Below are positions 1 through 64,000 of a stretch of 64,000 nt of DNA, in pieces; position 1 is the first letter of the stretch; every line of letters begins with the position of its first letter. The DNA is taken from positions 186,001-250,000 of the forward strand of contig NZ_FMVM01000008.1 of assembly GCF_900102085.1 (NCBI RefSeq), written 5' to 3'. The DNA comes from Paenibacillus polysaccharolyticus. Its GTDB lineage: Bacteria > Bacillota > Bacilli > Paenibacillales > Paenibacillaceae. The position numbers were made by a program, and so were the translations under genes. The notes beneath the pieces are model-generated. The model searched no databases and was not told the DNA's origin. It saw only the letters and a program-made list of their open reading frames with translations.

Positions 1-1
1 G

Positions 2-2416
2 CCGGAGTTGTCCGAGCAGTTTCCTTTGCTCAAAGAACTATTGCAAGGCCTCGGGATCGCGCAGTTTGAACTGGCTGGTTTCGAGGCGGATGATATTATC
101 GGAACGCTGACCAAACGCGCGGATGATGCAGGCAGACAGGTTCTCGTTGTATCGGGTGACAAGGATATGTTGCAACTTGCTTCCGAGCATGTACATATCG
201 GGCTGACGCGTAAAGGGGTTACGGAGATTGAACTGTACGACCCGGCACAGATTAAGGAACGTTACGGTCTGACACCACTACAGATTATCGATCTGAAAGG
301 TCTGATGGGCGATGCTTCCGATAATATTCCGGGTATTCCGGGTGTTGGGGAGAAAACGGCGCTGAAGCTGCTGCACCAGTTTGGATCGGTGGAAGAGGTG
401 CTGAACGGTACGGGTGAACTGAAAGGCAAGATGAAGGAAAAGATTGAAACCCATGCCGAAGATGCACGCATGAGCAAACAGCTGGCGACCATTCACCGTG
501 AGGTTCCGCTGGAACAGACGTGGGATGATATGCAGTTTGATGGATTGAAAGAAGCTAGTGCAGGGCCTGCACTGGTTAAGCTGGAGTTTAAGTCATTGCT
601 GGAGCGTTTGTCCTTTAGCGGTAGCGTGGCTTCCGAGCAAGAGGCTGTTCCGGCGGCTGAGGTTGAATCTACGATTGCAACAGAAGATAACATAGCTGAT
701 CTGATGGATATGTTGGATTCGATCGATGTGCTGCATGTGGAAACGCATGGTGACAATCCGCATCAGGCGAAGCTTGTTGGTCTTGCCGTAGGTGCCGGGG
801 AGAAATATACGTTCATATCTCCGGAATTACTAAAGTCTGATGCGGCAACTCCTGTACGGGAATGGCTTGCAAGTGCCGACCAGCCGAAGCGTGGATATGA
901 TCTGCATCGTGTGGATTTGGCTTTGCATGCACATGGCATTGAATTCGCAGGTGCATCATTTGATGTGCAGCTTGCTGCTTATTTGCTTGACCCGACCGAG
1001 TCGAATCAGACAATCAGCGGGCTGACGTCCAAGTATGGGCTGCCTTCACTGGTTGAAGACGATAGCGTTCTGGGGAAAGGGGCTAAATACAGAGTACCAG
1101 AGGCGGAAGTTCTGGGTGATTTCTTATGCCGGAAAGCCGCTGCGCTGGCCGCGATTATCCCCCTTCAGGAACAAGCGCTGGAGAGCGATGAGATGAATTC
1201 GCTGTTCCATGAGCTCGAAATGCCGTTATCCCGTATTCTTGCCGACATGGAGAAGCAGGGAATCAAGGCGAACACAGAAGACTTACAAGCACTTGGTCGT
1301 GAATTTGAAGGACAGATCGGCAAGCTGATGGCGGAAATCTACAAGTTGTCCGGTACGGAGTTTAATCTGAACTCACCAAGACAACTCGGTGAGATTTTGT
1401 TTGACAAGCTGGGCCTGCCTGTCGTGAAGAAAACAAAAACAGGATACTCCACCGACGCTGAAGTGCTGGAAAAGCTGGCTCCTTATAACGACGTGGTGCA
1501 GCACATTTTGCAATATCGCCAGCTTGCCAAGTTGCAATCCACTTATGTGGAAGGTTTGCTGAAAGAGATATCGGACCGGGATGGCAAGGTGCATACGTTC
1601 TATCGTCAAACCATTGCAGCAACAGGACGACTGAGTAGCCAGTTCCCGAACTTGCAGAACATTCCGATTCGTATGGAAGAAGGACGAAAAATTCGTAAGG
1701 TCTTTGTACCGTCCGAGCCGGGTTGGTCTATTCTCGCAGCCGACTACTCTCAGATTGAACTGCGTGTACTGGCACATATTTCAGATGATGAACGTCTGAA
1801 GGAAGCTTTTGTACATGATATGGATATCCATACGAAGACTGCCTCCGATGTATTCGGCGTGAAGCCGGAGGATGTGGACAGTGACATGCGTCGTTCTGCG
1901 AAGGCGGTTAACTTCGGAATCGTATACGGAATCAGTGATTATGGTCTATCGCAAAACTTGAACATTACGCGGAAAGAAGCAGCACAGTTCATCGATCAGT
2001 ATTTTGAAATATTCCAGGGTGTGCGCCGGTATATGGATGATATTGTGAAGGATGCACGCCGGGACGGTTATGTGAAAACGATGCTGGAACGCCGCCGTTA
2101 TCTGCCCGAAATCAACGCGAGTAATTTCAATCTACGCTCCTTCGCGGAACGTACCGCGATGAACACACCGATCCAAGGTACTGCGGCTGATATCATTAAG
2201 CTGGCGATGGTACAGATGGACGAGGCGCTGCGCGAGCGTAAGCTACAGAGTCGTATGTTACTTCAGGTACACGATGAGCTCGTGTTTGAAGTGCCGGCGG
2301 ATGAACTGGAGCTGATGAAGGAGCTTGTGCCTTCGGTGATGGAAAAGGCGCTTCCGCTGTCGGTGCCGCTAAAAGCCGAAGTTAGCTTTGGTGAGAACTG
2401 GTATGAAGCAAAATAG
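2..2416 (+). CDS. polA: DNA polymerase I (5'-truncated by window edge)
   Basis: DNA polymerase I, which processes Okazaki fragments and fills repair gaps. The reading frame is open from base 2, so the gene starts outside the window; about 80-90 N-terminal residues of the usual 880 are missing. What is visible: the second part of the 5'-3' exonuclease (FEADDIIGTL near base 80, helix-hairpin-helix GIPGVGEKTA near 330), a degenerate 3'-5' exonuclease-like domain (about 670-1230), and the polymerase domain with motif A (DYSQIELR, near 1741), motif B (RRSAKAVNFGIVYG, near 1889) and motif C (VHDELVFEV, near 2269). The proofreading region reads LHVETHGDN and lacks the usual acidic pair, as in Bacillus PolA, so proofreading is probably absent. 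mutM follows after 60 bases, a common repair-gene pairing in this group. Confidence 0.98.
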   Translation, partial: PELSEQFPLLKELLQGLGIAQFELAGFEADDIIGTLTKRADDAGRQVLVVSGDKDMLQLASEHVHIGLTRKGVTEIELYDPAQIKERYGLTPLQIIDLKGLMGDASDNIPGIPGVGEKTALKLLHQFGSVEEVLNGTGELKGKMKEKIETHAEDARMSKQLATIHREVPLEQTWDDMQFDGLKEASAGPALVKLEFKSLLERLSFSGSVASEQEAVPAAEVESTIATEDNIADLMDMLDSIDVLHVETHGDNPHQAKLVGLAVGAGEKYTFISPELLKSDAATPVREWLASADQPKRGYDLHRVDLALHAHGIEFAGASFDVQLAAYLLDPTESNQTISGLTSKYGLPSLVEDDSVLGKGAKYRVPEAEVLGDFLCRKAAALAAIIPLQEQALESDEMNSLFHELEMPLSRILADMEKQGIKANTEDLQALGREFEGQIGKLMAEIYKLSGTEFNLNSPRQLGEILFDKLGLPVVKKTKTGYSTDAEVLEKLAPYNDVVQHILQYRQLAKLQSTYVEGLLKEISDRDGKVHTFYRQTIAATGRLSSQFPNLQNIPIRMEEGRKIRKVFVPSEPGWSILAADYSQIELRVLAHISDDERLKEAFVHDMDIHTKTASDVFGVKPEDVDSDMRRSAKAVNFGIVYGISDYGLSQNLNITRKEAAQFIDQYFEIFQGVRRYMDDIVKDARRDGYVKTMLERRRYLPEINASNFNLRSFAERTAMNTPIQGTAADIIKLAMVQMDEALRERKLQSRMLLQVHDELVFEVPADELELMKELVPSVMEKALPLSVPLKAEVSFGENWYEAK

Positions 2417-2476
2417 ATAAGAAGGGGTCCCGCTGAGCGCCATCTTCCGTTATAATATAAGGGAGGTGAGAATATC

Positions 2477-3304
2477 ATGCCGGAACTACCGGAAGTCGAA
2501 ACAGTCAGAAGAACGTTGAATCAACTTATTGTAGGTAAAACGATTGATTATGTTACCGTTAATTTGCCGCGGATTATTCAGCGGCCTGACGATATAGAAG
2601 CATTTGCATTGGAACTGGCAGGACATACCGTGATTGGTGTAGAGCGCCGGGGCAAGTTCTTACGGATTTTGCTGGACGGGCTTGTGCTGGTCTCCCATCT
2701 GCGGATGGAGGGACGTTATGGTGTGTATCATCAGCACGAAGAGGTGGAGAAACACACTCATGTCATCTTCCACTTCAATGATGGCACGGAATTGCGATAC
2801 AAGGATGTTCGTCAGTTTGGAACGATGCATCTGTTCAGTGCAGGTGAAGAGCTGGTTTCGAAACCGCTCATGAAGCTTGGACTGGAACCACTGGATGAAG
2901 CTTTTACCGTGGACGCGTTCCGCGCTGCAGTGGGGAAACGTACGACAAAAATTAAAGCTGTATTGCTGAATCAGGCATATGTGGTTGGCATCGGGAATAT
3001 TTATGTGGACGAGGCTCTCTTCCGTGCAGGTATACATCCCGAGACGATTGCGAAGACGCTGACCGAAGCACAGCTGAAGGTTTTGCATGAAGCCATTGTG
3101 GCTACGCTGCAGGATGCCGTGAATGCAGGAGGTTCCTCAATCAAGTCATATGTTAATGGGCAAGGCGAGATGGGCATGTTCCAGCATCAGCTGAAAATTT
3201 ATGGCCGTAAAGCCGAGCCTTGCCATACCTGCGGCACATTGATTGAAAAAAGTGTCGTTGGCGGACGTGGGACGCACTTTTGCCCGAATTGTCAACGACT
3301 TTGA
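2477..3304 (+). CDS. mutM: Formamidopyrimidine-DNA glycosylase
   Basis: Bifunctional glycosylase/AP lyase that removes 8-oxoguanine and formamidopyrimidines from DNA. The 275-aa product has the family's usual length. The mature N-terminus PELPEVE supplies the catalytic Pro2 and Glu3 after Met removal. The C-terminal zinc finger is complete (CHTC about residue 250, then CPNC about residue 270). The start ATG at 2477 follows GGGAGGTGAG at 2461-2470 with good spacing. It lies in a co-directional repair/cofactor cluster with polA upstream and ytaF and coaE downstream. Confidence 0.98.
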   Translation: MPELPEVETVRRTLNQLIVGKTIDYVTVNLPRIIQRPDDIEAFALELAGHTVIGVERRGKFLRILLDGLVLVSHLRMEGRYGVYHQHEEVEKHTHVIFHFNDGTELRYKDVRQFGTMHLFSAGEELVSKPLMKLGLEPLDEAFTVDAFRAAVGKRTTKIKAVLLNQAYVVGIGNIYVDEALFRAGIHPETIAKTLTEAQLKVLHEAIVATLQDAVNAGGSSIKSYVNGQGEMGMFQHQLKIYGRKAEPCHTCGTLIEKSVVGGRGTHFCPNCQRL

Positions 3305-3453
3305 TCTCCCGAACCAGAACTGAATCAATGAAATGATGAAATCATAGCACCCTTGGATTCCTCCCTCCATATACTGATATGGCAGAAATAAGCGGGCATA
3401 TACCCATACTGACATCATCAGTTGGCACGTACCGCACAGGGGAGGAATCCGGG

Positions 3454-4218
3454 GTGCTGCATCATTTTATTTCATTACTGGCGCTTGCTTTTGCAGTGAG
3501 TTTAGATGGTTTTGGAGTTGGAATTACATATGGACTTCGGAGGACCAAGATTCCGCTCTTATCCATTGCTATCATTTCGCTTTGTTCGGGATTGGTAATC
3601 GCGTTATCTATGCAGGTTGGTGTGCTCTTATCTCATGTTGTGTCCCCAGAAGTAGCTTCAATTGTGGGGGCTGTCATTCTCATTGTGATTGGTGCGTGGT
3701 CGCTTTTGCAACTGATCAGGCGGCGGGGAAAAGAACGTGAGGAAGCAGAGAGTGAATTGGTGCAGGAGAGATTGTTTCAAGAAAAGGGAACAACGGAATC
3801 AGGGCTTTCATCCAGAAGCAAGAATCAATTAATGGTTCTGGAAGTGCAACCTTCGCCAACGGATGGTTCGGTGGAGCGCATGGTATTTACACTGGAATTG
3901 CGCAAGCTGGGTGTGGTTATTCAAATTTTGCGCAGCCCGTCCAAGGCGGACATGGATAACTCAGGCAGTATCTCCGCACAAGAAGCGATGTGGCTCGGAA
4001 TTGCGCTGTCACTGGATGCCTTTGGTGCAGGTCTGGGTGCGGCATTGCTTGGATTCCCTACGCTGTGGACGGCACTGGTGATTGCTTTGTTTAGCGGGGC
4101 GTTTCTGTCACTTGGCATGAAGGTAGGATTACGGTTTGCAGCACAGCGCTGGATGCAGAAACTCTCAGTTCTGCCGGCCCTGCTGTTAATGATTATGGGA
4201 ATATTCAAGTTGTTTTGA
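3454..4218 (+). CDS. ytaF: Sporulation membrane protein YtaF-like
   Basis: Polytopic membrane protein of the MntP/YtaF type, conserved in spore formers between mutM and coaE. I chose GTG 3454 because GGGGAGGA at 3439-3446 sits 7 bases upstream; the longer frame open from 3379 has no ribosome binding site and no hydrophobic start. About six membrane segments are visible in two halves: three near residues 5-90 and three near 185-254. They flank a charged cytoplasmic loop rich in Arg/Glu. An EF-hand-like stretch (DMDNSGSIS) precedes the second half, and both halves carry the paired SLDxFG motif of the family. The exact transport role is not known to me. Confidence 0.85.
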   Translation: MLHHFISLLALAFAVSLDGFGVGITYGLRRTKIPLLSIAIISLCSGLVIALSMQVGVLLSHVVSPEVASIVGAVILIVIGAWSLLQLIRRRGKEREEAESELVQERLFQEKGTTESGLSSRSKNQLMVLEVQPSPTDGSVERMVFTLELRKLGVVIQILRSPSKADMDNSGSISAQEAMWLGIALSLDAFGAGLGAALLGFPTLWTALVIALFSGAFLSLGMKVGLRFAAQRWMQKLSVLPALLLMIMGIFKLF

Positions 4219-4248
4219 GGAGTAATAAAGCTGTTATGAGGTGAGACG

Positions 4249-4845
4249 ATGAATATAGGCTTAACGGGCGGAATTGCAACAGGCAAAAGCAGTGTTTCCG
4301 CCTATCTGGCCAGTAAGGGAGCGCTGCTCATCGATGCAGATGTTATTGCCCGGGAAGTTATGTTGCCTGGGCATCCCGTTTTGGCTGCCGCTGTCCAGCG
4401 GTTTGGACAAGCTATCTTGAATGAGGACGGAACACTGGATCGGAAAAAGTTAGGGAGTATTGTTTTTCAGCACCCTGAGGAACGTAAAGCGCTTGAGGCC
4501 ATCACTCATCCGGCGATCCGGAAGGAAATGCGTGAGAGAGCGGCTGCATACGAATTGAAACATCCGGACAAGCTGGTGGTGTCGGATATTCCTTTGCTGT
4601 ACGAGTCGGGCCTTGAGGAAGGTTTTACGGAAGTTATGGTCGTATATGTACCTAGAGCAGTACAACTGGAGCGACTGATGAACCGGGATCAGATGACCCA
4701 GGCTGACGCCGAAGCACGCATTGCGGCCCAGATGGATATTGAACGCAAAAAAGAGCGGGCAGATATCGTTATTGATAACAGCGGATCATGGGCTCAGACG
4801 GAGAAGCAGCTTGAATTATTTTTAACGCATAAGGGTTTATTATGA
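4249..4845 (+). CDS. coaE: Dephospho-CoA kinase
   Basis: Phosphorylates the 3'-OH of dephospho-CoA, the last step of coenzyme A synthesis. The 198-aa protein opens with the P-loop GLTGGIATGKSS (residues 4-15), followed by the CoA-binding DADVIAREV. The lid region (MNRDQMTQADAEARI) and the late VIDNSGS motif are present. It overlaps the next gene by four bases (ATGA at 4842-4845), which points to translational coupling. Start ATG 4249 is preceded by GAGGTGAGACG. Confidence 0.97.
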   Translation: MNIGLTGGIATGKSSVSAYLASKGALLIDADVIAREVMLPGHPVLAAAVQRFGQAILNEDGTLDRKKLGSIVFQHPEERKALEAITHPAIRKEMRERAAAYELKHPDKLVVSDIPLLYESGLEEGFTEVMVVYVPRAVQLERLMNRDQMTQADAEARIAAQMDIERKKERADIVIDNSGSWAQTEKQLELFLTHKGLL

Positions 4846-5405
4846 AAATATTGCGTAAAAAACGTGTACTGCTGATCATGTTTGTTTCCTTTGTACTTGT
4901 GTTATTTCTAAATACGAACTGGATGGCTTGGTTTTATCCGATTGAATATAAGGAAGAGATTCGGGCGCAATCCCAAAGTTATGAGGTTGATCCGTTTCTG
5001 ATCGCTTCGATTATCAGGGTGGAGACCAATTTCAAGACCAGTAAAGAATCCAAACGTGGTGCGATCGGACTGATGCAGCTCATGCCGGATACGGCGAACT
5101 GGATTCTGGAACAAGCCAAAATTCCGGATACTTCGCTGGAGGAATTGAAACATGAACCTGGGCGAAATATTCAACTGGGGACATGGTATCTGCGTAATCT
5201 GTCAGACCAGTTCGGTGGCAACGAAATTGTGATGATTGCAGCCTATAATGCAGGACCGGGGAAGGTCAGCAGCTGGTTGAAAAATGGTGTATGGGATGGC
5301 ACGCTTGAAACGGTGAAGGATATTCCTTTTGGCGAGACACGCCACTATGTACAACGGGTTATTTACTATTATAATCAGTATGTGAAGATCTACGATACGT
5401 TCTAG
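4842..5405 (+). CDS. Membrane-anchored lytic transglycosylase (SLT domain)
   Basis: Peptidoglycan lytic transglycosylase, 187 aa. One N-terminal membrane anchor (residues 8-25) is followed by a single SLT domain. The catalytic Glu lies in RVETNF (about residue 61); the family motifs GAIGLMQLMP and IAAYNAGPG follow. It probably cleaves glycan strands outside the membrane. It is coupled to coaE by a 4-base overlap, a frequent arrangement in Paenibacillaceae. No other catalytic domain is present. Confidence 0.93.
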   Translation: MKILRKKRVLLIMFVSFVLVLFLNTNWMAWFYPIEYKEEIRAQSQSYEVDPFLIASIIRVETNFKTSKESKRGAIGLMQLMPDTANWILEQAKIPDTSLEELKHEPGRNIQLGTWYLRNLSDQFGGNEIVMIAAYNAGPGKVSSWLKNGVWDGTLETVKDIPFGETRHYVQRVIYYYNQYVKIYDTF

Positions 5406-5437
5406 AGCGATTGCTCGGAAAAAGATAAGGAGAAGCA

Positions 5438-5478
5438 CGGAGCAGACCGGTAGTGTACCGGCCGCCCCATGCTCCTCT
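5438..5478. terminator. Hairpin between convergent lytic transglycosylase and SASP genes
   Basis: Nested inverted repeat: outer arms GGAGCA/TGCTCC and inner arms ACCGGTA/TACCGG. It lies between the 3' ends of two convergent genes. The run of T on either side is weak, so bidirectional terminator function is likely but not certain. Confidence 0.5.
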
Positions 5479-5503
5479 GTGTAACGTATTACGATGCAGA
5501 TAA

Positions 5504-5725
5504 TTATTGGTATTGACCTGCCAATTGCTGTTCTGCAATTGTTACCAGACGCTTCGTGATGTATCCACCGATCGAACCGTTCTCGTAAGAAGTCATGTTA
5601 CCTTGGTACCCATCTTGTGGGATGCTGATTCCGAGTTCTTGAGCTACTTCATATTTCATTTGCTCCAGGGCTGCGGAAGCTTTAGTTACAACCAAGTTGT
5701 TGGAGTTACCGTTGCTTTGTGCCAT
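5504..5725 (-). CDS. Alpha/beta-type small acid-soluble spore protein
   Basis: A 73-aa DNA-binding spore protein that coats DNA in the dormant spore and is degraded by GPR protease at germination. The family core is plain: ALEQMKYEVAQELGI, then GYxGxxTSxxNGSIGGYITKRLV. The start has a strong ribosome binding site (GAGGAGGTGAAC on the minus strand). On the minus strand about 30 bases further up is CATAATA, close to the sigma-G -10 box CATACTA, which suggests forespore expression. Confidence 0.96.
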   Translation of the reverse strand: MAQSNGNSNNLVVTKASAALEQMKYEVAQELGISIPQDGYQGNMTSYENGSIGGYITKRLVTIAEQQLAGQYQ

Positions 5726-5840
5726 TGCTGTTCACCTCCTCGCGGGTTGGTAAAAGTATTATGTGTCGCGAATGCGATTTTCATTACAAAATATGCTCAG
5801 GGAATATGTGGTAAAAAGTAAAAGTGGGAAGTGATCTAAG

Positions 5841-6308
5841 TTGAAATGTCCTTATTGTGGTTATTTAGGTACCAAAGTGTTGGACTCCAGACCAGCGAAT
5901 GAATCGAAATCCATTCGCCGCCGCCGCGAATGCGAGCAGTGCGCGAGAAGATTTACGACCTTTGAAATGATCGAAGAAACCCCTTTGATTGTCATTAAGA
6001 AGGACGGCAGCCGGGAAGAGTTCAGCCGTGACAAAATTCTCCGTGGTTTGATCCGTGCGTGTGAGAAGCGTCCGGTCTCTGTAGAAACGCTGGAGATGAT
6101 GGTATCTGAAGTGGAGAAGTCACTGCGTAACACAGCAGAAGCTGAGGTAGAGAGCCGTCAGATCGGCGAGCTGTTAATGGAGCAGCTGTTTCCGGTTGAT
6201 GAAGTGGCGTACGTGCGATTTGCTTCGGTGTACCGCCAGTTCAAAGACATTAACATGTTCATGAAAGAACTGAAATCACTGCTGTCCAAAGAAGATCTGG
6301 AGGACTAA
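5841..6308 (+). CDS. nrdR: Transcriptional repressor NrdR
   Basis: ATP/dATP-sensing repressor of ribonucleotide reductase genes, 155 aa as expected. An N-terminal zinc ribbon (CPYCG at residues 3-7, CEQCARRF about residue 31) binds NrdR boxes; an ATP-cone domain follows (residues 49-139, beginning [11 protein letters not shown]). The start is TTG at 5841, forced by the conserved MKCPYCG N-terminus, with GGGAAGTGAT upstream. Divergent from the spore protein gene. Confidence 0.97.
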
Positions 6309-6422
6309 TGTAGTGGGGGAAAAGGAGAAGAGCAATCCGGAGCTGCATCTGGTATATGCCATGCCGTGTGTGCCCGTAACATGAATGTTCTTCTCCATAG
6401 ATTTCGGTGCTTCAGAAGGGTA

Positions 6423-6451
6423 TTGACAGTCCAGAAGGGATTTTATATGAT
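6423..6451 (+). promoter_or_regulatory. Sigma-A promoter of tRNA-Ala
   Basis: TTGACA at 6423-6428, a 17-base spacer, and TATGAT at 6446-6451, about 60 bases before the tRNA. A perfect -35 and a near-consensus -10 at ideal spacing. Confidence 0.85.
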
Positions 6452-6512
6452 ATAGAAGTCGCCTGTAAAATGAGTTTTTAGCAGTGCTGGACAAGATGTA
6501 ACTTCATATCCT

Positions 6513-6585
6513 GGGGCCTTAGCTCAGCTGGGAGAGCGCATCGCTGGCAGCGATGAGGTCAGGGGTTCGATCCCCCTAGGCTCCA
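6513..6585 (+). tRNA. tRNA-Ala (anticodon GGC)
   Basis: A 73-base cloverleaf: acceptor stem GGGGCCT/AGGCTCC, D arm GCTC/GAGC, anticodon stem CATCG/CGATG with loop CTGGCAG (anticodon GGC), and T arm AGGGG-TTCGATC-CCCCT. CCA is not encoded. The 3' end is the left attachment site of the genomic island that follows. Confidence 0.98.
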
Positions 6586-6586
6586 T
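6557..6586 (+). repeat. attL-like repeat (tRNA-Ala 3' end)
   Basis: Thirty bases covering the T arm and acceptor 3' strand of tRNA-Ala. They match 15031-15060 in 26 of 30 positions, with an identical 15-base core from GTTCGATC to CCTAG. The tRNA-borne copy keeps the gene functional. Confidence 0.75.
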
Positions 6587-6599
6587 ACTCGTAGAGAAT

Positions 6600-6621
6600 C
6601 CGCTGATACAGCGGGTTTTTT
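6600..6621 (+). terminator. Terminator after tRNA-Ala
   Basis: CCGCTG-ATA-CAGCGG stem-loop followed by GTTTTTTC. Confidence 0.85.
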
Positions 6622-6744
6622 CGTTTGTCTAGACGTTGACTGTGAACGTGGACGACTCGCAGATATGCGCTCCACGCATCGCAGATACACGCGCCTAATC
6701 CCTCGTTTTCTTACCGCAATTATTATCGAAGGAGACGGTATGGA

Positions 6745-7090
6745 ATGGATAAACGAAAAGGAAGAACAATTAAGAGCGAGCGCACATCGACGCGCTTACA
6801 ACATTCGTTAGACTATTTGTTCGATTATTACTACCAGGCGAAGAAGTCAGAAGGGCGCGCAGAGAATACGTTAAAGACATACGTACAGAATTACAATTAC
6901 TTTTGTGAATTTTTGGATAAGCATAAGATCATTCGCGACATTCGGAATATCAACGTTGAAGTAGGACGTGATTACATAATTTGGTTACGCGATGAAAAGC
7001 GGAGATTTAGTGATAACTGTAACGTTCCGGAATCTGTTCGCACTGTGGGACTGCTTCCGAAATCAATTAACATACGCATTAAGATTTTCT
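6745..7090 (+). pseudogene. Tyrosine recombinase/integrase, N-terminal fragment
   Basis: About the first 113 residues look like the N-terminal part of a phage-type integrase: a charged start, then a SAM-like core-binding domain (ENTLKTYVQNYNYFCEFLDK, ending LLPKSINIRIK). After that, the frame runs to a stop at 7227 but no longer encodes integrase: bases from about 7090 are the antisense strand of a lipoprotein pseudogene. The whole catalytic domain with the R-H-R-Y residues is missing. ATG 6745 follows AAGGAG at 6729-6734. Its place next to the tRNA-Ala att site fits an integrase that once used that site. Confidence 0.7.
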
Positions 7091-7095
7091 TCGTT

Positions 7096-7907
7096 TATTT
7101 ACCGCCGAGCGCTTCGCACGCATCTATTACATTCTTGAATGCCTTCTTTTCTGCACTCGTAATTTTGTGCGGTCATCTTAGTATTGTTGTCCGCTATAAC
7201 GGAGTATGGCCTTGTCTGACGCGATAATTGTACGGATCATATCGAGATCATCCGCCGATGGAGTCACATCGTACCTTTCCCATATGCCTCCTACGTCGTA
7301 ATCGCGGTCAACTCCAGAGAACCCTGGGGTGATCATATACTTATCGTTTCCAGACCGGAAAATGTATTGATGAAGAGCTAATCATCTGCGGCGTATTGTA
7401 TTTTAAAACGTAAAAAGGGATCTTGACCTTCCTTGACTCCTATGTATAAGACGTTGTTAGTATTGACATACTTAGTTGTGGATTTGTCGTAATATTTACA
7501 TAGTTGGACAGCGCCTTATTGATATTCGCTTCGCGCGTTTGTTCCGCTTTCTTGACTTCTGCGGCCTCCTTAGCGTTGGCTTCGTTTTGCTTTGCGTCAA
7601 TCTTGGCGATTAGTTTTTTAACTTCATTGATTTCTTTGACGTCCGGGTAATCAAATATTAAGCTTTCTAAGACTTTCTTTGCGACTGTTCGTAACCATCT
7701 TTAATGTCTGTCTTTGCGCGCGCCAGTACAATAGCGGCATTTTCCTTCTTAATCTTCGATCGTTTCTAATTTTTGTTCTGCAATCGCTTGTTCCGCGGTG
7801 TTTACGACTGATTCAACGTCATTTTTGGTAGTCTGAGGTGCGGTTGTAGTTGCTGCGCATCCTGTCAGCAGTAACATTGCGAGTATAGTAGTCCATACTG
7901 GCTTCAT
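7096..7907 (-). pseudogene. Frameshifted lipoprotein gene
   Basis: On the minus strand a lipoprotein signal peptide starts at ATG 7907 (MKPVWTTILAMLLLTGCAA, lipobox LTGC). The mature part is acidic and Lys/Ala-rich (coiled-coil-like AKQNEANAKEAAEVKKAEQ), then a compact C-terminal domain containing YIGVKEGQDPFLRF, YMITPGFSGVDRDYDVGG and KKAFKNVIDACEALGGK, ending near 7096. These pieces lie in different frames: the first frame stops near 7749, and further shifts fall near 7690, 7500, 7380 and 7190. So the gene is broken in several places. The family is unknown to me; similar lipoproteins occur in Bacillus phage-like elements. Its 3' end abuts the integrase remnant tail-to-tail. Confidence 0.7.
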
Positions 7908-7969
7908 TGCACGCCCCATTATAGGTAATATTGTCCGAATTATATTGGGTGTGTGGGAAGAACACAAGG

Positions 7970-7999
7970 AAAAAGACGCAGCCTGTTTTTGACTGCGCC
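7970..7999 (-). terminator. Terminator of the Hol_Tox-like gene
   Basis: On the minus strand GGCGCAG...CTGCGTC (one G-U pair) is followed by TTTTT. It lies 80 bases past the toxin stop codon. A similar minus-strand terminator with the same GAAAAAGACGCAG motif occurs at 9773-9800. Confidence 0.65.
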
Positions 8000-8006
8000 G
8001 ATGGTA

Positions 8007-8035
8007 TTGCATGAATTGGCGGTAAGGGTTATGCT
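8007..8035 (+). promoter_or_regulatory. Candidate promoter of an antisense RNA to the toxin
   Basis: TTGCAT at 8007-8012, 17 bases, TATGCT at 8030-8035. The predicted start near 8042 leads into the plus-strand terminator at 8055-8090, giving a short RNA (about 50 nt) complementary to the toxin stop codon and 3' UTR. Confidence 0.4.
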
Positions 8036-8054
8036 ATTTAAGAATGATTGACAC

Positions 8055-8090
8055 GGTAGCTACTCTTGGCGGGGGAGCTACCTCTTTTTT
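8055..8090 (+). terminator. Plus-strand terminator inside toxin 3' end
   Basis: GGTAGCT (8055-8061) and AGCTACC (8076-8082) form a 7-bp stem followed by TCTTTTTT. It overlaps the stop codon of the minus-strand toxin gene, a layout seen in convergent type I toxin-antitoxin pairs. Confidence 0.75.
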
Positions 8091-8188
8091 GCGTGTAAAA
8101 AGAAAATAACTGAAGTAATGAATGCCAACATTGCAAAAATTAATATTCCGAAGTTCAGCATTACATCAAGTGCTTCGTACGTGCTCAT
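8078..8188 (-). CDS. Holin-like small toxin (Hol_Tox family), 36 aa
   Basis: A 36-aa peptide: MSTYEALDVMLNFGILIFA is its first half, then MLAFITSVIFFLHAKKR. It has one membrane segment (about residues 10-31) and a basic tail. The N-terminal TYEALxxMLxFG pattern is the signature of the putative holin-like toxin family (type I toxin-antitoxin and prophage peptides of Bacilli). The ribosome binding site is strong (GAGAAAGGTGGTGATGAG before the ATG at 8188). It has its own terminator at 7970-7999, so the mRNA is monocistronic. Expression should be toxic by membrane damage; a short antisense RNA from the opposite strand may control it. Too short for most gene finders. Confidence 0.8.
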   Translation of the reverse strand: MSTYEALDVMLNFGILIFAMLAFITSVIFFLHAKKR

Positions 8189-8269
8189 CTCATCACCACC
8201 TTTCTCGTAAATTAGTTTAACTGACCAATTTATATTCTGCTACAACTTTTAGTAGGGGGCTTATTTTTA

Positions 8270-8298
8270 TTGACATTATCTAAAAAATATGGTATTAA
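8270..8298 (+). promoter_or_regulatory. Orphan sigma-A promoter
   Basis: TTGACA at 8270-8275, 17-base spacer, TATTAA at 8293-8298. No gene begins for more than 500 bases downstream, so it may drive a small RNA or a long leader to the genes at 8839-9663. Confidence 0.5.
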
Positions 8299-8669
8299 AA
8301 AAGGCGGTTAACTGATTTAATTAAGTATATATCTTCTTAAACGCAGTGAATGAAATAATTATAGAAACTTTTTTGTTTTATTTTAAAATATTTTTAAAGT
8401 TTTTTTAATGCCATAGCTTCAAGACCTCCAATTCATTTCTAACCCTCAACACTTTTGTAGTATACATGGATAAAATTTTTCTTTCAAAGCGTAAATTAGG
8501 CGACTAAGTATTTTAACAACGATTGCTTACGATGCTCCAAGTTTGTTCAAATACTTCTTAAAGTTTTTAAAAATCTTTCTCCACTCAGCGAAGTGAGTTT
8601 ATTTTTCCAAACATTTCAGCGATGTGCTAAACAGTCTCGAAGCAGTACGATCTTCTCGATGCTCTGAAT

Positions 8670-8692
8670 TTCTTAGAATTTCATTCTAAGAA
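8670..8692. repeat. Perfect inverted repeat
   Basis: TTCTTAGAAT-TTC-ATTCTAAGAA: 10-bp arms around a 3-base centre, no T-run. It could be an operator or an RNA hairpin. Confidence 0.7.
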
Positions 8693-8838
8693 TGGTCTCG
8701 CTGATGAAAGGGGTCGAAAAAAGTGTCACATAAGCAGGGGATTTGCACCAATTTGTTGAAGTATTGAGAGGCGAAGGCACATCCACCCACAACGAAAGGA
8801 CTGCGTCTAATAAATCCTCTAACCTCTGATACGCGCAA

Positions 8839-8973
8839 ATGGACCGCACGCCTATCGTTATATTTATGGGCGCGGAGCTCGTTGGAAGCGGTGTGGATAT
8901 AAAGGAGATGAGTTTTAAGATTAAGGGCGAGAGGTATTTGGGCAGAGTCTGTACGTTTAAAAATGCGAGATAA
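8839..8973 (+). pseudogene. Small or decayed ORF (44 aa)
   Basis: Encodes a 44-aa peptide whose second half, SGVDIKEMSFKIKGERYLG, looks like real protein. No ribosome binding site precedes ATG 8839. The same frame upstream (from about 8733) also reads like protein but is broken by TAA near 8727 and TGA near 8828. It is probably the 3' remnant of a larger decayed gene. It ends 15 bases before the next CDS. Family not recognised. Confidence 0.3.
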
Positions 8974-8988
8974 AGGGAGAAGGAACAT

Positions 8989-9663
8989 TTGATAAACAAA
9001 GTTACAAAGTATTTATATATTGCTTTTTTGTCTTTAGCTAGTCTGTGTTTACTATGTCTACTTCTCGCACTGATTCGTCTTATTCTTCCGAAGGTCAGCT
9101 TAACAGATTGGGACCTTCTGGCTTTTACAGGGTCTATGATAGCTGCAGTAGTTACTTATATGGGTATCCGGGCTCCTATCCTATCGCAGCGTAAGGACCA
9201 GTTAATGACTCGTTATTCGTCAATTATTAAAGTACTGACTCTGTACTCTAAGAAGACACGCAGAATAATTTTCATGACCGAGTTTTACAATTCTCTCAAA
9301 GAGCACGAAGTCACCAAGGAGAGATTACAGGAACAAGCCACTGTGATTAAGGAGTACATAGAAAATGTTTCTGATTTGTTTGCAGAAATTGTTAACGATG
9401 TAGACTTACTAACTTTTGAAAACATAGAGTTCAAGATAAGGTCTTTATATGGGTTTATCAATCACTACGAGGCTATTGATACTCACATACAAAACTATGA
9501 TTCTGATAGCTTTTTCGTTTTTGATATAAAAGACTACCTTAAACAGTCAAAAGAGCTTGAGCAGTATTTAGTTGTTTACCAACAGAGTCTACTTGTTAAG
9601 TATAACGAGATCAGGAATAGATCAGTTTTCAGGCTAACGGACCCATTTAAGGATATAATTTAA
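8989..9663 (+). CDS. Two-TM membrane protein, unknown function
   Basis: A 224-aa protein with a TTG start at 8989 supported by GGGAGAAGGAA at 8975-8985. Two membrane segments lie at about residues 8-34 and 42-60, followed by a 160-residue soluble, helical, charged domain with coiled-coil character. No catalytic motif is visible. It is AT-rich like the rest of the island. Such proteins are common as hypothetical cargo of phage-like islands. I do not recognise the family. Downstream an 8-bp inverted repeat (GAAATAAC at 9669, GTTATTTC at 9700) may end its mRNA. Confidence 0.65.
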   Translation: MINKVTKYLYIAFLSLASLCLLCLLLALIRLILPKVSLTDWDLLAFTGSMIAAVVTYMGIRAPILSQRKDQLMTRYSSIIKVLTLYSKKTRRIIFMTEFYNSLKEHEVTKERLQEQATVIKEYIENVSDLFAEIVNDVDLLTFENIEFKIRSLYGFINHYEAIDTHIQNYDSDSFFVFDIKDYLKQSKELEQYLVVYQQSLLVKYNEIRNRSVFRLTDPFKDII

Positions 9664-9776
9664 TCACAGAAATAACCGCAAACCCTACGTACGGACTGAG
9701 TTATTTCGCGTTCTCTCCGTCGATTCCTCTTGCAGAAGCCCCAACACGCTGACTCTACGGTAATTCCACGTGAAAA

Positions 9777-9800
9777 AGACGCAGTTTATAAGCCACGTCT
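9777..9800 (-). terminator. Terminator of decayed minus-strand gene
   Basis: On the minus strand AGACG...CGTCT followed by TTTTT; it sits just past the 3' end of the pseudogene at 9838-10181. Confidence 0.5.
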
Positions 9801-9837
9801 AAAATTTTTGAAATGAATCAATTTTTAGAAGGAGCGG

Positions 9838-10181
9838 CTAGGATAAGCCCCAATTTTCTTCGAAGGTACTGATTACATTTTCATCCCATATTTCTATCCC
9901 AAACATTTCTTTATTAGAGATTTGTTCTATTTCTAAAGCATTATCTATGAAGGTATCGTACAATTGCTCAAACTCTGGATGCTCTCCAGCTATGGCTAAC
10001 ACAAAGTGAAAAGGAACACAGTATAAGAATACGGATTTCAGCTAACACAGAGTTTATATCTCTAAGTTCAATTTCATTTATTATTAAAAATTTGCTGTAT
10101 GTTTCATCCTCGTTGAGAATATAGTACGCGTCAAAGTCGAATGGATACCCTAATTCTACTTCCGCTATGTTCCTTTTTCAT
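9838..10181 (-). pseudogene. Decayed small gene, unknown
   Basis: Minus-strand coding remains in two or three frames. ATG 10181 opens MKKE, then a shift leads to NIAEVELGYPFDFDAYYIL and KFLIINEIELRDINSVLAEIR. Another shift near 10010 leads to FHFVLAIAGEHPEFEQLYDTF and ends FGIEIWDENVISTFEENWGLS at 9838. The intact parent would be about 110 residues, acidic and soluble, resembling small immunity-type proteins. That resemblance is only an impression. It points away from the Avs-like gene; the two starts are about 75 bases apart. Confidence 0.6.
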
Positions 10182-10255
10182 AGACATTATTTATAATAGA
10201 AAGTAATTATTGGAATCATTATACTTGAACTAAAGACTATGATGGAGGGAATAAT

Positions 10256-13200
10256 GTGATAACTAAACCGGATTGGAATATATTTAAAGCGAAGTTTAGT
10301 GAGAATCCGCAAAGTAATTTTGAATGGTTTTGTTACTTACTCTTTTGTGTTGAATTTAAATTGCCTTTAGGTATTTTTCGTTACAAGAATCAGTCCGGTA
10401 TTGAAACTAATCCTATAATCCATGAAGACGAAGTGATTGGATGGCAGGCAAAATTTTATGAGACCACATTATCTTCGCACAAAGTTGATCTAATAGAGAT
10501 GTTGAAAAAAAGCAAAGGTAGCTACCCCGATTTAACGAAGATTATCCTTTTTACTAACCAAGAATGGGGACAAGGGAAACTTCAAAGTGATTCTGAGGTA
10601 AAACTCGCGGTAGAGGAAGAAGCTGAAAAACAGGATATTCAAGTTGAGTGGAGAACAGCAAGTTATTTTGAATCCCCTTTTGTGACAATAGAAAATAATT
10701 TAATAACTCGTTACTTCTTCAGTCTACAGAAGAACATAATGGATACAATCACAGATATGAGGAGGCATACAGAGTCTTTACTGTTGGAGATCCAAACGTC
10801 AATTATTTTCAATGAGCACATTATAGAGCTGGATAGGAGCGAACTTCTGCAAAATCTGAATGCTGATTTGGAGCAAAACTCAATATTAGTCTTAAGTGGA
10901 GAAGGCGGGGTTGGAAAAACAGCAGTTATTAAAAAACTATACAGTGATTTTGGTAATAGTATCCCCTTCTATTTAATGAAAGCAAATGAGTTTGAAGTTG
11001 CCAACGTTGATTTATTATTTAGTAATACCAGTTTAAAGGATTTTATTGATGTTCATCACAATGATAGCAAGAAAATATTTGTAATAGACTCTGCTGAAAA
11101 GCTAATGGATTTAAATAATCATCATCCATTTAAAGAATTCCTTTCAGAAATACTTCAAGCTGAATGGAAGGTTATTTTTACTGCAAGAAGCCGATATTTG
11201 GTTGATCTGGATATTCATTTCATTGATCACTTCCAGTTAAGACCTTCTAGAATATATGTTAGTAAATTAAATCATGAGGAACTCGGATACTTAGCGGGAA
11301 ATTATAATTTTGATCCTCCAAATGAATATAAATTGCTGGAGTTGATTACAAATCCATTTTATTTAAATGAGTATTTGAAATTTTATACTGAAGGCAGCAA
11401 CATTGGATTTTTGAAATTCAAAGAACTCTTATGGAATAGAATAATTAAAAAAGCAAAGCCATCTAGGGAACAATCTTTCTTACAAATTGCGTTCAAGAGA
11501 GCAAACGAAAATCAATTCTTTCTGACATTGGATTCTAATGATATTAATATGGATGCTCTTGTTAATGAAGGAGTACTTGGTTATGAAGTGGCAGGATACT
11601 TTATTACTCATGATATCTATGAAGAATGGGCTTTAGAAAAAATAATAGAATCTGAGTTTACTAAAAAGGAAAGTAACATTAACTTTTTTGAAAAAATAGG
11701 TGATTCTTTTGCAATTCGTAGAAGCTTTAGAAACTGGATGTCAGAGAAGCTTTATCTTGAGAATGATTCTGTAAAAGAATTCATTGAAGAAATAATTGAT
11801 GACGAGCAAGTAATCGGTTTTTGGAAGGATGAAGTAATGATTTCAGTATTACTTTGTGACTACTCCCAATATTTTTTTGGTTCGTTCAAGAGATTGTTTC
11901 TGGATAAAAATAAAGAATTATTGCAAAGAGTCTCTTTCTTGTTACGGATTTCTTGTAAAGAAGTAGACGATAGTTTTCCACAGATGGGCTCTAAGAATAT
12001 CGATTTTTTATCTATTGAATATATCTTTACTAAACCGAAAGGGAATGGATGGAAAAGCCTGATTCAATTTGTATATGATAACTTGGACGAAATAGGATTA
12101 AAAAATGTTGGTTTTATATTACCTATTCTTCATGATTGGAATACAAAATTCAGGCAAGGAGATACTACGAGATTCTCAGGTCTAATCGCTCTTAAATATT
12201 ATCAATTGATAATCCAAGAAAAAGTATGTATTTCTCGCAATGAGGATTTTAAAGATAAAATATTAGAAATAATTTTGTATGGTGCTGGAGAGCTTAAAGA
12301 AGAGTTAGCAAATATTTTTGATGAAGTATTAGCTAACAAGTTAAAAAATTATAGAGCACCTTACTATGATCTGAATGAAATGATACTGACTAAAACATTT
12401 GTGAATATTGAGGTTGTCAAAGCATTGCCAGAGTATGTGTTAAAACTAGGAAATTTGTTTTGGTTTCGTTCGAGTGAAAGAGATGACAGATTCCAATCGG
12501 ATTTAGGTATTGAAGAAGATTTCGGGATTGATAAAAGGATAGATAATTATTTCCCAGCAAGCGCATACCAGACTCCAATATATTGGTTGTTAAAAACAGA
12601 ATTTACTCAAACAATTAATTTTATTTTAGATTTTACTAATAGGGCAGTAGAATGTTTTGCGAAATCAGGACGAAATGAAGTTACAATTATCGAACTCCGT
12701 ATAAGAGATTACAATAATGAACAGTTTTTTTGTGATAGGCTATGGAATGTTTACAGAGGAACTCAGGTCGCACCTTATGTTCTGGAATCAATGCATATGG
12801 CTTTGGAGAATGTATTTCTTGAGATGGCTAAAAATATAGATACTAAAGTATTGGAAGAATGGCTTTTTTATTTACTAGAAAACTCCAAATCATGCTCTAT
12901 AACTGCAATTGTAGTAAGTATTGTTTTGGCATATCCGGAAAAAACATTTAATGTTGCAATCAATTTATTTAAAACTAAAGATTTATTTTTTTTAGATACA
13001 CGTAGAATGGTTCTTGATCAATCTGCCAAATTTAATTATTCCATTGGATATGGATTAAACTATAGTTCTAAGCTTTATCAGGACGAACGTATTGAAACCT
13101 GTAATGCCAAGCATAGATCAAAGAGTCTCGAACATATTGCCCTTGAATATCAATTTTTCAGAACTGAAGGGATTGGTGAAGAGGAAGCAGAACAAAGACA

Positions 13201-14971
13201 AAATGCAATTTGGGATGTTTTAGATTCACACTACAAGGAATTATCTGAAGTATTAGTTGAAGATGAGTGTACAAAAACGTGGAGGCTTTATTTGGCGAGA
13301 ATGGATAGAAGAAGAATGAGTCCTACTTTAGAGGAAAATTATGGAAATGTTATTATAAACTTTAATCCCGAATTAGAACCAGAGGTTCGTGATTATAGTG
13401 AAACTTCAATAAGGCAAAATTCTGAAAAGATGAAGTATACTTCGTTAAAGCTTTGGGCGCATTATAGAATTAAAAATGAAGATCAGTATAAGAAGTACAT
13501 CAGTTATGAGGATGATCCTAAACTTGCACTTAAGGAAGTACGGGAGATTATTGGAGAGTTTGAACGGCTCTCTGAAACAGAGCATTATGAATATGAAGAA
13601 TTCTTTCTAATGAATCATTCAATTCCTGCAGAGGCTTCTGCTGTGTTATTTAGGGATTTTCGTGATGTGCTTACTGATGAAGATAGGAATTTTTGTAAAT
13701 TGATTATATTGGAAGCAGCCACTTCGTCGTTCAGAGAGGGCTACCAGTACCAGATTTCAGATGGAGTGGAATCTGCGATTTCAGTATTGCCTTTACTTAT
13801 GCAAGAATTTCCCAATGAAAAAGACGTTTTAAAATTTATTTTGTTAATGATACTTTTTGACCAGAATAGTATTGGTCAGTATGCTGACTTTTCAGACTTC
13901 TCCGTTAATGCAATTATAAAGGATTTGTGGGATTTGAGTTTCGAAGATGCCCACTCTATTTTAGTTGGGTATTTGTTTTTAGTACCCAAATATAATTCGG
14001 TTCGCGAAAAACTTCTTAAAGAAAGTCACAAACAAAATAGATATCGCCGTTTGAGTGAAAATGAAATAATTGAGATTTTGGCGTGTGATTTTGAAAATGA
14101 TATAGAAAGAATTACAGCAAACAAAATTACGCTAAATGAACTGGAAGCAATTAACGAGTTAGATTTAAGCTACTTGATAACAGCTTTTCAATTAATCCCA
14201 TTAGGAACTGATACTCCTGAACATATACAAATTGCACAAGATATAATATCTAAATTTGCAACAGAGGTAAAATCAGATAGAAGAGAGGATAGAATAGATT
14301 ACTCTGTTAAACATGATTTTTTAGTCAAATTCTCAAACTTGGTTTTAGGCTCAGCTGAAACGCATATACCGTTGTATTTGAAGCCATTTATTGAAAATTT
14401 TAATAGCTCAAAGGTTTTCGCGGAACTGCTTGATCAGTTTATTATTGCTGAGGATACTCTTAATACTAAATATAATTTTTGGAAAGTATGGGATTATTTT
14501 TTTGGGAAAGTAGTTGGTATCGCTAAAAAGGGAGAAGAGTATTGGTATGCTGGTGATATAATAAAAAGCTACCTGTTCGCAAATGCCCCATGGAAAGAAA
14601 CAGCAACGGAGTGGCGAACCTTTCGTGAAGAGGACAAAAGATTTTTTAAAGAAATCTGCAAAGAATTAGGCCACTGCCCCTCTACTTTATATGCACTGTC
14701 CAAGCTCTTAAATAGTATTGGCATCAACTACTTACTCCCAGGAGTAGTCTGGATTTCAGAAATGTTAAATAGAAATGAGGTGTTATGGAACTCAGAGTTA
14801 GATAAAAATACCATATTTTACCTAGAGTCTATCATGAAAAAATATATTTATAAACAAAGAGAAGACATAAGAAGAGGAAAGAAACAAAAGCAGGAGGTTT
14901 TAGTGATCTTGAATTTCTTGGTAGAAAAAGGTTCTGTCGTTGGCTATATGTTGAGGGAGAGAATTCTATAG
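10256..14971 (+). CDS. Avs-like antiphage STAND NTPase with Mrr-like nuclease domain
   Basis: A 1571-aa protein, AT-rich, in one intact frame. GTG 10256 follows GGAGG (10244-10248). Residues 1-160 look like a PD-(D/E)xK/Mrr-type nuclease: SGIETNPI then VIGWQAKFY supply the acidic and Gln-x-Lys positions. Residues about 185-500 form a P-loop STAND NTPase, with Walker A GEGGVGKT at 215-222 and a Walker B-like IFVIDS with Asp278. The remaining 1070 residues are helical, without known motifs, and should be the sensor. This order (nuclease, STAND, giant C-terminal region) and length match Avs proteins, which bind a conserved phage protein (terminase or portal), assemble and activate the nuclease to abort infection; Avs4 is my best guess at the type. 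It stands alone, at the right end of a tRNA island. The phage ligand is unknown. Confidence 0.8.
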   Translation: MITKPDWNIFKAKFSENPQSNFEWFCYLLFCVEFKLPLGIFRYKNQSGIETNPIIHEDEVIGWQAKFYETTLSSHKVDLIEMLKKSKGSYPDLTKIILFTNQEWGQGKLQSDSEVKLAVEEEAEKQDIQVEWRTASYFESPFVTIENNLITRYFFSLQKNIMDTITDMRRHTESLLLEIQTSIIFNEHIIELDRSELLQNLNADLEQNSILVLSGEGGVGKTAVIKKLYSDFGNSIPFYLMKANEFEVANVDLLFSNTSLKDFIDVHHNDSKKIFVIDSAEKLMDLNNHHPFKEFLSEILQAEWKVIFTARSRYLVDLDIHFIDHFQLRPSRIYVSKLNHEELGYLAGNYNFDPPNEYKLLELITNPFYLNEYLKFYTEGSNIGFLKFKELLWNRIIKKAKPSREQSFLQIAFKRANENQFFLTLDSNDINMDALVNEGVLGYEVAGYFITHDIYEEWALEKIIESEFTKKESNINFFEKIGDSFAIRRSFRNWMSEKLYLENDSVKEFIEEIIDDEQVIGFWKDEVMISVLLCDYSQYFFGSFKRLFLDKNKELLQRVSFLLRISCKEVDDSFPQMGSKNIDFLSIEYIFTKPKGNGWKSLIQFVYDNLDEIGLKNVGFILPILHDWNTKFRQGDTTRFSGLIALKYYQLIIQEKVCISRNEDFKDKILEIILYGAGELKEELANIFDEVLANKLKNYRAPYYDLNEMILTKTFVNIEVVKALPEYVLKLGNLFWFRSSERDDRFQSDLGIEEDFGIDKRIDNYFPASAYQTPIYWLLKTEFTQTINFILDFTNRAVECFAKSGRNEVTIIELRIRDYNNEQFFCDRLWNVYRGTQVAPYVLESMHMALENVFLEMAKNIDTKVLEEWLFYLLENSKSCSITAIVVSIVLAYPEKTFNVAINLFKTKDLFFLDTRRMVLDQSAKFNYSIGYGLNYSSKLYQDERIETCNAKHRSKSLEHIALEYQFFRTEGIGEEEAEQRQNAIWDVLDSHYKELSEVLVEDECTKTWRLYLARMDRRRMSPTLEENYGNVIINFNPELEPEVRDYSETSIRQNSEKMKYTSLKLWAHYRIKNEDQYKKYISYEDDPKLALKEVREIIGEFERLSETEHYEYEEFFLMNHSIPAEASAVLFRDFRDVLTDEDRNFCKLIILEAATSSFREGYQYQISDGVESAISVLPLLMQEFPNEKDVLKFILLMILFDQNSIGQYADFSDFSVNAIIKDLWDLSFEDAHSILVGYLFLVPKYNSVREKLLKESHKQNRYRRLSENEIIEILACDFENDIERITANKITLNELEAINELDLSYLITAFQLIPLGTDTPEHIQIAQDIISKFATEVKSDRREDRIDYSVKHDFLVKFSNLVLGSAETHIPLYLKPFIENFNSSKVFAELLDQFIIAEDTLNTKYNFWKVWDYFFGKVVGIAKKGEEYWYAGDIIKSYLFANAPWKETATEWRTFREEDKRFFKEICKELGHCPSTLYALSKLLNSIGINYLLPGVVWISEMLNRNEVLWNSELDKNTIFYLESIMKKYIYKQREDIRRGKKQKQEVLVILNFLVEKGSVVGYMLRERIL

Positions 14972-15030
14972 GACAACACTTGTTCTTTGTTCTATAATCA
15001 TATTTTTCATTGCCGCGGCGTACATTTCCT

Positions 15031-15060
15031 GGTCAGGAGTTCGATCCCCCTAGACCTCAT
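15031..15060 (+). repeat. attR-like repeat of tRNA-Ala 3' end
   Basis: Thirty bases matching the tRNA 3' end at 6557-6586 with four mismatches, 60 bases after the Avs-like gene. No tRNA structure precedes it, so it is a displaced 3' fragment. A hairpin plus T9 (about 15076-15100), as after a tRNA gene, follows. Confidence 0.75.
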
Positions 15061-15075
15061 AAGAGTTTGATGAAA

Positions 15076-15100
15076 AACGGCAGAGATGTCGTTTTTTTTT
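15076..15100 (+). terminator. Terminator after the attR fragment
   Basis: AACGGCA-GAGA-TGTCGTT (one G-U pair) followed by a run of T. It was probably the original tRNA-Ala terminator before the island inserted, and may also end the defence gene mRNA. Confidence 0.65.
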
Positions 15101-15173
15101 GTTTTTGTTTTTGTGAAAATCAATTGACGTATCTGGAATTCCTAATATGATGAAATGAGTGAGGGGGTGTTTT

Positions 15174-16136
15174 ATGCCGAAAAAAGATAATATGTTAGCC
15201 ATCCTATGGATGTTGAATTCGGGAGAGAAATGGACTGCAAAGCAAATATCTGAAAAGTTAGAAGTGAATATAAGAACCGTTTATCGGTACATTGATGCAC
15301 TATGCTCTAGTGGGGTGCCTATCATATCCGACGCAGGTCATCATGGTGGATATAGTCTGCTGAATCATTTTATCAGAGCGCCTCTGCTATTTGATATGGA
15401 AGAAAAAAAGGTACTACTTCATGCTGCTGTTTTTGCAAAAGAAGCCGGATATCCATTGAGTGAAACATTAGAGAATGCGACAGCCAAGTTGAAAATGTAT
15501 TCGAATGAGCAACAGGATAGCACACTAAATCATCAATTAACTGGATTTGAAGTGATAAACCGTATGGTCAGCCCTTCGAGTCAGCTCGTATTAGCGGATT
15601 TAGAGCATGCTGTAGAACAGGGAATATCTGTAGAGATAGATTACCGTACAAACCATGAAGAGAAGCCAAAGAACAGGATGATAGATCCCTATGGGATCGT
15701 TTACTGGAACAATAAATGGTATACAGTTGCATTTTGCCACCGAAGAAATGAAATACGAAGTTTCCGGGTAGATCGGATTTTAATGATCAAGCGTACTCAG
15801 CTAATCTTTACACGTCCTGAGGCTTTTTCTAGCCGTGACTTTTTTATGAAAAACCTGTTACCTGATCTTGTGGGGAAGGAAGGGTTAATTTCTTTAAGGA
15901 TCGAAGGCAGGTCGGAAGCGTTAGACGAATTAAGCATGCATTGGTTTTTCGGTCATCATCTGCAAGAGCGAACATCTAATCAAGCCATCTTTTTATTTGA
16001 GGAAAAATCCATTCAACATTCTGTCCCTTATTTTCTTCTATCCTATGGTACATCCATTCGAATCATCGAACCCCAGAGTGTGAAAGACAGACTTGTTGCT
16101 ATTGCAGCAGAGTTAATGGAATATTATCAACAATAA
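15174..16136 (+). CDS. HTH/WYL-domain transcriptional regulator (YafY-like)
   Basis: A 320-aa regulator. The frame is open from GTG 15159, but ATG 15174 is better: GAGGGGG at 15161-15167 lies 6 bases upstream. The N-terminal DeoR/HTH_11-like winged helix is at residues 5-60 (WTAKQISEKLEVNIRTVYRY), followed by a WYL domain from about 135 (PYGIVYWNNKWYTVAFCHRR, then RSFRVDRI). WYL regulators sense a ligand, often a nucleic acid or nucleotide, and sometimes govern defence genes. Here it lies just outside the island's right repeat and 100 bases before a DJ-1/PfpI gene, which is the more likely target. A strong hairpin separates the two genes. Confidence 0.88.
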   Translation: MPKKDNMLAILWMLNSGEKWTAKQISEKLEVNIRTVYRYIDALCSSGVPIISDAGHHGGYSLLNHFIRAPLLFDMEEKKVLLHAAVFAKEAGYPLSETLENATAKLKMYSNEQQDSTLNHQLTGFEVINRMVSPSSQLVLADLEHAVEQGISVEIDYRTNHEEKPKNRMIDPYGIVYWNNKWYTVAFCHRRNEIRSFRVDRILMIKRTQLIFTRPEAFSSRDFFMKNLLPDLVGKEGLISLRIEGRSEALDELSMHWFFGHHLQERTSNQAIFLFEEKSIQHSVPYFLLSYGTSIRIIEPQSVKDRLVAIAAELMEYYQQ

Positions 16137-16174
16137 TAGCTTCACTGACAGCGGATGTCAGTGAAGCTATTTTA
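16137..16174 (+). terminator. Terminator after WYL regulator
   Basis: A 14-bp perfect stem (TAGCTTCACTGACA and its complement) with a GCGGA loop, followed by TTTTAT. Confidence 0.85.
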
Positions 16175-16243
16175 TAATGAGATAGTCATTGATTATCGAT
16201 GCGTTGTAGTCCTTGATAGATAAGAAAAGGGGAGAAATTCAAA

Positions 16244-16870
16244 ATGAAAAACACAGTATATCTTTATGTTTTTGACAGCATGTCCGATTGGGAGATAGGT
16301 TATTTGACTGCTGAGCTAAACTCAGGAAGATACTTTAGAAAGGGACTGGCTCCAGCACAAATCGTTACTGTTGGGCTCGAAAAGACTCCGGTAATTACAA
16401 TGGGTGGGTTGAAAATAACACCTGATATTACAGTGGATGAGTGCAACATTACAAGCGTAGATGCATTGATTTTACCTGGGGGAAACACATGGACAGAGGA
16501 TATTCACAGGCCCATATTAAAATTTGCCGAGATGTGTTTACAGGAAGGGATCGTAGTTGGAGCGATTTGCGGAGCTTCCATAGGACTTGCTCAAGCAGGC
16601 ATGTTAGATTCCCGCTCGCATACAAGCAATGATCTGGCGTATCTTAAAATGATTTGTCCGTCTTACACAGGCGAAGAATATTACAAATTGGACGTTGCTG
16701 TTACGGATGGAAAACTGATCACCGCTTCCGGAGTAGCTCCACTTGAATTTTCTGTTCATGTTTTAGGAGCGCTAGATGTATTTTCTCCAGAAACATTAGA
16801 TGCATGGTATCGTCTTAATAAAACGCATGAACCTCAATATTTCTACGCGTTAATGAATTCAATCCAATGA
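16244..16870 (+). CDS. DJ-1/PfpI family glutamine amidotransferase-like protein
   Basis: A 208-aa class I glutamine amidotransferase-like fold, DJ-1/PfpI superfamily. The strand-loop LILPGGNTW is near residue 77, and the nucleophile elbow is GAICGAS (Cys near 104), with SHTSN behind it. Members of this subgroup (YdeA-like, often paired with YafY/WYL regulators) have poorly defined roles such as deglycase, chaperone or amidase. The start ATG 16244 has AAGGGGAG upstream. It ends with a good terminator at 16888-16919. Confidence 0.88.
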   Translation: MKNTVYLYVFDSMSDWEIGYLTAELNSGRYFRKGLAPAQIVTVGLEKTPVITMGGLKITPDITVDECNITSVDALILPGGNTWTEDIHRPILKFAEMCLQEGIVVGAICGASIGLAQAGMLDSRSHTSNDLAYLKMICPSYTGEEYYKLDVAVTDGKLITASGVAPLEFSVHVLGALDVFSPETLDAWYRLNKTHEPQYFYALMNSIQ

Positions 16871-16887
16871 CCGCTCCGTTCAAGAGA

Positions 16888-16919
16888 AACGCCATCACTT
16901 CAATGTGATGGCGTTTTTT
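16888..16919 (+). terminator. Terminator after DJ-1/PfpI gene
   Basis: AACGCCATCAC-TTCAAT-GTGATGGCGTT followed by TTTT. The same 11-bp arms recur at 29491-29517. Confidence 0.9.
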
Positions 16920-17049
16920 GATGGATTGCTCCGTAAGTCTGTCTTCTTATCGGAAGTGAAAGAAAAGACGTTTTTAAAATGGTCCTCTACAATGGAGGAC
17001 TTTAGGTATGTTGCTTAGCCAGAAGGAGCGTATCATCCTGTACACGCTT

Positions 17050-20000
17050 TCAATTATGCGAGTGTTCGATGAACCTTACAAAGAGAGTAGCTGCTTCGGA
17101 GCGGGTAGCAGTGGCTTTAGGAGCAAAGAGATTGTCCGAATTGCCTAATACAATACCGTTGCTCCGCATCACCTTAACGGCCTCCAATGCCCATGAGCTG
17201 ATCTCACTCTCGTCCGTGAAGGACTTAGACTGGCTTTCAGGTATTTGATAGCCCTTGTACTGCATGTAGTTGTAAAGGATCACTAACATCTGCTCGCGAG
17301 TCATCTGAGAATTAGGGTCAAACAGATTGGCGTTTAAACCGTTGACTATGCCTTCTTCTGCCGCCCACTCGACTGCCGCCGTGTACCATTGTCCTTCCGT
17401 CACGTCGCTATAGCGGGAACTCGCAGAGTCGGTTTGTTTTACGTTCTCCAGATTGGCTAGTATCTGTACGAACATTGCACGTGTCATTCCGGTGCTAGGT
17501 GAGAACGATGTAGAAGTCGTGCCGTTGAAAAGGTTGTATGTGTAAGCGGAATTTACGTAACTGTAGAACCAGTCATCCATGGTGGTATCCCTAAAAGGAT
17601 TGCCCGATCGTACGAGGAAGCCCAATGAGGTGGCATCATTGAATGCAAGCACCGTAGCCTCACGAATGTTTAGTGACAAGCCGCTGTTTAAGTCGACTTT
17701 TGCTCCGTCCGGTCCAATCAATATCGTACCGTCGCCCCGTATCTTTGATCCTTCATGGATATGCAATTGATTGTCATTTGGCAGGTTCACGTTGGTTACT
17801 TTGCCACCCACAGTGACCGTACCGTCATTCTCGATTGTCGATCCACCAGAAATGGTCACTGTGCCTTTGCTGCTAGGTAGCGTCACTTGGGCGATCTTGT
17901 CCGCCGGAATAGTCACCTTACCGTTAGAGTCTATCGTTGTACCCTCTGGTACCGTGATCTCGATCTCGCCTTTGGTTGAAATCTTGCCGCCACCGGGCAG
18001 GGTGGTAATTCCATTTTTGTCCGTGACAGCGGGTTTATCCTTCGGTGTAGTCAGGGTGTAGTTCGAATTTGATATTCCGTTATCTGTCCTGGTGCCCGTA
18101 CTGTCGGAGTTGCTTGTGTTACCAATGTTGCCTGTATTACCGGTGTTGCCCGTATTGCCAGTATTACCGGAAGTTCCACCAGAACCAGGCACGGTAGGAG
18201 TTGTTGCCGCTGTTGGCATAGCCGTCACACTAATCTCTGCTCCATCGCCCTTCGCGTTCAACGCGATGATCTTGAAGCTGTAGCTTTGGCCGTTTGTCAG
18301 GTTATTGAAAGTATATTTGGTCTCCGCCGCATCCAATGTGACTGGCGGTACGTTGCCATACCATACCTTATAGCCTAATATCGCGTTACCACCGTTGTCA
18401 GCAGGAGCAGACCAGCTCAAGGTGACCCGTCCGTCACCCGCTGTTGCCTTGAAGCCGCTCGGCGCTCCGGGCACGACCGGTTTTCGCTGCGCGAACATCC
18501 AATCAAAGACATCTGTGTAGTCATTGTTCCAAGCCGGCAAGTTAGAGGACTGCGCCGTGGGAGCTATACTCCAAGTTCCCATCGTTATCTCGTTGTAGAG
18601 AACAGCCGCTTCAACTTCATGCGCTATATAATCCGCCAGAACAGGTGTGTTGGCAGGATTCGGCCTCAGATTCGGCTGATCAAATTGATTGTAGGGCCAC
18701 GTAAGTACCTCATTACTCTCAAAGCGTGAAGCCCTTGCGTTAATCATTTTTGGCATATTGTTATTGATGAAGTTATTGAGGTTAGTCTGGTAGCCACCAA
18801 CATTATGAGCATTCAAAAACATCCAGTAGGCCAAGTTATTGTGTGCGTCATTGGAGTTAGCGTTCGGTGAACCGCTTACCGGGGCCATCGGTGCGGCGGC
18901 AGCGAAGAAGCCGGGATAGCTGTTAACTAAGTTGTTCGTATACTGTCCGCCCCAGGAGAAGCCCGCTGCGTAAACACGGTTAGGATCTACTTCGCCGCTG
19001 GCGATCAGGGCGTCAATGACCTTCTTAACATTCTGTGTGGAGGGAACAGAAACGCCATTATAGGAAATATTCAGGATATGGCTGGCGTACTTTTCAGGAT
19101 TCTGGGCCATTTTTTTCATTAGAGCGACGGAGCCGTTGGCAGATTTCATGGCCGCTTTTTGGTCTGCCGCAGCGTTTGTGCCGCCGCGTGACATGCCGTG
19201 GGTGTACACATATAACGGCAATCCTTTGATCACGTTACCGTCTTCATCCTTATTAAGGTAGAGCGAGCGATTGACCGAATTATCCGTGAAGGTTGTGAAC
19301 TTATCAAGGATGGCATTCACAACTTTTTCTTGCTCAAAAACCACGTTGTGAAGTGCATTCCCCTCTGTCAGCACGATCTCACCCTTTGGGCTGAGGGTGT
19401 AAACCTGCTTTGTTGAGTTACTGCTGCCGTCCAGTGTTGTATTGCCGCCGCTTTCTGAATAAAACTCAGACTCAACGACGATGTAACGCCCGCTCGCCAG
19501 TCCGTCCTGATAATCTGGTGAATTGCTAACCGGCCCCACATAGCCGCGTACCTTCGGTTCATCATTAGCATATACCCTTGTGATCTTGCGTGGTCCTTCT
19601 AAGGTAACCGCTTCACCATTCAGGGTGGTGTTCCTAACCGATAAGGCGAACAAGTCCGGATTAAGCGCGGAGCCTAACGCCGCCTTTCCCTCGCCTAAAT
19701 CAATGATAACAGCCGTTGTGTACTCGCCACTGGCAAAGTTGTCATTCCATACGATAAAGGGAAGTACCCCTGCGTCCGGATCGTTCTTGAATGTCACATG
19801 AAATGTATGGTTAGCCTCAATATTCGAAAAGGTATAAGAGCCAGAAGATAGAGTCACAATCTCGCCATCTACCGTTACCGTATCCACAACTTTACCGGAA
19901 TCGGGGGTAAACGTTATTTCTTTGTTAGAGCCCCGATCTACTCTCAGCACATCGCCGGGTGGGTTCGACATGATTGAGCCGCCCGGTCCGGCAGTGGCGG

Positions 20001-20691
20001 TAATGGATAATCTGGTGTCTAATTCATTAGCTGGGATGAGCTGCAGGCTGTCTATAAACGAATCAGAGCTGGTATAAGCCGCGTCGGGCACTCCAAAAGA
20101 GGAAACGACTTCATAGCGGTCACCGCCGTTTTCCGTTGAGTTATTGATGTAGACCTCAAAGGTAAGCTTTCCCTCCTGTAAGGTCAAGTTTCTTTTGGGT
20201 ATTCTCATCTCCACGATATATCCAGTTTCCGTAATCTGGGTCCATGCAGCTCTGCCAGGAGCGGCCTGCCCCGAAAACACACCCGTCGCGCTGACACGCC
20301 ATTGATTAGAGCCACTGGTTCCGGTACCAACATAAAACTCCAGGCTGTCGTACCGGTGATCTCCGCCAGCTCCCTGATATAGATTACTGTCATTCACAAC
20401 TACGCGGGAATACAGGAAGTCGTGATCCCAGAGGATTCTGGCTGTGCCCGTGGCATGGGGTCTTGGGTCGGTGGGCACCGTGCTTTTGTTGATGTGATGT
20501 TCCATGGTTTGGCTCCAGAGTGGGTCGTTTGACCCGAGTTCGGGAGTGCCAAAAATGGCGGCCTTTGTTTCATTTGTTACTGCTGAGCTCTCAATGTTGT
20601 CACTGTCGGCAGCGTAGCTCGTAGGCATTAGCGAGGCCACCATTACCAAGCAACAAAGGAACGCGAGCATTTTTCTAAATCGTTTTGGCAT
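17050..20691 (-). CDS. Secreted SLH-anchored esterase-like alpha/beta hydrolase
   Basis: A 1213-aa cell-surface protein. I use ATG 20691 because AAGGAGGATTG lies just upstream; the frame runs open to 20730 without one. In order: signal peptide (1-30, ending TSYAA); a CBM9/DOMON-like domain (about 45-205, DSLEFYVG); a small beta repeat (225-300); a serine hydrolase of PHB-depolymerase/feruloyl-esterase style (about 310-740, with LYVYTHGMS oxyanion region and nucleophile elbow GFSWGG); FN3 (about 760-845); a Gly-Asn-Thr linker; a beta-solenoid-like region; three SLH motifs (about 1035-1213, MTRAMF, MTREQM, ATRSEA). SLH domains hold it to pyruvylated cell-wall polymer. The substrate is unknown; the carbohydrate-binding domain and cre site suggest an ester in plant polysaccharide. 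It is divergent from the GH43 giant. Confidence 0.85.
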   Translation of the reverse strand: MPKRFRKMLAFLCCLVMVASLMPTSYAADSDNIESSAVTNETKAAIFGTPELGSNDPLWSQTMEHHINKSTVPTDPRPHATGTARILWDHDFLYSRVVVNDSNLYQGAGGDHRYDSLEFYVGTGTSGSNQWRVSATGVFSGQAAPGRAAWTQITETGYIVEMRIPKRNLTLQEGKLTFEVYINNSTENGGDRYEVVSSFGVPDAAYTSSDSFIDSLQLIPANELDTRLSITATAGPGGSIMSNPPGDVLRVDRGSNKEITFTPDSGKVVDTVTVDGEIVTLSSGSYTFSNIEANHTFHVTFKNDPDAGVLPFIVWNDNFASGEYTTAVIIDLGEGKAALGSALNPDLFALSVRNTTLNGEAVTLEGPRKITRVYANDEPKVRGYVGPVSNSPDYQDGLASGRYIVVESEFYSESGGNTTLDGSSNSTKQVYTLSPKGEIVLTEGNALHNVVFEQEKVVNAILDKFTTFTDNSVNRSLYLNKDEDGNVIKGLPLYVYTHGMSRGGTNAAADQKAAMKSANGSVALMKKMAQNPEKYASHILNISYNGVSVPSTQNVKKVIDALIASGEVDPNRVYAAGFSWGGQYTNNLVNSYPGFFAAAAPMAPVSGSPNANSNDAHNNLAYWMFLNAHNVGGYQTNLNNFINNNMPKMINARASRFESNEVLTWPYNQFDQPNLRPNPANTPVLADYIAHEVEAAVLYNEITMGTWSIAPTAQSSNLPAWNNDYTDVFDWMFAQRKPVVPGAPSGFKATAGDGRVTLSWSAPADNGGNAILGYKVWYGNVPPVTLDAAETKYTFNNLTNGQSYSFKIIALNAKGDGAEISVTAMPTAATTPTVPGSGGTSGNTGNTGNTGNTGNIGNTSNSDSTGTRTDNGISNSNYTLTTPKDKPAVTDKNGITTLPGGGKISTKGEIEITVPEGTTIDSNGKVTIPADKIAQVTLPSSKGTVTISGGSTIENDGTVTVGGKVTNVNLPNDNQLHIHEGSKIRGDGTILIGPDGAKVDLNSGLSLNIREATVLAFNDATSLGFLVRSGNPFRDTTMDDWFYSYVNSAYTYNLFNGTTSTSFSPSTGMTRAMFVQILANLENVKQTDSASSRYSDVTEGQWYTAAVEWAAEEGIVNGLNANLFDPNSQMTREQMLVILYNYMQYKGYQIPESQSKSFTDESEISSWALEAVKVMRSNGIVLGNSDNLFAPKATATRSEAATLFVRFIEHSHN
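18112..18175. repeat. Tandem repeat encoding Gly-Asn-Thr linker
   Basis: About six imperfect 9-base units (minus strand GGCAATACN) encode GNT tripeptides between the FN3 domain and the beta-solenoid region of the SLH esterase. It is a site of likely length variation. Confidence 0.8.
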
Positions 20692-20749
20692 AGATGCAAT
20701 CCTCCTTATTTTTTGATCCGGTGCGCTCATGGTTTACTTGCATCCGTAT

Positions 20750-20765
20750 TTGGAAGCGTTATCAA
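20750..20765 (-). promoter_or_regulatory. CcpA cre-like site, SLH esterase gene
   Basis: The minus strand reads TTGATAACGCTTCCAA, one mismatch to the cre consensus WTGNNARCGNWWWCAW. It lies about 60 bases before the start codon, probably in the leader, where CcpA binding would block transcription. Confidence 0.6.
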
Positions 20766-20940
20766 GTTAACAAGCGCCCAACTATATATATTATGTTTAT
20801 CTAGAGTTAAATCCTTTATTTTCAATGTAGAGTATATATTGGAATAAAAACGATTGATTCGAGGAATAGGGACAATACTTCAATCCACATCAAATTTCAA
20901 ATTGAAATAAAAAAGTCCACGTTATTAACATGATAGTACA

Positions 20941-20969
20941 TTGAATTGAAATATCGGAACACGTAATAT
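20941..20969 (+). promoter_or_regulatory. Sigma-A promoter of the GH43-SLH gene
   Basis: TTGAAT at 20941-20946, 17-base spacer, TAATAT at 20964-20969. The start point is expected near 20976, leaving a leader of about 115 bases. Confidence 0.75.
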
Positions 20970-20975
20970 GAAAAA

Positions 20976-20991
20976 ATGTAAGCGTATTCAT
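20976..20991 (+). promoter_or_regulatory. CcpA cre operator, GH43-SLH gene
   Basis: ATGTAAGCGTATTCAT matches the cre consensus WTGNNARCGNWWWCAW at every position. It covers the expected transcription start, a classic repressing position for carbon catabolite control. Confidence 0.8.
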
Positions 20992-21090
20992 TTTAGGGTG
21001 GTTCTCTAGTTTCTTGAGTGAAGGGGTCTTGGTTTGAAAGCGAGCTATGGTTTTGTGTGCTTCTGAATATTCAATGAGGGGAAGAATGCT

Positions 21091-24000
21091 ATGCGAAAGC
21101 GAATGACAAACATCACTTTGGTTTTACTGTTGACCTTCAGTAGCTGTTTTAGTTTTGGTATGCCATTTAACAATCAGGCTTCAGCTGACCCAATTACACC
21201 AACGATGTTGGCGCATTATCCATTGCTCGAGGATGTATTGGAAACATCAGGTAATGGCAAGCATGGGACGGCTGTAGGCAATATCACCTATGCCGATGGT
21301 CTTACTCTGCCTGGAGGGACCGATAGTACTACGAACTACGTGCAACTTCCTACGGGTTTGTTTGACCATCAAGAAAATTTAACGATTTCTGTATGGATCA
21401 AGAGTAACACTGGACGTGGTAACTATGCAGCATTATTTTACGGTACGCCAGCGGCTGAAAATAAGTTGCCAACGAATTACTGGCTGTTTAATCCATCCAA
21501 TCCAAGTGGTGAGTTTAAGTCCGTATTTACAGATGGCAATAATGTTGATCAGCCTTGGACGACGGAGGTAGGCGTATCAGGCCCTTCTACTTCACAGTAT
21601 GAAGGTCAATGGGTTCACTATACAACGGTGATTACAGAAGACTCTATTACAGGTTACATTAACGGAGTAAGTAAAGGCACCGTCTCCAAAGAGAAAACAA
21701 CAGCAAGCTTTGGTACGGATTTGCAAGCTTACATCGGTCGCTCCAATTATTTAGGGGATGCTACTTTTGCGGGTAGCTTTCAAGATTTGAGAATTTACGG
21801 AGAGGCATTAAGTAGTGATGATATCTCTGGAGTATATCAACAATCGCTCGATGAAAAGCAAGTACAACAAAGCAAAAAAGAGCTAACGTTAGGCGACATA
21901 TCTTCCGTTACTGAATCTCTTGAACTTCCTTCTGCCAATAAATATGGCGCATCGATATCATGGATTTCTAGTGATGAGAGTGCAATTAGCCCAACAGGGG
22001 AAGTGTTTTTACGAGAAATGGAGCAGCAAGTGACGTTAACGGCAACCATTTCTTTGGGGGGGAGCCAAGCAACGAAGGCGTTTATCGTCACCTTGTTACC
22101 TAAGGACGCCTCTATTGAGCAGATTGCCGTTAAAGGTGTATCGCTTAAAGAATCTACACTTCGTTTATCAGTAGGGGACAGCGAGACACTTGTGGCTACA
22201 ATTTCACCTGCGAATGCAACGGATAAAAAAGTTACCTGGACATCGAGTGATTCCAGTGTAGCGAATGTCGATTCGGCGGGTAACGTTACAGCGGTTAGTG
22301 AAGGGACAGCCACCATTACGGTACAAACGAAAGATGGAGATTTTACAGCTGTATCCGCTATTAACGTTCAAGCCAAGTCGCAAAATGATGATCTGATTCT
22401 TCATTACAACATGAAAACCACTGCAGAAGTAGATGGTCAACTCGTACTGAAGGATGTCGCCAACAAACAAGTTACATTTGATGGAATATTTAAAAATGCA
22501 AATAATGGACAATTCATTTCTAACAGTGAGGTTGGTTTTATTTCCTTCAATGGTGGAAGCTCTACATCCAATAGTGGATACGTTGAGATTCCTAAGGGCT
22601 CCAATGGACTAGATCTATTACAAGGTCTGAATGAGATTACCGTATCTTCCATCGTAAACTGGACGAATGATGGTACGAATCGCTGGATTTTCGGTCTGGG
22701 TACGGTGTTAACACCGGAAACAAACAAATATTTTTTTGTAACTCCACGTCACGGTAGCGGAGCGGGCAATATGATGGCTACAGGTATTTCTAAAAATGGC
22801 TGGCCGAACGAAGCGTTAGTGACAGGTAGCGCAAACTCAAACCTGATCGCTGGACAGTGGAAGCATGTAACGGTGTCCTTTTCTGAAGCCAGCAACACGA
22901 TCACATTATTCGTGGATGGCGTAAAGGCTGCTTCAGGTAATGCGAAGGGACTAAAACTGTCAGACATCATTAATCCGAATTCTACGTTCTCTGGTTTTAT
23001 CGGAAAGTCCATCTTCGCGAACGATCCATATCTTCAAGGAAGCGTGGCTGATTTCCGAGTATATAAGCGCGCTTTGAAGGAGCAAGAAGTGGGGGACTTA
23101 TATCAACAAGAAGCAGTAACTCATATCTCTCAAATACGTCAGCTTACTGTTGATGATGCAGCGAATCAACTTAGCATCGATCGTTACTTGGACGAAGCAG
23201 ATCAGAGTGCGGATAAAATAACGAAAAATGTTACCTTACCGACAAGCGGTAAAAACGGCGTAAGTATCACCTGGAGTTCCAGTCAGCCTGCGGTTATTTC
23301 TAACAGTGGCACTGTACAACGTCCGAATGCTCAAGCAAGCGATGTTCAAGCAGAGCTAACGGCTACATTAACGTATCAAGGCGTATCTACATCGGTTGTA
23401 TTCCCTGTTACGATCTTGAAGCAATTTGATGAGCAGCAGAAGGTTGATCTGGATGCTGAACAATTAGAGATCTACAATGCAGACAACGTTAAAGGCAACT
23501 TACGTCTTGTGACTACGGGTGAACAAGGCTCCACTATTACATGGACGTCTAGCAGACCTACCGTTGTTAAAGGCACGGCTGAAGCGGCTGGTAATGCTAC
23601 ACAGCTAGGCTGGGTAAGCCGTCAAGCTACGGAGGTACCCGTTAAGTTAATAGCTACAATTACAAATGGTACAGCTTCTAAAGAGCGTACGTTTGACCTT
23701 ACCATTAAAAAAGCAGTTGCGCCATTACAGCTTGATGCGTACTTTTTTGCGTACTTTACAGGTGAATATGAGGGTGGTGAAGAGATTTCTTTCGCTACGG
23801 CCGAAGATCCATTGTACTGGAAAGCGCTCAATAATGGGAAGTCGATCCTTCAATCGAATATGGGTGAAAAGGGACTTCGTGATCCATTCGTTATTCGTTC
23901 AGCAGAAGGTGATAAATTCTATATGCTGGCAACCGATTTGAAAATGGGTGAAAGTACGAATTTCGACCAGGCTCAAATTACGGGCAGTCATTACATGATG

Positions 24001-27000
24001 ATCTGGGAGTCGGAGGATCTCGTCAACTGGAGCGAGCAACGAATGGTCAAGGTTGCTCCCCAGACGGGAGGAAATACGTGGGCGCCAGAAGCGATCTATG
24101 ATCCTGCAACTGGAGAGTATATCGTATTTTGGGCATCATCGATGAAAAATACAGAGACATATGGTGATTATAACGGGAGACCGGCAGGTCAGTACAATGT
24201 GATGTATTATGCAACAACACGAGATTTCTATAACTTTTCAGAGCCAAAGGTCATGATTGATGAGTCACTTCCAACCATTGATACGACGTTTATTGAGCAT
24301 AATGATATGTTGTATCGATTTACCAAATCAGAAGTCAATACCAAAGTGTATGTGGAGAAAGCACCAAATTTCTACTATGACAAGGACGGTATTGCTGCCA
24401 ATGGCCTTCAATACGACGCTGTTCCGGGTACACGTGATAACAAATTTGGCTTGATCGGAAAAAATGGAAACAACGAAGGACAAACCATATTTAAGGATAT
24501 TCATCAAGACAAGTGGTATCTGTTCCTGGATTCATGGCCTTATCATGTACGATATACAACAGATCTGGATAGTAGCACGCAATATATAAACAATGTATTA
24601 AGTAGTGATCAATATGCACTTCCGCCAGGACCAAGGCACGGAACAGTGATCCCAATCTCGCGTGCGGAGTATAATGCTTTGCAAGAGAAGTATGCTTTGA
24701 AGGGACCCGCACCATCAACAGACCCGGTTGTACATTACTCATTTGATGCAAATACAGTGAATGGTACAACATTGAACGACATTTCGGGGAATGGCCATCA
24801 CGCAACACTGGTAGGTGGAGCAACGATTAATGAGGGGGATCACATCGGTAAAAAGGGTGCTTCGCTAGAGCTTAATGGGTCAACAGGATATGTGAAACTG
24901 CCAGATAACCTGATTCAATCTTTGAATCTGGAGAAGGCTACGTTCTCTACATGGGTTCAAATGGACAAAAATCAAGCCAACCAGAGAATATTTGATTTTG
25001 CTTCAGAAACAGGTAGACAGGTTAACCGCAACACCATGTATCTGAGTACTCAAGGCGATACAAGTAGTCTGGAGTTCGCTGTCGTAACACCTTTTACAGA
25101 AAAATTTAGCAATGACAGTACGAAACTCGGATCAGATTATAAATATGCATTGCGAAATGCCGGACTATTACCAACGAAGACTTGGCAGCATGTTGCAATT
25201 ACTATGGATGAATTTGACGCAGTACTGTATGTGAATGGGCATGAGGTTAAACGCAGCTCGACATTTAATGTTGAGCCCAGAATGTTACTGGAAACAACAA
25301 TGAATTATATTGGTAAATCAAGAAATAGTTCTGATCGTCTGTTTGATGGTAAATTGGATGATTTCCGTATTTATAATCGTGCATTATCTGGTCAAGAGAT
25401 TGCAGCATTAGCAGATGAAGACGTTACTCCCCCAGTAGAGCAGCCATCCGGGGCTGAGCTCATTCTGCACTACGATATGAATGATATCGATCGTGGGACT
25501 GCGACGGTTATTGATCAAACAGGTAACTTCAACGGAAAATGGATGAATCCGTCTAAGGCAGAATGGATTCGTACAGAAGATGCTGGTGTGCTGAGCTTTA
25601 ACGGGGGCAGGGCGGACTCCTATGTAGAGCTGCCACAAGGAGTTCTCGATGGATTAACGGATATCACCGTTTCATCGATTGTGAATTGGAGTGGTAAAAA
25701 CGCTGCGGAGTGGTTGTACGCACTAGGAAGGCCAAATAATAATACGCACTATACGTATTTCACACCACGATATAATGCTAACGGTCTAGCACGTTTAGGC
25801 ATCGCGACGAATGCCTGGAATAATGAGTCTTCAACTTCTACCACGGGCTTAAAGAATAATGAATGGAAAGTAGTGACGACGGTTGTTTCAGGCAAGGATG
25901 GTACACTAACCATTTATATTGACGGTGTTGCTGCTGCAACAGGCTCAACGAATGGAATGACGCTAGAACAAATAAAAAATACTTCTGGCAGCAGTGGAAC
26001 CATCGGTAAGTCATTCTATACAGCTGATCCATACTTCGGCGGATTGATTGCAGACTTCCAAATCTATGATGGTGCTATGACGGCAGCAGATATTAGATCA
26101 CTTAAGGCTCGTGCGGATCAAAAAATTGCTTCCATGGAGGGCATGCTTGTAACAGCTGCGACAGAGAAATTAACGATTGATGATCTGCTTGCTTCGAATA
26201 CATCCAAAGATGTGATTACAAGCAATGTAACCTTGCCAACTTCAGGTGCTTATGGCACAACAATAAGCTGGACAACGGATAAGAGCAATGTGATCTCAAC
26301 TACAGGTGTCGTGACTAGACCAGATAACGCAACTGGTGATCAAGTTGTAACGTTAACAGCGGTATTTACAGATGGTACAGAGACAACGAACAAAACTTTT
26401 ACGTTGATGGTTAAAGCATTGCCGAGTGATGCCAATGCTGTAGATGAAGCAAAAGCGGCACTAGTTGTGCATAACATTCAGGATGTAAGAGGTCATCTCT
26501 CCTTACCGGCATCTGGATTATATGGATCAACGATTACTTGGGCTTCCGCTCAACCAAATGTCGTGTCGATGACTGGGGAAGTGCAACGTCCTGCAAATAG
26601 TCGTGGAGATGTAGACGTGAAGCTTACAGCTACGATTACATTAAACTCAGCATCCGCTACGAAGGAGTTTATTGCGAAGGTCAAGGAACGGCCTGCTGAT
26701 GAAAAATATGCAGGATACTTCTTCACCTATTTCACTGGGGAAGGTACTTCAACAGGTGAGCAAGTTTATTTTGCACTAAGTAACGGTAATGATCCGTTAA
26801 GCTGGCGAGAATTGAATGAGGGTAAACCTGTACTGACCTCTACCTTAGGAGAGAAGGGAGTACGTGACCCATTCATTATTCGTTCGCCTGAAGGCGACAA
26901 GTTCTACATGATCGCCACCGATCTGAAAATCAACGGTAATGGTAACTGGGGCAGAGCACAGACGTGGGGCAGTCGTTCCATTATGGTGTGGGAATCGAAT

Positions 27001-29418
27001 GATCTTGTCAACTGGACAGATCAACGCATGGTAGAGGTTGCACCGGAAGAAGCGGGTAATACCTGGGCACCAGAAATCATGTACGACAAGACAACAGGTG
27101 AATATATCGTATTTTGGGCATCAAGAATGTTCGATGATGCATCCCATACCGGTAACGCTTATCAAAAAATGATGTATAGCAAGACAAGAGATTTCTATAC
27201 GTTTACTGAACCGAAAGTATATTTGGATTATGGATACTCCATCATTGATACCACAATGATTGAACATGATGGAAAAGTGTATCGTTTTACGAAGGATGAA
27301 CGAGACAACGGTGCTACTGCTCCATTTGGCAAGATGATTTTCCAAGAGATGGGTGACTCGATCTTGGATCCAACCTTCAAGATGATTAATCAAGGTGTGG
27401 GTAACATGAAATGGGTCGAGGGGCCAACCATTTTCAAATCGAATACAGATGAAAAGTGGTATTTATTCGTGGATGAGTTTGGTGGAAGAGGTTATATTCC
27501 ATTCGAGACAACCAATCTTGCATCAGGCGAGTGGACATTATCTTCGAATTACAACTTACCCGCTAGTCCACGTCACGGAACGGTCATTCCGATTACACAA
27601 AGTGAGTATGATGCACTCAGTGGGAAGACGGTACCGGTTAGCGGAATTAGCTTGGACAAAACGACGTTGTCCATCGTAGAAGGTCAATCAGGGCAATTGA
27701 CAGCTACGATCACACCGGCAAATGCAACGAAAAAGGCAGTAAAATGGAGCTCAAGTAATCCAGCTGTAGCGACTGTAAGTGCGACAGGTCGAGTAACAGC
27801 GGTGGCACCAGGAACAGCAAGCATTACAGTAACTACAGTAGATGGTGGTATATCATCCAGCGCTACAGTAACGGTGACACCACTGGTTGAACCGACTGCG
27901 CCAGGAGAAGTGACCGCAACAAGCGTAATAGCTGGTAATCAGAAGCTTACTTTGAAATGGAGTAATCCTGCAGAAAGCGATCTGGTCGCTATTAAGATTA
28001 CAGGTCATGGAAATACAGAGTTTAAGACGGTAACGCTGAATCATGCGGCTAGCAGTTATGAAGTCACAGGACTTGCAAATGGCACGCGTTATGAATTCCG
28101 TATTACTACGATAAACGTAGCGGGGCAAGAATCCGCAGGGGTTGTGGTATCGGGAACGCCACATGCACCAAGCAGTGGTAATGGAGATGGTGGCGGTAGT
28201 GGTAGTGTCGGTAACATCCCTGCACCTACAGTACCACCAGCTTCTACAGGTGGAAGTGAACCGGTGGTGATGGGCAACGGTCAGATAAACATTAAGCCAG
28301 TTGTTAATGAGAACGGTGCTTCTATAGTGAAGCTAAGTCCTGATACAGTGAAGCGTGCACTTGATCAAACGACAGGTGACAAGCTACAGGTACAACTTGA
28401 AGGAGATCAAAGCTTGAACGAGTTAAGCGTTGAGTTAGCGGTAGATCCCCGCTTAACAAGTGCAACTTCTAAGGTAGATCACATCGAGATTAACACAGGA
28501 TCAGCAGTCGTAACGTTGGCTACCGAACGGCTTAGAACAGGAACAAGCGCAGGGAAAACGTTAGGATTGTCGATCAAGAAAATAGCGGCTAATCAACTGC
28601 CGGTTGGCACACAAGCTAGGATGAATGGTGAGGTTGTATATGATATCAAGCTAACGATAGATGGTACGAAGCTTACGGCGTTTGATGGTAGAGATGATCT
28701 CATGATTGCATTACCATATACGCTGAAGGCTTCTGAGAATCCAAACAACATCATCGTCTACGACGTGAAGGACAACGGAGAGCTAAGAGTCGTGATGAAT
28801 GGTAAATACAATGCAGGAACAGGTCAAGTAGAGTTCAAACCAACGGATCTAAGTAAGTATACGGTAGCGCATGTTGCAATGAGCTTTCAGGATGTGACCC
28901 AAGGCTGGGCGAAAGATGCGATCTCGGCATTGGGAGCAAGAGGAGTCGTAAAGGGTGTAGGCGATGGCGAATTCAATCCGAAAGGTCAGGTGACAAGAGC
29001 AGAATTCATCACGATGCTGATGAATGTGTTGGAGTTATCGGATGAGAGCGAGGCGGCAAGCTTCAGTGATGTGAAACAAGGAGAATGGTACCATGGAAAT
29101 ATCGCAATCGCGCAGAAGCTGGGGATTGTGAACGGGAAACCAGATGGTAGTTTCGGAGTTCATGAGAAGATTACGCGTGAAGATATGGCCGTTATGGTAT
29201 ACAAGGCGATCCAATTGAAGCAACTAAAATTACAAGATCGTGAAGCTATAGCTTTCAAGGATAAAGCAAACATCGCAAACTATGCGAAGCAAGCGGTAGA
29301 GACAATACAAGGAGCAGGCATCATACACGGTTTAGGTAACGATGAGTTTGCACCGAAGAAAACGGCTAACCGTGACGAAGCAGCCGTAATGATCTATAAT
29401 TTATGGAGCTTGATGTAA
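21091..29418 (+). CDS. Giant SLH-anchored double GH43-like glycosidase with LamG and Ig domains
   Basis: A 2775-aa secreted surface enzyme. ATG 21091 follows GAGGGGAAG. Approximate order: signal peptide 1-32; LamG 35-255; Ig-like 258-340; BIG2 345-427; LamG 430-665; two Ig-like 680-875; GH43-like propeller 885-1210 (LRDPFVIRS, NTWAPEAIYD, NEGQTIFK); two LamG 1212-1680; two Ig-like 1690-1868; second GH43-like propeller 1871-2180 (VRDPFIIRS, NTWAPEIMYD, VEGPTIFK); BIG2 2187-2268; FN3 2270-2360; Gly/Ser linker; beta domain 2400-2590; three SLH motifs 2598-2775. The RDPF Asp is the likely base and the EG(P/Q) Glu the likely acid. GH43 enzymes cut arabinan, xylan or related side chains; LamG domains usually bind glycan. 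The internal duplication suggests fusion of two units. It is repressed by glucose if the cre site works. Confidence 0.87.
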   Translation: MRKRMTNITLVLLLTFSSCFSFGMPFNNQASADPITPTMLAHYPLLEDVLETSGNGKHGTAVGNITYADGLTLPGGTDSTTNYVQLPTGLFDHQENLTISVWIKSNTGRGNYAALFYGTPAAENKLPTNYWLFNPSNPSGEFKSVFTDGNNVDQPWTTEVGVSGPSTSQYEGQWVHYTTVITEDSITGYINGVSKGTVSKEKTTASFGTDLQAYIGRSNYLGDATFAGSFQDLRIYGEALSSDDISGVYQQSLDEKQVQQSKKELTLGDISSVTESLELPSANKYGASISWISSDESAISPTGEVFLREMEQQVTLTATISLGGSQATKAFIVTLLPKDASIEQIAVKGVSLKESTLRLSVGDSETLVATISPANATDKKVTWTSSDSSVANVDSAGNVTAVSEGTATITVQTKDGDFTAVSAINVQAKSQNDDLILHYNMKTTAEVDGQLVLKDVANKQVTFDGIFKNANNGQFISNSEVGFISFNGGSSTSNSGYVEIPKGSNGLDLLQGLNEITVSSIVNWTNDGTNRWIFGLGTVLTPETNKYFFVTPRHGSGAGNMMATGISKNGWPNEALVTGSANSNLIAGQWKHVTVSFSEASNTITLFVDGVKAASGNAKGLKLSDIINPNSTFSGFIGKSIFANDPYLQGSVADFRVYKRALKEQEVGDLYQQEAVTHISQIRQLTVDDAANQLSIDRYLDEADQSADKITKNVTLPTSGKNGVSITWSSSQPAVISNSGTVQRPNAQASDVQAELTATLTYQGVSTSVVFPVTILKQFDEQQKVDLDAEQLEIYNADNVKGNLRLVTTGEQGSTITWTSSRPTVVKGTAEAAGNATQLGWVSRQATEVPVKLIATITNGTASKERTFDLTIKKAVAPLQLDAYFFAYFTGEYEGGEEISFATAEDPLYWKALNNGKSILQSNMGEKGLRDPFVIRSAEGDKFYMLATDLKMGESTNFDQAQITGSHYMMIWESEDLVNWSEQRMVKVAPQTGGNTWAPEAIYDPATGEYIVFWASSMKNTETYGDYNGRPAGQYNVMYYATTRDFYNFSEPKVMIDESLPTIDTTFIEHNDMLYRFTKSEVNTKVYVEKAPNFYYDKDGIAANGLQYDAVPGTRDNKFGLIGKNGNNEGQTIFKDIHQDKWYLFLDSWPYHVRYTTDLDSSTQYINNVLSSDQYALPPGPRHGTVIPISRAEYNALQEKYALKGPAPSTDPVVHYSFDANTVNGTTLNDISGNGHHATLVGGATINEGDHIGKKGASLELNGSTGYVKLPDNLIQSLNLEKATFSTWVQMDKNQANQRIFDFASETGRQVNRNTMYLSTQGDTSSLEFAVVTPFTEKFSNDSTKLGSDYKYALRNAGLLPTKTWQHVAITMDEFDAVLYVNGHEVKRSSTFNVEPRMLLETTMNYIGKSRNSSDRLFDGKLDDFRIYNRALSGQEIAALADEDVTPPVEQPSGAELILHYDMNDIDRGTATVIDQTGNFNGKWMNPSKAEWIRTEDAGVLSFNGGRADSYVELPQGVLDGLTDITVSSIVNWSGKNAAEWLYALGRPNNNTHYTYFTPRYNANGLARLGIATNAWNNESSTSTTGLKNNEWKVVTTVVSGKDGTLTIYIDGVAAATGSTNGMTLEQIKNTSGSSGTIGKSFYTADPYFGGLIADFQIYDGAMTAADIRSLKARADQKIASMEGMLVTAATEKLTIDDLLASNTSKDVITSNVTLPTSGAYGTTISWTTDKSNVISTTGVVTRPDNATGDQVVTLTAVFTDGTETTNKTFTLMVKALPSDANAVDEAKAALVVHNIQDVRGHLSLPASGLYGSTITWASAQPNVVSMTGEVQRPANSRGDVDVKLTATITLNSASATKEFIAKVKERPADEKYAGYFFTYFTGEGTSTGEQVYFALSNGNDPLSWRELNEGKPVLTSTLGEKGVRDPFIIRSPEGDKFYMIATDLKINGNGNWGRAQTWGSRSIMVWESNDLVNWTDQRMVEVAPEEAGNTWAPEIMYDKTTGEYIVFWASRMFDDASHTGNAYQKMMYSKTRDFYTFTEPKVYLDYGYSIIDTTMIEHDGKVYRFTKDERDNGATAPFGKMIFQEMGDSILDPTFKMINQGVGNMKWVEGPTIFKSNTDEKWYLFVDEFGGRGYIPFETTNLASGEWTLSSNYNLPASPRHGTVIPITQSEYDALSGKTVPVSGISLDKTTLSIVEGQSGQLTATITPANATKKAVKWSSSNPAVATVSATGRVTAVAPGTASITVTTVDGGISSSATVTVTPLVEPTAPGEVTATSVIAGNQKLTLKWSNPAESDLVAIKITGHGNTEFKTVTLNHAASSYEVTGLANGTRYEFRITTINVAGQESAGVVVSGTPHAPSSGNGDGGGSGSVGNIPAPTVPPASTGGSEPVVMGNGQINIKPVVNENGASIVKLSPDTVKRALDQTTGDKLQVQLEGDQSLNELSVELAVDPRLTSATSKVDHIEINTGSAVVTLATERLRTGTSAGKTLGLSIKKIAANQLPVGTQARMNGEVVYDIKLTIDGTKLTAFDGRDDLMIALPYTLKASENPNNIIVYDVKDNGELRVVMNGKYNAGTGQVEFKPTDLSKYTVAHVAMSFQDVTQGWAKDAISALGARGVVKGVGDGEFNPKGQVTRAEFITMLMNVLELSDESEAASFSDVKQGEWYHGNIAIAQKLGIVNGKPDGSFGVHEKITREDMAVMVYKAIQLKQLKLQDREAIAFKDKANIANYAKQAVETIQGAGIIHGLGNDEFAPKKTANRDEAAVMIYNLWSLM

Positions 29419-29490
29419 GCTTGTTAAATATAGGGTATCTACGTGGACTCAAGACGAAGCGGTTAACCTACTAGGCTCCCAAATAAAATG

Positions 29491-29520
29491 AACGCCATCA
29501 CAATACGTGATGGCGTTTTT
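29491..29520 (+). terminator. Terminator after GH43-SLH gene
   Basis: AACGCCATCAC-AATAC-GTGATGGCGTT then TTT; arms identical to those at 16888-16915. Confidence 0.9.
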
Positions 29521-29576
29521 GATATAAAAATCGGGGAACTTAGAGTAGTGTACAAGTACCAACGAGTTTTCATCCC

Positions 29577-30113
29577 TTATTCGGAGGTACGCGCTTTTTG
29601 CCTTGTTTCAATTAAAGTGAATACTTCATCCATGTCGAGAGAAAACATATTGCTTTCATTTGTTACTGGCTGGAAGTAGAATTCAAGTTTTTCTTTGCTG
29701 AACTGGTTCTCCAGTTCTGTCCACTGTTCCGTAGATAATAAGAGATATGCTAACGTGTCGTTGCCTAAAGACTCCATAAACCATCGAATCTGATATCGGG
29801 GAGCAATCATTTCCTGCATCGCCCGAATCGCGCTGTCTCGATCAGTCCGATCATCGGCGAACGGAATTGTATGCTTTCGATGGTTCGAACTTAACACAAT
29901 ATCAACGCCTCTCGGCTTGTCGATGTCGATGATCTCACACTTGATCTGATCGGATTCCGGCAGTTGACCGTTGAAGTATTGGATGATGTCCCCCTCGTCT
30001 TCTCTCCAATCAATCCAGATTAATGGCTCGTGCTCAAAAAATTGTTCAACGACGTCTTCATCAGAAGAATGTTGCAAGACATGGATAATTGGTTGTAGCG
30101 TACTCATGATCAT
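29577..30113 (-). CDS. Hypothetical protein, 178 aa
   Basis: An acidic soluble protein of 178 residues; I do not recognise the family. Its sequence is balanced and protein-like, with Trp/Asp-rich segments (PLIWIDWREDEGDIIQYF, YQIRWFMESLGNDTLAYLLL) and no signal peptide or membrane segment. Two starts are possible, ATG 30113 and ATG 30107; AAGGGATGGG lies upstream of both, better spaced for 30107. It is convergent with the GH43 gene and divergent from the peptidase gene, so it is probably monocistronic. Confidence 0.75.
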   Translation of the reverse strand: MIMSTLQPIIHVLQHSSDEDVVEQFFEHEPLIWIDWREDEGDIIQYFNGQLPESDQIKCEIIDIDKPRGVDIVLSSNHRKHTIPFADDRTDRDSAIRAMQEMIAPRYQIRWFMESLGNDTLAYLLLSTEQWTELENQFSKEKLEFYFQPVTNESNMFSLDMDEVFTLIETRQKARTSE

Positions 30114-30313
30114 CCCATCCCTTATTCGAAGTTTATATATACTCTATATTATCTTATAGGGTGGGCAGGTCTGAATAGGGCAACGGACATACTTCTTTTC
30201 GGAGATAGGACCATTTCTCATTATTTAATTCGATGCTATGCTAGTATGGAGTTATGTTTTTAGTTTTCTTAAGTATAGAGATAGGTCAATTATACATATG
30301 GAGGTAATACAGT

Positions 30314-30982
30314 TTGAACACTCACTACTATTTCAGTTGGTTTAATAATTTTTTTCCAGAGAAACTGGTCGAACGATTGCAAGAGGATATCACAGATAGA
30401 AAATCGCTTGTGATGATTAGCGCTAAGCCGTCTGATTATGAAGAAGAGCAAGTGAACTTTGAGGATATTACGGAATGGACCTGGTTAACTCAGGCTAACC
30501 TGATTTTTGATGAATATCACTTCATTGATTATCGTATGCAGAAAGAAGAGGCTCATCAGTTGATTCGGAACGCGTCTGTCATTTTTATGTGTGGAGGATA
30601 TCCTGTTCAGCAGCATGAGTTTTTGGCGGAATATGAACTATCCGATATGATTAAGAACAGTAATGCCATTATCATCGGTGCAAGTGCAGGTGCATTAAAT
30701 ATGGCTGCAAAATGGATATCTTCGGCTGACGATACCCCTAAGGCTGAAACAACGACGATTTATGAGGGTTTGAGCTTTGATCATTTTGCCTATGAATCTC
30801 ATTCTAGGCGCGACTATGGCGCTTTTGTTAAAGGATACCTGTTTCCACTATCTGAACAGATGAATGTGTATGCGGCAGAGCAGGAGAGTGCTATTCGTGT
30901 AAAGGATGGTAAGCTTGATATCTTAGGCCCTGTATATTTAATTTCCGGATCTAAGATCCAGAAATTGATTGAAACACTCTGA
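30314..30982 (+). CDS. Peptidase S51 / dipeptidase E-like protein
   Basis: A 222-aa protein of the class I amidotransferase-like fold, S51 group. VIFMCGGYPVQQHEF near residue 97 matches the strand-loop of the family, and IIGASAGALNMA near 122 carries the nucleophile Ser (G-x-S-A-G). Cyanophycinase and alpha-aspartyl dipeptidase share this site; this small stand-alone member probably cuts Asp-containing peptides, but its substrate is not clear. The start is TTG 30314 with GGAGGTAATACAG upstream. It is convergent with apbE, with only 27 bases between the stops. Confidence 0.8.
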   Translation: MNTHYYFSWFNNFFPEKLVERLQEDITDRKSLVMISAKPSDYEEEQVNFEDITEWTWLTQANLIFDEYHFIDYRMQKEEAHQLIRNASVIFMCGGYPVQQHEFLAEYELSDMIKNSNAIIIGASAGALNMAAKWISSADDTPKAETTTIYEGLSFDHFAYESHSRRDYGAFVKGYLFPLSEQMNVYAAEQESAIRVKDGKLDILGPVYLISGSKIQKLIETL

Positions 30983-31009
30983 GAATCGCCTGAACAATCT
31001 CTTCATTTA

Positions 31010-31948
31010 TTAACTGGATAGTGGCTGGATTCTTCCCCGTAGACTTTTGGTGTAGGCCATGTTTCCATCGGTCGTGATGACGGCGGCTTCAATATGTTTT
31101 ATTCCGTTGACTCTATGAATAATGGAGGCCGCATCTAACCCGAATAATTCTGTCGTATAGATGTCACAGTCGAGTGATCTATCCGCAATAATGGTCAGCG
31201 AAGCGACATTACTTTCTATGGGATAACCTGTTTTGCTACTAAAGATATGATGGTACTTCTGTCCTTTCTTTTGTAAAACACGCTCGTATATGCCTGAGGT
31301 AACGACGGATTGCTCCCTGATACTGACGAGTGCTGCTGCGTTACCTCTGGGTAAAAAGGGATTCTGTATTCCCACCTTCCAGTGACTTGAACCGGAAGGG
31401 GAGTCCCCATGAACAAGCACATTTCCGCCCATATCGACCATAGCTGAGATTACTCCGTTTTTTTTGAACAGGGCCATCACCTGATCGGCAAAATAACCTT
31501 TAGCAATGGCTCCCAGGTCGATCTCCATCCCCTTTTTTAATAAATGCACGGTTTGTTGCTCATCATTGAGCTGTATATGTTCAGGGTTTAAGAGCGCCAG
31601 CACATTCTTAATCTCTGCATCCTCTGGCACATGTGCCTCACGGAAACCGATTCTCCACAATTTGATCAACGGGCCTATCGCAATATTTAAAAAAGAATCT
31701 TCCTCCAGGCTATGTTCTTTGCCTATCTTGATGAGATCATACAGCTCCCTGTCGACTTGAAGCGGTTGGGAGGCGGCTTCTTGTTTCAACATCGCGAGCT
31801 GTGAGTGATCACTGTTGGCGCTAAACACTTTCTCGTAACGGAACAGCATATTCTCTGCTTCCTGTGCGAGCTCTTCTGCATTCTCCCCCTCGATATATAG
31901 AGAGATTTTAGTTCCCATGAGAGGTATCATTTTCGTAAAAGATTTCAT
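31010..31948 (-). CDS. apbE: FAD:protein FMN transferase
   Basis: ApbE-family flavin transferase, 312 aa, which attaches FMN covalently to Thr/Ser of FMN-binding domains using FAD and Mg2+. The start MIPLMGTKISLYI, the FAD/Mg site GMEIDLGAIAKGYFAD (about residue 140), MVDMGGNVLVHG, and HHIFSSKTGYPI are all present. There is no signal peptide or lipobox, unlike exported ApbE, so it acts in the cytoplasm. Its likely target is two genes away: the FMN-binding domain of the fused flavoprotein at 33700-36150. It is on the same strand as the LysR regulator and 12 bases downstream of it, so it is probably co-transcribed with it. Confidence 0.95.
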   Translation of the reverse strand: MKSFTKMIPLMGTKISLYIEGENAEELAQEAENMLFRYEKVFSANSDHSQLAMLKQEAASQPLQVDRELYDLIKIGKEHSLEEDSFLNIAIGPLIKLWRIGFREAHVPEDAEIKNVLALLNPEHIQLNDEQQTVHLLKKGMEIDLGAIAKGYFADQVMALFKKNGVISAMVDMGGNVLVHGDSPSGSSHWKVGIQNPFLPRGNAAALVSIREQSVVTSGIYERVLQKKGQKYHHIFSSKTGYPIESNVASLTIIADRSLDCDIYTTELFGLDAASIIHRVNGIKHIEAAVITTDGNMAYTKSLRGRIQPLSS

Positions 31949-31960
31949 ACAAACCTCCTC

Positions 31961-32890
31961 CTACACTGCACATTGTTGTCCATGATTCAGAAATGTATGG
32001 ATAAGGTCATGATCCACACTAGACAGCTTTCTTTCGCTATGATGTGCTATAAAATAGTCAAGACTCATCTTATCAATCGGGATCGGATAGATGTTGTATT
32101 CCGAAGCAGACTCGTCAATTCGGACACTTTCGGGAATGATCGTCAGACCCATATTTTGTTTGGCAAGCTTCAACACTGTGTGAATTTCGTTGCTTTCCAT
32201 CACGATGCTTGGTTGTATTTTGTGCACACTAAGTAATTGATCGATCTGTTTACGGACGGCAGAGCCTTTGGACGTTAAAACGAGTGGTTGTCCCAAAAGG
32301 GTGCTTATATCAATCGTGCCTTCCGGTATGATGGCAACGTTCTTCTGGTATAGCTCACAGCCTCGCGGAATAACAGCCCGGTAGCTGTGTTTGCCCCAAC
32401 TAAAAGCATTTAGATTTGGAGAAATACTGCTCGAATTTTGTCCAATCCAATAATCCAATTCAACATTTTGCAGCCGTTTTTCATTTTTTTCAGGCAGATC
32501 CTCTACCAGATTAATCTTGTAAGCTGGATGAAGCTTTAAAAATGCAGGTAAAAAAAGAGGTGTCAAATAAGAACCCAGGCTCGGCAGAATTCCGATTCGT
32601 AAAACTTTATTGCCAATATCCGATGCATAGGAAATTTCCTTCATGAGCTTGGCATAGCTATGTTCGAGCGATGTTAAATACTGATAATAGATTTTTCCCT
32701 GTTCGGTTAATCGATATGGAAGCTTGTTGCGAGTGATCAGCTCACAATCCAACTGACTTTCGACTTTTTTGATGACCTTGGTCAGGTAGGGTTGAGAAAT
32801 ATAAAGGGATTGGGCAGCTTTGCTAAAATTGCTGTATTTCAAAAGGCTGTCGATGTAACACAAAATATCCTGTGATTCTAATTTAGACAT
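31961..32890 (-). CDS. LysR-family regulator (HcrR-like position)
   Basis: A 309-aa LysR-type activator. I chose ATG 32890 (MSKLESQDILCYIDSLLKY) because AAAGGGTGAGC precedes it; the frame is open to 32920. The N-terminal winged helix (NFSKAAQSLYISQPYLTKVI, residues about 20-40) is followed by a periplasmic-binding-like effector domain. It is divergent from two flavoprotein genes, as HcrR is from hcrAB of Lactiplantibacillus plantarum, where it responds to hydroxycinnamates. The same inducer class here is inference from gene order only. Confidence 0.9.
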   Translation of the reverse strand: MSKLESQDILCYIDSLLKYSNFSKAAQSLYISQPYLTKVIKKVESQLDCELITRNKLPYRLTEQGKIYYQYLTSLEHSYAKLMKEISYASDIGNKVLRIGILPSLGSYLTPLFLPAFLKLHPAYKINLVEDLPEKNEKRLQNVELDYWIGQNSSSISPNLNAFSWGKHSYRAVIPRGCELYQKNVAIIPEGTIDISTLLGQPLVLTSKGSAVRKQIDQLLSVHKIQPSIVMESNEIHTVLKLAKQNMGLTIIPESVRIDESASEYNIYPIPIDKMSLDYFIAHHSERKLSSVDHDLIHTFLNHGQQCAV

Positions 32891-32940
32891 GTCGCTCACC
32901 CTTTGTGAAAAAAATAACAAACTTTGAATTTGAGCTGATT

Positions 32941-32956
32941 ATAACAAATTGGTTAT
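32941..32956. promoter_or_regulatory. Candidate LysR operator
   Basis: ATAAC-AAATTG-GTTAT, an inverted repeat of the T-N11-A kind, lies between the divergent LysR and reductase genes, 51 bases before the LysR start and 115 before the reductase start. Confidence 0.5.
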
Positions 32957-33071
32957 CAAACTGCAATGAATAACTATTAGATCAATCTTCCATTCCTATG
33001 TTAGAGTTATGCCGAAAGATCGAGTCTGACTTTGACGAACATTATTTTCGAATGACAGAAAGGGGATTACC

Positions 33072-33686
33072 ATGAATTATTTAGCTATCGTGGGTACCAA
33101 TTCGGATGAATCAACGAACCGTACTCTGCTTCAATTTATGCAAAAGCATTTTGCAGATGAGGCTCAGATTGACTTGTTTGAAATTAAGGATCTACCTGCT
33201 TTTATTGAAAAAGATGAAATAGAAGATGCTGAAGTTGACATTCCAGAAAAGGTGCAGGACTTACTGGAGCAGATTTTTAACGCAAAGGGCGTCATTATTG
33301 CTACTCCGGAGTATGATCACGCGATCCCTGCTGTGCTCAAAAGTGCGCTGGAATGGATCAGTTATACTACTCAAACCTTGAAGGAAAAACCTGTTCTGAT
33401 CGTAGGTGCATCACACGGCTCACTAGGTTCTTCCAGAGCGCAGGCGCATCTGAGACAGATTTTGGATTCACCTGAGCTTGGCGCGAGATTAATGCCTAGC
33501 AGCGAGTTTCTTTTGGGAAAATCGCAGAGTGCTTTTGATCATAGTGGCAGCCTGATCAGCGCAGAGAAAGTAGCGGAGCTTGAAGAGATTTTCAGGGAGT
33601 TTGTTTTGTTTGCGGAGATCACGACGGAACTGTTGTCCAAAAGAACGTTGAAGCAAAAAACGAAAAAATTTTCCTGGCAAGAGTAG
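33072..33686 (+). CDS. NAD(P)H-dependent FMN reductase-like subunit (HcrA/CrdA-like)
   Basis: A 204-aa flavodoxin-fold protein of the NADPH-dependent FMN reductase family: [16 protein letters not shown] (phosphate loop), [19 protein letters not shown], and [17 protein letters not shown]. It closely resembles residues 1-180 of the next gene product, so the two are likely duplicates. In the hydroxycinnamate reductases of lactobacilli (HcrAB) and Vibrio (CrdAB), a small subunit of this type accompanies the large flavoprotein. ATG 33072 follows AAAGGGGATTACC. The next gene starts 13 bases after the stop. Confidence 0.88.
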
Positions 33687-33699
33687 GAGGCTGACTACA

Positions 33700-36150
33700 A
33701 TGAAAATCATAGCAATCGTAGGCACTAATGCAAAGAAATCGTATAATCGCAAGCTGCTTCAGTTCATGCAAAAACAATTTGAGTCCAGAGCAGCCATTGA
33801 AATTCTCGATATTACAGATGTGCCGATGTTTAATCAATCCGACAACCAAACGAACAGTGCCATTATACAATCGTTTAATGAGAAAATTATAGCAAGTGAT
33901 GGCGTCATAATTGCAACTCCAGAATACAATCATTCTATCCCTTCATCCCTTAAAAGCCTGCTCGAATGGCTCAGCTTTGAAATCCATCCGCTGGCTGGCA
34001 AACCCGTTATGATCATTGGTGCGTCACAGGGAACGCAAGGTTCATCTCGTGCCCAGTTGCATCTACGTCAAATTCTGGATGCACCGGGTGTTGAAGCGAA
34101 TGTGATGCCAGGATACGAATTTTTGCTGGGCAGTGCACATAAAGCGTTTGACGAAGCAGGCAACCTGAACAGTGAAGGCACGATTGATTTCCTGGAGATT
34201 TGTTTCTTGCGCTTCCTCCGTTTTGCGAAAATATCCAATCAGCTCAACGAGGAAGAAGAGTTCACCTATAAACCGGGTGTGTATGAAGTCAATGCCATCG
34301 GTCACAGTGGGAATTTGCCGATGAAAGTGTCTTTTAGTGCAAACCGAATCGAGAGTATCGATATTGATGCAAAGGGGGAAACCGAGGGCATCGCCGATGT
34401 TGTTTTTGTAAGAATTCCGAATAAAATTATTGAAGGACAGACACTCAATGTGGATGCGCTCTCCGGTGCTTCTGAAACGAGCAATGCGGTCATCAACGGT
34501 GTTGCCAAAGCAGTTAAGCTTGCCGGCGTGAATCCGGATATTCTGAAAAGACGTGCAAAACCTGCCAGCAGCCAGATGAAAGATGATGAGGAATATACTT
34601 GTGACGTGGTCGTTGTAGGGGGAGGCGGTGCGGGTTTAAGTGCTGCTGCAACAGCTCTACAACACGGTGCAAGTGCGATTGTTCTGGAGAAATATCCAGC
34701 CGTAGGGGGCAACACGATCCGTTCGGGTGGTCCTGTTAATGCAGCTGATCCTCTATGGCAGCAACAGTTTAACGAAAATCCAGGTGAAAGACAGACCATT
34801 GAAAATTTATTAAGTACGGATGAGAGCTTAATTCATCCCGAATATATAGATGATTTCCAAGCTCTTAAAGAAGAGTTTACAGCATATCAGGAAAAGTTCG
34901 GAACACAAAAGGCTTATTTATTCGATTCCCCGCTACTTCACAGAATGCAAACGTATTTTGGGGGCAAACGAACGGATTTGAATGGCAATACGATCTATGG
35001 ACAGTATGATTTGGTTAAAGTACTTACAGACCGTGCCCTGGAAAGTGTGCAATGGCTTGAAGATATCGGGGTCGAATATGATAAGAGCATCGTATTTGCT
35101 CCAGTGGGTGCCCTGTGGCGACGTGGTCATAAACCTGTCAAAAGTTATGGCTCTGCCTTTATCATCTCACTTAGTCAATATGTAGAAGAAAATGGCGGAC
35201 AAATTATTACAGATACTCCGGTTAAACAGCTCATCATCGAAGATGGAAAAATAGCAGGTGTTATTGCAACTGGAGTTAACGGACAGAAAATCACGGTGCA
35301 TGCGAAAGCGGTTGTGCTTGCTAGCGGCGGTTTTGGTGCAAATACACAGATGCTCAAGGAATATAACACGTACTGGAGCCACATCGATGATGATATCAAA
35401 ACGACGAATTCCTACGCGATGACAGGGGATGGAATATCGCTTGGCAAGAGTGCAGGCGCGGCATTAACAGGCATGGGTTTCACACAAATGATGCCTGTAG
35501 CCGATCCAGAGACTGGCGAACTGTTCAGTGGACTGCAAGTACCACCTGAGAACTTTGTCATTGTTAACAAAAAAGGCGAGCGTTTCGTTAATGAATTTTC
35601 TGGACGGGATGTCTTGACTAAAGCGGCCATCGAACAGGGAAGTTTATTTTATCTAATCGCTGACGATGAGATTAAGAAAACCGCAGCGAATACCAGCCAG
35701 GAAAAGATAGATCGGCAAGTTGAAGCGGGGACTCTGTTTAAAGCCGATACGATTGAAGAACTGGCAGTGAAAGTGGGTATGGACCCTCAGGTTCTCAGAA
35801 CAACGATAGATAAGTATAACTCCTATGTGGATGCAGGGTTTGATCCCGAATTCCATAAGGATACGTTTAGCTTAAAAGTCGAGAAAGCACCATTTTACGC
35901 CACGCCTAGAAAACCTGCCGTTCACCATACGATGGGTGGCATCAAGATTGATACGGAAACCCGTGTATTGAATGAGAACGGCCAGCCGATTGCTCATCTA
36001 TATGCCGCTGGAGAAGTGGCAGGGGGTATTCACGCAGGTAACCGTTTGGGCGGTAATGCCCTGACAGACATCTTTACGTTTGGACGAATTGCGGGTAAAA
36101 CGGCTGTTGAAGAAATGAATCATGTGTCTAATGTGAAAATAGAACGCTAG
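33700..36150 (+). CDS. Fused FMN_red/FMN_bind/FAD reductase (HcrB/CrdB-like)
   Basis: An 816-aa cytoplasmic flavoprotein. Domains: FMN-reductase-like flavodoxin fold 1-180 ([27 protein letters not shown]); FMN_bind domain about 190-275 with the flavinylation motif DALSGAS at 252-258, so Ser258 is the expected covalent FMN site; fumarate-reductase-like FAD domain 300-816 ([13 protein letters not shown], and [20 protein letters not shown] near the end). This order matches NADH-dependent reductases of activated C=C bonds: fumarate, acrylate, urocanate, or hydroxycinnamate. With the LysR regulator and the small subunit it matches hcrRAB best. Electrons would pass from NADH through FMN and covalent FMN to FAD and the substrate, as a cytosolic electron sink. 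The exact acceptor cannot be read by eye. Confidence 0.88.
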
Positions 36151-36168
36151 AGGTATAAATCCATCCGT

Positions 36169-36197
36169 AAACCACTTCATTTTGAAGTGGTTTATTT
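36169..36197 (+). terminator. Terminator after the reductase operon
   Basis: AAACCACTTCA-TTT-TGAAGTGGTTT with ATTT following. Confidence 0.8.
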
Positions 36198-36319
36198 GCT
36201 GTTTTTGCACGCTAAAAGAATAAAAAATCCGATTGGGGAAAATATATCCTTACATTGAATTTTGCTACTAGCTGTACATTGAACGAATAAACTATTTTTC
36301 CTATTTAAGGAGCGTTCAG

Positions 36320-37837
36320 ATGGCCGACGTTTTGGATTACCGAACGATGCCCTTCAGCACCGAGCTTTCGGAGAATGTGGACATTGTTCAAACGATATAC
36401 AACCACTCCACAGATATCAAAACCAGAACATTTCCGCTTGCGGGCAGCAGAGAAGCGTTTATGTTGTTTATTGATGGCATGGTCAATGAATCGTTGCTTG
36501 ATGTGCATGTATTGGCCCCGCTCCTGCAAGCGCGCGCAGACAATACACGTATTGATTTCGCATACATATGTTCCATAGTTAGCACAAGCCAGCTCACCGT
36601 CGTGACAAGCTTTGAGGAGCTGTTAAACCATATCGCAAACGGTTGTGTAGCATTGCTTGTAGATCAAATGCCATTCGGTATTGCCGTCGGGGTTGCTGGC
36701 TGGCAACAACGGGGTATAGAGGAGCCAGCAGCAGAATCAATTATCCGCGGTCCAAGGGAAGGTTTTACAGAAACACTTAGTGTAAACACTTCGATGCTAC
36801 GCCGCAAAATTAAAGACCCTTCTCTAAAATTAGATCCGTTTCAGGTTGGGCGATATACAAAAACGTCGGTCCTTGTTGCTCATATTGACGGCATCGCTAA
36901 CCATGCATTAGTTGAAGAGGTTCACAGCCGCATCAAGAGGATTGATATTGACGGTGTGCTGGAAAGTGGTTATATCGAGGGATTGATCGAGGATCACCCG
37001 TATTCTCCGTTCCCGCAGATTCAGGTTACAGAGCGACCAGATGTAGTCAGCGCTTCTCTCCTTGAAGGAAAAATCGGCATTATGGTGGATGGCACACCAT
37101 TCTGTCTCATTGCTCCGACGACTTTCTTTGCGATGTTACAATCACCGGAAGACTATTACCAACGTTATATCATAAGCAGTTTCATTCGCTGGCTGCGATT
37201 TTTGTTCCTGATTATTTCGCTGGTGCTGCCTTCTCTTTACGTAGCCATTTTGACATTTCATCAGGAAATGGTGCCCACCTCATTGTTGCTTAGTATCGCG
37301 AAGTCACGGGAAGAGATTCCTTTTCCTGCGTTGATTGAAGCGTTGCTCATGGAGGTTTCGTTTGAAGCACTGCGAGAAGCTGGCGTACGTTTGCCCAAAC
37401 AGGTGGGTTCCGCTGTCAGTATCGTCGGCGCGCTTGTTATTGGACAGGCAGCGACCTCAGCTGGTCTTGTTTCTTCCCCAATGGTTATGGTGGTTGCCAT
37501 AACCGGTATCGCATCTTTTTTGCTGCCACAATACAGCGCGGGTATCGCTATTCGTCTGTTACGTTTTCCGATCATGTTTCTGTCAGGAATGTTTGGTCTG
37601 CTCGGTCTGATGCTTGGCGTTATCGCCATTATTATTCATCTATGTTCCTTACGTTCGCTCGGTGTTCCCTATCTGCAGCCCCTTGCGCCAATGAAGTGGA
37701 GTGAAATGCTCGACAGCTTCATGGTGTCACCAATATGGGCTAATCGCAAGAGACCCAGTTTGACAGGACGAAAAAACAAAATTCGGCAACCCTCCAATAA
37801 CCGTCCGGATCAAGAGGATGAAGGAGCTACGCCATGA
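36320..37837 (+). CDS. Spore germinant receptor subunit A (GerAA/GerKA-like)
   Basis: A 505-aa GerA-family protein: large N-terminal soluble domain (1-275, GSREAFMLFIDGMVNE; VLVAHIDGIAN), then about five or six membrane segments from residue 285 to 445, with the conserved PFPALIEALLMEVSFEALREAGVRLP stretch (seen near 37319-37396) between them. It forms the inner-membrane germinant receptor with the B and C subunits. AAGGAG precedes ATG 36320. It overlaps the C-subunit gene by four bases (ATGA). Confidence 0.95.
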   Translation: MADVLDYRTMPFSTELSENVDIVQTIYNHSTDIKTRTFPLAGSREAFMLFIDGMVNESLLDVHVLAPLLQARADNTRIDFAYICSIVSTSQLTVVTSFEELLNHIANGCVALLVDQMPFGIAVGVAGWQQRGIEEPAAESIIRGPREGFTETLSVNTSMLRRKIKDPSLKLDPFQVGRYTKTSVLVAHIDGIANHALVEEVHSRIKRIDIDGVLESGYIEGLIEDHPYSPFPQIQVTERPDVVSASLLEGKIGIMVDGTPFCLIAPTTFFAMLQSPEDYYQRYIISSFIRWLRFLFLIISLVLPSLYVAILTFHQEMVPTSLLLSIAKSREEIPFPALIEALLMEVSFEALREAGVRLPKQVGSAVSIVGALVIGQAATSAGLVSSPMVMVVAITGIASFLLPQYSAGIAIRLLRFPIMFLSGMFGLLGLMLGVIAIIIHLCSLRSLGVPYLQPLAPMKWSEMLDSFMVSPIWANRKRPSLTGRKNKIRQPSNNRPDQEDEGATP

Positions 37838-39012
37838 AGCTGTGGATACGTGCTATTTGTCTAATGTTGGCTGTCTTGTTATTGTGTCCGCTGCTGGCTG
37901 GATGTTGGGATCGCAAAGAGATCAATGATCTCGCGCTTGTAACGGGTGTAGCTATTGATAAGGCAAATGACAACGCGATTGAAGTCAGTGTTCAGATCTT
38001 TATCCCTCAAGGTTCAACACAGAGCAGTCAGTCTGGGGGAGAAGCAACGGGTGGAAGTGGCACAACGTTTGTACAATCCGCTCAAGGTGTTAATATAGCA
38101 GATGCCTTAGCCCAACTGCAGATGAAGTTTTCGCGTAAAATTTTCTGGGGGCATTCCGAAGTCTACTTATTTGGTGCAGAAAAAGTAGAACAGGGCTTAA
38201 AGGATGATCTAGACTTCCTCATGCGGGATTCCGAGCCGCGCGAGCGCGCTTTTACTTTTGTCACCAAGGGAAAGGCCAAAGAAGTATTAGAAAAACATTC
38301 GATTCTGGAACGAAATACTTCTGAGGTTTTACGTGAGATGGCCGTCAACAAAACGAGCATCAACTCGTCGATGGCCCATTTAATGGAGATGCTGGAGGAT
38401 GAGAGTAGAGCGGCATTACTCCCTTGGGTCGAGATATTACAAGCTCCGGGTCAGGATGACCCATCCAAAGGCATTGGTTACATTAACGGAACCGCCATTT
38501 TGCATAATGATAAACTGGTCGGTGTAGCTGACAACCGGATTACTCGCGGCATTTTGTGGGCCGTAGATGAGATGAATAATGCGATTATTACGATTCGTCC
38601 AGAGCATTCGAAGGGGACCTTGTCGGTGCAGCTGTTGAGAAATCGATCCAAAATTATACCCATGTATAAAAATGGAGAATGGTCTATCAGGATCGATGTG
38701 GATTGCAAAAATCAGTTAATTCAGAACACAACGGAAACTAACATTGATCAGAGCATTGATAGCTTGGAGAATATTGAAAAACAGTTTGAAGAAAATATTG
38801 AAGAACGTATTCACCTGGCGGTGCACGAAGCCAAAACCAAATATAAAGCGGATATCTTTAATTTTGCTGGTGCATTTCACCGTAAATATCCTCGTCTTTG
38901 GAAAAAACACGAGAAGGATTGGGATGCTATTTTTCCGGAAATCAATATTACAGTAAACGCACAAGCGGATATTTTGCGTCCAGGCATGTTCAATACCCAA
39001 CAGAAACAATAG
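37834..39012 (+). CDS. Germinant receptor lipoprotein (Ger(x)C family)
   Basis: A 392-aa lipoprotein subunit C. The signal peptide ends in the lipobox LLAGC (Cys about residue 23), followed by the family hallmark WDRKEINDLALVTGVAIDK. The rest is the soluble three-domain GerC fold facing the spore cortex side. Gene order here is A-C-B, where gerA of B. subtilis has A-B-C; A-C-B is common in paenibacilli. Confidence 0.95.
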   Translation: MKLWIRAICLMLAVLLLCPLLAGCWDRKEINDLALVTGVAIDKANDNAIEVSVQIFIPQGSTQSSQSGGEATGGSGTTFVQSAQGVNIADALAQLQMKFSRKIFWGHSEVYLFGAEKVEQGLKDDLDFLMRDSEPRERAFTFVTKGKAKEVLEKHSILERNTSEVLREMAVNKTSINSSMAHLMEMLEDESRAALLPWVEILQAPGQDDPSKGIGYINGTAILHNDKLVGVADNRITRGILWAVDEMNNAIITIRPEHSKGTLSVQLLRNRSKIIPMYKNGEWSIRIDVDCKNQLIQNTTETNIDQSIDSLENIEKQFEENIEERIHLAVHEAKTKYKADIFNFAGAFHRKYPRLWKKHEKDWDAIFPEINITVNAQADILRPGMFNTQQKQ

Positions 39013-39028
39013 GGAGAGGAGGAGCTAC

Positions 39029-40153
39029 ATGTACAAGGAAAAAATCAGTGGTAATCAGGTTTTTTGGCTGATTTCCACGATGCAAATTGGTATGACCATC
39101 CTGCTTACGATTAATCCGTCCATTGCTGTTGCCAAGCAGGATGCCTGGATTTCCATATTACTCTCCAGTATGTTTTCCGTAGGACTTGCCTATGTGCTGA
39201 CACGTATAAGCATTATGTATCCCAATGAGTCTCTTATCAGCTATGCACCTAAAATTATGGGCAAGTTTCTAGGGCATGTGATTATTTTGATCTATGTATT
39301 ATATTGGTTTACGGTGCTAGGGATTATCTTGCGACAGTACGGCGATTTTATGATTGGCACGATCCTTCAATTGACGCCAGTCATCATCCCTATTATCGGC
39401 ATGCTTATTGTTGCGGCTTATGTAACGTATGCGGGTATCGAGGTCTTGGCTAGATGCAGCGAGGTACTGGGCCCTCTCATCTTGCTGGGTATTATGGTGC
39501 CCCTGCTCCTCAATATTTCTCAAATCCAGCTTGACAACCTGCAACCGATTATTATGGACAATACGTTTTCCGTGTTGCTTAAGGGAGCATTGCCAACAGC
39601 CTCATTCCTAGGCGATAATATATTGCTCATGATGATTCTCCCCTTTGTAGCTGATCCACGAAAAGGGGTGAGGGGTGCTCTTTTAGGTTCTGTTGTAGCT
39701 GGTCTCTTCACTTTACTTTCAGCGATGCAATGTATTGCTATCTTTGGTTATTCTACGGCATCCAGACAGACCTATCCGTTTCTTAATCTGGTACGTTTTA
39801 TTTCCTTTGGTTTCCTGCAAAATCTCGATGCGATCGTCGTTGCGATCTGGATCATGGGGATTTTTATCAAGGTGTCTTTATATCTGTTTGCAGCATCTTA
39901 CGGGACTGCCCAGTGGCTAGGGGTTAAACGTTGGCGGAGCTTCATCTTTATCGCATCTCCAATTGCCATCATACTATCTATGCTGCCACGGAACTTTGTG
40001 GATAGCTCTATTCTTTTTCCGAAGCTTGTAGCCGTACCATTTAACCTGCCCGTTGTTTTTATTCTACTTCCGCTGTTGTTGTGGATTGTGGCAATGATTC
40101 GTAAAAGGAAGAAAAAGCACTCTCGGAAGCAACAACCTGAGGCAACAAGCTGA
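39029..40153 (+). CDS. Germinant receptor permease subunit (GerAB family)
   Basis: A 374-aa protein with about ten membrane segments, of the APC-superfamily spore germination permease group. KISGNQVFWLISTMQIGMT at the N-terminus and the Pro-containing first helices are typical. It is thought to bind the germinant, usually an amino acid. GGGAGAGGAGG precedes ATG 39029. It is the last gene of the ger operon and ends in a basic tail. Confidence 0.95.
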   Translation: MYKEKISGNQVFWLISTMQIGMTILLTINPSIAVAKQDAWISILLSSMFSVGLAYVLTRISIMYPNESLISYAPKIMGKFLGHVIILIYVLYWFTVLGIILRQYGDFMIGTILQLTPVIIPIIGMLIVAAYVTYAGIEVLARCSEVLGPLILLGIMVPLLLNISQIQLDNLQPIIMDNTFSVLLKGALPTASFLGDNILLMMILPFVADPRKGVRGALLGSVVAGLFTLLSAMQCIAIFGYSTASRQTYPFLNLVRFISFGFLQNLDAIVVAIWIMGIFIKVSLYLFAASYGTAQWLGVKRWRSFIFIASPIAIILSMLPRNFVDSSILFPKLVAVPFNLPVVFILLPLLLWIVAMIRKRKKKHSRKQQPEATS

Positions 40154-40191
40154 GCCCGAAAAACGTTAAGAAAAATGCAGAGTAAATGGAG

Positions 40192-40250
40192 TTCCCCCTG
40201 AAATAATCATCGTGATGCTGTAGTGTATCCGATGGATTGCAGGGGGATTT
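40192..40250. terminator. Possible terminator between ger operon and MFS gene
   Basis: TCCCCCTG at 40193-40200 and CAGGGGGA at 40240-40247 enclose a smaller ATCATCGTGAT hairpin; a T-rich stretch follows on the plus strand. Confidence 0.5.
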
Positions 40251-40266
40251 GGTTTGGAAAATATGA

Positions 40267-41532
40267 TTATGGTGTAGCCTGTTCAGCAGTTGCAGGTGCC
40301 GTGGTTTTGCGAACAAGTCCCGGAAGTGATCTCCAATAGAAGAAACTAACGGCGACTGTGCATATAGCGAGTGTCAGATGAAGCCATGTCACATTGATCC
40401 ACACAGGGAAAGCCAAGCTGATCGTTCCGAGTGCCAGAGAATGGCCCAGCATCATAACGGGCTCAATGAGTGAATTCACACGTCCCATATTCTGAGGCGG
40501 AACAAGTTCCGGAAGCCAGCTACCAAGTGCAATGTTGATAGGAGCAATGGCGATCCCTGCCAGCAGAATAATAACGAAATAAAGCTCCACACGAGGTACG
40601 AGGCCCAATCCTGCCAGGAACAGGCTTGCTAAAAATAGACAAGTGATCAGAATGGGTGTTCTTGTGTAACGCCGAATCAGAATGGGACCCAAAATACTGC
40701 CGATCAAGAAACCAATCCCCATAAAGACAGTGACAAGGGATGAATGGACAACATACTGATCCGGGCTAAGTTTGTACTTCATTGAAAAGATTGGAAGGAC
40801 GGAAAAAACTCCGTTAACTATACCAAAAAACATGAATCCACTAATTAAAATCAGCAGAAGCCGGTTATGTATAATATATTGAAGCCCCTGCCAGAAGTCT
40901 TTGATGACAAGAGAAAATCGCAGATCACGTACACGGTTTTTTCCGTTCGGCATGCGTGCCTGTTCGGGAAATTTGGCCCAGGCGAGAAGGAAACCAGATA
41001 ACAGGAAGCTGCACAAGTCCACGATAATAGCTCCCTCGATACCAATGAAATGGTATGCCGTTGCTCCCAGACTCAGTCCAAAAAGCATAAATACACCTGA
41101 GATGATCTGAATAAGTCCAGATGCGTGAACGTACTGATCTTGACCGATGCTACCTTGGAGAAGTCCCATTTCGGCCGGTCCGAAAAACTTGGAAATGGAA
41201 CTACGCAGAAAAAGAATCAGAAAGCACATAAACAACACGTCATAGTGAACAAAAAGTAGCAATAACAAGGTTAACAAAGCTCTGATCCAGTCACTGTATG
41301 TAGCAATATGTTTACGATCAAAACGGTCTGCGACGACTCCAACAATCCAGAAAACGGCTAAGGTTGGAAGGGAATACATAAGCTCTGCCATACTGGCCAA
41401 AGACGGCTGGTTACTGAAACGATCCACCATATAATAAGCGAACGCCATATTTCCAACGACATTTCCCAGCTGCGAAGTGAAGGTTGCCAGAAAGAGTTTC
41501 AAGAAAGTTGGATTACGGAAAAGTTCCTGCAT
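40267..41532 (-). CDS. MFS efflux transporter
   Basis: A 421-aa major facilitator with about 12 membrane segments, of the drug-efflux type (MFS_3-like; FWIVGVVADRFDRKH is the loop 2-3 motif near residue 60). Its start ATG overlaps the stop of the TetR gene by one base (TAATG), so the two are a coupled operon. It lies directly beside the lipopeptide cluster but points away from it. It could export an antimicrobial or the product itself; that is inference. Confidence 0.9.
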   Translation of the reverse strand: MQELFRNPTFLKLFLATFTSQLGNVVGNMAFAYYMVDRFSNQPSLASMAELMYSLPTLAVFWIVGVVADRFDRKHIATYSDWIRALLTLLLLLFVHYDVLFMCFLILFLRSSISKFFGPAEMGLLQGSIGQDQYVHASGLIQIISGVFMLFGLSLGATAYHFIGIEGAIIVDLCSFLLSGFLLAWAKFPEQARMPNGKNRVRDLRFSLVIKDFWQGLQYIIHNRLLLILISGFMFFGIVNGVFSVLPIFSMKYKLSPDQYVVHSSLVTVFMGIGFLIGSILGPILIRRYTRTPILITCLFLASLFLAGLGLVPRVELYFVIILLAGIAIAPINIALGSWLPELVPPQNMGRVNSLIEPVMMLGHSLALGTISLAFPVWINVTWLHLTLAICTVAVSFFYWRSLPGLVRKTTAPATAEQATP

Positions 41533-42182
41533 TAGTTTTCCTCCGAATGGTCAGGTTCGTGAATCATTACGGGGTGTAACAGTGTTTTCAGATACGCGAG
41601 CAACGCCTCAAACTGCATGCTTGTTTTAGCCTTTTCGGTACCTACCGTGATGGAGTGTGTCATGATTCCTTCCTGATACGATGCAGCGAGTCTGGAAATG
41701 TCCGTCACGTCCATGTCAGTCGAGAATTCTCCTCGCTCTACGCCAATCCGAATTAAGGTTGCGAACTGTGCAACACCCGAATTGTAGCGCTCAATCAGTA
41801 AGTTCCGGCGTTCTTCATCGCGTGAGCCAATCAGAGAGTATTCATAGAAAGCAGATTGTAGTCCGGCATTTGGGAAACGAAGCAGATCCTCTAATTGCTG
41901 CGTATAGAGATCCTGGATAATTTTCCAGATGGATGACGAAGAGTGAATCAAGGTTTCGATGTGTTCTTTGTACCGCATATCTTGCCAATGAAGCAGTGCC
42001 TCGAAGATTTCTTCTTTGCTTTGATAATATAGATAGATCCAGCCTCTGCTCATACCGGCCTCTTCGACAATATCTTTTAGCGTTGTTGCCCCATAACCCT
42101 TGTATTCAAATGCACGTTTCGCTGCTTCAAGAATTAGCAAAGTCCTTAGTTCCTTCTGATCGTCGGATAACTTTGGAGACAT
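41532..42182 (-). CDS. TetR-family repressor of the MFS gene
   Basis: A 216-aa TetR regulator. ATG 42182 is preceded by AAAGGAGGAATTG; the open frame to 42257 lacks a site. The N-terminal HTH (YGATTLKDIVEEAGMSRGWIYLYYQSKEEI, seen at about 42091-42002) is followed by a ligand-binding helical domain. It should repress itself and the coupled pump by binding the palindrome at 42233-42253. Confidence 0.92.
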   Translation of the reverse strand: MSPKLSDDQKELRTLLILEAAKRAFEYKGYGATTLKDIVEEAGMSRGWIYLYYQSKEEIFEALLHWQDMRYKEHIETLIHSSSSIWKIIQDLYTQQLEDLLRFPNAGLQSAFYEYSLIGSRDEERRNLLIERYNSGVAQFATLIRIGVERGEFSTDMDVTDISRLAASYQEGIMTHSITVGTEKAKTSMQFEALLAYLKTLLHPVMIHEPDHSEEN

Positions 42183-42232
42183 TGGATCAATTCCTCCTTT
42201 TCTTAAAAATGAATCACGATTTATTATAATAT

Positions 42233-42253
42233 AAATGACATGCAGTTCATTTT
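42233..42253. promoter_or_regulatory. Candidate TetR operator
   Basis: AAATGA-CATGCAGT-TCATTT, a 6-bp-arm palindrome with a near-symmetric centre, 51 bases upstream of the tetR start and beside its AT-rich -10 region. It is also only 22 bases from the first promoter of the lipopeptide operon. Confidence 0.55.
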
Positions 42254-42274
42254 GCAATGGGTAAAAAAAATAAA

Positions 42275-42304
42275 TTGATCTGTTTAAGGCAGTGTTGATA
42301 TAAT
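42275..42304 (+). promoter_or_regulatory. Lipopeptide operon promoter P1
   Basis: TTGATC, 18-base spacer, TATAAT (42299-42304). Confidence 0.65.
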
Positions 42305-42307
42305 GTG

Positions 42308-42335
42308 TTCAAATGTAAAGAAATTGTATTATAAT
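42308..42335 (+). promoter_or_regulatory. Lipopeptide operon promoter P2
   Basis: TTCAAA, 16-base spacer, TATAAT (42330-42335), about 95 bases before the first gene. Three GAATAT repeats (42387, 42394, 42404) lie in the leader and could bind a regulator. Confidence 0.55.
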
Positions 42336-42429
42336 CCTTAAATTTCAATTATGATTAGACGATTAAATCATGTAACAACGTAAATTGAATATCGAATATT
42401 GTCGAATATCTGGTTCTGAGGGGGATGTT

Positions 42430-43638
42430 ATGCACACGGCACTGCTGTTTCCAGGTCAGGGATCGCAATATATAGGTATGGGACAGGAGCTGTTTTCCAG
42501 TTCCATAGTAGCCAAAAGAACGTTTGAAGAGGCCTCGGAGATCTTGGGATACAGCGTATCGAACCTTTGTTTTCAAGGGAGTCTGGCAGAGTTAACCCGG
42601 ACCGATTACGCACAGCCGTGTATTTTGACGGTTGGCATCGCTGCCTTTCGTGTGTTAATGGAGAGAATGGAACGTGAGCCAGTCTATTTGGCAGGGCACA
42701 GTCTTGGAGAAATTACGGCGCTTACTGCTTCGGGAGCATTACATTTTGCAGATGCCATTCGCCTTGTCCGTTTTAGAGGCATGTTGATGCGAGATGCCCA
42801 GAAGAATAAAGCAGGCTCCATGATGGCTATCCATGGGCTTACCCCTCAAGTCATTGAGAAGGAATGCCTTGAGCCTGAATATCGAGGCTTGGTGGTCATT
42901 TCCAATCTGAATTCCAGTCGCCAAACTGTCGTTTCTGGTCAAGTGAATGCGCTTACAAAGATAAAAGAACGCTTTATTGACTTAGGAGGTCATGTTACAT
43001 CGCTCCAAGTGGGCGGTGCCTTCCACAGCCCATTCATGAAAAATACGGCCATGCAATTATATGATGAACTTGGTCGTATCCCTTTTCATTCCATGCGCTA
43101 TTCCGTGCTTTCCAATGTTACAGCACTTCCTTATCCTTCTGTGACTTGCATCCCCTCTTTTCTGTCGGAACAAATGGTAGAAAGAGTCCGCTGGCAAGGA
43201 TGTGTGCAATTCCTAATGGAGAGGCAGGTTTACAACCTGATTGAGGTTGGGCCAGGCAGCGTGTTAAGTAATATGCTGCGAAGAGAGAAGCTTGATGCAT
43301 GTATGATCCAGTCTATAGACACAAAGGAGAATCTGCAGAAGCTGATAAAGGAGAGGATGCCTAAGGGGACGGGAGCAGTCTCCTATGCCCGTTATTTAAA
43401 GGCGGCACTTTGCGCCAAAAACTACAATATTCACGGGGAAACTTCGGATTATCTGGAAGAGGTCGCGGGGCCGTTTCGGGAACTGGAGCAGCTTGCTAGG
43501 GCAGGCGATGTTGCAGGCGGTAATGCTAAAGCACTCGAAGCGTTACATCACATTTTGGATTGTAAGATGACTCCTGCTTTACAACGGGGAGATATTCTCA
43601 GTCATATAGCTGAAGAAGGAGTGGTTCGGCATGTTTAG
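42430..43638 (+). CDS. Trans-acting malonyl-CoA:ACP transacylase (FenF/ItuD-like)
   Basis: A 402-aa malonyl transferase. ATG 42430 (MHTALLFPGQGSQ) is preceded by GAGGGGGAT; the frame open from 42385 has no site. LFPGQGSQYIGMG and the active-site GHSLGE (Ser near 91) are intact; GGAFHSPFM carries the second catalytic His. An extra C-terminal segment of about 90 residues follows the usual 310, as in FenF/ItuD/BmyD of iturin-type clusters. It should load malonate on the ACP of the downstream synthetase, which has a KS but no AT. It overlaps the next gene by 8 bases. Confidence 0.93.
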   Translation: MHTALLFPGQGSQYIGMGQELFSSSIVAKRTFEEASEILGYSVSNLCFQGSLAELTRTDYAQPCILTVGIAAFRVLMERMEREPVYLAGHSLGEITALTASGALHFADAIRLVRFRGMLMRDAQKNKAGSMMAIHGLTPQVIEKECLEPEYRGLVVISNLNSSRQTVVSGQVNALTKIKERFIDLGGHVTSLQVGGAFHSPFMKNTAMQLYDELGRIPFHSMRYSVLSNVTALPYPSVTCIPSFLSEQMVERVRWQGCVQFLMERQVYNLIEVGPGSVLSNMLRREKLDACMIQSIDTKENLQKLIKERMPKGTGAVSYARYLKAALCAKNYNIHGETSDYLEEVAGPFRELEQLARAGDVAGGNAKALEALHHILDCKMTPALQRGDILSHIAEEGVVRHV

Positions 43639-46216
43639 CACACTCAATGAGGCCCTGAATCATCACACTGTTCTGGAAGAGCGAGGGATCACCTTTATTG
43701 AAGGAGAATCCCAGAGCGAATTTTGCAGCTTTGCGGAGCTTTATCGGTCCTCAATGTCTGCCCTGCATCTTCTAAGGAAGAACGGAGTAAGTGAAGGATC
43801 TGAAGTGATTTTGCAGTTGGATAACACCCGTGAATTCCTCGTTATTTTCTGGGCATGCCTGCTGGGTGGGTTCATCCCTGTTCCATTGACGGTGAGTAAA
43901 AATGAAGAATCGATGGCCAAAACGTTACGTGTAACCGGTGTTCTGAACCGTCCCTTTATTGTAGCGGAATCGCGGCATGTGGAAGAACTTCGTGAGCATC
44001 TGTCCCGCATTCCAGATCGAAATTGTGATCTACTGAATATCCAGGATCTGATAAACCAGAACCTGGAACATCAAGAGCAACCTATTTCTGCCCACCCTGA
44101 CGATGTTGCCTTTATTCAGTTTTCTTCGGGTACAACGGGAGAACCGAAAGGTGTGAAACTGACACATCGCAAACTTCTCGCGAACATTTATGATCTGGAA
44201 GAACGTTTGGGAGCCACCTCAGAAGATGCTTTTCTCAATTGGATGCCACTGACTCACGACCTCGGCATGATTATGTTCCATTTGCTCCCGCTGGTGGCCG
44301 GGTTGAATCAGTATCAGATGCCAACATGGCTTTTTATAAGACGGCCTGTTCTCTGGTTGCAAACCGCCAGCCACTTCAAGGCAACAATGCTCGCTTCGCC
44401 TAATTTCGGAATCAAGTATTTCTTAAACGCGTATCACAAAGCTGCGAACCAGCGCTCTTTTGATTGGAATTTAACTCCAATTAAAGCGATCGTGAACGGT
44501 GCAGAACCTATCGATGTGGACGCATGTCGACAATTTTTAGATGAGATGGCCGTTTTCGGACTTGACGGGAAATCGATGAAAATGGGATATGGCATGGCTG
44601 AAGCTTGTGTGGCGGTATGTATTCAGGAGCAGAACGAAGCGTTCACAACGTATTATGTCCGTAGAGATACTCTCAGTGTCGGGGACCAGGCTGTTTTTCT
44701 ATCAAGTGAGGATGAAGCAGGGCTGGCACTCTCTGGAACGGGAACCCCCTTACGAAATAGTCAGGTGAGAATTTGTGATGATTCTGGTCGTACGCTCCCC
44801 AAGGGATATATCGGATATATTCAGATTAAGGGTGCGAATATTACAGACGGATACTATAACAATGAAGAAGCGACCAACAAACTTTTTACGCCGGACGAAT
44901 GGGCTCATACAGGTGATCTGGGCTTTCTAATCCATAACCATCTGGTGTTTACGGGGAGAACCAAGGACATCATCATCATTAACGGCTCCAACTATTATCC
45001 CTATGATATTGAACGCATTGCAGAGGAATGTACGGATCTGAAGATCAAACGAATGATTGCTTGTGGAGTATATAACGAAGCTACAGGCACGGAAGAGGTT
45101 GTATTGTTTGTCTTGTACAGAGACAAGCTGGAAGAGTTCGGACGTCACGCGGATCAGATTCGCAGACATGTAAACCATGTGATGGGTATTCATCTAAGTG
45201 TTATTCTACCGATTTCCAAGATACATCAAACGACCAGCGGCAAGTTACAGCGTTATAAATATATTGAAAAATATAAAGAAGGAGCATTTCAGAAAGTCGA
45301 AGACGAACTAAGCAAGTGGCAGGAAATGCGGGAACAGAAAGCGCTGGTGCATAGACCTAAAGATGCGACGCAACAAGCGCTGTTTGAAATATGGAGCAAG
45401 CTGCTTGGCAAGAAATATTTCGGAGTCCATGACAGCTTTTTCGAGATAGGTGGGACTTCGATTCTCGTTATTCAGATGCTTGAGGAAGTAGACCTTTTAT
45501 ATCCAGATGTCATCACACTAACTGATATTTTTGCCTATCCTTCTGTGGAACAGCTCGCACAGCTGATTTCCAGTTCAGATGGATTGTCAAAAAAGGAGAT
45601 ACAGCTCCAAGCAGTCCAGTTGGAAGCGCCGTACTTCGAAGCGGAGTGGAGCGGAGCAGAGAATCAGTACCGTATGGTAATGTCCTCGTCGCAACGAGAT
45701 CGATTCCAAACATTTTGTCACGAGTTGCAAGTTGCAGACGAAGCGGTATGGCTCGCCCTTTTTTCGAACGCTATTTATGAAATATCGACCGGATCTAAAG
45801 TGACTGTGCATACCATGATGGACGGCAAAGGCTGGATTGTGCCTTTTCACGTGGATTTTGCACAAGTTGAAAGTATAGAAGATTTGCTCGTCCTGGCTGG
45901 TGCGAAGAAAAAAGTGGGCGAAGCAGAAGTATACCACACGAGAGATATTGAAAGACATGTGACTCGCATTGAACCTGGGTATGTCCGCTGCCTGTTCGCA
46001 CAAAAAGGGTGGTTGCATACAGAAGATGCCCTTCATAACGTATTTGACATGATCATGGAGTGGGAGGACTTAAAAGATACATCAGAGCTCTTTTTTCGCT
46101 ACAACCCTTCCAGAATGAACGGGGTTCTTATGAAAGAGTTGTTCCAGACAGTCGCGGACTCCATTGAGTCTCTACTGAGTGTTGATAGGGTTACCAACAT
46201 TTCGGTATCACAGTAA
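43631..46216 (+). CDS. Fatty acyl-AMP ligase - ACP loading protein
   Basis: An 861-aa loading protein. Residues 1-560 form a fatty acyl-AMP ligase of FAAL/AL type (FSSGTTGEPKGVKLTH near 165; MGYGMAEACVAV near 317; TGDLGF; KTSGKLQRYKY-like end TTSGKLQRYKY). Residues 570-650 form an ACP (IGGTSIL, Ser near 609). The last 200 residues resemble the C-terminal lobe of an NRPS condensation domain, lacking the HHxxxDG half. It activates a long-chain fatty acid and passes it to its ACP. In ItuA/MycA this AL-ACP unit is the N-terminal part of one giant protein; here it is separate. The gap to the next start is 18 bases. Confidence 0.92.
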   Translation: MFSTLNEALNHHTVLEERGITFIEGESQSEFCSFAELYRSSMSALHLLRKNGVSEGSEVILQLDNTREFLVIFWACLLGGFIPVPLTVSKNEESMAKTLRVTGVLNRPFIVAESRHVEELREHLSRIPDRNCDLLNIQDLINQNLEHQEQPISAHPDDVAFIQFSSGTTGEPKGVKLTHRKLLANIYDLEERLGATSEDAFLNWMPLTHDLGMIMFHLLPLVAGLNQYQMPTWLFIRRPVLWLQTASHFKATMLASPNFGIKYFLNAYHKAANQRSFDWNLTPIKAIVNGAEPIDVDACRQFLDEMAVFGLDGKSMKMGYGMAEACVAVCIQEQNEAFTTYYVRRDTLSVGDQAVFLSSEDEAGLALSGTGTPLRNSQVRICDDSGRTLPKGYIGYIQIKGANITDGYYNNEEATNKLFTPDEWAHTGDLGFLIHNHLVFTGRTKDIIIINGSNYYPYDIERIAEECTDLKIKRMIACGVYNEATGTEEVVLFVLYRDKLEEFGRHADQIRRHVNHVMGIHLSVILPISKIHQTTSGKLQRYKYIEKYKEGAFQKVEDELSKWQEMREQKALVHRPKDATQQALFEIWSKLLGKKYFGVHDSFFEIGGTSILVIQMLEEVDLLYPDVITLTDIFAYPSVEQLAQLISSSDGLSKKEIQLQAVQLEAPYFEAEWSGAENQYRMVMSSSQRDRFQTFCHELQVADEAVWLALFSNAIYEISTGSKVTVHTMMDGKGWIVPFHVDFAQVESIEDLLVLAGAKKKVGEAEVYHTRDIERHVTRIEPGYVRCLFAQKGWLHTEDALHNVFDMIMEWEDLKDTSELFFRYNPSRMNGVLMKELFQTVADSIESLLSVDRVTNISVSQ

Positions 46217-46234
46217 GTGAGAAGGGGAGAGTCG

Positions 46235-49200
46235 ATGAAAAAAAGTTTGTTGCCTCGCCGTACGAAGGAAGATCATATTCCAGCTGCAGTTATTGAGGAG
46301 CAGTCAGGTAAGGATATTGCGGTGATCGGCATGTCGCTCAAAGTCCCTGGTGCGGATTCACTGGATCAATTCTGGAGCAATCTGTGTCGCGGTGAAGATT
46401 GGATTCGTGAAGCTCCAAAGGTCAGAATGTCAGAGGGGGGAATAAAGGCACCACGACGTGGTTATTTGACCGAGATTGACACGTTTGATGATTTTTTCTT
46501 TCGTATCCCGCCTAAAGAGGCAACGTTAATGGACCCGTATCAAAGGTTGTTTCTTGAAATTGCATGGAGTGCGATTGAGGATGCAGGCTATGGCGGGGAT
46601 CGCATAAAAGGAAGTCGGACTGGTGTTTATGTCGGATCAGGACATGAAAATGAATATAAACAAATGATCTCTTCTTACAATACAGATCTGTTGTCGGCAG
46701 CTGCAGTAGGAAACATGTCCTCTGCTATAGCGAGCAGAATCAGTTATTTGCTTGATCTTAAAGGTCCAAGTTTGGTCATTGATACGGCCTGCTCTTCATC
46801 GTTAATGGCTGTTCATCTAGCTTGTCAGGCACTGCTCTCGAGAGAGTGTGACATGGCTATTGCTGGAGGCATTCAATTAATTCTAGATCCACAAGCCGAA
46901 CAGCCTCAGATCGGCATTGAATCCCCTTCGTCTAAAGTCAGGGCGTTCGATGAAGAAGCTGACGGGACGGTAAGAGGAGAGGGCATGGGCGCTATTCTGC
47001 TTAAACCTTTGTCCAGGGCCATTGCGGACAATGATCTTGTATACGCCGTAATTAAAGCAAGTGTCTCCAATCAGGATGGTAAATCCATAGGCATTACATC
47101 ACCTAACCGGGCGGCTCAAGAACAGCTTCTTATTCGTGCTTGGGAGCGTGCGGGTATTCACCCAGCTTCATTATCCTATATCGAAACGCATGGTACGGGA
47201 ACACCTATAGGCGACCCGATTGAGGTTCGTGCTATCCATAATGCGTTCCGTCTGTATACCGATAAAGTCCAGTTCTGTGCGATCGGCTCACTTAAGCCCA
47301 ATATCGGACATTTGTATCATGCCGCTGGCATTGTTAGTTTTATTAAATCAGCGTTGGCGCTTCATCATGAACAGCTTCCGCCTTCGCTCTATTTTGAAAA
47401 GCCCAACCCGCAAATCGAATTTGCGAATTCTCCTGCATATGTCAACGCTCACTTATCGGATTGGAAGAGAGGTACGGATGTACGCCGATGCGGAGTAAGC
47501 TCTTTCGGTATGAGTGGCACCAATTGTCACGTTGTGCTGGAAGAGGCAAGCGAAAGAAAGGTTGTTCTTTCGCCGAATACAGAGAACGGACCTTCCTTGT
47601 TTACTTTATCTGCCAGAACGCTAACCTCTTTGCGGTCTCTGATTGATAAATATCGTCTTTTTCTTCTTACATCTGACCCACAATCTTTTACAGACATTTG
47701 TTATACCTCGAATATTGGTAGAGGCGTGTATGAGTACAAACTTGCAGTAATAGCACATCACCATCAAGAGTTACGGGACAAGCTGGCATTTTTGCAGTAC
47801 GAGACTTTCACCGGGCAATACGGTGAATTGGCGGAGGGAATCTGGTTCGGTGGACCTGAACAGGATGGCTCTTCAACTTCCTCCGACCTGAACTTGAACG
47901 TTGCCAAGCCAAGTCTGGTAAATGTTCATGTCTTGAATCAGATCGCTACCCAGTATGTTTGTGGTCAACCCATCGATTGGAAAGGTCTCCATGCTGGAAG
48001 CAACAAGCGTGTAGTTTCAGTTCCGACATACGCATTCGATCGACATCGCCACTGGATTGTTCCTGTGATGGTGGAAGAGAGCAGTGGGGGAGTACCCCAC
48101 AAACCGGAGGATAAAAAGGAGAATTCAACGATGGAACATCGGGTTGTCCAGAGCGCAAATATTCATTTTTTCACAAGCGCGGTACAGGAAATGATATCGA
48201 ATATTTCAGGGTACTCCCCAGAAAACATCGGGATAAATCGAAACTTCATGGAGCTTGGCATGGATTCTATTTTGCTGGTCAATGTCAAACATGCAATCAA
48301 AAATGAATTTGGCGTAGATATTCCGATGCATCTGTTTTTCGAAGAAATGTCTACCGTCGCTGAAGTAGGGAAATATATTGCCAGTCAATCTCAGCAATTG
48401 CCAGAGTCTCCGATTCTAAACGGGCAAACAGAGGATAAGGGAGTGCCTCAGGATGCCGTACTTTTGCAAAATGTATATGTACATCCGTATGCAGCGTCAT
48501 CAGAGGAAGAGCGCGAATCGAGTAATCTATCCGTAGCAGGTTCAGGTCTGGAGGGCATTGTACAGAAGCAACTGGACTTGATGACTCTCCAACTTTCCAT
48601 GCTACAGGCAGGTTCTGCAGGATCGGAAGCTTCTGCAATTCGTTTGTCGGCGGCGACAGCGGTACAGGCGAATAAATCGGTGGAAAAAGACTATTTCGAC
48701 AATTCGACGGATAGCCAGAGCGTGCCCTCTAATCTTACAAAAGAACGTGTACAGACCAATCGGCCCTACGTCCCGTTCCAGAAGCTTGAAACGCATTCGA
48801 AGACAGGATTGAGCCCTGTGCAAGAGCATTTTATAGACGAATTTATCTCCAGATATACTGCCAAAACAGTTCGATCACAGCTTCATACACAAGCATTCCG
48901 TAAAGTGGTGGCCAATAATCGCAATGTGGCAGGTTATCGCCCCTACTGGAAGGATATCGTCTATCAGATCGTTGTTGATCAGGCCGAAGGATCTGGCATT
49001 ACGGATATCGATGGGAATCGCTATATTGACTTGACGATGGGCTTCGGTGTGAACCTGTTCGGCCATCAGGTGTCTTTTATTAACGAAGCAATGCAAGAGG
49101 CTATGCAAAAAGGAATGTGTGTTGGCCCGATCAATGCAGCGGCTGGTCAGGTTGCGTCTGCTTTGCATCAATTGACTGGCGTAGAACGTGCTGCGTTTTT

Positions 49201-52200
49201 TAATTCCGGGACAGAAGCGATCATGGTTGCCATGCGTTTGGCTCGAGCGGCTACAAACCGAAGAAAAATAGTGATCTTTTCAGGTTCTTATCACGGTACT
49301 TTCGATGGTGTTTTGGCTATGAGTGCAGGACTTGGAGGCAGTAGCACACCAATCGCTCCAGGGATTTTGCAAGGTATGGTGGATGATCTGATTGTCCTGA
49401 ATTACGATCATCCCGAATCACTGCGGATCATCGAACAGCGTGCTGGAGAGCTGGCAGCAATACTTGTAGAACCGGTACAAAGCCGTAGGCCAGACATTCA
49501 GCCAACCGCTTTTCTCAAAAAGCTGCGTTCGTTGACCGCCACAGAGGGCATCGCTTTGATTTTTGATGAAGTCATCACTGGATTTCGGATTCATCCTGGA
49601 GGTGCACAGGCATGGTTCGGCATTGAAGCCGATATGGTGGTCTATGGCAAGGTGGTCGGTGGAGGTTTGCCGATTGGCATCGTCGCTGGAAAAGAACGAT
49701 ATTTGGACGGCATAGACGGAGGGATGTGGTCTTTTGGGGATTCCTCGTTCCCTCCGCATGAAGAACGGAGAACATTTGTAGCCGGAACGTTCTGCCAGCA
49801 TCCGTTGGCTATGAATGCTGCTCTGGCAGTCCTGCAGCGGTTGCAGGAGGAAGGTCCGGCCCTTCAGGAGCAATTGAACAGGAAAACGGCGGCTTTGGCA
49901 GACAGATTGAATCATTATTTTGCAGAAGAACTGGTGCCGCTTGAGATTGTGCATTTTGGTTCCTTGTTCCGTTTTGTGCAAAAGTCTGATCTGGAGCTTC
50001 TGTACTACTTGTTAATCGAGAAAGGAATTTATATTTGGGAAGGCCGAAACTGCTTTTTATCCACAGCTCATTCGGAAGCGGATATCGATCGTATTGTAGA
50101 TGCCGTGCAATCAAGCGTAGAGGAATTGCGAAGTGCCGGATTCCTGCCTCCGAGTTCACCGACCTCGCCGGGAGGCGGGAGAAAGCAAGCCGGTAAAGCA
50201 TTGACCGTAGAAGTGGGGAGACAAGCCGAGCCCCATCCGCTTACATCGGAACAGACGCAACTCTGGTTTGCATCTCTGGCCAATGACCATATGAGCGATG
50301 CTTACGTGGAATCTGTTGTACTTCGTTTGGAAGGAGCAGTGGATAGCGAAAGGTTACGGGAAGCCGTTCGTTATGTGGTCCAAAGACACGGGATGTTGCG
50401 AACCCATTTTTCTAACGATGAAGGGTTGTATTACACGGAGCTGTTTGAGAATGTAGCTTCGAAAATTATGTTTGAAGAAGCGGAAGATATAGAAGAGTCA
50501 AAGGGTTTGCCCAGATCCATTCAACAAAAATGGACCCATGGATTTGATCTGTCCAACAGTCCTTTGATCCGCTTTTGTCTGTTACATCATGGACAGCATC
50601 AGTATAGACTCATCATGCAAGTGCATCATTTAGTAGCAGATGGCTGGTCCATTGTTCACATATTGAAAGAGATTGCCGGATATTACACGATGCAAAATCG
50701 GTTGCAGTCTCCTGACCCTGTATTGTTTTCTGCATTTGCACAGTGGCAACATAATCTGCCGCTGGAGGAGAAGCAACATGCTAGGGCGTTTTGGACTAAA
50801 CGACTCTCCGCTCCGAAGCCGGAGTTGGTTGTATCTGCTAGACTCGCTTCGGAGTCTGTCTCACTCTATCCGGGAATGCGTCTGTACAGGAACTTAAATA
50901 CTGAATTCACGGCAGAGTTGAGGGCATTTGGCAAAAAAAAGGGTGTCTCCTTATTTATGCTTATGCTTGCGGCATACAACATGCTGTTATCTCGAATTTC
51001 AGGTCTCCAGCAGATCACGGTTGGTATTCCCGTGGCTGGTCAGCTCCAGATGGGGCTGCCACAATTGGTGGGTCAATGTGTCAACTTACTGCCCTTTTCA
51101 AGCCATTTGCCAGCTAAGGTAGAACTATCCGAATACGCGACACAAGTAAGGGGCGAAATGCTTGAGCTACTGGAGCACCAACGTTGCTCTTACGTAGATA
51201 TCGTTACAGCGCTAGTCACGGAAGGAGAGTCTGTTTATCCTCCAGTCATCAACACCATTTTTAATTTTGACAAAACGCCTGAATTTCACTTCGAAGACCT
51301 GAGAGTACAGCTTGAGTCGTTTCCGCCATCGTCCTTCAAATACCCGATCAGCATGAATGTTCTTGAGGTGGATCAAGAATTGGTGCTGGAATTAGATGTG
51401 GGGGATGGAGTATGTGGACGGGAAGAGGCCGAAGGCTGGCTTGAAACATACACCTTATTACTGGATACGCTTGAGTCCAAAGTATGGAAGGAAGGAGAGG
51501 CAGAACCAAAGTTTCGGTGTAGTAAAATACATACTTTGTTATCGACACCATCGTTTGTTTCATCCGAGAAGCTTGCTGCTTCCCTTAATCCGTACAGAAA
51601 TGATCTCACTGCCGAGCAAGCTCGGAAAAACGTAAACGATAGAGCTGCAGGGTATACCCCTCCGGTTACGGAAATGCAGATCAGGATTCATCGGATATGG
51701 CTTGAAATGATGAAGCTGGAAAAAGCCAGCATTCATGATCATTTCCTGGAAGTGGGTGGTAATTCACTTGCAGCGACAGTCATTACGGTTCGACTTCAGG
51801 AAGAGTTAGGGATCAACGTTCCGCTAAGTCTGTTGTTCCGCCATCCAACGATCGCCGAGTTAGCACAGGTGTTGGACGATGTTTCCACGGCTGAATCCCT
51901 TCGGATTCCGAAGGCGCGTTCAGCCGATTGCTACCCACAGTCCGCTTCTCAGCGTTCGATCTTTGCTGTAGAGAAACTGGGTAGAGCAGGTACGGCCTAC
52001 AACGTCACCGGACTGATCACTGTGGAGGGCTCGCTTGACCTACAGCGCTTGAAAGTGGCGGTCAACTTGCTGGTGAAAAGGCATGAATGTTTGCGAACCA
52101 TTTTTGATCTGGATGAAGACGAGCCGGTACAGCGTGTGGTCAGTGAGTCATTCATGGAAATTCCCATGCATTTGCTGGGCAGTGATACGACGGAGGAGAT

Positions 52201-55200
52201 GATCCTTCGCACGATTCGGCCGTTTGACCTCGAACAAGCACCGCTGATGCGGATGGAGTACTGGACTGAGCAAAAGGAATCTGGACGGCAGTATTTGCTG
52301 ATGGATATGCACCATCTGATCGCAGATGGATTTTCAGCGAATCTGCTGCTGGAAGAGTTAATCCAGTTGTATGACGGTCAAAGTTTGCCGACAGTCACGT
52401 TGCACATGAAGGACTTCACCCAATGGCAGTTGGGCCGCTTCGGCGCAGGAGATATGAGGGAAAGCAAGAAATACTGGGCTCAGCAGTTCAAGGACGGAAT
52501 ACCGCGGCTGGATTGGGGAATTCATCATCAGCGACCTTCTATACGCAGTTATGAAGGAGAAAGATACGGGTTCAAGCTACCTGACGAAATCCTGGCACGT
52601 ATCAAGGCATATGCCGCGGCTGAGAAAGTCACGTTATACAGCTATTTTCTAGCTGCATATAAGGTGATGTTGTCTAAATATTCTGTTCAGGAGCACATCA
52701 TGGTCGGCACAACGGCATCGGGACGGTTGTATTCGGATATCGAACGAACTCCCGGTATGTTCGTCAACACCATTCCGTTGCGAAGCGATCTCGCCAGCAA
52801 CCAGTGGTTCTCCAAGCTGGTCCATGAAGTGCAGGTAAATGCGTTGCATGCATTGGAGCATCAGGAATATCCGCTGGAAAAATGGATTGCTATCGAGAAC
52901 GAGGAGCGGGATTCGGGTCGGAATCCTTTGTTTGATGCGGTCTATGTTTACCAACATCAGGCTCTTTCTATCGATCCGCAAATAAGTGGTGGTGTCAAGT
53001 TCACGGCTTCCGAGTACAAAAACAGAATGGCCAAGTTTGACCTGACACTGGAAGTTGTAGAGAAACAAAATGAACTGCATCTCGATCTTGAATATTGTAC
53101 GGCAGTATTTCACCCTGAAGCTATAGAAGCAATGGCTGGACACTTGATTGCCATTTTGGAAGCTGTGTCCCATCAACCCGACGTTTCTATCTCGGAAATC
53201 AGCATGCTCCATGCTTCGGAAACCAAGCAGTTGCTCCATGAATTTAATGAAACGGATAACCAGCGGCTCCTTGATCAGCCGATATTCGTTTTATTTGAAG
53301 AACAAGTTCAACGTACACCAGATGCAATAGCAGTATCTTGTGCAGGCGTGCAATTCACCTACCTTGAGCTTAACATGAGAGCCAATCAATTTGCTCAGGT
53401 GTTGAAGGAGCAGGGAGTGCTGAGGGAGATGGCCGTTGGCCTGGTTATGAGGCGATCTCCCGATCTGCTGGCAGCCATCTTCGGTATATGGAAAGCAGGT
53501 GCCTGTTATGTGCCGATCGATCCATCGTACCCGAAAGAACGTATCCGTTATATATTAGACGACTGTAAGGCACAGTGGGTCATTGCTGATGCAGCCTATG
53601 AGGAATTGTGCAATTTTTCGGGTTCAGTAATATTGACGGAGGAAGTGCACGGAAACGTACCTTTAACACCAGTGAACCTCGAACAGATTGCCGGGCCTGA
53701 CGACCTGGCCTACATCATCTATACATCAGGTTCTACGGGCAAGCCCAAGGGCGTTATGGTAGAACATCGAGGTTTGACCAACTACATTCGTTGGGCAGAT
53801 CAGACCTATGTACGAGGGGAAAAGATTTGTTTTTCGTTGTATTCATCCATTTCATTTGACTTGACGGTAACATCGATGTTTACACCCCTATTGTCAGGGA
53901 ACCAAATTATTATTTATTCGGAAGATGTGGAGTTTGCGCTTGAACGGATTTGTGAAGATGGTGAAGCGGATCTCATTAAATTAACGCCTTCCCATCTAAA
54001 ACTCCTGTCTCTGTATAACACAAAAGGATCAAGCTTGAAGCGTTTTATTGTAGGTGGTGAAGCATTTGAGAGCTCTGCGGCAGCGGATATTATCTCTATG
54101 TTCGGTCCGCATGTTGAAATTTACAACGAGTATGGCCCTACTGAGACGGTCGTTGGCTGTATGATCCATCAATACGACCCTGCTGAACCATATAGCGAGG
54201 TGCCTATTGGCTGGCCGATTGACAATATGCGGTTATATGTTTCCGATGAACAAGGGAATTTGCAGGCGAAACATCTTCCCGGAGAACTGTGCATTGCCGG
54301 TGTTGCCGTAGCCAGAGGATATGTGAACCAGCCTGAGCTGACCGAGGAGAAGTTTGTATCGGACAGATTCCATGAACCGGGCAAAGTTTACCGTACCGGA
54401 GATCTGGTGCGTTGGTTGCCAGCAGGTGGAATGGAGTATCTAGGCAGAATCGATGAACAAGTTAAAATTCGGGGTCACCGCATTGAAATGGGAGAGATTC
54501 GCAATTTGCTTCTCGCATATTCATCTATTCGAGAAGCGGCAGTGATTGTCAAAGAGACGGAAAGTAACGGAAAGCGTTTGTGCGCTTTCTATGTCTCGAC
54601 AGAAAAGTTGGAGATTGCGGAGCTGGAAAGGTACCTCTCGACGTATCTGCCTCCATATATGTTGCCGTCCGAATATATTCGTTTGGATCGACTCCCGCTT
54701 TCTGCCAATGGAAAGGTGGATATCAAGAAACTGCCTGTTACGTTGGCAGAACCGACTCCGTTCGAGCATCCATCCCTGGTTGAAATCCATGGTGAGGCGG
54801 AGTTGTTGCAGGCATGGCGTGAAATACTCAGAGCGCCTGATGCCAGCAGAGATGATCACTTTATGCGACTTGGCGGGGATTCGATCAAGGCGATACAGAT
54901 TGCGGCTCGCATGAAAAAGTGTGGATACCGGCTTGAATCGGCTGAAATTTTACGTTTGAAAACGGTGAGCAACATCGCCCCAATGCTTATAGCGTTGGAA
55001 GAGACATCCCCCCGTAAAATTTCAGGGCCTGTAGAGGGTGATGTACCTCTGTCGCCTATTCAACACTGGTTTTTCAAGCAAAATTTTACCGAAATGAATT
55101 ATTGGAATAACAGCGTGACGCTGATTAGTGTTACGAGGTTTAGCGAACTATTTGTCAGAGAATCACTCCGATTACTCACGGTTCATCATGCCGCCCTGCG

Positions 55201-57766
55201 AATGACATTTAAGCGAAATGGCAACCACATTCAGCAATCTTGTCAACATTCAGACCGGCAGGCTTTTGCATTCCAAGTAGCCGAGTCAATAGAGGAGACG
55301 AATAGCGAGCAATTCAAGGCTGTCAAGGAACGAATGATGGAAGAAATGCACCGGGCAATGGATCTGGAGCATGGGCCATTAGTACAGGCGGGCCTCATTC
55401 AGGGGTCAGATCGGGACGAACTAATCTTTACGATTCACCATTTAGTCATCGACGCCATTTCCTGGCGCATTTTACTGGATGATTTTTATGATATCTACAT
55501 TGCTCTCGAACAGAATATCCAGCCAGTTCTGCCTTCTATATCCGATTCTTATAAGGATTACGCACAGAGAATGCATACGTATGCTGCTACTGGTGAATGG
55601 AAACATGAAGCGCAATATTGGAAGAATGAAATGGCGCGACCAGTTTCGTCACTCATTGGGGACGGGATACACACGAAGGGTCAGGTTCGAGATAGTGAAG
55701 TGGCAAGTCTTTATTTTACACAAAAAGTCACTACAACCCTCGTACAATCGGCGACCGAGCGATACGAGGCGGATACCGCGTCTTTGTTGCTTGCTGCCTT
55801 AGGTACTGCAATGGAGGCAATGGGTGTTCGAGATGGTCTATGGGTCAACATGGAGGGACACGGCCGGGAAAGTTTCGGTGAAGCCTTAGATTATTCACGA
55901 ACAGTCGGCTGGTTTACATCGCATTACCCGATTTATTTGGATACTTCAGTAGCCCAAATGCCACACCTTTATGTTGCACAGCTTCATCGTGAGTTGCAGC
56001 TTATCCCTCACAGGGGTGCTGGATATAACGTAATGAAGTACATGCTGCCCGAAGCAGTGACCAGATCATTCCATGGATTTGAGATTGAGCCACAGATTTG
56101 CTTCAACTACCTTGGTGAAATGGATGACCGTCGTTATCAAAATCTGTTTCGGCTTTCGCAGCTTCCGATGCACGGAACAGAGAGTCCAGATGCAGACCGC
56201 CCATTTGCAATCACTTGCAATGTGCTCTTATCGGACGGGCGGATGCTGGTGGAGTTTGATTACAATAAACATCAGTTCCAAGCAGAAACCATCCAGAGAA
56301 TGTTGCAAGGTTTCCTTAATGGTTTGCAAGACATGATGTATGCCGGTGAGGGAGAGATAGTTACAGAAGAGGAACACGATGGATTTCAGCTGGTACCTTC
56401 TGCAGAAAGGGAGGTCCTTGAGCAGGTAGCGCCTTTTCCAATGCTCAAAGCTTATCCGCTGTCACCTATGCAGGAAAGTATGTTGTTCCATTACCTTCGG
56501 TTTCCGGATTCCACGGCTTACGAAGAGCAATGTGTCATTCATTTGCAAGGTGACCTTGACCCAGAACGGCTTAGAGACTGCTTTCAGCAGGTGGTTAATC
56601 AACATGACATTCTTCGTACATTTTTTGCCTTGCGTGGGCTCGAACGGCCGCTTCAGGCAGTGGCGAAGTCATGGAATCTTCCCTTTGAGTTTATGGATTG
56701 GACGGCGGAACATGGCGGATGTGAGCCCGAGAAGTTTCAACAATATCTTCAACAAAATCGTGAACGGCGCTTTAATCTATTTGGTGAGGTCCCTCTGAGA
56801 GTAACACTTATTCGATCAGACGATAACGCGTATAGTCTGGTTTGGAGCTTTCATCATATTTTGCTTGATGGGTGGAGTGTGGGCCTTCTTCTTAGTAGCA
56901 TCTTCGATCTATATGCCGATCTGCCTGATGTACGATCACTTGTCTCAGCGCCGCACTATGGGGAATACATCGGGTGGCTTGAAGGGCGAGATCCTTCTGT
57001 GGCTGAATCGTACTGGGCGACGTATTTAACGGAATACCGAAGTAAAAATGTGCTACCACGGTTACATGGATCAAGTGGTGAGTATGTACGGGAGGAACTT
57101 ACCCGTAACTTGCCAGAAACGCTCCAGGAAGCACTTAAGCAATTATCCGCCGAATACGGTTTGACGCTAAATATTTTGTTTCAGGCTGCTTGGGCGACGG
57201 TATTGCAGAATCTCAACGAAACTGAAGATATGATCTTTGGCGCAGTTGTATCGGGCAGGAGTGTCGAGGTGCAAGATATCGAGAACATGATGGGGCTATT
57301 CATTAATACGATTCCTGTTCGGGTAAAGTCAGCATCGGGTACCTTTTTGGAACTCGCATCACAACTTCAGTGGGAACAGATGGAGAAAGAACCCTATTCC
57401 CATATTCCACTATCTTCGATCCAAAAGTCTGGCGGCGGGGCAGTTCTGGATCATATCCTTGTTTTTGAAAATTATCCGCTGGAACTGCAGCTTCCTTCCG
57501 GACTGGAGATGGTAGATTACGATTTACATGAGTATACAAGCTATGATTTTAACCTGATCATTGAGCCGCATGAGAACTTCCTCATTCGATTTGTATATAA
57601 CAATGCCGCACATAGAGTAGAAGAGCTGGAAGATTGGATGAACTGTCTGCTCATTGTTCTCAGTCAAATCAGTGAAAATCCGAACGTGTTGTTGAAAGAT
57701 CTTTTCCCGGATGAAATTGTAACGAGTTCAGATGAAGGAGAAAGTCTAATTAAATTCCATTTCTAG
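46235..57766 (+). CDS. Hybrid PKS/NRPS: KS-ACP-AMT-C-PCP-C-A(Asn)-PCP-E-C
   Basis: A 3843-aa synthetase. I take ATG 46235 over GTG 46217 because AAGGGGAG lies between them. Domains: KS 25-450 (Cys186 in DTACSSS, HGTGTPIGDP, GHLYHAAG); AT-like linker remnant only; ACP (LGMDSILL, about 675); PLP aminotransferase 850-1310 (Lys1139 in YGKVVGGG); C 1330-1770 (HHLVADG); PCP (GGNSLA, about 1840) with no A domain; C 1900-2330 (HHLIADG); A 2350-2860; PCP (GGDSIK, about 2880); E 2935-3390 (HHLVIDAISW); C 3405-3840 (HHILLDG). The A-domain code read by eye is D-L-T-K-I-G-E-V-G-K, the known Asn code. So the fatty acid is extended by malonate, the beta-keto group is aminated, and the beta-amino acyl chain is joined to Asn, which E turns to D. 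Confidence 0.93.
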   Translation: MKKSLLPRRTKEDHIPAAVIEEQSGKDIAVIGMSLKVPGADSLDQFWSNLCRGEDWIREAPKVRMSEGGIKAPRRGYLTEIDTFDDFFFRIPPKEATLMDPYQRLFLEIAWSAIEDAGYGGDRIKGSRTGVYVGSGHENEYKQMISSYNTDLLSAAAVGNMSSAIASRISYLLDLKGPSLVIDTACSSSLMAVHLACQALLSRECDMAIAGGIQLILDPQAEQPQIGIESPSSKVRAFDEEADGTVRGEGMGAILLKPLSRAIADNDLVYAVIKASVSNQDGKSIGITSPNRAAQEQLLIRAWERAGIHPASLSYIETHGTGTPIGDPIEVRAIHNAFRLYTDKVQFCAIGSLKPNIGHLYHAAGIVSFIKSALALHHEQLPPSLYFEKPNPQIEFANSPAYVNAHLSDWKRGTDVRRCGVSSFGMSGTNCHVVLEEASERKVVLSPNTENGPSLFTLSARTLTSLRSLIDKYRLFLLTSDPQSFTDICYTSNIGRGVYEYKLAVIAHHHQELRDKLAFLQYETFTGQYGELAEGIWFGGPEQDGSSTSSDLNLNVAKPSLVNVHVLNQIATQYVCGQPIDWKGLHAGSNKRVVSVPTYAFDRHRHWIVPVMVEESSGGVPHKPEDKKENSTMEHRVVQSANIHFFTSAVQEMISNISGYSPENIGINRNFMELGMDSILLVNVKHAIKNEFGVDIPMHLFFEEMSTVAEVGKYIASQSQQLPESPILNGQTEDKGVPQDAVLLQNVYVHPYAASSEEERESSNLSVAGSGLEGIVQKQLDLMTLQLSMLQAGSAGSEASAIRLSAATAVQANKSVEKDYFDNSTDSQSVPSNLTKERVQTNRPYVPFQKLETHSKTGLSPVQEHFIDEFISRYTAKTVRSQLHTQAFRKVVANNRNVAGYRPYWKDIVYQIVVDQAEGSGITDIDGNRYIDLTMGFGVNLFGHQVSFINEAMQEAMQKGMCVGPINAAAGQVASALHQLTGVERAAFFNSGTEAIMVAMRLARAATNRRKIVIFSGSYHGTFDGVLAMSAGLGGSSTPIAPGILQGMVDDLIVLNYDHPESLRIIEQRAGELAAILVEPVQSRRPDIQPTAFLKKLRSLTATEGIALIFDEVITGFRIHPGGAQAWFGIEADMVVYGKVVGGGLPIGIVAGKERYLDGIDGGMWSFGDSSFPPHEERRTFVAGTFCQHPLAMNAALAVLQRLQEEGPALQEQLNRKTAALADRLNHYFAEELVPLEIVHFGSLFRFVQKSDLELLYYLLIEKGIYIWEGRNCFLSTAHSEADIDRIVDAVQSSVEELRSAGFLPPSSPTSPGGGRKQAGKALTVEVGRQAEPHPLTSEQTQLWFASLANDHMSDAYVESVVLRLEGAVDSERLREAVRYVVQRHGMLRTHFSNDEGLYYTELFENVASKIMFEEAEDIEESKGLPRSIQQKWTHGFDLSNSPLIRFCLLHHGQHQYRLIMQVHHLVADGWSIVHILKEIAGYYTMQNRLQSPDPVLFSAFAQWQHNLPLEEKQHARAFWTKRLSAPKPELVVSARLASESVSLYPGMRLYRNLNTEFTAELRAFGKKKGVSLFMLMLAAYNMLLSRISGLQQITVGIPVAGQLQMGLPQLVGQCVNLLPFSSHLPAKVELSEYATQVRGEMLELLEHQRCSYVDIVTALVTEGESVYPPVINTIFNFDKTPEFHFEDLRVQLESFPPSSFKYPISMNVLEVDQELVLELDVGDGVCGREEAEGWLETYTLLLDTLESKVWKEGEAEPKFRCSKIHTLLSTPSFVSSEKLAASLNPYRNDLTAEQARKNVNDRAAGYTPPVTEMQIRIHRIWLEMMKLEKASIHDHFLEVGGNSLAATVITVRLQEELGINVPLSLLFRHPTIAELAQVLDDVSTAESLRIPKARSADCYPQSASQRSIFAVEKLGRAGTAYNVTGLITVEGSLDLQRLKVAVNLLVKRHECLRTIFDLDEDEPVQRVVSESFMEIPMHLLGSDTTEEMILRTIRPFDLEQAPLMRMEYWTEQKESGRQYLLMDMHHLIADGFSANLLLEELIQLYDGQSLPTVTLHMKDFTQWQLGRFGAGDMRESKKYWAQQFKDGIPRLDWGIHHQRPSIRSYEGERYGFKLPDEILARIKAYAAAEKVTLYSYFLAAYKVMLSKYSVQEHIMVGTTASGRLYSDIERTPGMFVNTIPLRSDLASNQWFSKLVHEVQVNALHALEHQEYPLEKWIAIENEERDSGRNPLFDAVYVYQHQALSIDPQISGGVKFTASEYKNRMAKFDLTLEVVEKQNELHLDLEYCTAVFHPEAIEAMAGHLIAILEAVSHQPDVSISEISMLHASETKQLLHEFNETDNQRLLDQPIFVLFEEQVQRTPDAIAVSCAGVQFTYLELNMRANQFAQVLKEQGVLREMAVGLVMRRSPDLLAAIFGIWKAGACYVPIDPSYPKERIRYILDDCKAQWVIADAAYEELCNFSGSVILTEEVHGNVPLTPVNLEQIAGPDDLAYIIYTSGSTGKPKGVMVEHRGLTNYIRWADQTYVRGEKICFSLYSSISFDLTVTSMFTPLLSGNQIIIYSEDVEFALERICEDGEADLIKLTPSHLKLLSLYNTKGSSLKRFIVGGEAFESSAAADIISMFGPHVEIYNEYGPTETVVGCMIHQYDPAEPYSEVPIGWPIDNMRLYVSDEQGNLQAKHLPGELCIAGVAVARGYVNQPELTEEKFVSDRFHEPGKVYRTGDLVRWLPAGGMEYLGRIDEQVKIRGHRIEMGEIRNLLLAYSSIREAAVIVKETESNGKRLCAFYVSTEKLEIAELERYLSTYLPPYMLPSEYIRLDRLPLSANGKVDIKKLPVTLAEPTPFEHPSLVEIHGEAELLQAWREILRAPDASRDDHFMRLGGDSIKAIQIAARMKKCGYRLESAEILRLKTVSNIAPMLIALEETSPRKISGPVEGDVPLSPIQHWFFKQNFTEMNYWNNSVTLISVTRFSELFVRESLRLLTVHHAALRMTFKRNGNHIQQSCQHSDRQAFAFQVAESIEETNSEQFKAVKERMMEEMHRAMDLEHGPLVQAGLIQGSDRDELIFTIHHLVIDAISWRILLDDFYDIYIALEQNIQPVLPSISDSYKDYAQRMHTYAATGEWKHEAQYWKNEMARPVSSLIGDGIHTKGQVRDSEVASLYFTQKVTTTLVQSATERYEADTASLLLAALGTAMEAMGVRDGLWVNMEGHGRESFGEALDYSRTVGWFTSHYPIYLDTSVAQMPHLYVAQLHRELQLIPHRGAGYNVMKYMLPEAVTRSFHGFEIEPQICFNYLGEMDDRRYQNLFRLSQLPMHGTESPDADRPFAITCNVLLSDGRMLVEFDYNKHQFQAETIQRMLQGFLNGLQDMMYAGEGEIVTEEEHDGFQLVPSAEREVLEQVAPFPMLKAYPLSPMQESMLFHYLRFPDSTAYEEQCVIHLQGDLDPERLRDCFQQVVNQHDILRTFFALRGLERPLQAVAKSWNLPFEFMDWTAEHGGCEPEKFQQYLQQNRERRFNLFGEVPLRVTLIRSDDNAYSLVWSFHHILLDGWSVGLLLSSIFDLYADLPDVRSLVSAPHYGEYIGWLEGRDPSVAESYWATYLTEYRSKNVLPRLHGSSGEYVREELTRNLPETLQEALKQLSAEYGLTLNILFQAAWATVLQNLNETEDMIFGAVVSGRSVEVQDIENMMGLFINTIPVRVKSASGTFLELASQLQWEQMEKEPYSHIPLSSIQKSGGGAVLDHILVFENYPLELQLPSGLEMVDYDLHEYTSYDFNLIIEPHENFLIRFVYNNAAHRVEELEDWMNCLLIVLSQISENPNVLLKDLFPDEIVTSSDEGESLIKFHF

Positions 57767-57788
57767 ACAACCAGGGGGATGAAGTGAC

Positions 57789-60700
57789 ATGGATCGAACG
57801 TCGCAAAAAGAGGCTGTTTCCGCACAGGAACTAAGATTGCAAAAGAAGCACTGGGTAAAAAAAATGCTGGCACTCAAAACGGAGGAAACGTTGTTCACGT
57901 CATCCTTTACACCTCAGCATGAGAAGTCCGCTGTTCAATCCTACCCGTTTGAGTTGGCACAGAATGTAAGCGAACGGTTGCGCACCATGAGCGGGGAATC
58001 CAAAGAAGCTCTGTTTTTGATTTTACTGACAGCTTTAAAGACTCTTCTTCACAAGCATACCAGCAGTGATTCGCTTACCGTTGCTTACCCGGTGAACAGA
58101 ATACAAGACACAAGCGAACGTTCGCCGGAGCCAAACTGGATTCCACTCATCGACCATTCCCCGAAAGGCTGTACTTTCCGGGAATGGCTAAATGAACTTA
58201 AATCGACATATATCGAGACAGTCAAACACAGTGATTATTCGATGGACCGCCTTGTAGACGATATGAAGGTTGTCCATGACCGGGATTACGCCTTTCTTCA
58301 ACATATTCGTTTTTCCATTCAGGGGATGTACAACGTAACAGATGTAGAGAGTGAGACGCTGGGCATGCGGCTTCATATGTATTGGAGTCAGGACAAGCTG
58401 TGCGGTGTGTTAGCCGGCAATACCCGCTTCTTTAACACCGCTGATTTGGAGCGTTTTGCGAAACAGTACGGGGTTATCATTGAACAATTAATAGAGAACC
58501 CGGATCGTCCGGTGGAGGCCAGTGGTGTGCTTGCTGGACTAGAACGCGACCGATTGTTGAACGAATATGCAACAGGGCCGCGCCGGACCTATGGTTCCAG
58601 TGTAATGGGTTTGTTTGCGGAGCAAGTCCAGCAGACACCAGAGGCTACAGCCATCGTGACATCGGATGCTTCGATACGTTATGCAGAGCTGGAGGAAAAA
58701 GTAAACCACTGGGCTACTGCATTGATTAAAGACGGAACAAAGCAAGGGGATATCGTAGGACTTTACCTTGACCGAAGCCTGGAGACGGCCATTGCAATCT
58801 TAGCCGTGTGGAGGGCGGGGGCGTGTATTTTGCCAATAGATGTGCAGACGCCCGCAGAGCGAGTTCGATTCATACTGAAAGATGCCGGGGTAAATCGTCT
58901 GCTCACACAGGCCCTTTATGTTAGTCTTTCTTTGTTCCAAGACGTGGAACGATTACTTTCGTGTGAAGACCTGGATGCAGCAAGTAATGATGGTGAGATC
59001 CTTGCTCCCATCACGGCTGAACTGCCCGCTTATATTATATATACTTCGGGAACAACCGGGAATCCAAAAGGAGTAGTCGTATCTCATGGCGGACTGGTCA
59101 ATTCAATCGCATGGAGAAAAGAAGAGTACGCATTGGGAGTAGAGGACAACACGATCCAGCTCTTTTCCTATTCATTTGATGGCTTCATGACGGGATTCTT
59201 GACCCCGCTTGTATCGGGAGCAAGTCTCTTTATGGCTACTGAAATTCAGGTTAAAGATCCACTACGCCTGAAGCAATTGCTTATCGTATATCAGATCACT
59301 CATTTTATATGTGTGCCTTCGTTGTACCGCCTGCTTTTGCAACAGATTAAACCAGAAGACAAACTGTGTGTGCACCTTATTACGCTTGCAGGGGAGAGTG
59401 TCTCTCCTGCACTGATTCAGGAAAGCAGAGAACGGCTTCCGGATGTGAAGATATACAACGAGTATGGTCCTACTGAATCCAGTATCGTCGCTCTCTGTAA
59501 AAGAGATGTGGAACAGGGAGAGAAGGTGACGATTGGTCGTCCGATATCGAACATGCGTGCATATATTCTCGATCATTGGAACGAGCCTGTTTCGCCGGGA
59601 ATCGTTGGGGAACTTTGTTTGTCGGGTCCGGGTCTGGCTCGCGGTTATCTTAACCAGCCTGAGCTTACTGATCAAGCTTTTGTACCCAATCCGTTTATTG
59701 CGGGTGAGCGACTATATCGGACTGGAGATCTGGCCAAATGGACGGAAGAGGGGGAGATCTGTTGTCTCGGGCGCAAGGATGCTCAGGTGAAGTTAAGAGG
59801 ATATCGGATTGAGCTTCCCGAGATTGAACAGTGTCTTCAGAGCTACCCAGGTGTTCAAGCGGCAGCGGTTGTATGTGAGGAAGAAGAAGGCATTCCCGTG
59901 CGATTGATTGCTTATCTTCAAACCGACGACATCAAGGCTGTGGAATTACGAGATTACATGGCAAGAGAGTTGCCTTTCTATATGCTTCCGGCGCGCTATT
60001 ATCGACTTCATCAGCTTCCGCTGTCGGAAAACGGAAAGTTGGACAAGAAGGTGATCTCTTCCATGGATTGTATCAACCTGGATGTTGAATTCCGAGAGCC
60101 GGAAAATGAAACGGAACAGAAGTTATGTGAGATATTTGCTGATGTTCTTGGATTGAAGAGGGTATCCGCAGATGAGAATTTTTTTACTGCAGGAGGACAC
60201 TCCCTTAAAGCGACGATGCTGATGTCCAGAATTCAGAAAGAATTCCGTGTGGAGATCAGTGTAGATCATATTTTCGAAAAGCAGACCGTCAAGGCGTTAG
60301 CGGAAGTGATTACTTTAAAAGAAATCAGTACTTGTCCGGCCATTTCGCCTGCAAATCAGGGGGTGCATTATCCTTTATCTTTTACGCAAGAGCAGATGTA
60401 CAGAATGTTCTGTAATGATCCGCATTCAACCGCTTATAACATGCCGGAGGCTCTTGTTATCGAAGGGGATTTCGACGATCAGCGACTTCGGTATGCGCTT
60501 GAGGAACTGACGAAGAGACACGAAATTCTTCGAACGACTTTTTATGCAATCAATGGTGATCCTGTTCAGGAAGTACACGATGAGAACGTCGTCTCACTGG
60601 AGTATTCTGAGCAGGCTTCAACTGATCTTGAAGAAACGATAAGACAATTTATCCGTCCATTTGATCTGGCAAGACTGCCGTTATTTCGAGCAGGAATAAC

Positions 60701-63700
60701 GAAGATGGGGCCGAGAAAACATCTGCTTCTGATTGATCTTCATCATATCGTAGCTGACGGAGCCTCCATTGGCATATTCATCTCAGAACTGGCGAGCATC
60801 TACAATGGAGATTCATTACCTGAGATTAAACTTCACTACAAGGATTTCTCGGTATGGCAGCATAAACAGAAAGAGGATCGTGCATTTCAGGCTCAGGGGC
60901 AGTATTGGACAGATCAGTTCAAAAACGGAGTTCCCGTGTTGAGTCTGCCGTATGATCACCCTAGGCCGAAGCTTAAAGGTTTGGAGGGTAGCAGAATTAA
61001 CTTCACCGTTGATGCGGCTCGCACGTCGTCTCTGAAGAGGCTCGCTGCCGCAAATGGCGTTACGTTATTCATGTTGCTCTTGACAATCTACCAGATCATG
61101 CTCTCCAAGCTGTCCGGACAGAAGGAACTGGTCGTTGGTTCGCCAGTCTCTGGCAGAACACAGGCTGATCTGGAACACACGATGGGCATGTTTGTAAATG
61201 TGGTTCCCATCCGCGCCGAGGTGTCACCGCAATTACGTTTCACGGAGCTCCTGACTCAGGTAAAACATACGGCGCTTGGTGCGTTTGAGCATCAGGCGAT
61301 ACAATATCAGGATTTGGCACGGAACTTGGGATACACGCCAGATCCCAGCCGTAATCCGATGTTCGACACGATGTTTGTCCTTCAAAATATGGCTGAGAAT
61401 CGTTTTGATTTTAGAGGACTGCATTTCTCACATGTTGGCTTCGAGCAAACGGTGTCCAAATTTGATCTTACTTTAGCCGGGTTTGAGGGCGGGGATGGTG
61501 TGTTGTATTTCGATTTGGAGTACTGCACCCGTCTTTTCCAGAGGGACAGCGTACTGCGTTATGTGGACTATTTTATGCATATTATGCAGACCGTTATAGA
61601 ACATCCTCAGATACTGGTATCGCAGATGACGCTGCTACCCCAAGCTCTTTTGCATGAACAATGGAAGGGGCTTAACAATAAGAATCGATATGATGCACCT
61701 GACCTGACTCTACTGGAGCAGTTTGCCTTGCATGCCAAACGATCTCCCTACAAGGAAGCTTTGTTGTTTGGGGATTCACATATGACGTACGAACAGCTGG
61801 ACACACAGTCAGAACTATGGGCTAACTGGTTGCGCTCAAAGGACGTGGGCCTGGAAGATGTCATAGCGGTCAGAATGGAGCGTTCCTTTGAACTTGTCAT
61901 TGCGTTTCTGGCGGTACTTAAGGCAGGAGCGGTATATCTGCCAATCGATCCGGAATTTCCGGCGGATCGCACATCATACATGCTTCAGGACAGCGGAGCA
62001 GTGCTAATGATTACGGATCAGGCAGATACACAGCATACCGCATATCATATGCCTGTTTATCTGCCTCATGATATGCAATTTACCGATGTGAACACAAACA
62101 ACGCATTGCACAGACCACAAAGAAACAATCTGGCTTATATTATCTATACTTCAGGGACTACAGGCAGACCTAAAGGTGTGGCGCTAGAACATGCAGGACT
62201 AGCTAATCTTTCGACACTCTTTATCTCTACGCTCGGAATACAGTCCGAAGATCGCATTCTTCAATTTGCTTCTTGCTCTTTTGATGCTTCAATATGGGAG
62301 TTTACCATGGCATTTACTACCGGAGGAACACTGTGTTTAGTATCAGCAGAGACCATTGCTGATCCGGTTTACTTTGAACGGTACGTGGAAAAGGCGAATG
62401 TTACAGTTATGACGCTTCCGCCTCCTTACATGGCACGTTTGCATCCTGAGCATTTACCTGGTCTTCGCCTCATGATCACAGCTGGTTCAGAGCCGTCATC
62501 GGCCATGCTGTCGACATGGAGCCAGCATATGCGCTGTGTGAATGCTTATGGACCAACCGAAGCATCTGTATGTGCAGCGATATGGGAATATCAACAAGAG
62601 GCCGATATGTTATCTGTGCCTATTGGATACTCCATCCCTCATAGCAGACTGTGCGTTGTAGATGCAGAACTGAACCCACTGCCTGTCGGGGTTTCTGGAG
62701 AACTATGCATCGCAGGTACTGGACTTGCCCGGAGTTATTTGAATCTGCCGGAAATAACTGCGAGACAGTTCATCTCCTCAGACCTGCCAGGGTTTGAACG
62801 GATGTATCGCACGGGAGATCTAGCCAAACTGCTACCAGATGGCAGGATGATATACCAAGGTAGAATGGACAATCAGCTTAAGATTAGAGGATACCGTGTT
62901 GAACCAAGTGAGATTGAGGCACGACTGCTACAAATAACAGGTGTTCGTGAAGCCGTTGTATTGCCTAGAATGTGGGAAAATGAAAATTCACTAGTAGCCT
63001 ATTACACGGGTGACCATGCACCAGCATCGCGCGAACTGAAGATCGAGCTTACGACTGTTCTTCCTCATTATATGCTTCCATCATTCTTGGTGAAGTTGGA
63101 CGGGCTCCCTGTGACGTCAAATGGCAAGGTAGATCATGGTGTACTTCAACGTTTGGAACTGTTGCAAGAGGCGGGGGAGCTATCCCGTATGCCGGAGAAT
63201 GAACTGGAGGCAACGATCGTTCGTGTGTTTGAACAAGTCTTGAATGTTCATGGAATCGGAACTGATGACTTGTTTCACGAACTGGGTGGCGATTCTATCT
63301 CGGCAATGAAAGCCAGCTTTTTGTTGAAAGAGCAGGGGTTGGCTCTGGATGTGAGAGACTTGTTAGTTCATCAATCTCCTGTTGCTCTAGGGAAACGGTT
63401 ACTTCAAACTACATCTGAAGATGATCAGCAGCTTCAATCGGAAGGTTTACCAGAACGAATATCAGGTCGAGCGAAGACATTCGGTTCACAACAGAAGCAA
63501 TTGCAACAGGTTTTGGGTGATACGGAACAGAAGCAACTGATGGCTGCCCGTGCAACCATTGCAGATCAACAAGAGGTGTACAGAAGACAATTGGCCGCAG
63601 AGGTGGAATTGGCCATATTGCCTCTTACCGCTTCCCAGTCCACACATCTCGGACGCGCAGAAAACGTTGGTGTTGTTCTGCATTTCCATGCCGACAAGAC

Positions 63701-64000
63701 ATATGAGGATATCCATCAAGCCATTCATGGATTGGTGCAGGAGCAGGAAATGATGAGGTGTTTGTACAATGGCACTAAGGCCAAAAGTTGGAGCTTGCGG
63801 GAGCATCCTGCCGGATATAAAGTACCACACGTCAAACTTGAGTCAACCTGCTCCGAAGCAGTAATGGAACAATTGGTTTCGGAATTGTACTATGACAGAT
63901 TTGAAGAGGATGGACCAGACCGTTTGTTGTACCGAATGGTAGTCATTGAGAACAGCAGAACCGGAGCCAAAGTTTTTGTGTACTCTTCTCATCATGCTTT
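57789..64000 (+). CDS. NRPS: partial C-A(Tyr)-PCP-C-A(Phe)-PCP-C/E-like, runs off window
   Basis: An open frame from ATG 57789 (AGGGGGATGAAGTGAC upstream) to the window end, about 2070 codons, no stop seen. Residues 1-250 resemble only the C-terminal lobe of a C domain (no HHxxxDG). A1 is about 270-760 (YIIYTSGTTGNPKG near 413, NEYGPTESS near 556); its code D-G-T-I-T-A-E-I-V-K is close to the known Tyr code. PCP (GGHSLKA, 802); C 860-1300 (HHIVADG, 984); A2 1308-1790 (FDASIW, NAYGPTEAS), code D-A-W-T-I-A-A-V-C-K, a Phe/aromatic code; PCP (GGDSISA, 1833). After a Gln-rich spacer an unusual C/E-like domain begins (LPLTASQS, 1944), cut off at its HH motif. No E follows the Tyr module, so L-Tyr is expected. 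Confidence 0.92.
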   Translation, partial: MDRTSQKEAVSAQELRLQKKHWVKKMLALKTEETLFTSSFTPQHEKSAVQSYPFELAQNVSERLRTMSGESKEALFLILLTALKTLLHKHTSSDSLTVAYPVNRIQDTSERSPEPNWIPLIDHSPKGCTFREWLNELKSTYIETVKHSDYSMDRLVDDMKVVHDRDYAFLQHIRFSIQGMYNVTDVESETLGMRLHMYWSQDKLCGVLAGNTRFFNTADLERFAKQYGVIIEQLIENPDRPVEASGVLAGLERDRLLNEYATGPRRTYGSSVMGLFAEQVQQTPEATAIVTSDASIRYAELEEKVNHWATALIKDGTKQGDIVGLYLDRSLETAIAILAVWRAGACILPIDVQTPAERVRFILKDAGVNRLLTQALYVSLSLFQDVERLLSCEDLDAASNDGEILAPITAELPAYIIYTSGTTGNPKGVVVSHGGLVNSIAWRKEEYALGVEDNTIQLFSYSFDGFMTGFLTPLVSGASLFMATEIQVKDPLRLKQLLIVYQITHFICVPSLYRLLLQQIKPEDKLCVHLITLAGESVSPALIQESRERLPDVKIYNEYGPTESSIVALCKRDVEQGEKVTIGRPISNMRAYILDHWNEPVSPGIVGELCLSGPGLARGYLNQPELTDQAFVPNPFIAGERLYRTGDLAKWTEEGEICCLGRKDAQVKLRGYRIELPEIEQCLQSYPGVQAAAVVCEEEEGIPVRLIAYLQTDDIKAVELRDYMARELPFYMLPARYYRLHQLPLSENGKLDKKVISSMDCINLDVEFREPENETEQKLCEIFADVLGLKRVSADENFFTAGGHSLKATMLMSRIQKEFRVEISVDHIFEKQTVKALAEVITLKEISTCPAISPANQGVHYPLSFTQEQMYRMFCNDPHSTAYNMPEALVIEGDFDDQRLRYALEELTKRHEILRTTFYAINGDPVQEVHDENVVSLEYSEQASTDLEETIRQFIRPFDLARLPLFRAGITKMGPRKHLLLIDLHHIVADGASIGIFISELASIYNGDSLPEIKLHYKDFSVWQHKQKEDRAFQAQGQYWTDQFKNGVPVLSLPYDHPRPKLKGLEGSRINFTVDAARTSSLKRLAAANGVTLFMLLLTIYQIMLSKLSGQKELVVGSPVSGRTQADLEHTMGMFVNVVPIRAEVSPQLRFTELLTQVKHTALGAFEHQAIQYQDLARNLGYTPDPSRNPMFDTMFVLQNMAENRFDFRGLHFSHVGFEQTVSKFDLTLAGFEGGDGVLYFDLEYCTRLFQRDSVLRYVDYFMHIMQTVIEHPQILVSQMTLLPQALLHEQWKGLNNKNRYDAPDLTLLEQFALHAKRSPYKEALLFGDSHMTYEQLDTQSELWANWLRSKDVGLEDVIAVRMERSFELVIAFLAVLKAGAVYLPIDPEFPADRTSYMLQDSGAVLMITDQADTQHTAYHMPVYLPHDMQFTDVNTNNALHRPQRNNLAYIIYTSGTTGRPKGVALEHAGLANLSTLFISTLGIQSEDRILQFASCSFDASIWEFTMAFTTGGTLCLVSAETIADPVYFERYVEKANVTVMTLPPPYMARLHPEHLPGLRLMITAGSEPSSAMLSTWSQHMRCVNAYGPTEASVCAAIWEYQQEADMLSVPIGYSIPHSRLCVVDAELNPLPVGVSGELCIAGTGLARSYLNLPEITARQFISSDLPGFERMYRTGDLAKLLPDGRMIYQGRMDNQLKIRGYRVEPSEIEARLLQITGVREAVVLPRMWENENSLVAYYTGDHAPASRELKIELTTVLPHYMLPSFLVKLDGLPVTSNGKVDHGVLQRLELLQEAGELSRMPENELEATIVRVFEQVLNVHGIGTDDLFHELGGDSISAMKASFLLKEQGLALDVRDLLVHQSPVALGKRLLQTTSEDDQQLQSEGLPERISGRAKTFGSQQKQLQQVLGDTEQKQLMAARATIADQQEVYRRQLAAEVELAILPLTASQSTHLGRAENVGVVLHFHADKTYEDIHQAIHGLVQEQEMMRCLYNGTKAKSWSLREHPAGYKVPHVKLESTCSEAVMEQLVSELYYDRFEEDGPDRLLYRMVVIENSRTGAKVFVYSSHHA

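Follow-up and report, generated by a model that had tools for sequence, protein, structure and literature searches.

A candidate glycosylated beta-amino lipotripeptide pathway of Paenibacillus polysaccharolyticus whose synthetase ends in a condensation-superfamily domain

The closest described systems are the synthetases of iturin and mycosubtilin (ItuDABC and FenF-MycABC) and that of paenilipoheptin (PhnC-PhnD-PhnE). ItuC has a terminal thioesterase, and the iturin heptapeptide starts with Asn, D-Tyr and D-Asn. According to the excerpted text of PMC11751314, ItuA harbors a C-PCP unit without an A domain, followed by Asn, behind a loader of trans-malonyltransferase, AL-ACP and KS-ACP-AMT. Excerpts of three further papers describe paenilipoheptin A as a macrolactam with its beta-amine joined to the C-terminus (PMC11959586), its residue 7 as D-Glu although L-Glu was predicted (PMC11959601), and phnE as lacking a thioesterase, with a cited proposal that a separate thioesterase may cyclise the product (PMC9867215). 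In fungi, ring-closing CT domains bear an HxxxDxxS motif (PMC11546977, in excerpt). Additionally, Paenibacillus sp. EDO6, a strain close to P. xylanexedens, has an uncharacterised 28-kb trans-AT PKS-NRPS cluster ('cluster 12'; PMC7789753, in excerpt), at most a possible counterpart of the same general type. In the open-access literature searched, neither the present cluster nor a condensation-type domain at the C-terminus of paenilipoheptin-like lines was found described.

The window is the whole stretch of 64,000 nucleotides analysed here (contig NZ_FMVM01000008.1), in which domains were called by Pfam and NCBIfam scans together with seed searches. The operon lies on the forward strand and opens with a FenF/ItuD-like trans-acting malonyltransferase (42430..43638), scoring 284.8 bits with TIGR00128 against a cut-off of 260.9; by eye it starts at the ATG at 42430, which has a good ribosome-binding site, with a longer TTG alternative at 42385. 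ORF B (43631..46216; PF00501, PF00550) encodes a fatty acyl-AMP ligase (AL/FAAL) and an ACP, beyond which lies a 200-residue tail, and has orthologues in eight other genomes at 39-95% identity. Stand-alone AL proteins of 780-855 residues and 33-34% identity (G029, G032, G050, G067, G003, G036) were rejected as orthologues because they are located in a different hybrid PKS cluster in which no AMT was found. ORF C (46217-57766, likely ATG start at 46235 by eye) reads KS-ACP-AMT-C-PCP-C-A-PCP-E-C. Its loading part comprises the ketosynthase (46301..47566; PF00109/PF02801), the ACP (48161..48391; PF00550), the aminotransferase for the beta-amine (AMT, 48917..50146; PF00202, 179.8 bits) and the A-less module C1-PCP1 (50222..51841), and the Cys-His-His triad, the ACP Ser, the AMT Lys, and the His motif and carrier Ser of C1-PCP1 are intact in all nine clusters found in the family. 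The A-less C-PCP is not a novel feature, because it is normal for iturin synthetases, as described for ItuA, and also occurs in the comparators G003, G013 and G043; between C1 and PCP1, six of the nine clusters weakly match an A domain's C-terminal end (12-29 bits). The loading part, followed by Asn, thus resembles iturin and mycosubtilin, whereas AL-ACP is encoded here by a separate gene; on the paenilipoheptin side, relatives of the G013 type carry AL, KS and AMT on one protein.

Module 1, C2-A1-PCP2-E1 (51917..56386), has the code DLTKIGEVGK and a complete E domain (HHLVIDA, EGHGRE, FNYLG), and is followed by C3 (56432..57706), which clusters with other post-E condensation domains (D-C-L type). 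ORF D (57789-64769) extends 0.8 kb beyond the window and reads half-C-A-PCP-C-A-PCP-terminal domain. In the iturin-type locus G003, too, the second synthetase begins with a half-C. The half-C and A2-PCP3 (57789..60323; code DGTITAEIVK) are not followed by an E domain in the domain scan, and C4-A3-PCP4 (60357..63398; code DAWTIAAVCK) contains a C4 that shares a clade with C2, separate from the post-E C3 domains. The three codes are presumably of the Asn, Tyr and Phe types, and the best PDB matches of A3 were tyrocidine synthase 1 and GrsA, over one single matched stretch. The predicted residues are hence D-Asn, L-Tyr and Phe, where the synthetase stops, in contrast to the seven residues of iturin and to its start of Asn, D-Tyr and D-Asn. 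A preliminary description of this DNA had proposed the beta-amino fatty acid loader with NRPS modules, the order D-Asn, L-Tyr, Phe and a product that differs from iturin, and the domain scans, the codes, the complete E1 and the clade of C4 bear it out: the codes do not read Asn-Tyr-Asn, no E domain had been overlooked after Tyr, and no near-identical characterised cluster was found in the literature searched. It did not include the three-module length, the missing thioesterase or two MGT-family glycosyltransferase genes (GT1, GT2) 3' of ORF D, beyond the window, which score 311.4 and 287.6 bits with TIGR01426, above the curated cut-off of 260 for this macrolide-type family. Like the missing thioesterase, these genes and the E domain on Asn, with none on Tyr, separate the cluster from iturin and mycosubtilin.

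In chain release the locus departs from the iturin plan and approaches paenilipoheptin, itself made by an AMT line without a thioesterase. No thioesterase domain was found after the last carrier by Pfam, nor in the tails of four lines of this kind, which returned carrier, A-domain-end and partial condensation matches and one sub-cut-off WS_DGAT match; PF00975 had no match on the contig of the cluster (C13) or within the line of G800, a relative discussed below. A gene for an alpha/beta hydrolase, some 460 bases further downstream, was rejected as the cluster thioesterase: a terminator-like hairpin (by eye) separates it from the cluster, and just three of the nine regions, that of G186 being readable for only 0.6 kb after GT2, contain a homologue. 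The stretch retrieved for locus G003 lacks a third synthetase, which made this locus unusable as a thioesterase control. Instead of a thioesterase, the last ~420 residues of the line form a terminal domain of the condensation superfamily, for which we coined the name T-term (63489..64766, forward strand, the window ending at 64000). It scores 29.4 against the Pfam cut-off of 30.6 in this cluster and 54-65 in three other lines, and it stands at the protein end in 20/20 loci and in 10/10 further ones. In trees of 87 of 133 non-identical domains (FastTree) and of 52 (IQ-TREE), with rows labelled by best seed match and thinned by genome (C rows in both trees, E and T rows also in the IQ-TREE run), the 32 T-term rows form a single clade separate from the E and C rows (SH-like 100, SH-aLRT 100); FastTree gave a long-branch warning, and the mixture-model IQ-TREE run retained all three groups. 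The T-term profile could not be used as a sharp label, as it also weakly matches internal C and E domains (~15-65 bits, after subtracting 200 added for ranking, against ~220-470 bits for terminal copies in the same proteins).

Six T-term residues (His169, Asp173, Gly293, Arg294, Asp310 and Asn358), the catalytic His and Asp among them, are invariant in 32/32 rows and position 176 is Ser in 31 and Thr in one. As last domain of its line, T-term fits the HxxxDxxS signature of CT domains through His169, Asp173 and Ser176. Identity to the fungal terminal CT domains is 10-11% in the matches, and T-term differs from them by an E-type NYxG motif (Asn and Gly in 32/32, Tyr in 31/32) and by the invariant Asp310, a site occupied by Ser or Val in those E rows that bear EGHGRE and, in most C rows, by Asn. 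A model built from nine rows (pLDDT 67.7) proved too poor to use; the fold search of the 32-row model (pLDDT 86.9) took its place, and in it C, E, Cy and CT domains tied; the fold search is therefore undecided on function. Among its matches is the condensation domain of enacyloxin synthase that mediates chain release (6cgo). Release condensation domains of this type use other acceptors. Such a match is compatible with T-term acting as an epimerase, alone or with hydrolase activity, that makes the last residue D, while hydrolysis or trans attack by a soluble amine or alcohol gives a linear glycolipopeptide; the NYxG shared with E domains and the D-Glu7 of paenilipoheptin where L-Glu was predicted (PMC11959601, in excerpt) fit as well. 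We nevertheless consider this quite unlikely, as the catalytic Glu of E domains, present in 14/14 EGHGRE-bearing rows among 23 E rows, is replaced by Thr, Val or Ile in 32/32 T-term rows, paenilipoheptin is cyclic (PMC11959586, in excerpt), and the search for further genes common to the nine cluster regions found none that might provide an acceptor. The best reading is that T-term closes the ring and yields a 13-membered lipotripeptide macrolactam, probably glycosylated on Tyr.

Concerning paenilipoheptin, the preliminary description had named it as a comparison candidate; with seven residues against three it does not fit as the product, but the comparison itself proved apt. The line of G800 has the 1+1+5 plan of seven modules of the paenilipoheptin family, with E domains after residues 1-4 only, the first of them of the DPxxxD type and with its nearest counterparts in G061 and G013, and its last protein terminates in T-term. 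Its last codes are presumably of the Phe, Tyr and Glu types, as in paenilipoheptin, a system that G800 appears to match in modular layout, in codes and in the DPxxxD type of E domain; G452, G435 and G438 were rejected as paenilipoheptin lines, as their codes differ and G800 fits. No GT1- or GT2-like gene was found around G800 in the stretch read. With G800 as a proxy for phnE, both lines would end without a thioesterase and in T-term, which may also explain the ring closure of paenilipoheptin; by analogy, the cyclic structure of the latter indirectly supports macrocyclisation by T-term. The same lines could be read otherwise, with T-term as a worn-out or altered E domain without a release role and a free-standing thioesterase elsewhere in the genome releasing the chain. 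This follows the proposal published for paenilipoheptin (PMC9867215, in excerpt), and free-standing thioesterase genes do occur elsewhere in the own genome (contig C15) and in G800; the NYxG motif and a fairly high dN/dS of T-term (0.29 and 0.22, among the higher values in the cluster) point the same way. We regard it as unlikely, as the cluster has no thioesterase gene, the six invariant residues are unlike decay, T-term is located at protein ends in the loci examined, and homologues shared by all nine cluster regions were found only for the genes from ORF B to GT2, the region of G186 being readable for only 0.6 kb beyond GT2.

The core cluster was present in 9/394 genomes of the family, and several of the genome searches scored just 2-5 candidates per genome, so that their counts are lower bounds. 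Both glycosyltransferases and the Tyr-type code occur in 9/9, Tyr being the only predicted residue common to all, and the trans-malonyltransferase was found in 7/9 (own counted, here and below). The MFS transporter, a probable exporter (40267..41532, reverse strand; PF07690, 101.3 bits) divergent from the operon, and the TetR-type regulator (41532..42257, reverse strand; PF00440, PF17922) each have a homologue adjoining the cluster in 7/9 genomes, and the flanking genes are common to near relatives only. Neither the part of the cluster inside the window, searched against plasmids, nor 3 kb of it, searched against phages, had a match. The cluster could in principle be a decayed iturin-type line that yields nothing or a truncated shunt product, given its three modules and the truncated AMT clusters known in four relatives (G059, G060, G062, G063). 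This is very improbable: open frames are kept in 9/9 clusters, and the inspected catalytic residues are intact in all of them, down to 37-43% identity, apart from two of the nine in which Asp replaces the terminal domain's first His. Domains of at least 60 codons are under purifying selection in two close comparisons (own vs G069 and own vs G020), with dN/dS below 0.3 for every one of them, the 38-codon linker between C1 and PCP1 (0.375 and 1.49) being the sole segment above this value; other lineages also have three-residue AMT lines with T-term at the end.

Taken together, we assign a probability of roughly 0.47 to the full pathway, with release by T-term as a macrolactam, glycosylation and export. 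The AL-ACP protein would adenylate and load a fatty acid, the KS would add one malonyl unit supplied by the trans-malonyltransferase, and the AMT would transaminate the product to a 3-amino fatty acyl chain, which C1 would pass to PCP1, the carrier without its own A domain. D-Asn, L-Tyr and Phe would be joined next, and T-term, not a thioesterase, would release the chain, most likely with the beta-amine attacking the Phe thioester, giving a head-to-tail ring whose last residue is possibly inverted. The two OleI/YjiC-like glycosyltransferases would then add sugars, whose number we infer and whose site is most likely Tyr, while the MFS pump would export the product and TetR would exert control. 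Whatever the mode of release, the glycosyltransferases might instead inactivate the product inside the producer as self-resistance, the active form being sugar-free, in line with their nearest relatives, the macrolide-inactivating enzymes of the OleI/YjiC type. That is somewhat unlikely, as both are kept together in every cluster and no further gene for sugar removal outside the cell was found to be common to the nine regions.

These data point to glycosylated beta-amino lipotripeptides as a small family without a described product in the literature searched. A wider proposal, tentative and on the whole rather doubtful, is that T-term represents a class of release domain so far unrecognised in bacterial NRPS and forms a third branch next to C and E domains. 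In beta-amino lipopeptide lines it would replace the thioesterase, close the macrolactam and set the last residue as D, and it would explain the absent thioesterase and the D-Glu7 of paenilipoheptin together with a family of glycosylated cyclic lipotripeptides. Release is among the least predictable NRPS steps, and T-term here falls just below the Pfam cut-off. If T-term closes rings, many AMT-line products of these bacteria would be predictable as macrolactams, and the domain would offer a compact ring-closing tool for peptide chemistry.

The operon opens with a malonyltransferase gene at 42430-43638 and was followed on its contig (G000:C13, of which the window covers 186001-250000) beyond the end of the window, whose numbering is continued here. 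ORF B (43631-46216) encodes a fatty acyl-AMP ligase (AL) joined to an ACP, ORF C (46217-57766) is arranged as KS-ACP-AMT-C-PCP-C-A-PCP-E-C, AMT being the aminotransferase domain that makes the beta-amine, and ORF D (57789-64769) reads half-C-A-PCP-C-A-PCP followed by a terminal condensation-superfamily domain of ~420 residues, named T-term here. Two glycosyltransferase genes complete the operon, GT1 at 64858-66117 (alternative longer start at 64813) and GT2 at 66151-67395, the latter followed by a terminator-like hairpin found by eye. Genes for a TetR-type regulator and an MFS transporter are found upstream of the operon, on the opposite strand. The C-terminal ~200 residues of ORF B (45611-46213) form a conserved tail that matches no Pfam family and may be a docking element or resemble a half-C; ORF D itself starts with a half-C domain.

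Only three full A domains are present in the line, with the codes DLTKIGEVGK, DGTITAEIVK and DAWTIAAVCK, which we take to specify Asn, Tyr and Phe, respectively. The E domain of the Asn module is complete and none is present after the Tyr module. The preliminary description had proposed an iturin-style line with Asn plus E, Tyr without E and Phe, and it is confirmed by the domain order, the three codes and the placement of E domains; the loading logic and the peptide are assigned with high confidence. The loading part is ordinary, since iturin-type and paenilipoheptin-type comparators likewise have an A-less C-PCP pair following the AMT, and the first C domain of ItuA is described as transferring the beta-amino fatty acid to the first PCP (PMC11751314). 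The gap between this C domain and its PCP is ~130-160 residues longer in six of the nine genomes with the cluster than in the three-genome group of the window, and there weakly resembles the C-terminal part of an A domain over ~95-130 residues (12-29 bits). The extra residues are probably the relic of an A domain that has disappeared from the group closest to the window.

ORF B matched 9 of 394 family genomes at E <= 1e-200, the own genome counted, with identities of 95% in P. xylanexedens, 85% in P. pabuli, 58% in P. monticola and 54% in P. phytohabitans. Homologues of ORF B, ORF C, ORF D, GT1 and GT2 occur in identical order in all nine regions, and those of the malonyltransferase, TetR and MFS genes in seven (missing from G185 and G207). 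Of the remaining ORFs listed for the G000, G200 and G185 regions, none recurs in more than three of the nine, the G186 region being readable for just 0.6 kb 3' of GT2; therefore, the conserved unit is the cluster itself. The Asn-Tyr-Phe codes are common to seven clusters; in G185 and G207 the first and third are altered (DLTMIGVVAK, DVMIIIAVYK) and the Tyr-type code is retained. The catalytic residues checked are intact in all nine, except that G185 and G207 lack the first of the terminal domain's two His; they keep the second, at the catalytic position. Against G069 and G020, dN/dS is below 0.3 in all domains of at least 60 codons, including the terminal domain and the glycosyltransferases; the exception is the 38-codon linker between the first C domain and PCP (0.375 and 1.49).

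Adjoining the cluster is a gerA-type spore germination operon (36320-40153; PF03323, PF05504, PF03845), absent at that place in G069. At 31010-36150 the window also encodes what is likely a flavin-based reductase set: an ApbE-like protein, a LysR-like regulator and an FMN reductase-like protein, these three recognised by eye, together with an FMN_red/FMN_bind/FAD_binding_2 fusion of 816 residues. Three further regions, 10256-14971, 17050-20730 and 21091-29418, encode a 1,571-aa protein that weakly matches STAND NTPases and two large surface proteins with S-layer anchors (SLH), whose other domains are of the CBM9, laminin-G and Ig-like types.

Across Paenibacillaceae, 33 of the 54 T-term matches listed (47 from one search plus seven own-type places from another) have an AMT domain upstream on their own strand within 60 kb, and 33 of 74 AMT matches have a linked T-term. 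Many AMT loci without T-term have ORFs of 3,960-3,990 residues, like the iturin-type G003, and the 21 unlinked T-term matches include fragmented assemblies (G059), what is likely a contig break (G161) and lines in which no AMT domain was found (G061 and G063). Together with a weaker match that ends a long hybrid in the own genome, these show that T-term also occurs outside beta-amino lines. Of 338 genomes sampled across the class, 18 gave a match at 1e-40. Further three-residue AMT lines ending in T-term occur in G013, G026, G027, G061 and G736, and no GT1/GT2-like gene was found in the stretches read around them. The nine own-type rows form one group in the AMT tree, with an SH-aLRT of 90 that is not strong, and sit next to the other T-term lines. 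The T-term line G043, in contrast, groups with the iturin-type G003, which points to probable recombination of AMT and T-term on at least one occasion.

The own genome has a second, weaker T-term match (L162, G000:C15:180369-181622), ending a 5,579-residue NRPS/PKS hybrid near a FAAL-KS gene, an acyltransferase and an aminotransferase-like gene, with a free-standing thioesterase ~12 kb away; several relatives have ORFs of 5,558-5,624 residues with T-term matches. Truncated AMT clusters were seen in G059 (L080), G060 (L113), G062 (L111) and G063 (L109), where the AL-ACP-KS-ACP-AMT protein stops shortly past the AMT at about the same place and the peptide modules are gone. The second synthetase gene of the paenilipoheptin-like three-module line of G061 (L103-L104) is split into two frames (639 and 959 residues), by a frameshift or an assembly fault.

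The line of G800, read from within its AMT onwards, has 1+1+5 modules with the codes DVWHFSLVDK, DVCETGTIEK, DAWAFAGVAK, DAWLFGAIVK, DAWTFAAIAK, DASTLAAVAK and DAKDIGVVDK, and E domains after residues 1-4 and none after 5-7. The first E domain (a weak label) has its nearest matches in the first E domains of G061 (642 bits) and G013 (624 bits), and has DPNVAD in place of the expected HHxxxD. This corresponds to the published paenilipoheptin plan, with one module in PhnC, one in PhnD and five in PhnE, E domains in modules 2-5 and a DPxxxD motif in the E domain for Ser (PMC11959601). In G800, position rather than code is the basis for assigning the Trp and Val/Ala slots. T-term is the C-terminal end of the last G800 protein.

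In paenilipoheptin A, an amide bond linking the beta-amine to the D-Glu at the C-terminus closes the ring (PMC11959586). Another study records the phnE thioesterase as missing and proposes a free-standing one (PMC9867215). No domain other than T-term follows the last carrier, and T-term is therefore the natural candidate for closing the ring and perhaps for inverting the last residue. Counting against this, free-standing thioesterases are encoded outside the lines, one of 262 residues in the own genome (contig C15) and three of 252-304 residues in G800; neither line contains one. Release by T-term with ring closure has moderate support, drawn from one paenilipoheptin-like line, that of G800. 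That T-term also inverts the last residue is proposed with low confidence; for D-Glu7 of paenilipoheptin, noncanonical epimerisation or an external enzyme has been suggested (PMC11959601). The HxxxDxxS motif is common to ordinary C and E domains as well, and the fold does not discriminate the function of T-term.

Since the same logic as in paenilipoheptin ring closure would apply, a cyclic lipotripeptide is predicted for the own cluster. GT1 and GT2 both fall in the MGT family above the curated cut-off, close to OleI/YjiC-type enzymes. Among the predicted residues, Tyr alone is conserved across all nine clusters, and so its O-glycosylation appears most likely, a placement of the sugar that we hold with moderate confidence. 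The product would be a glycosylated ring of 13 atoms, formed by a 3-amino fatty acyl unit, D-Asn, L-Tyr and Phe.
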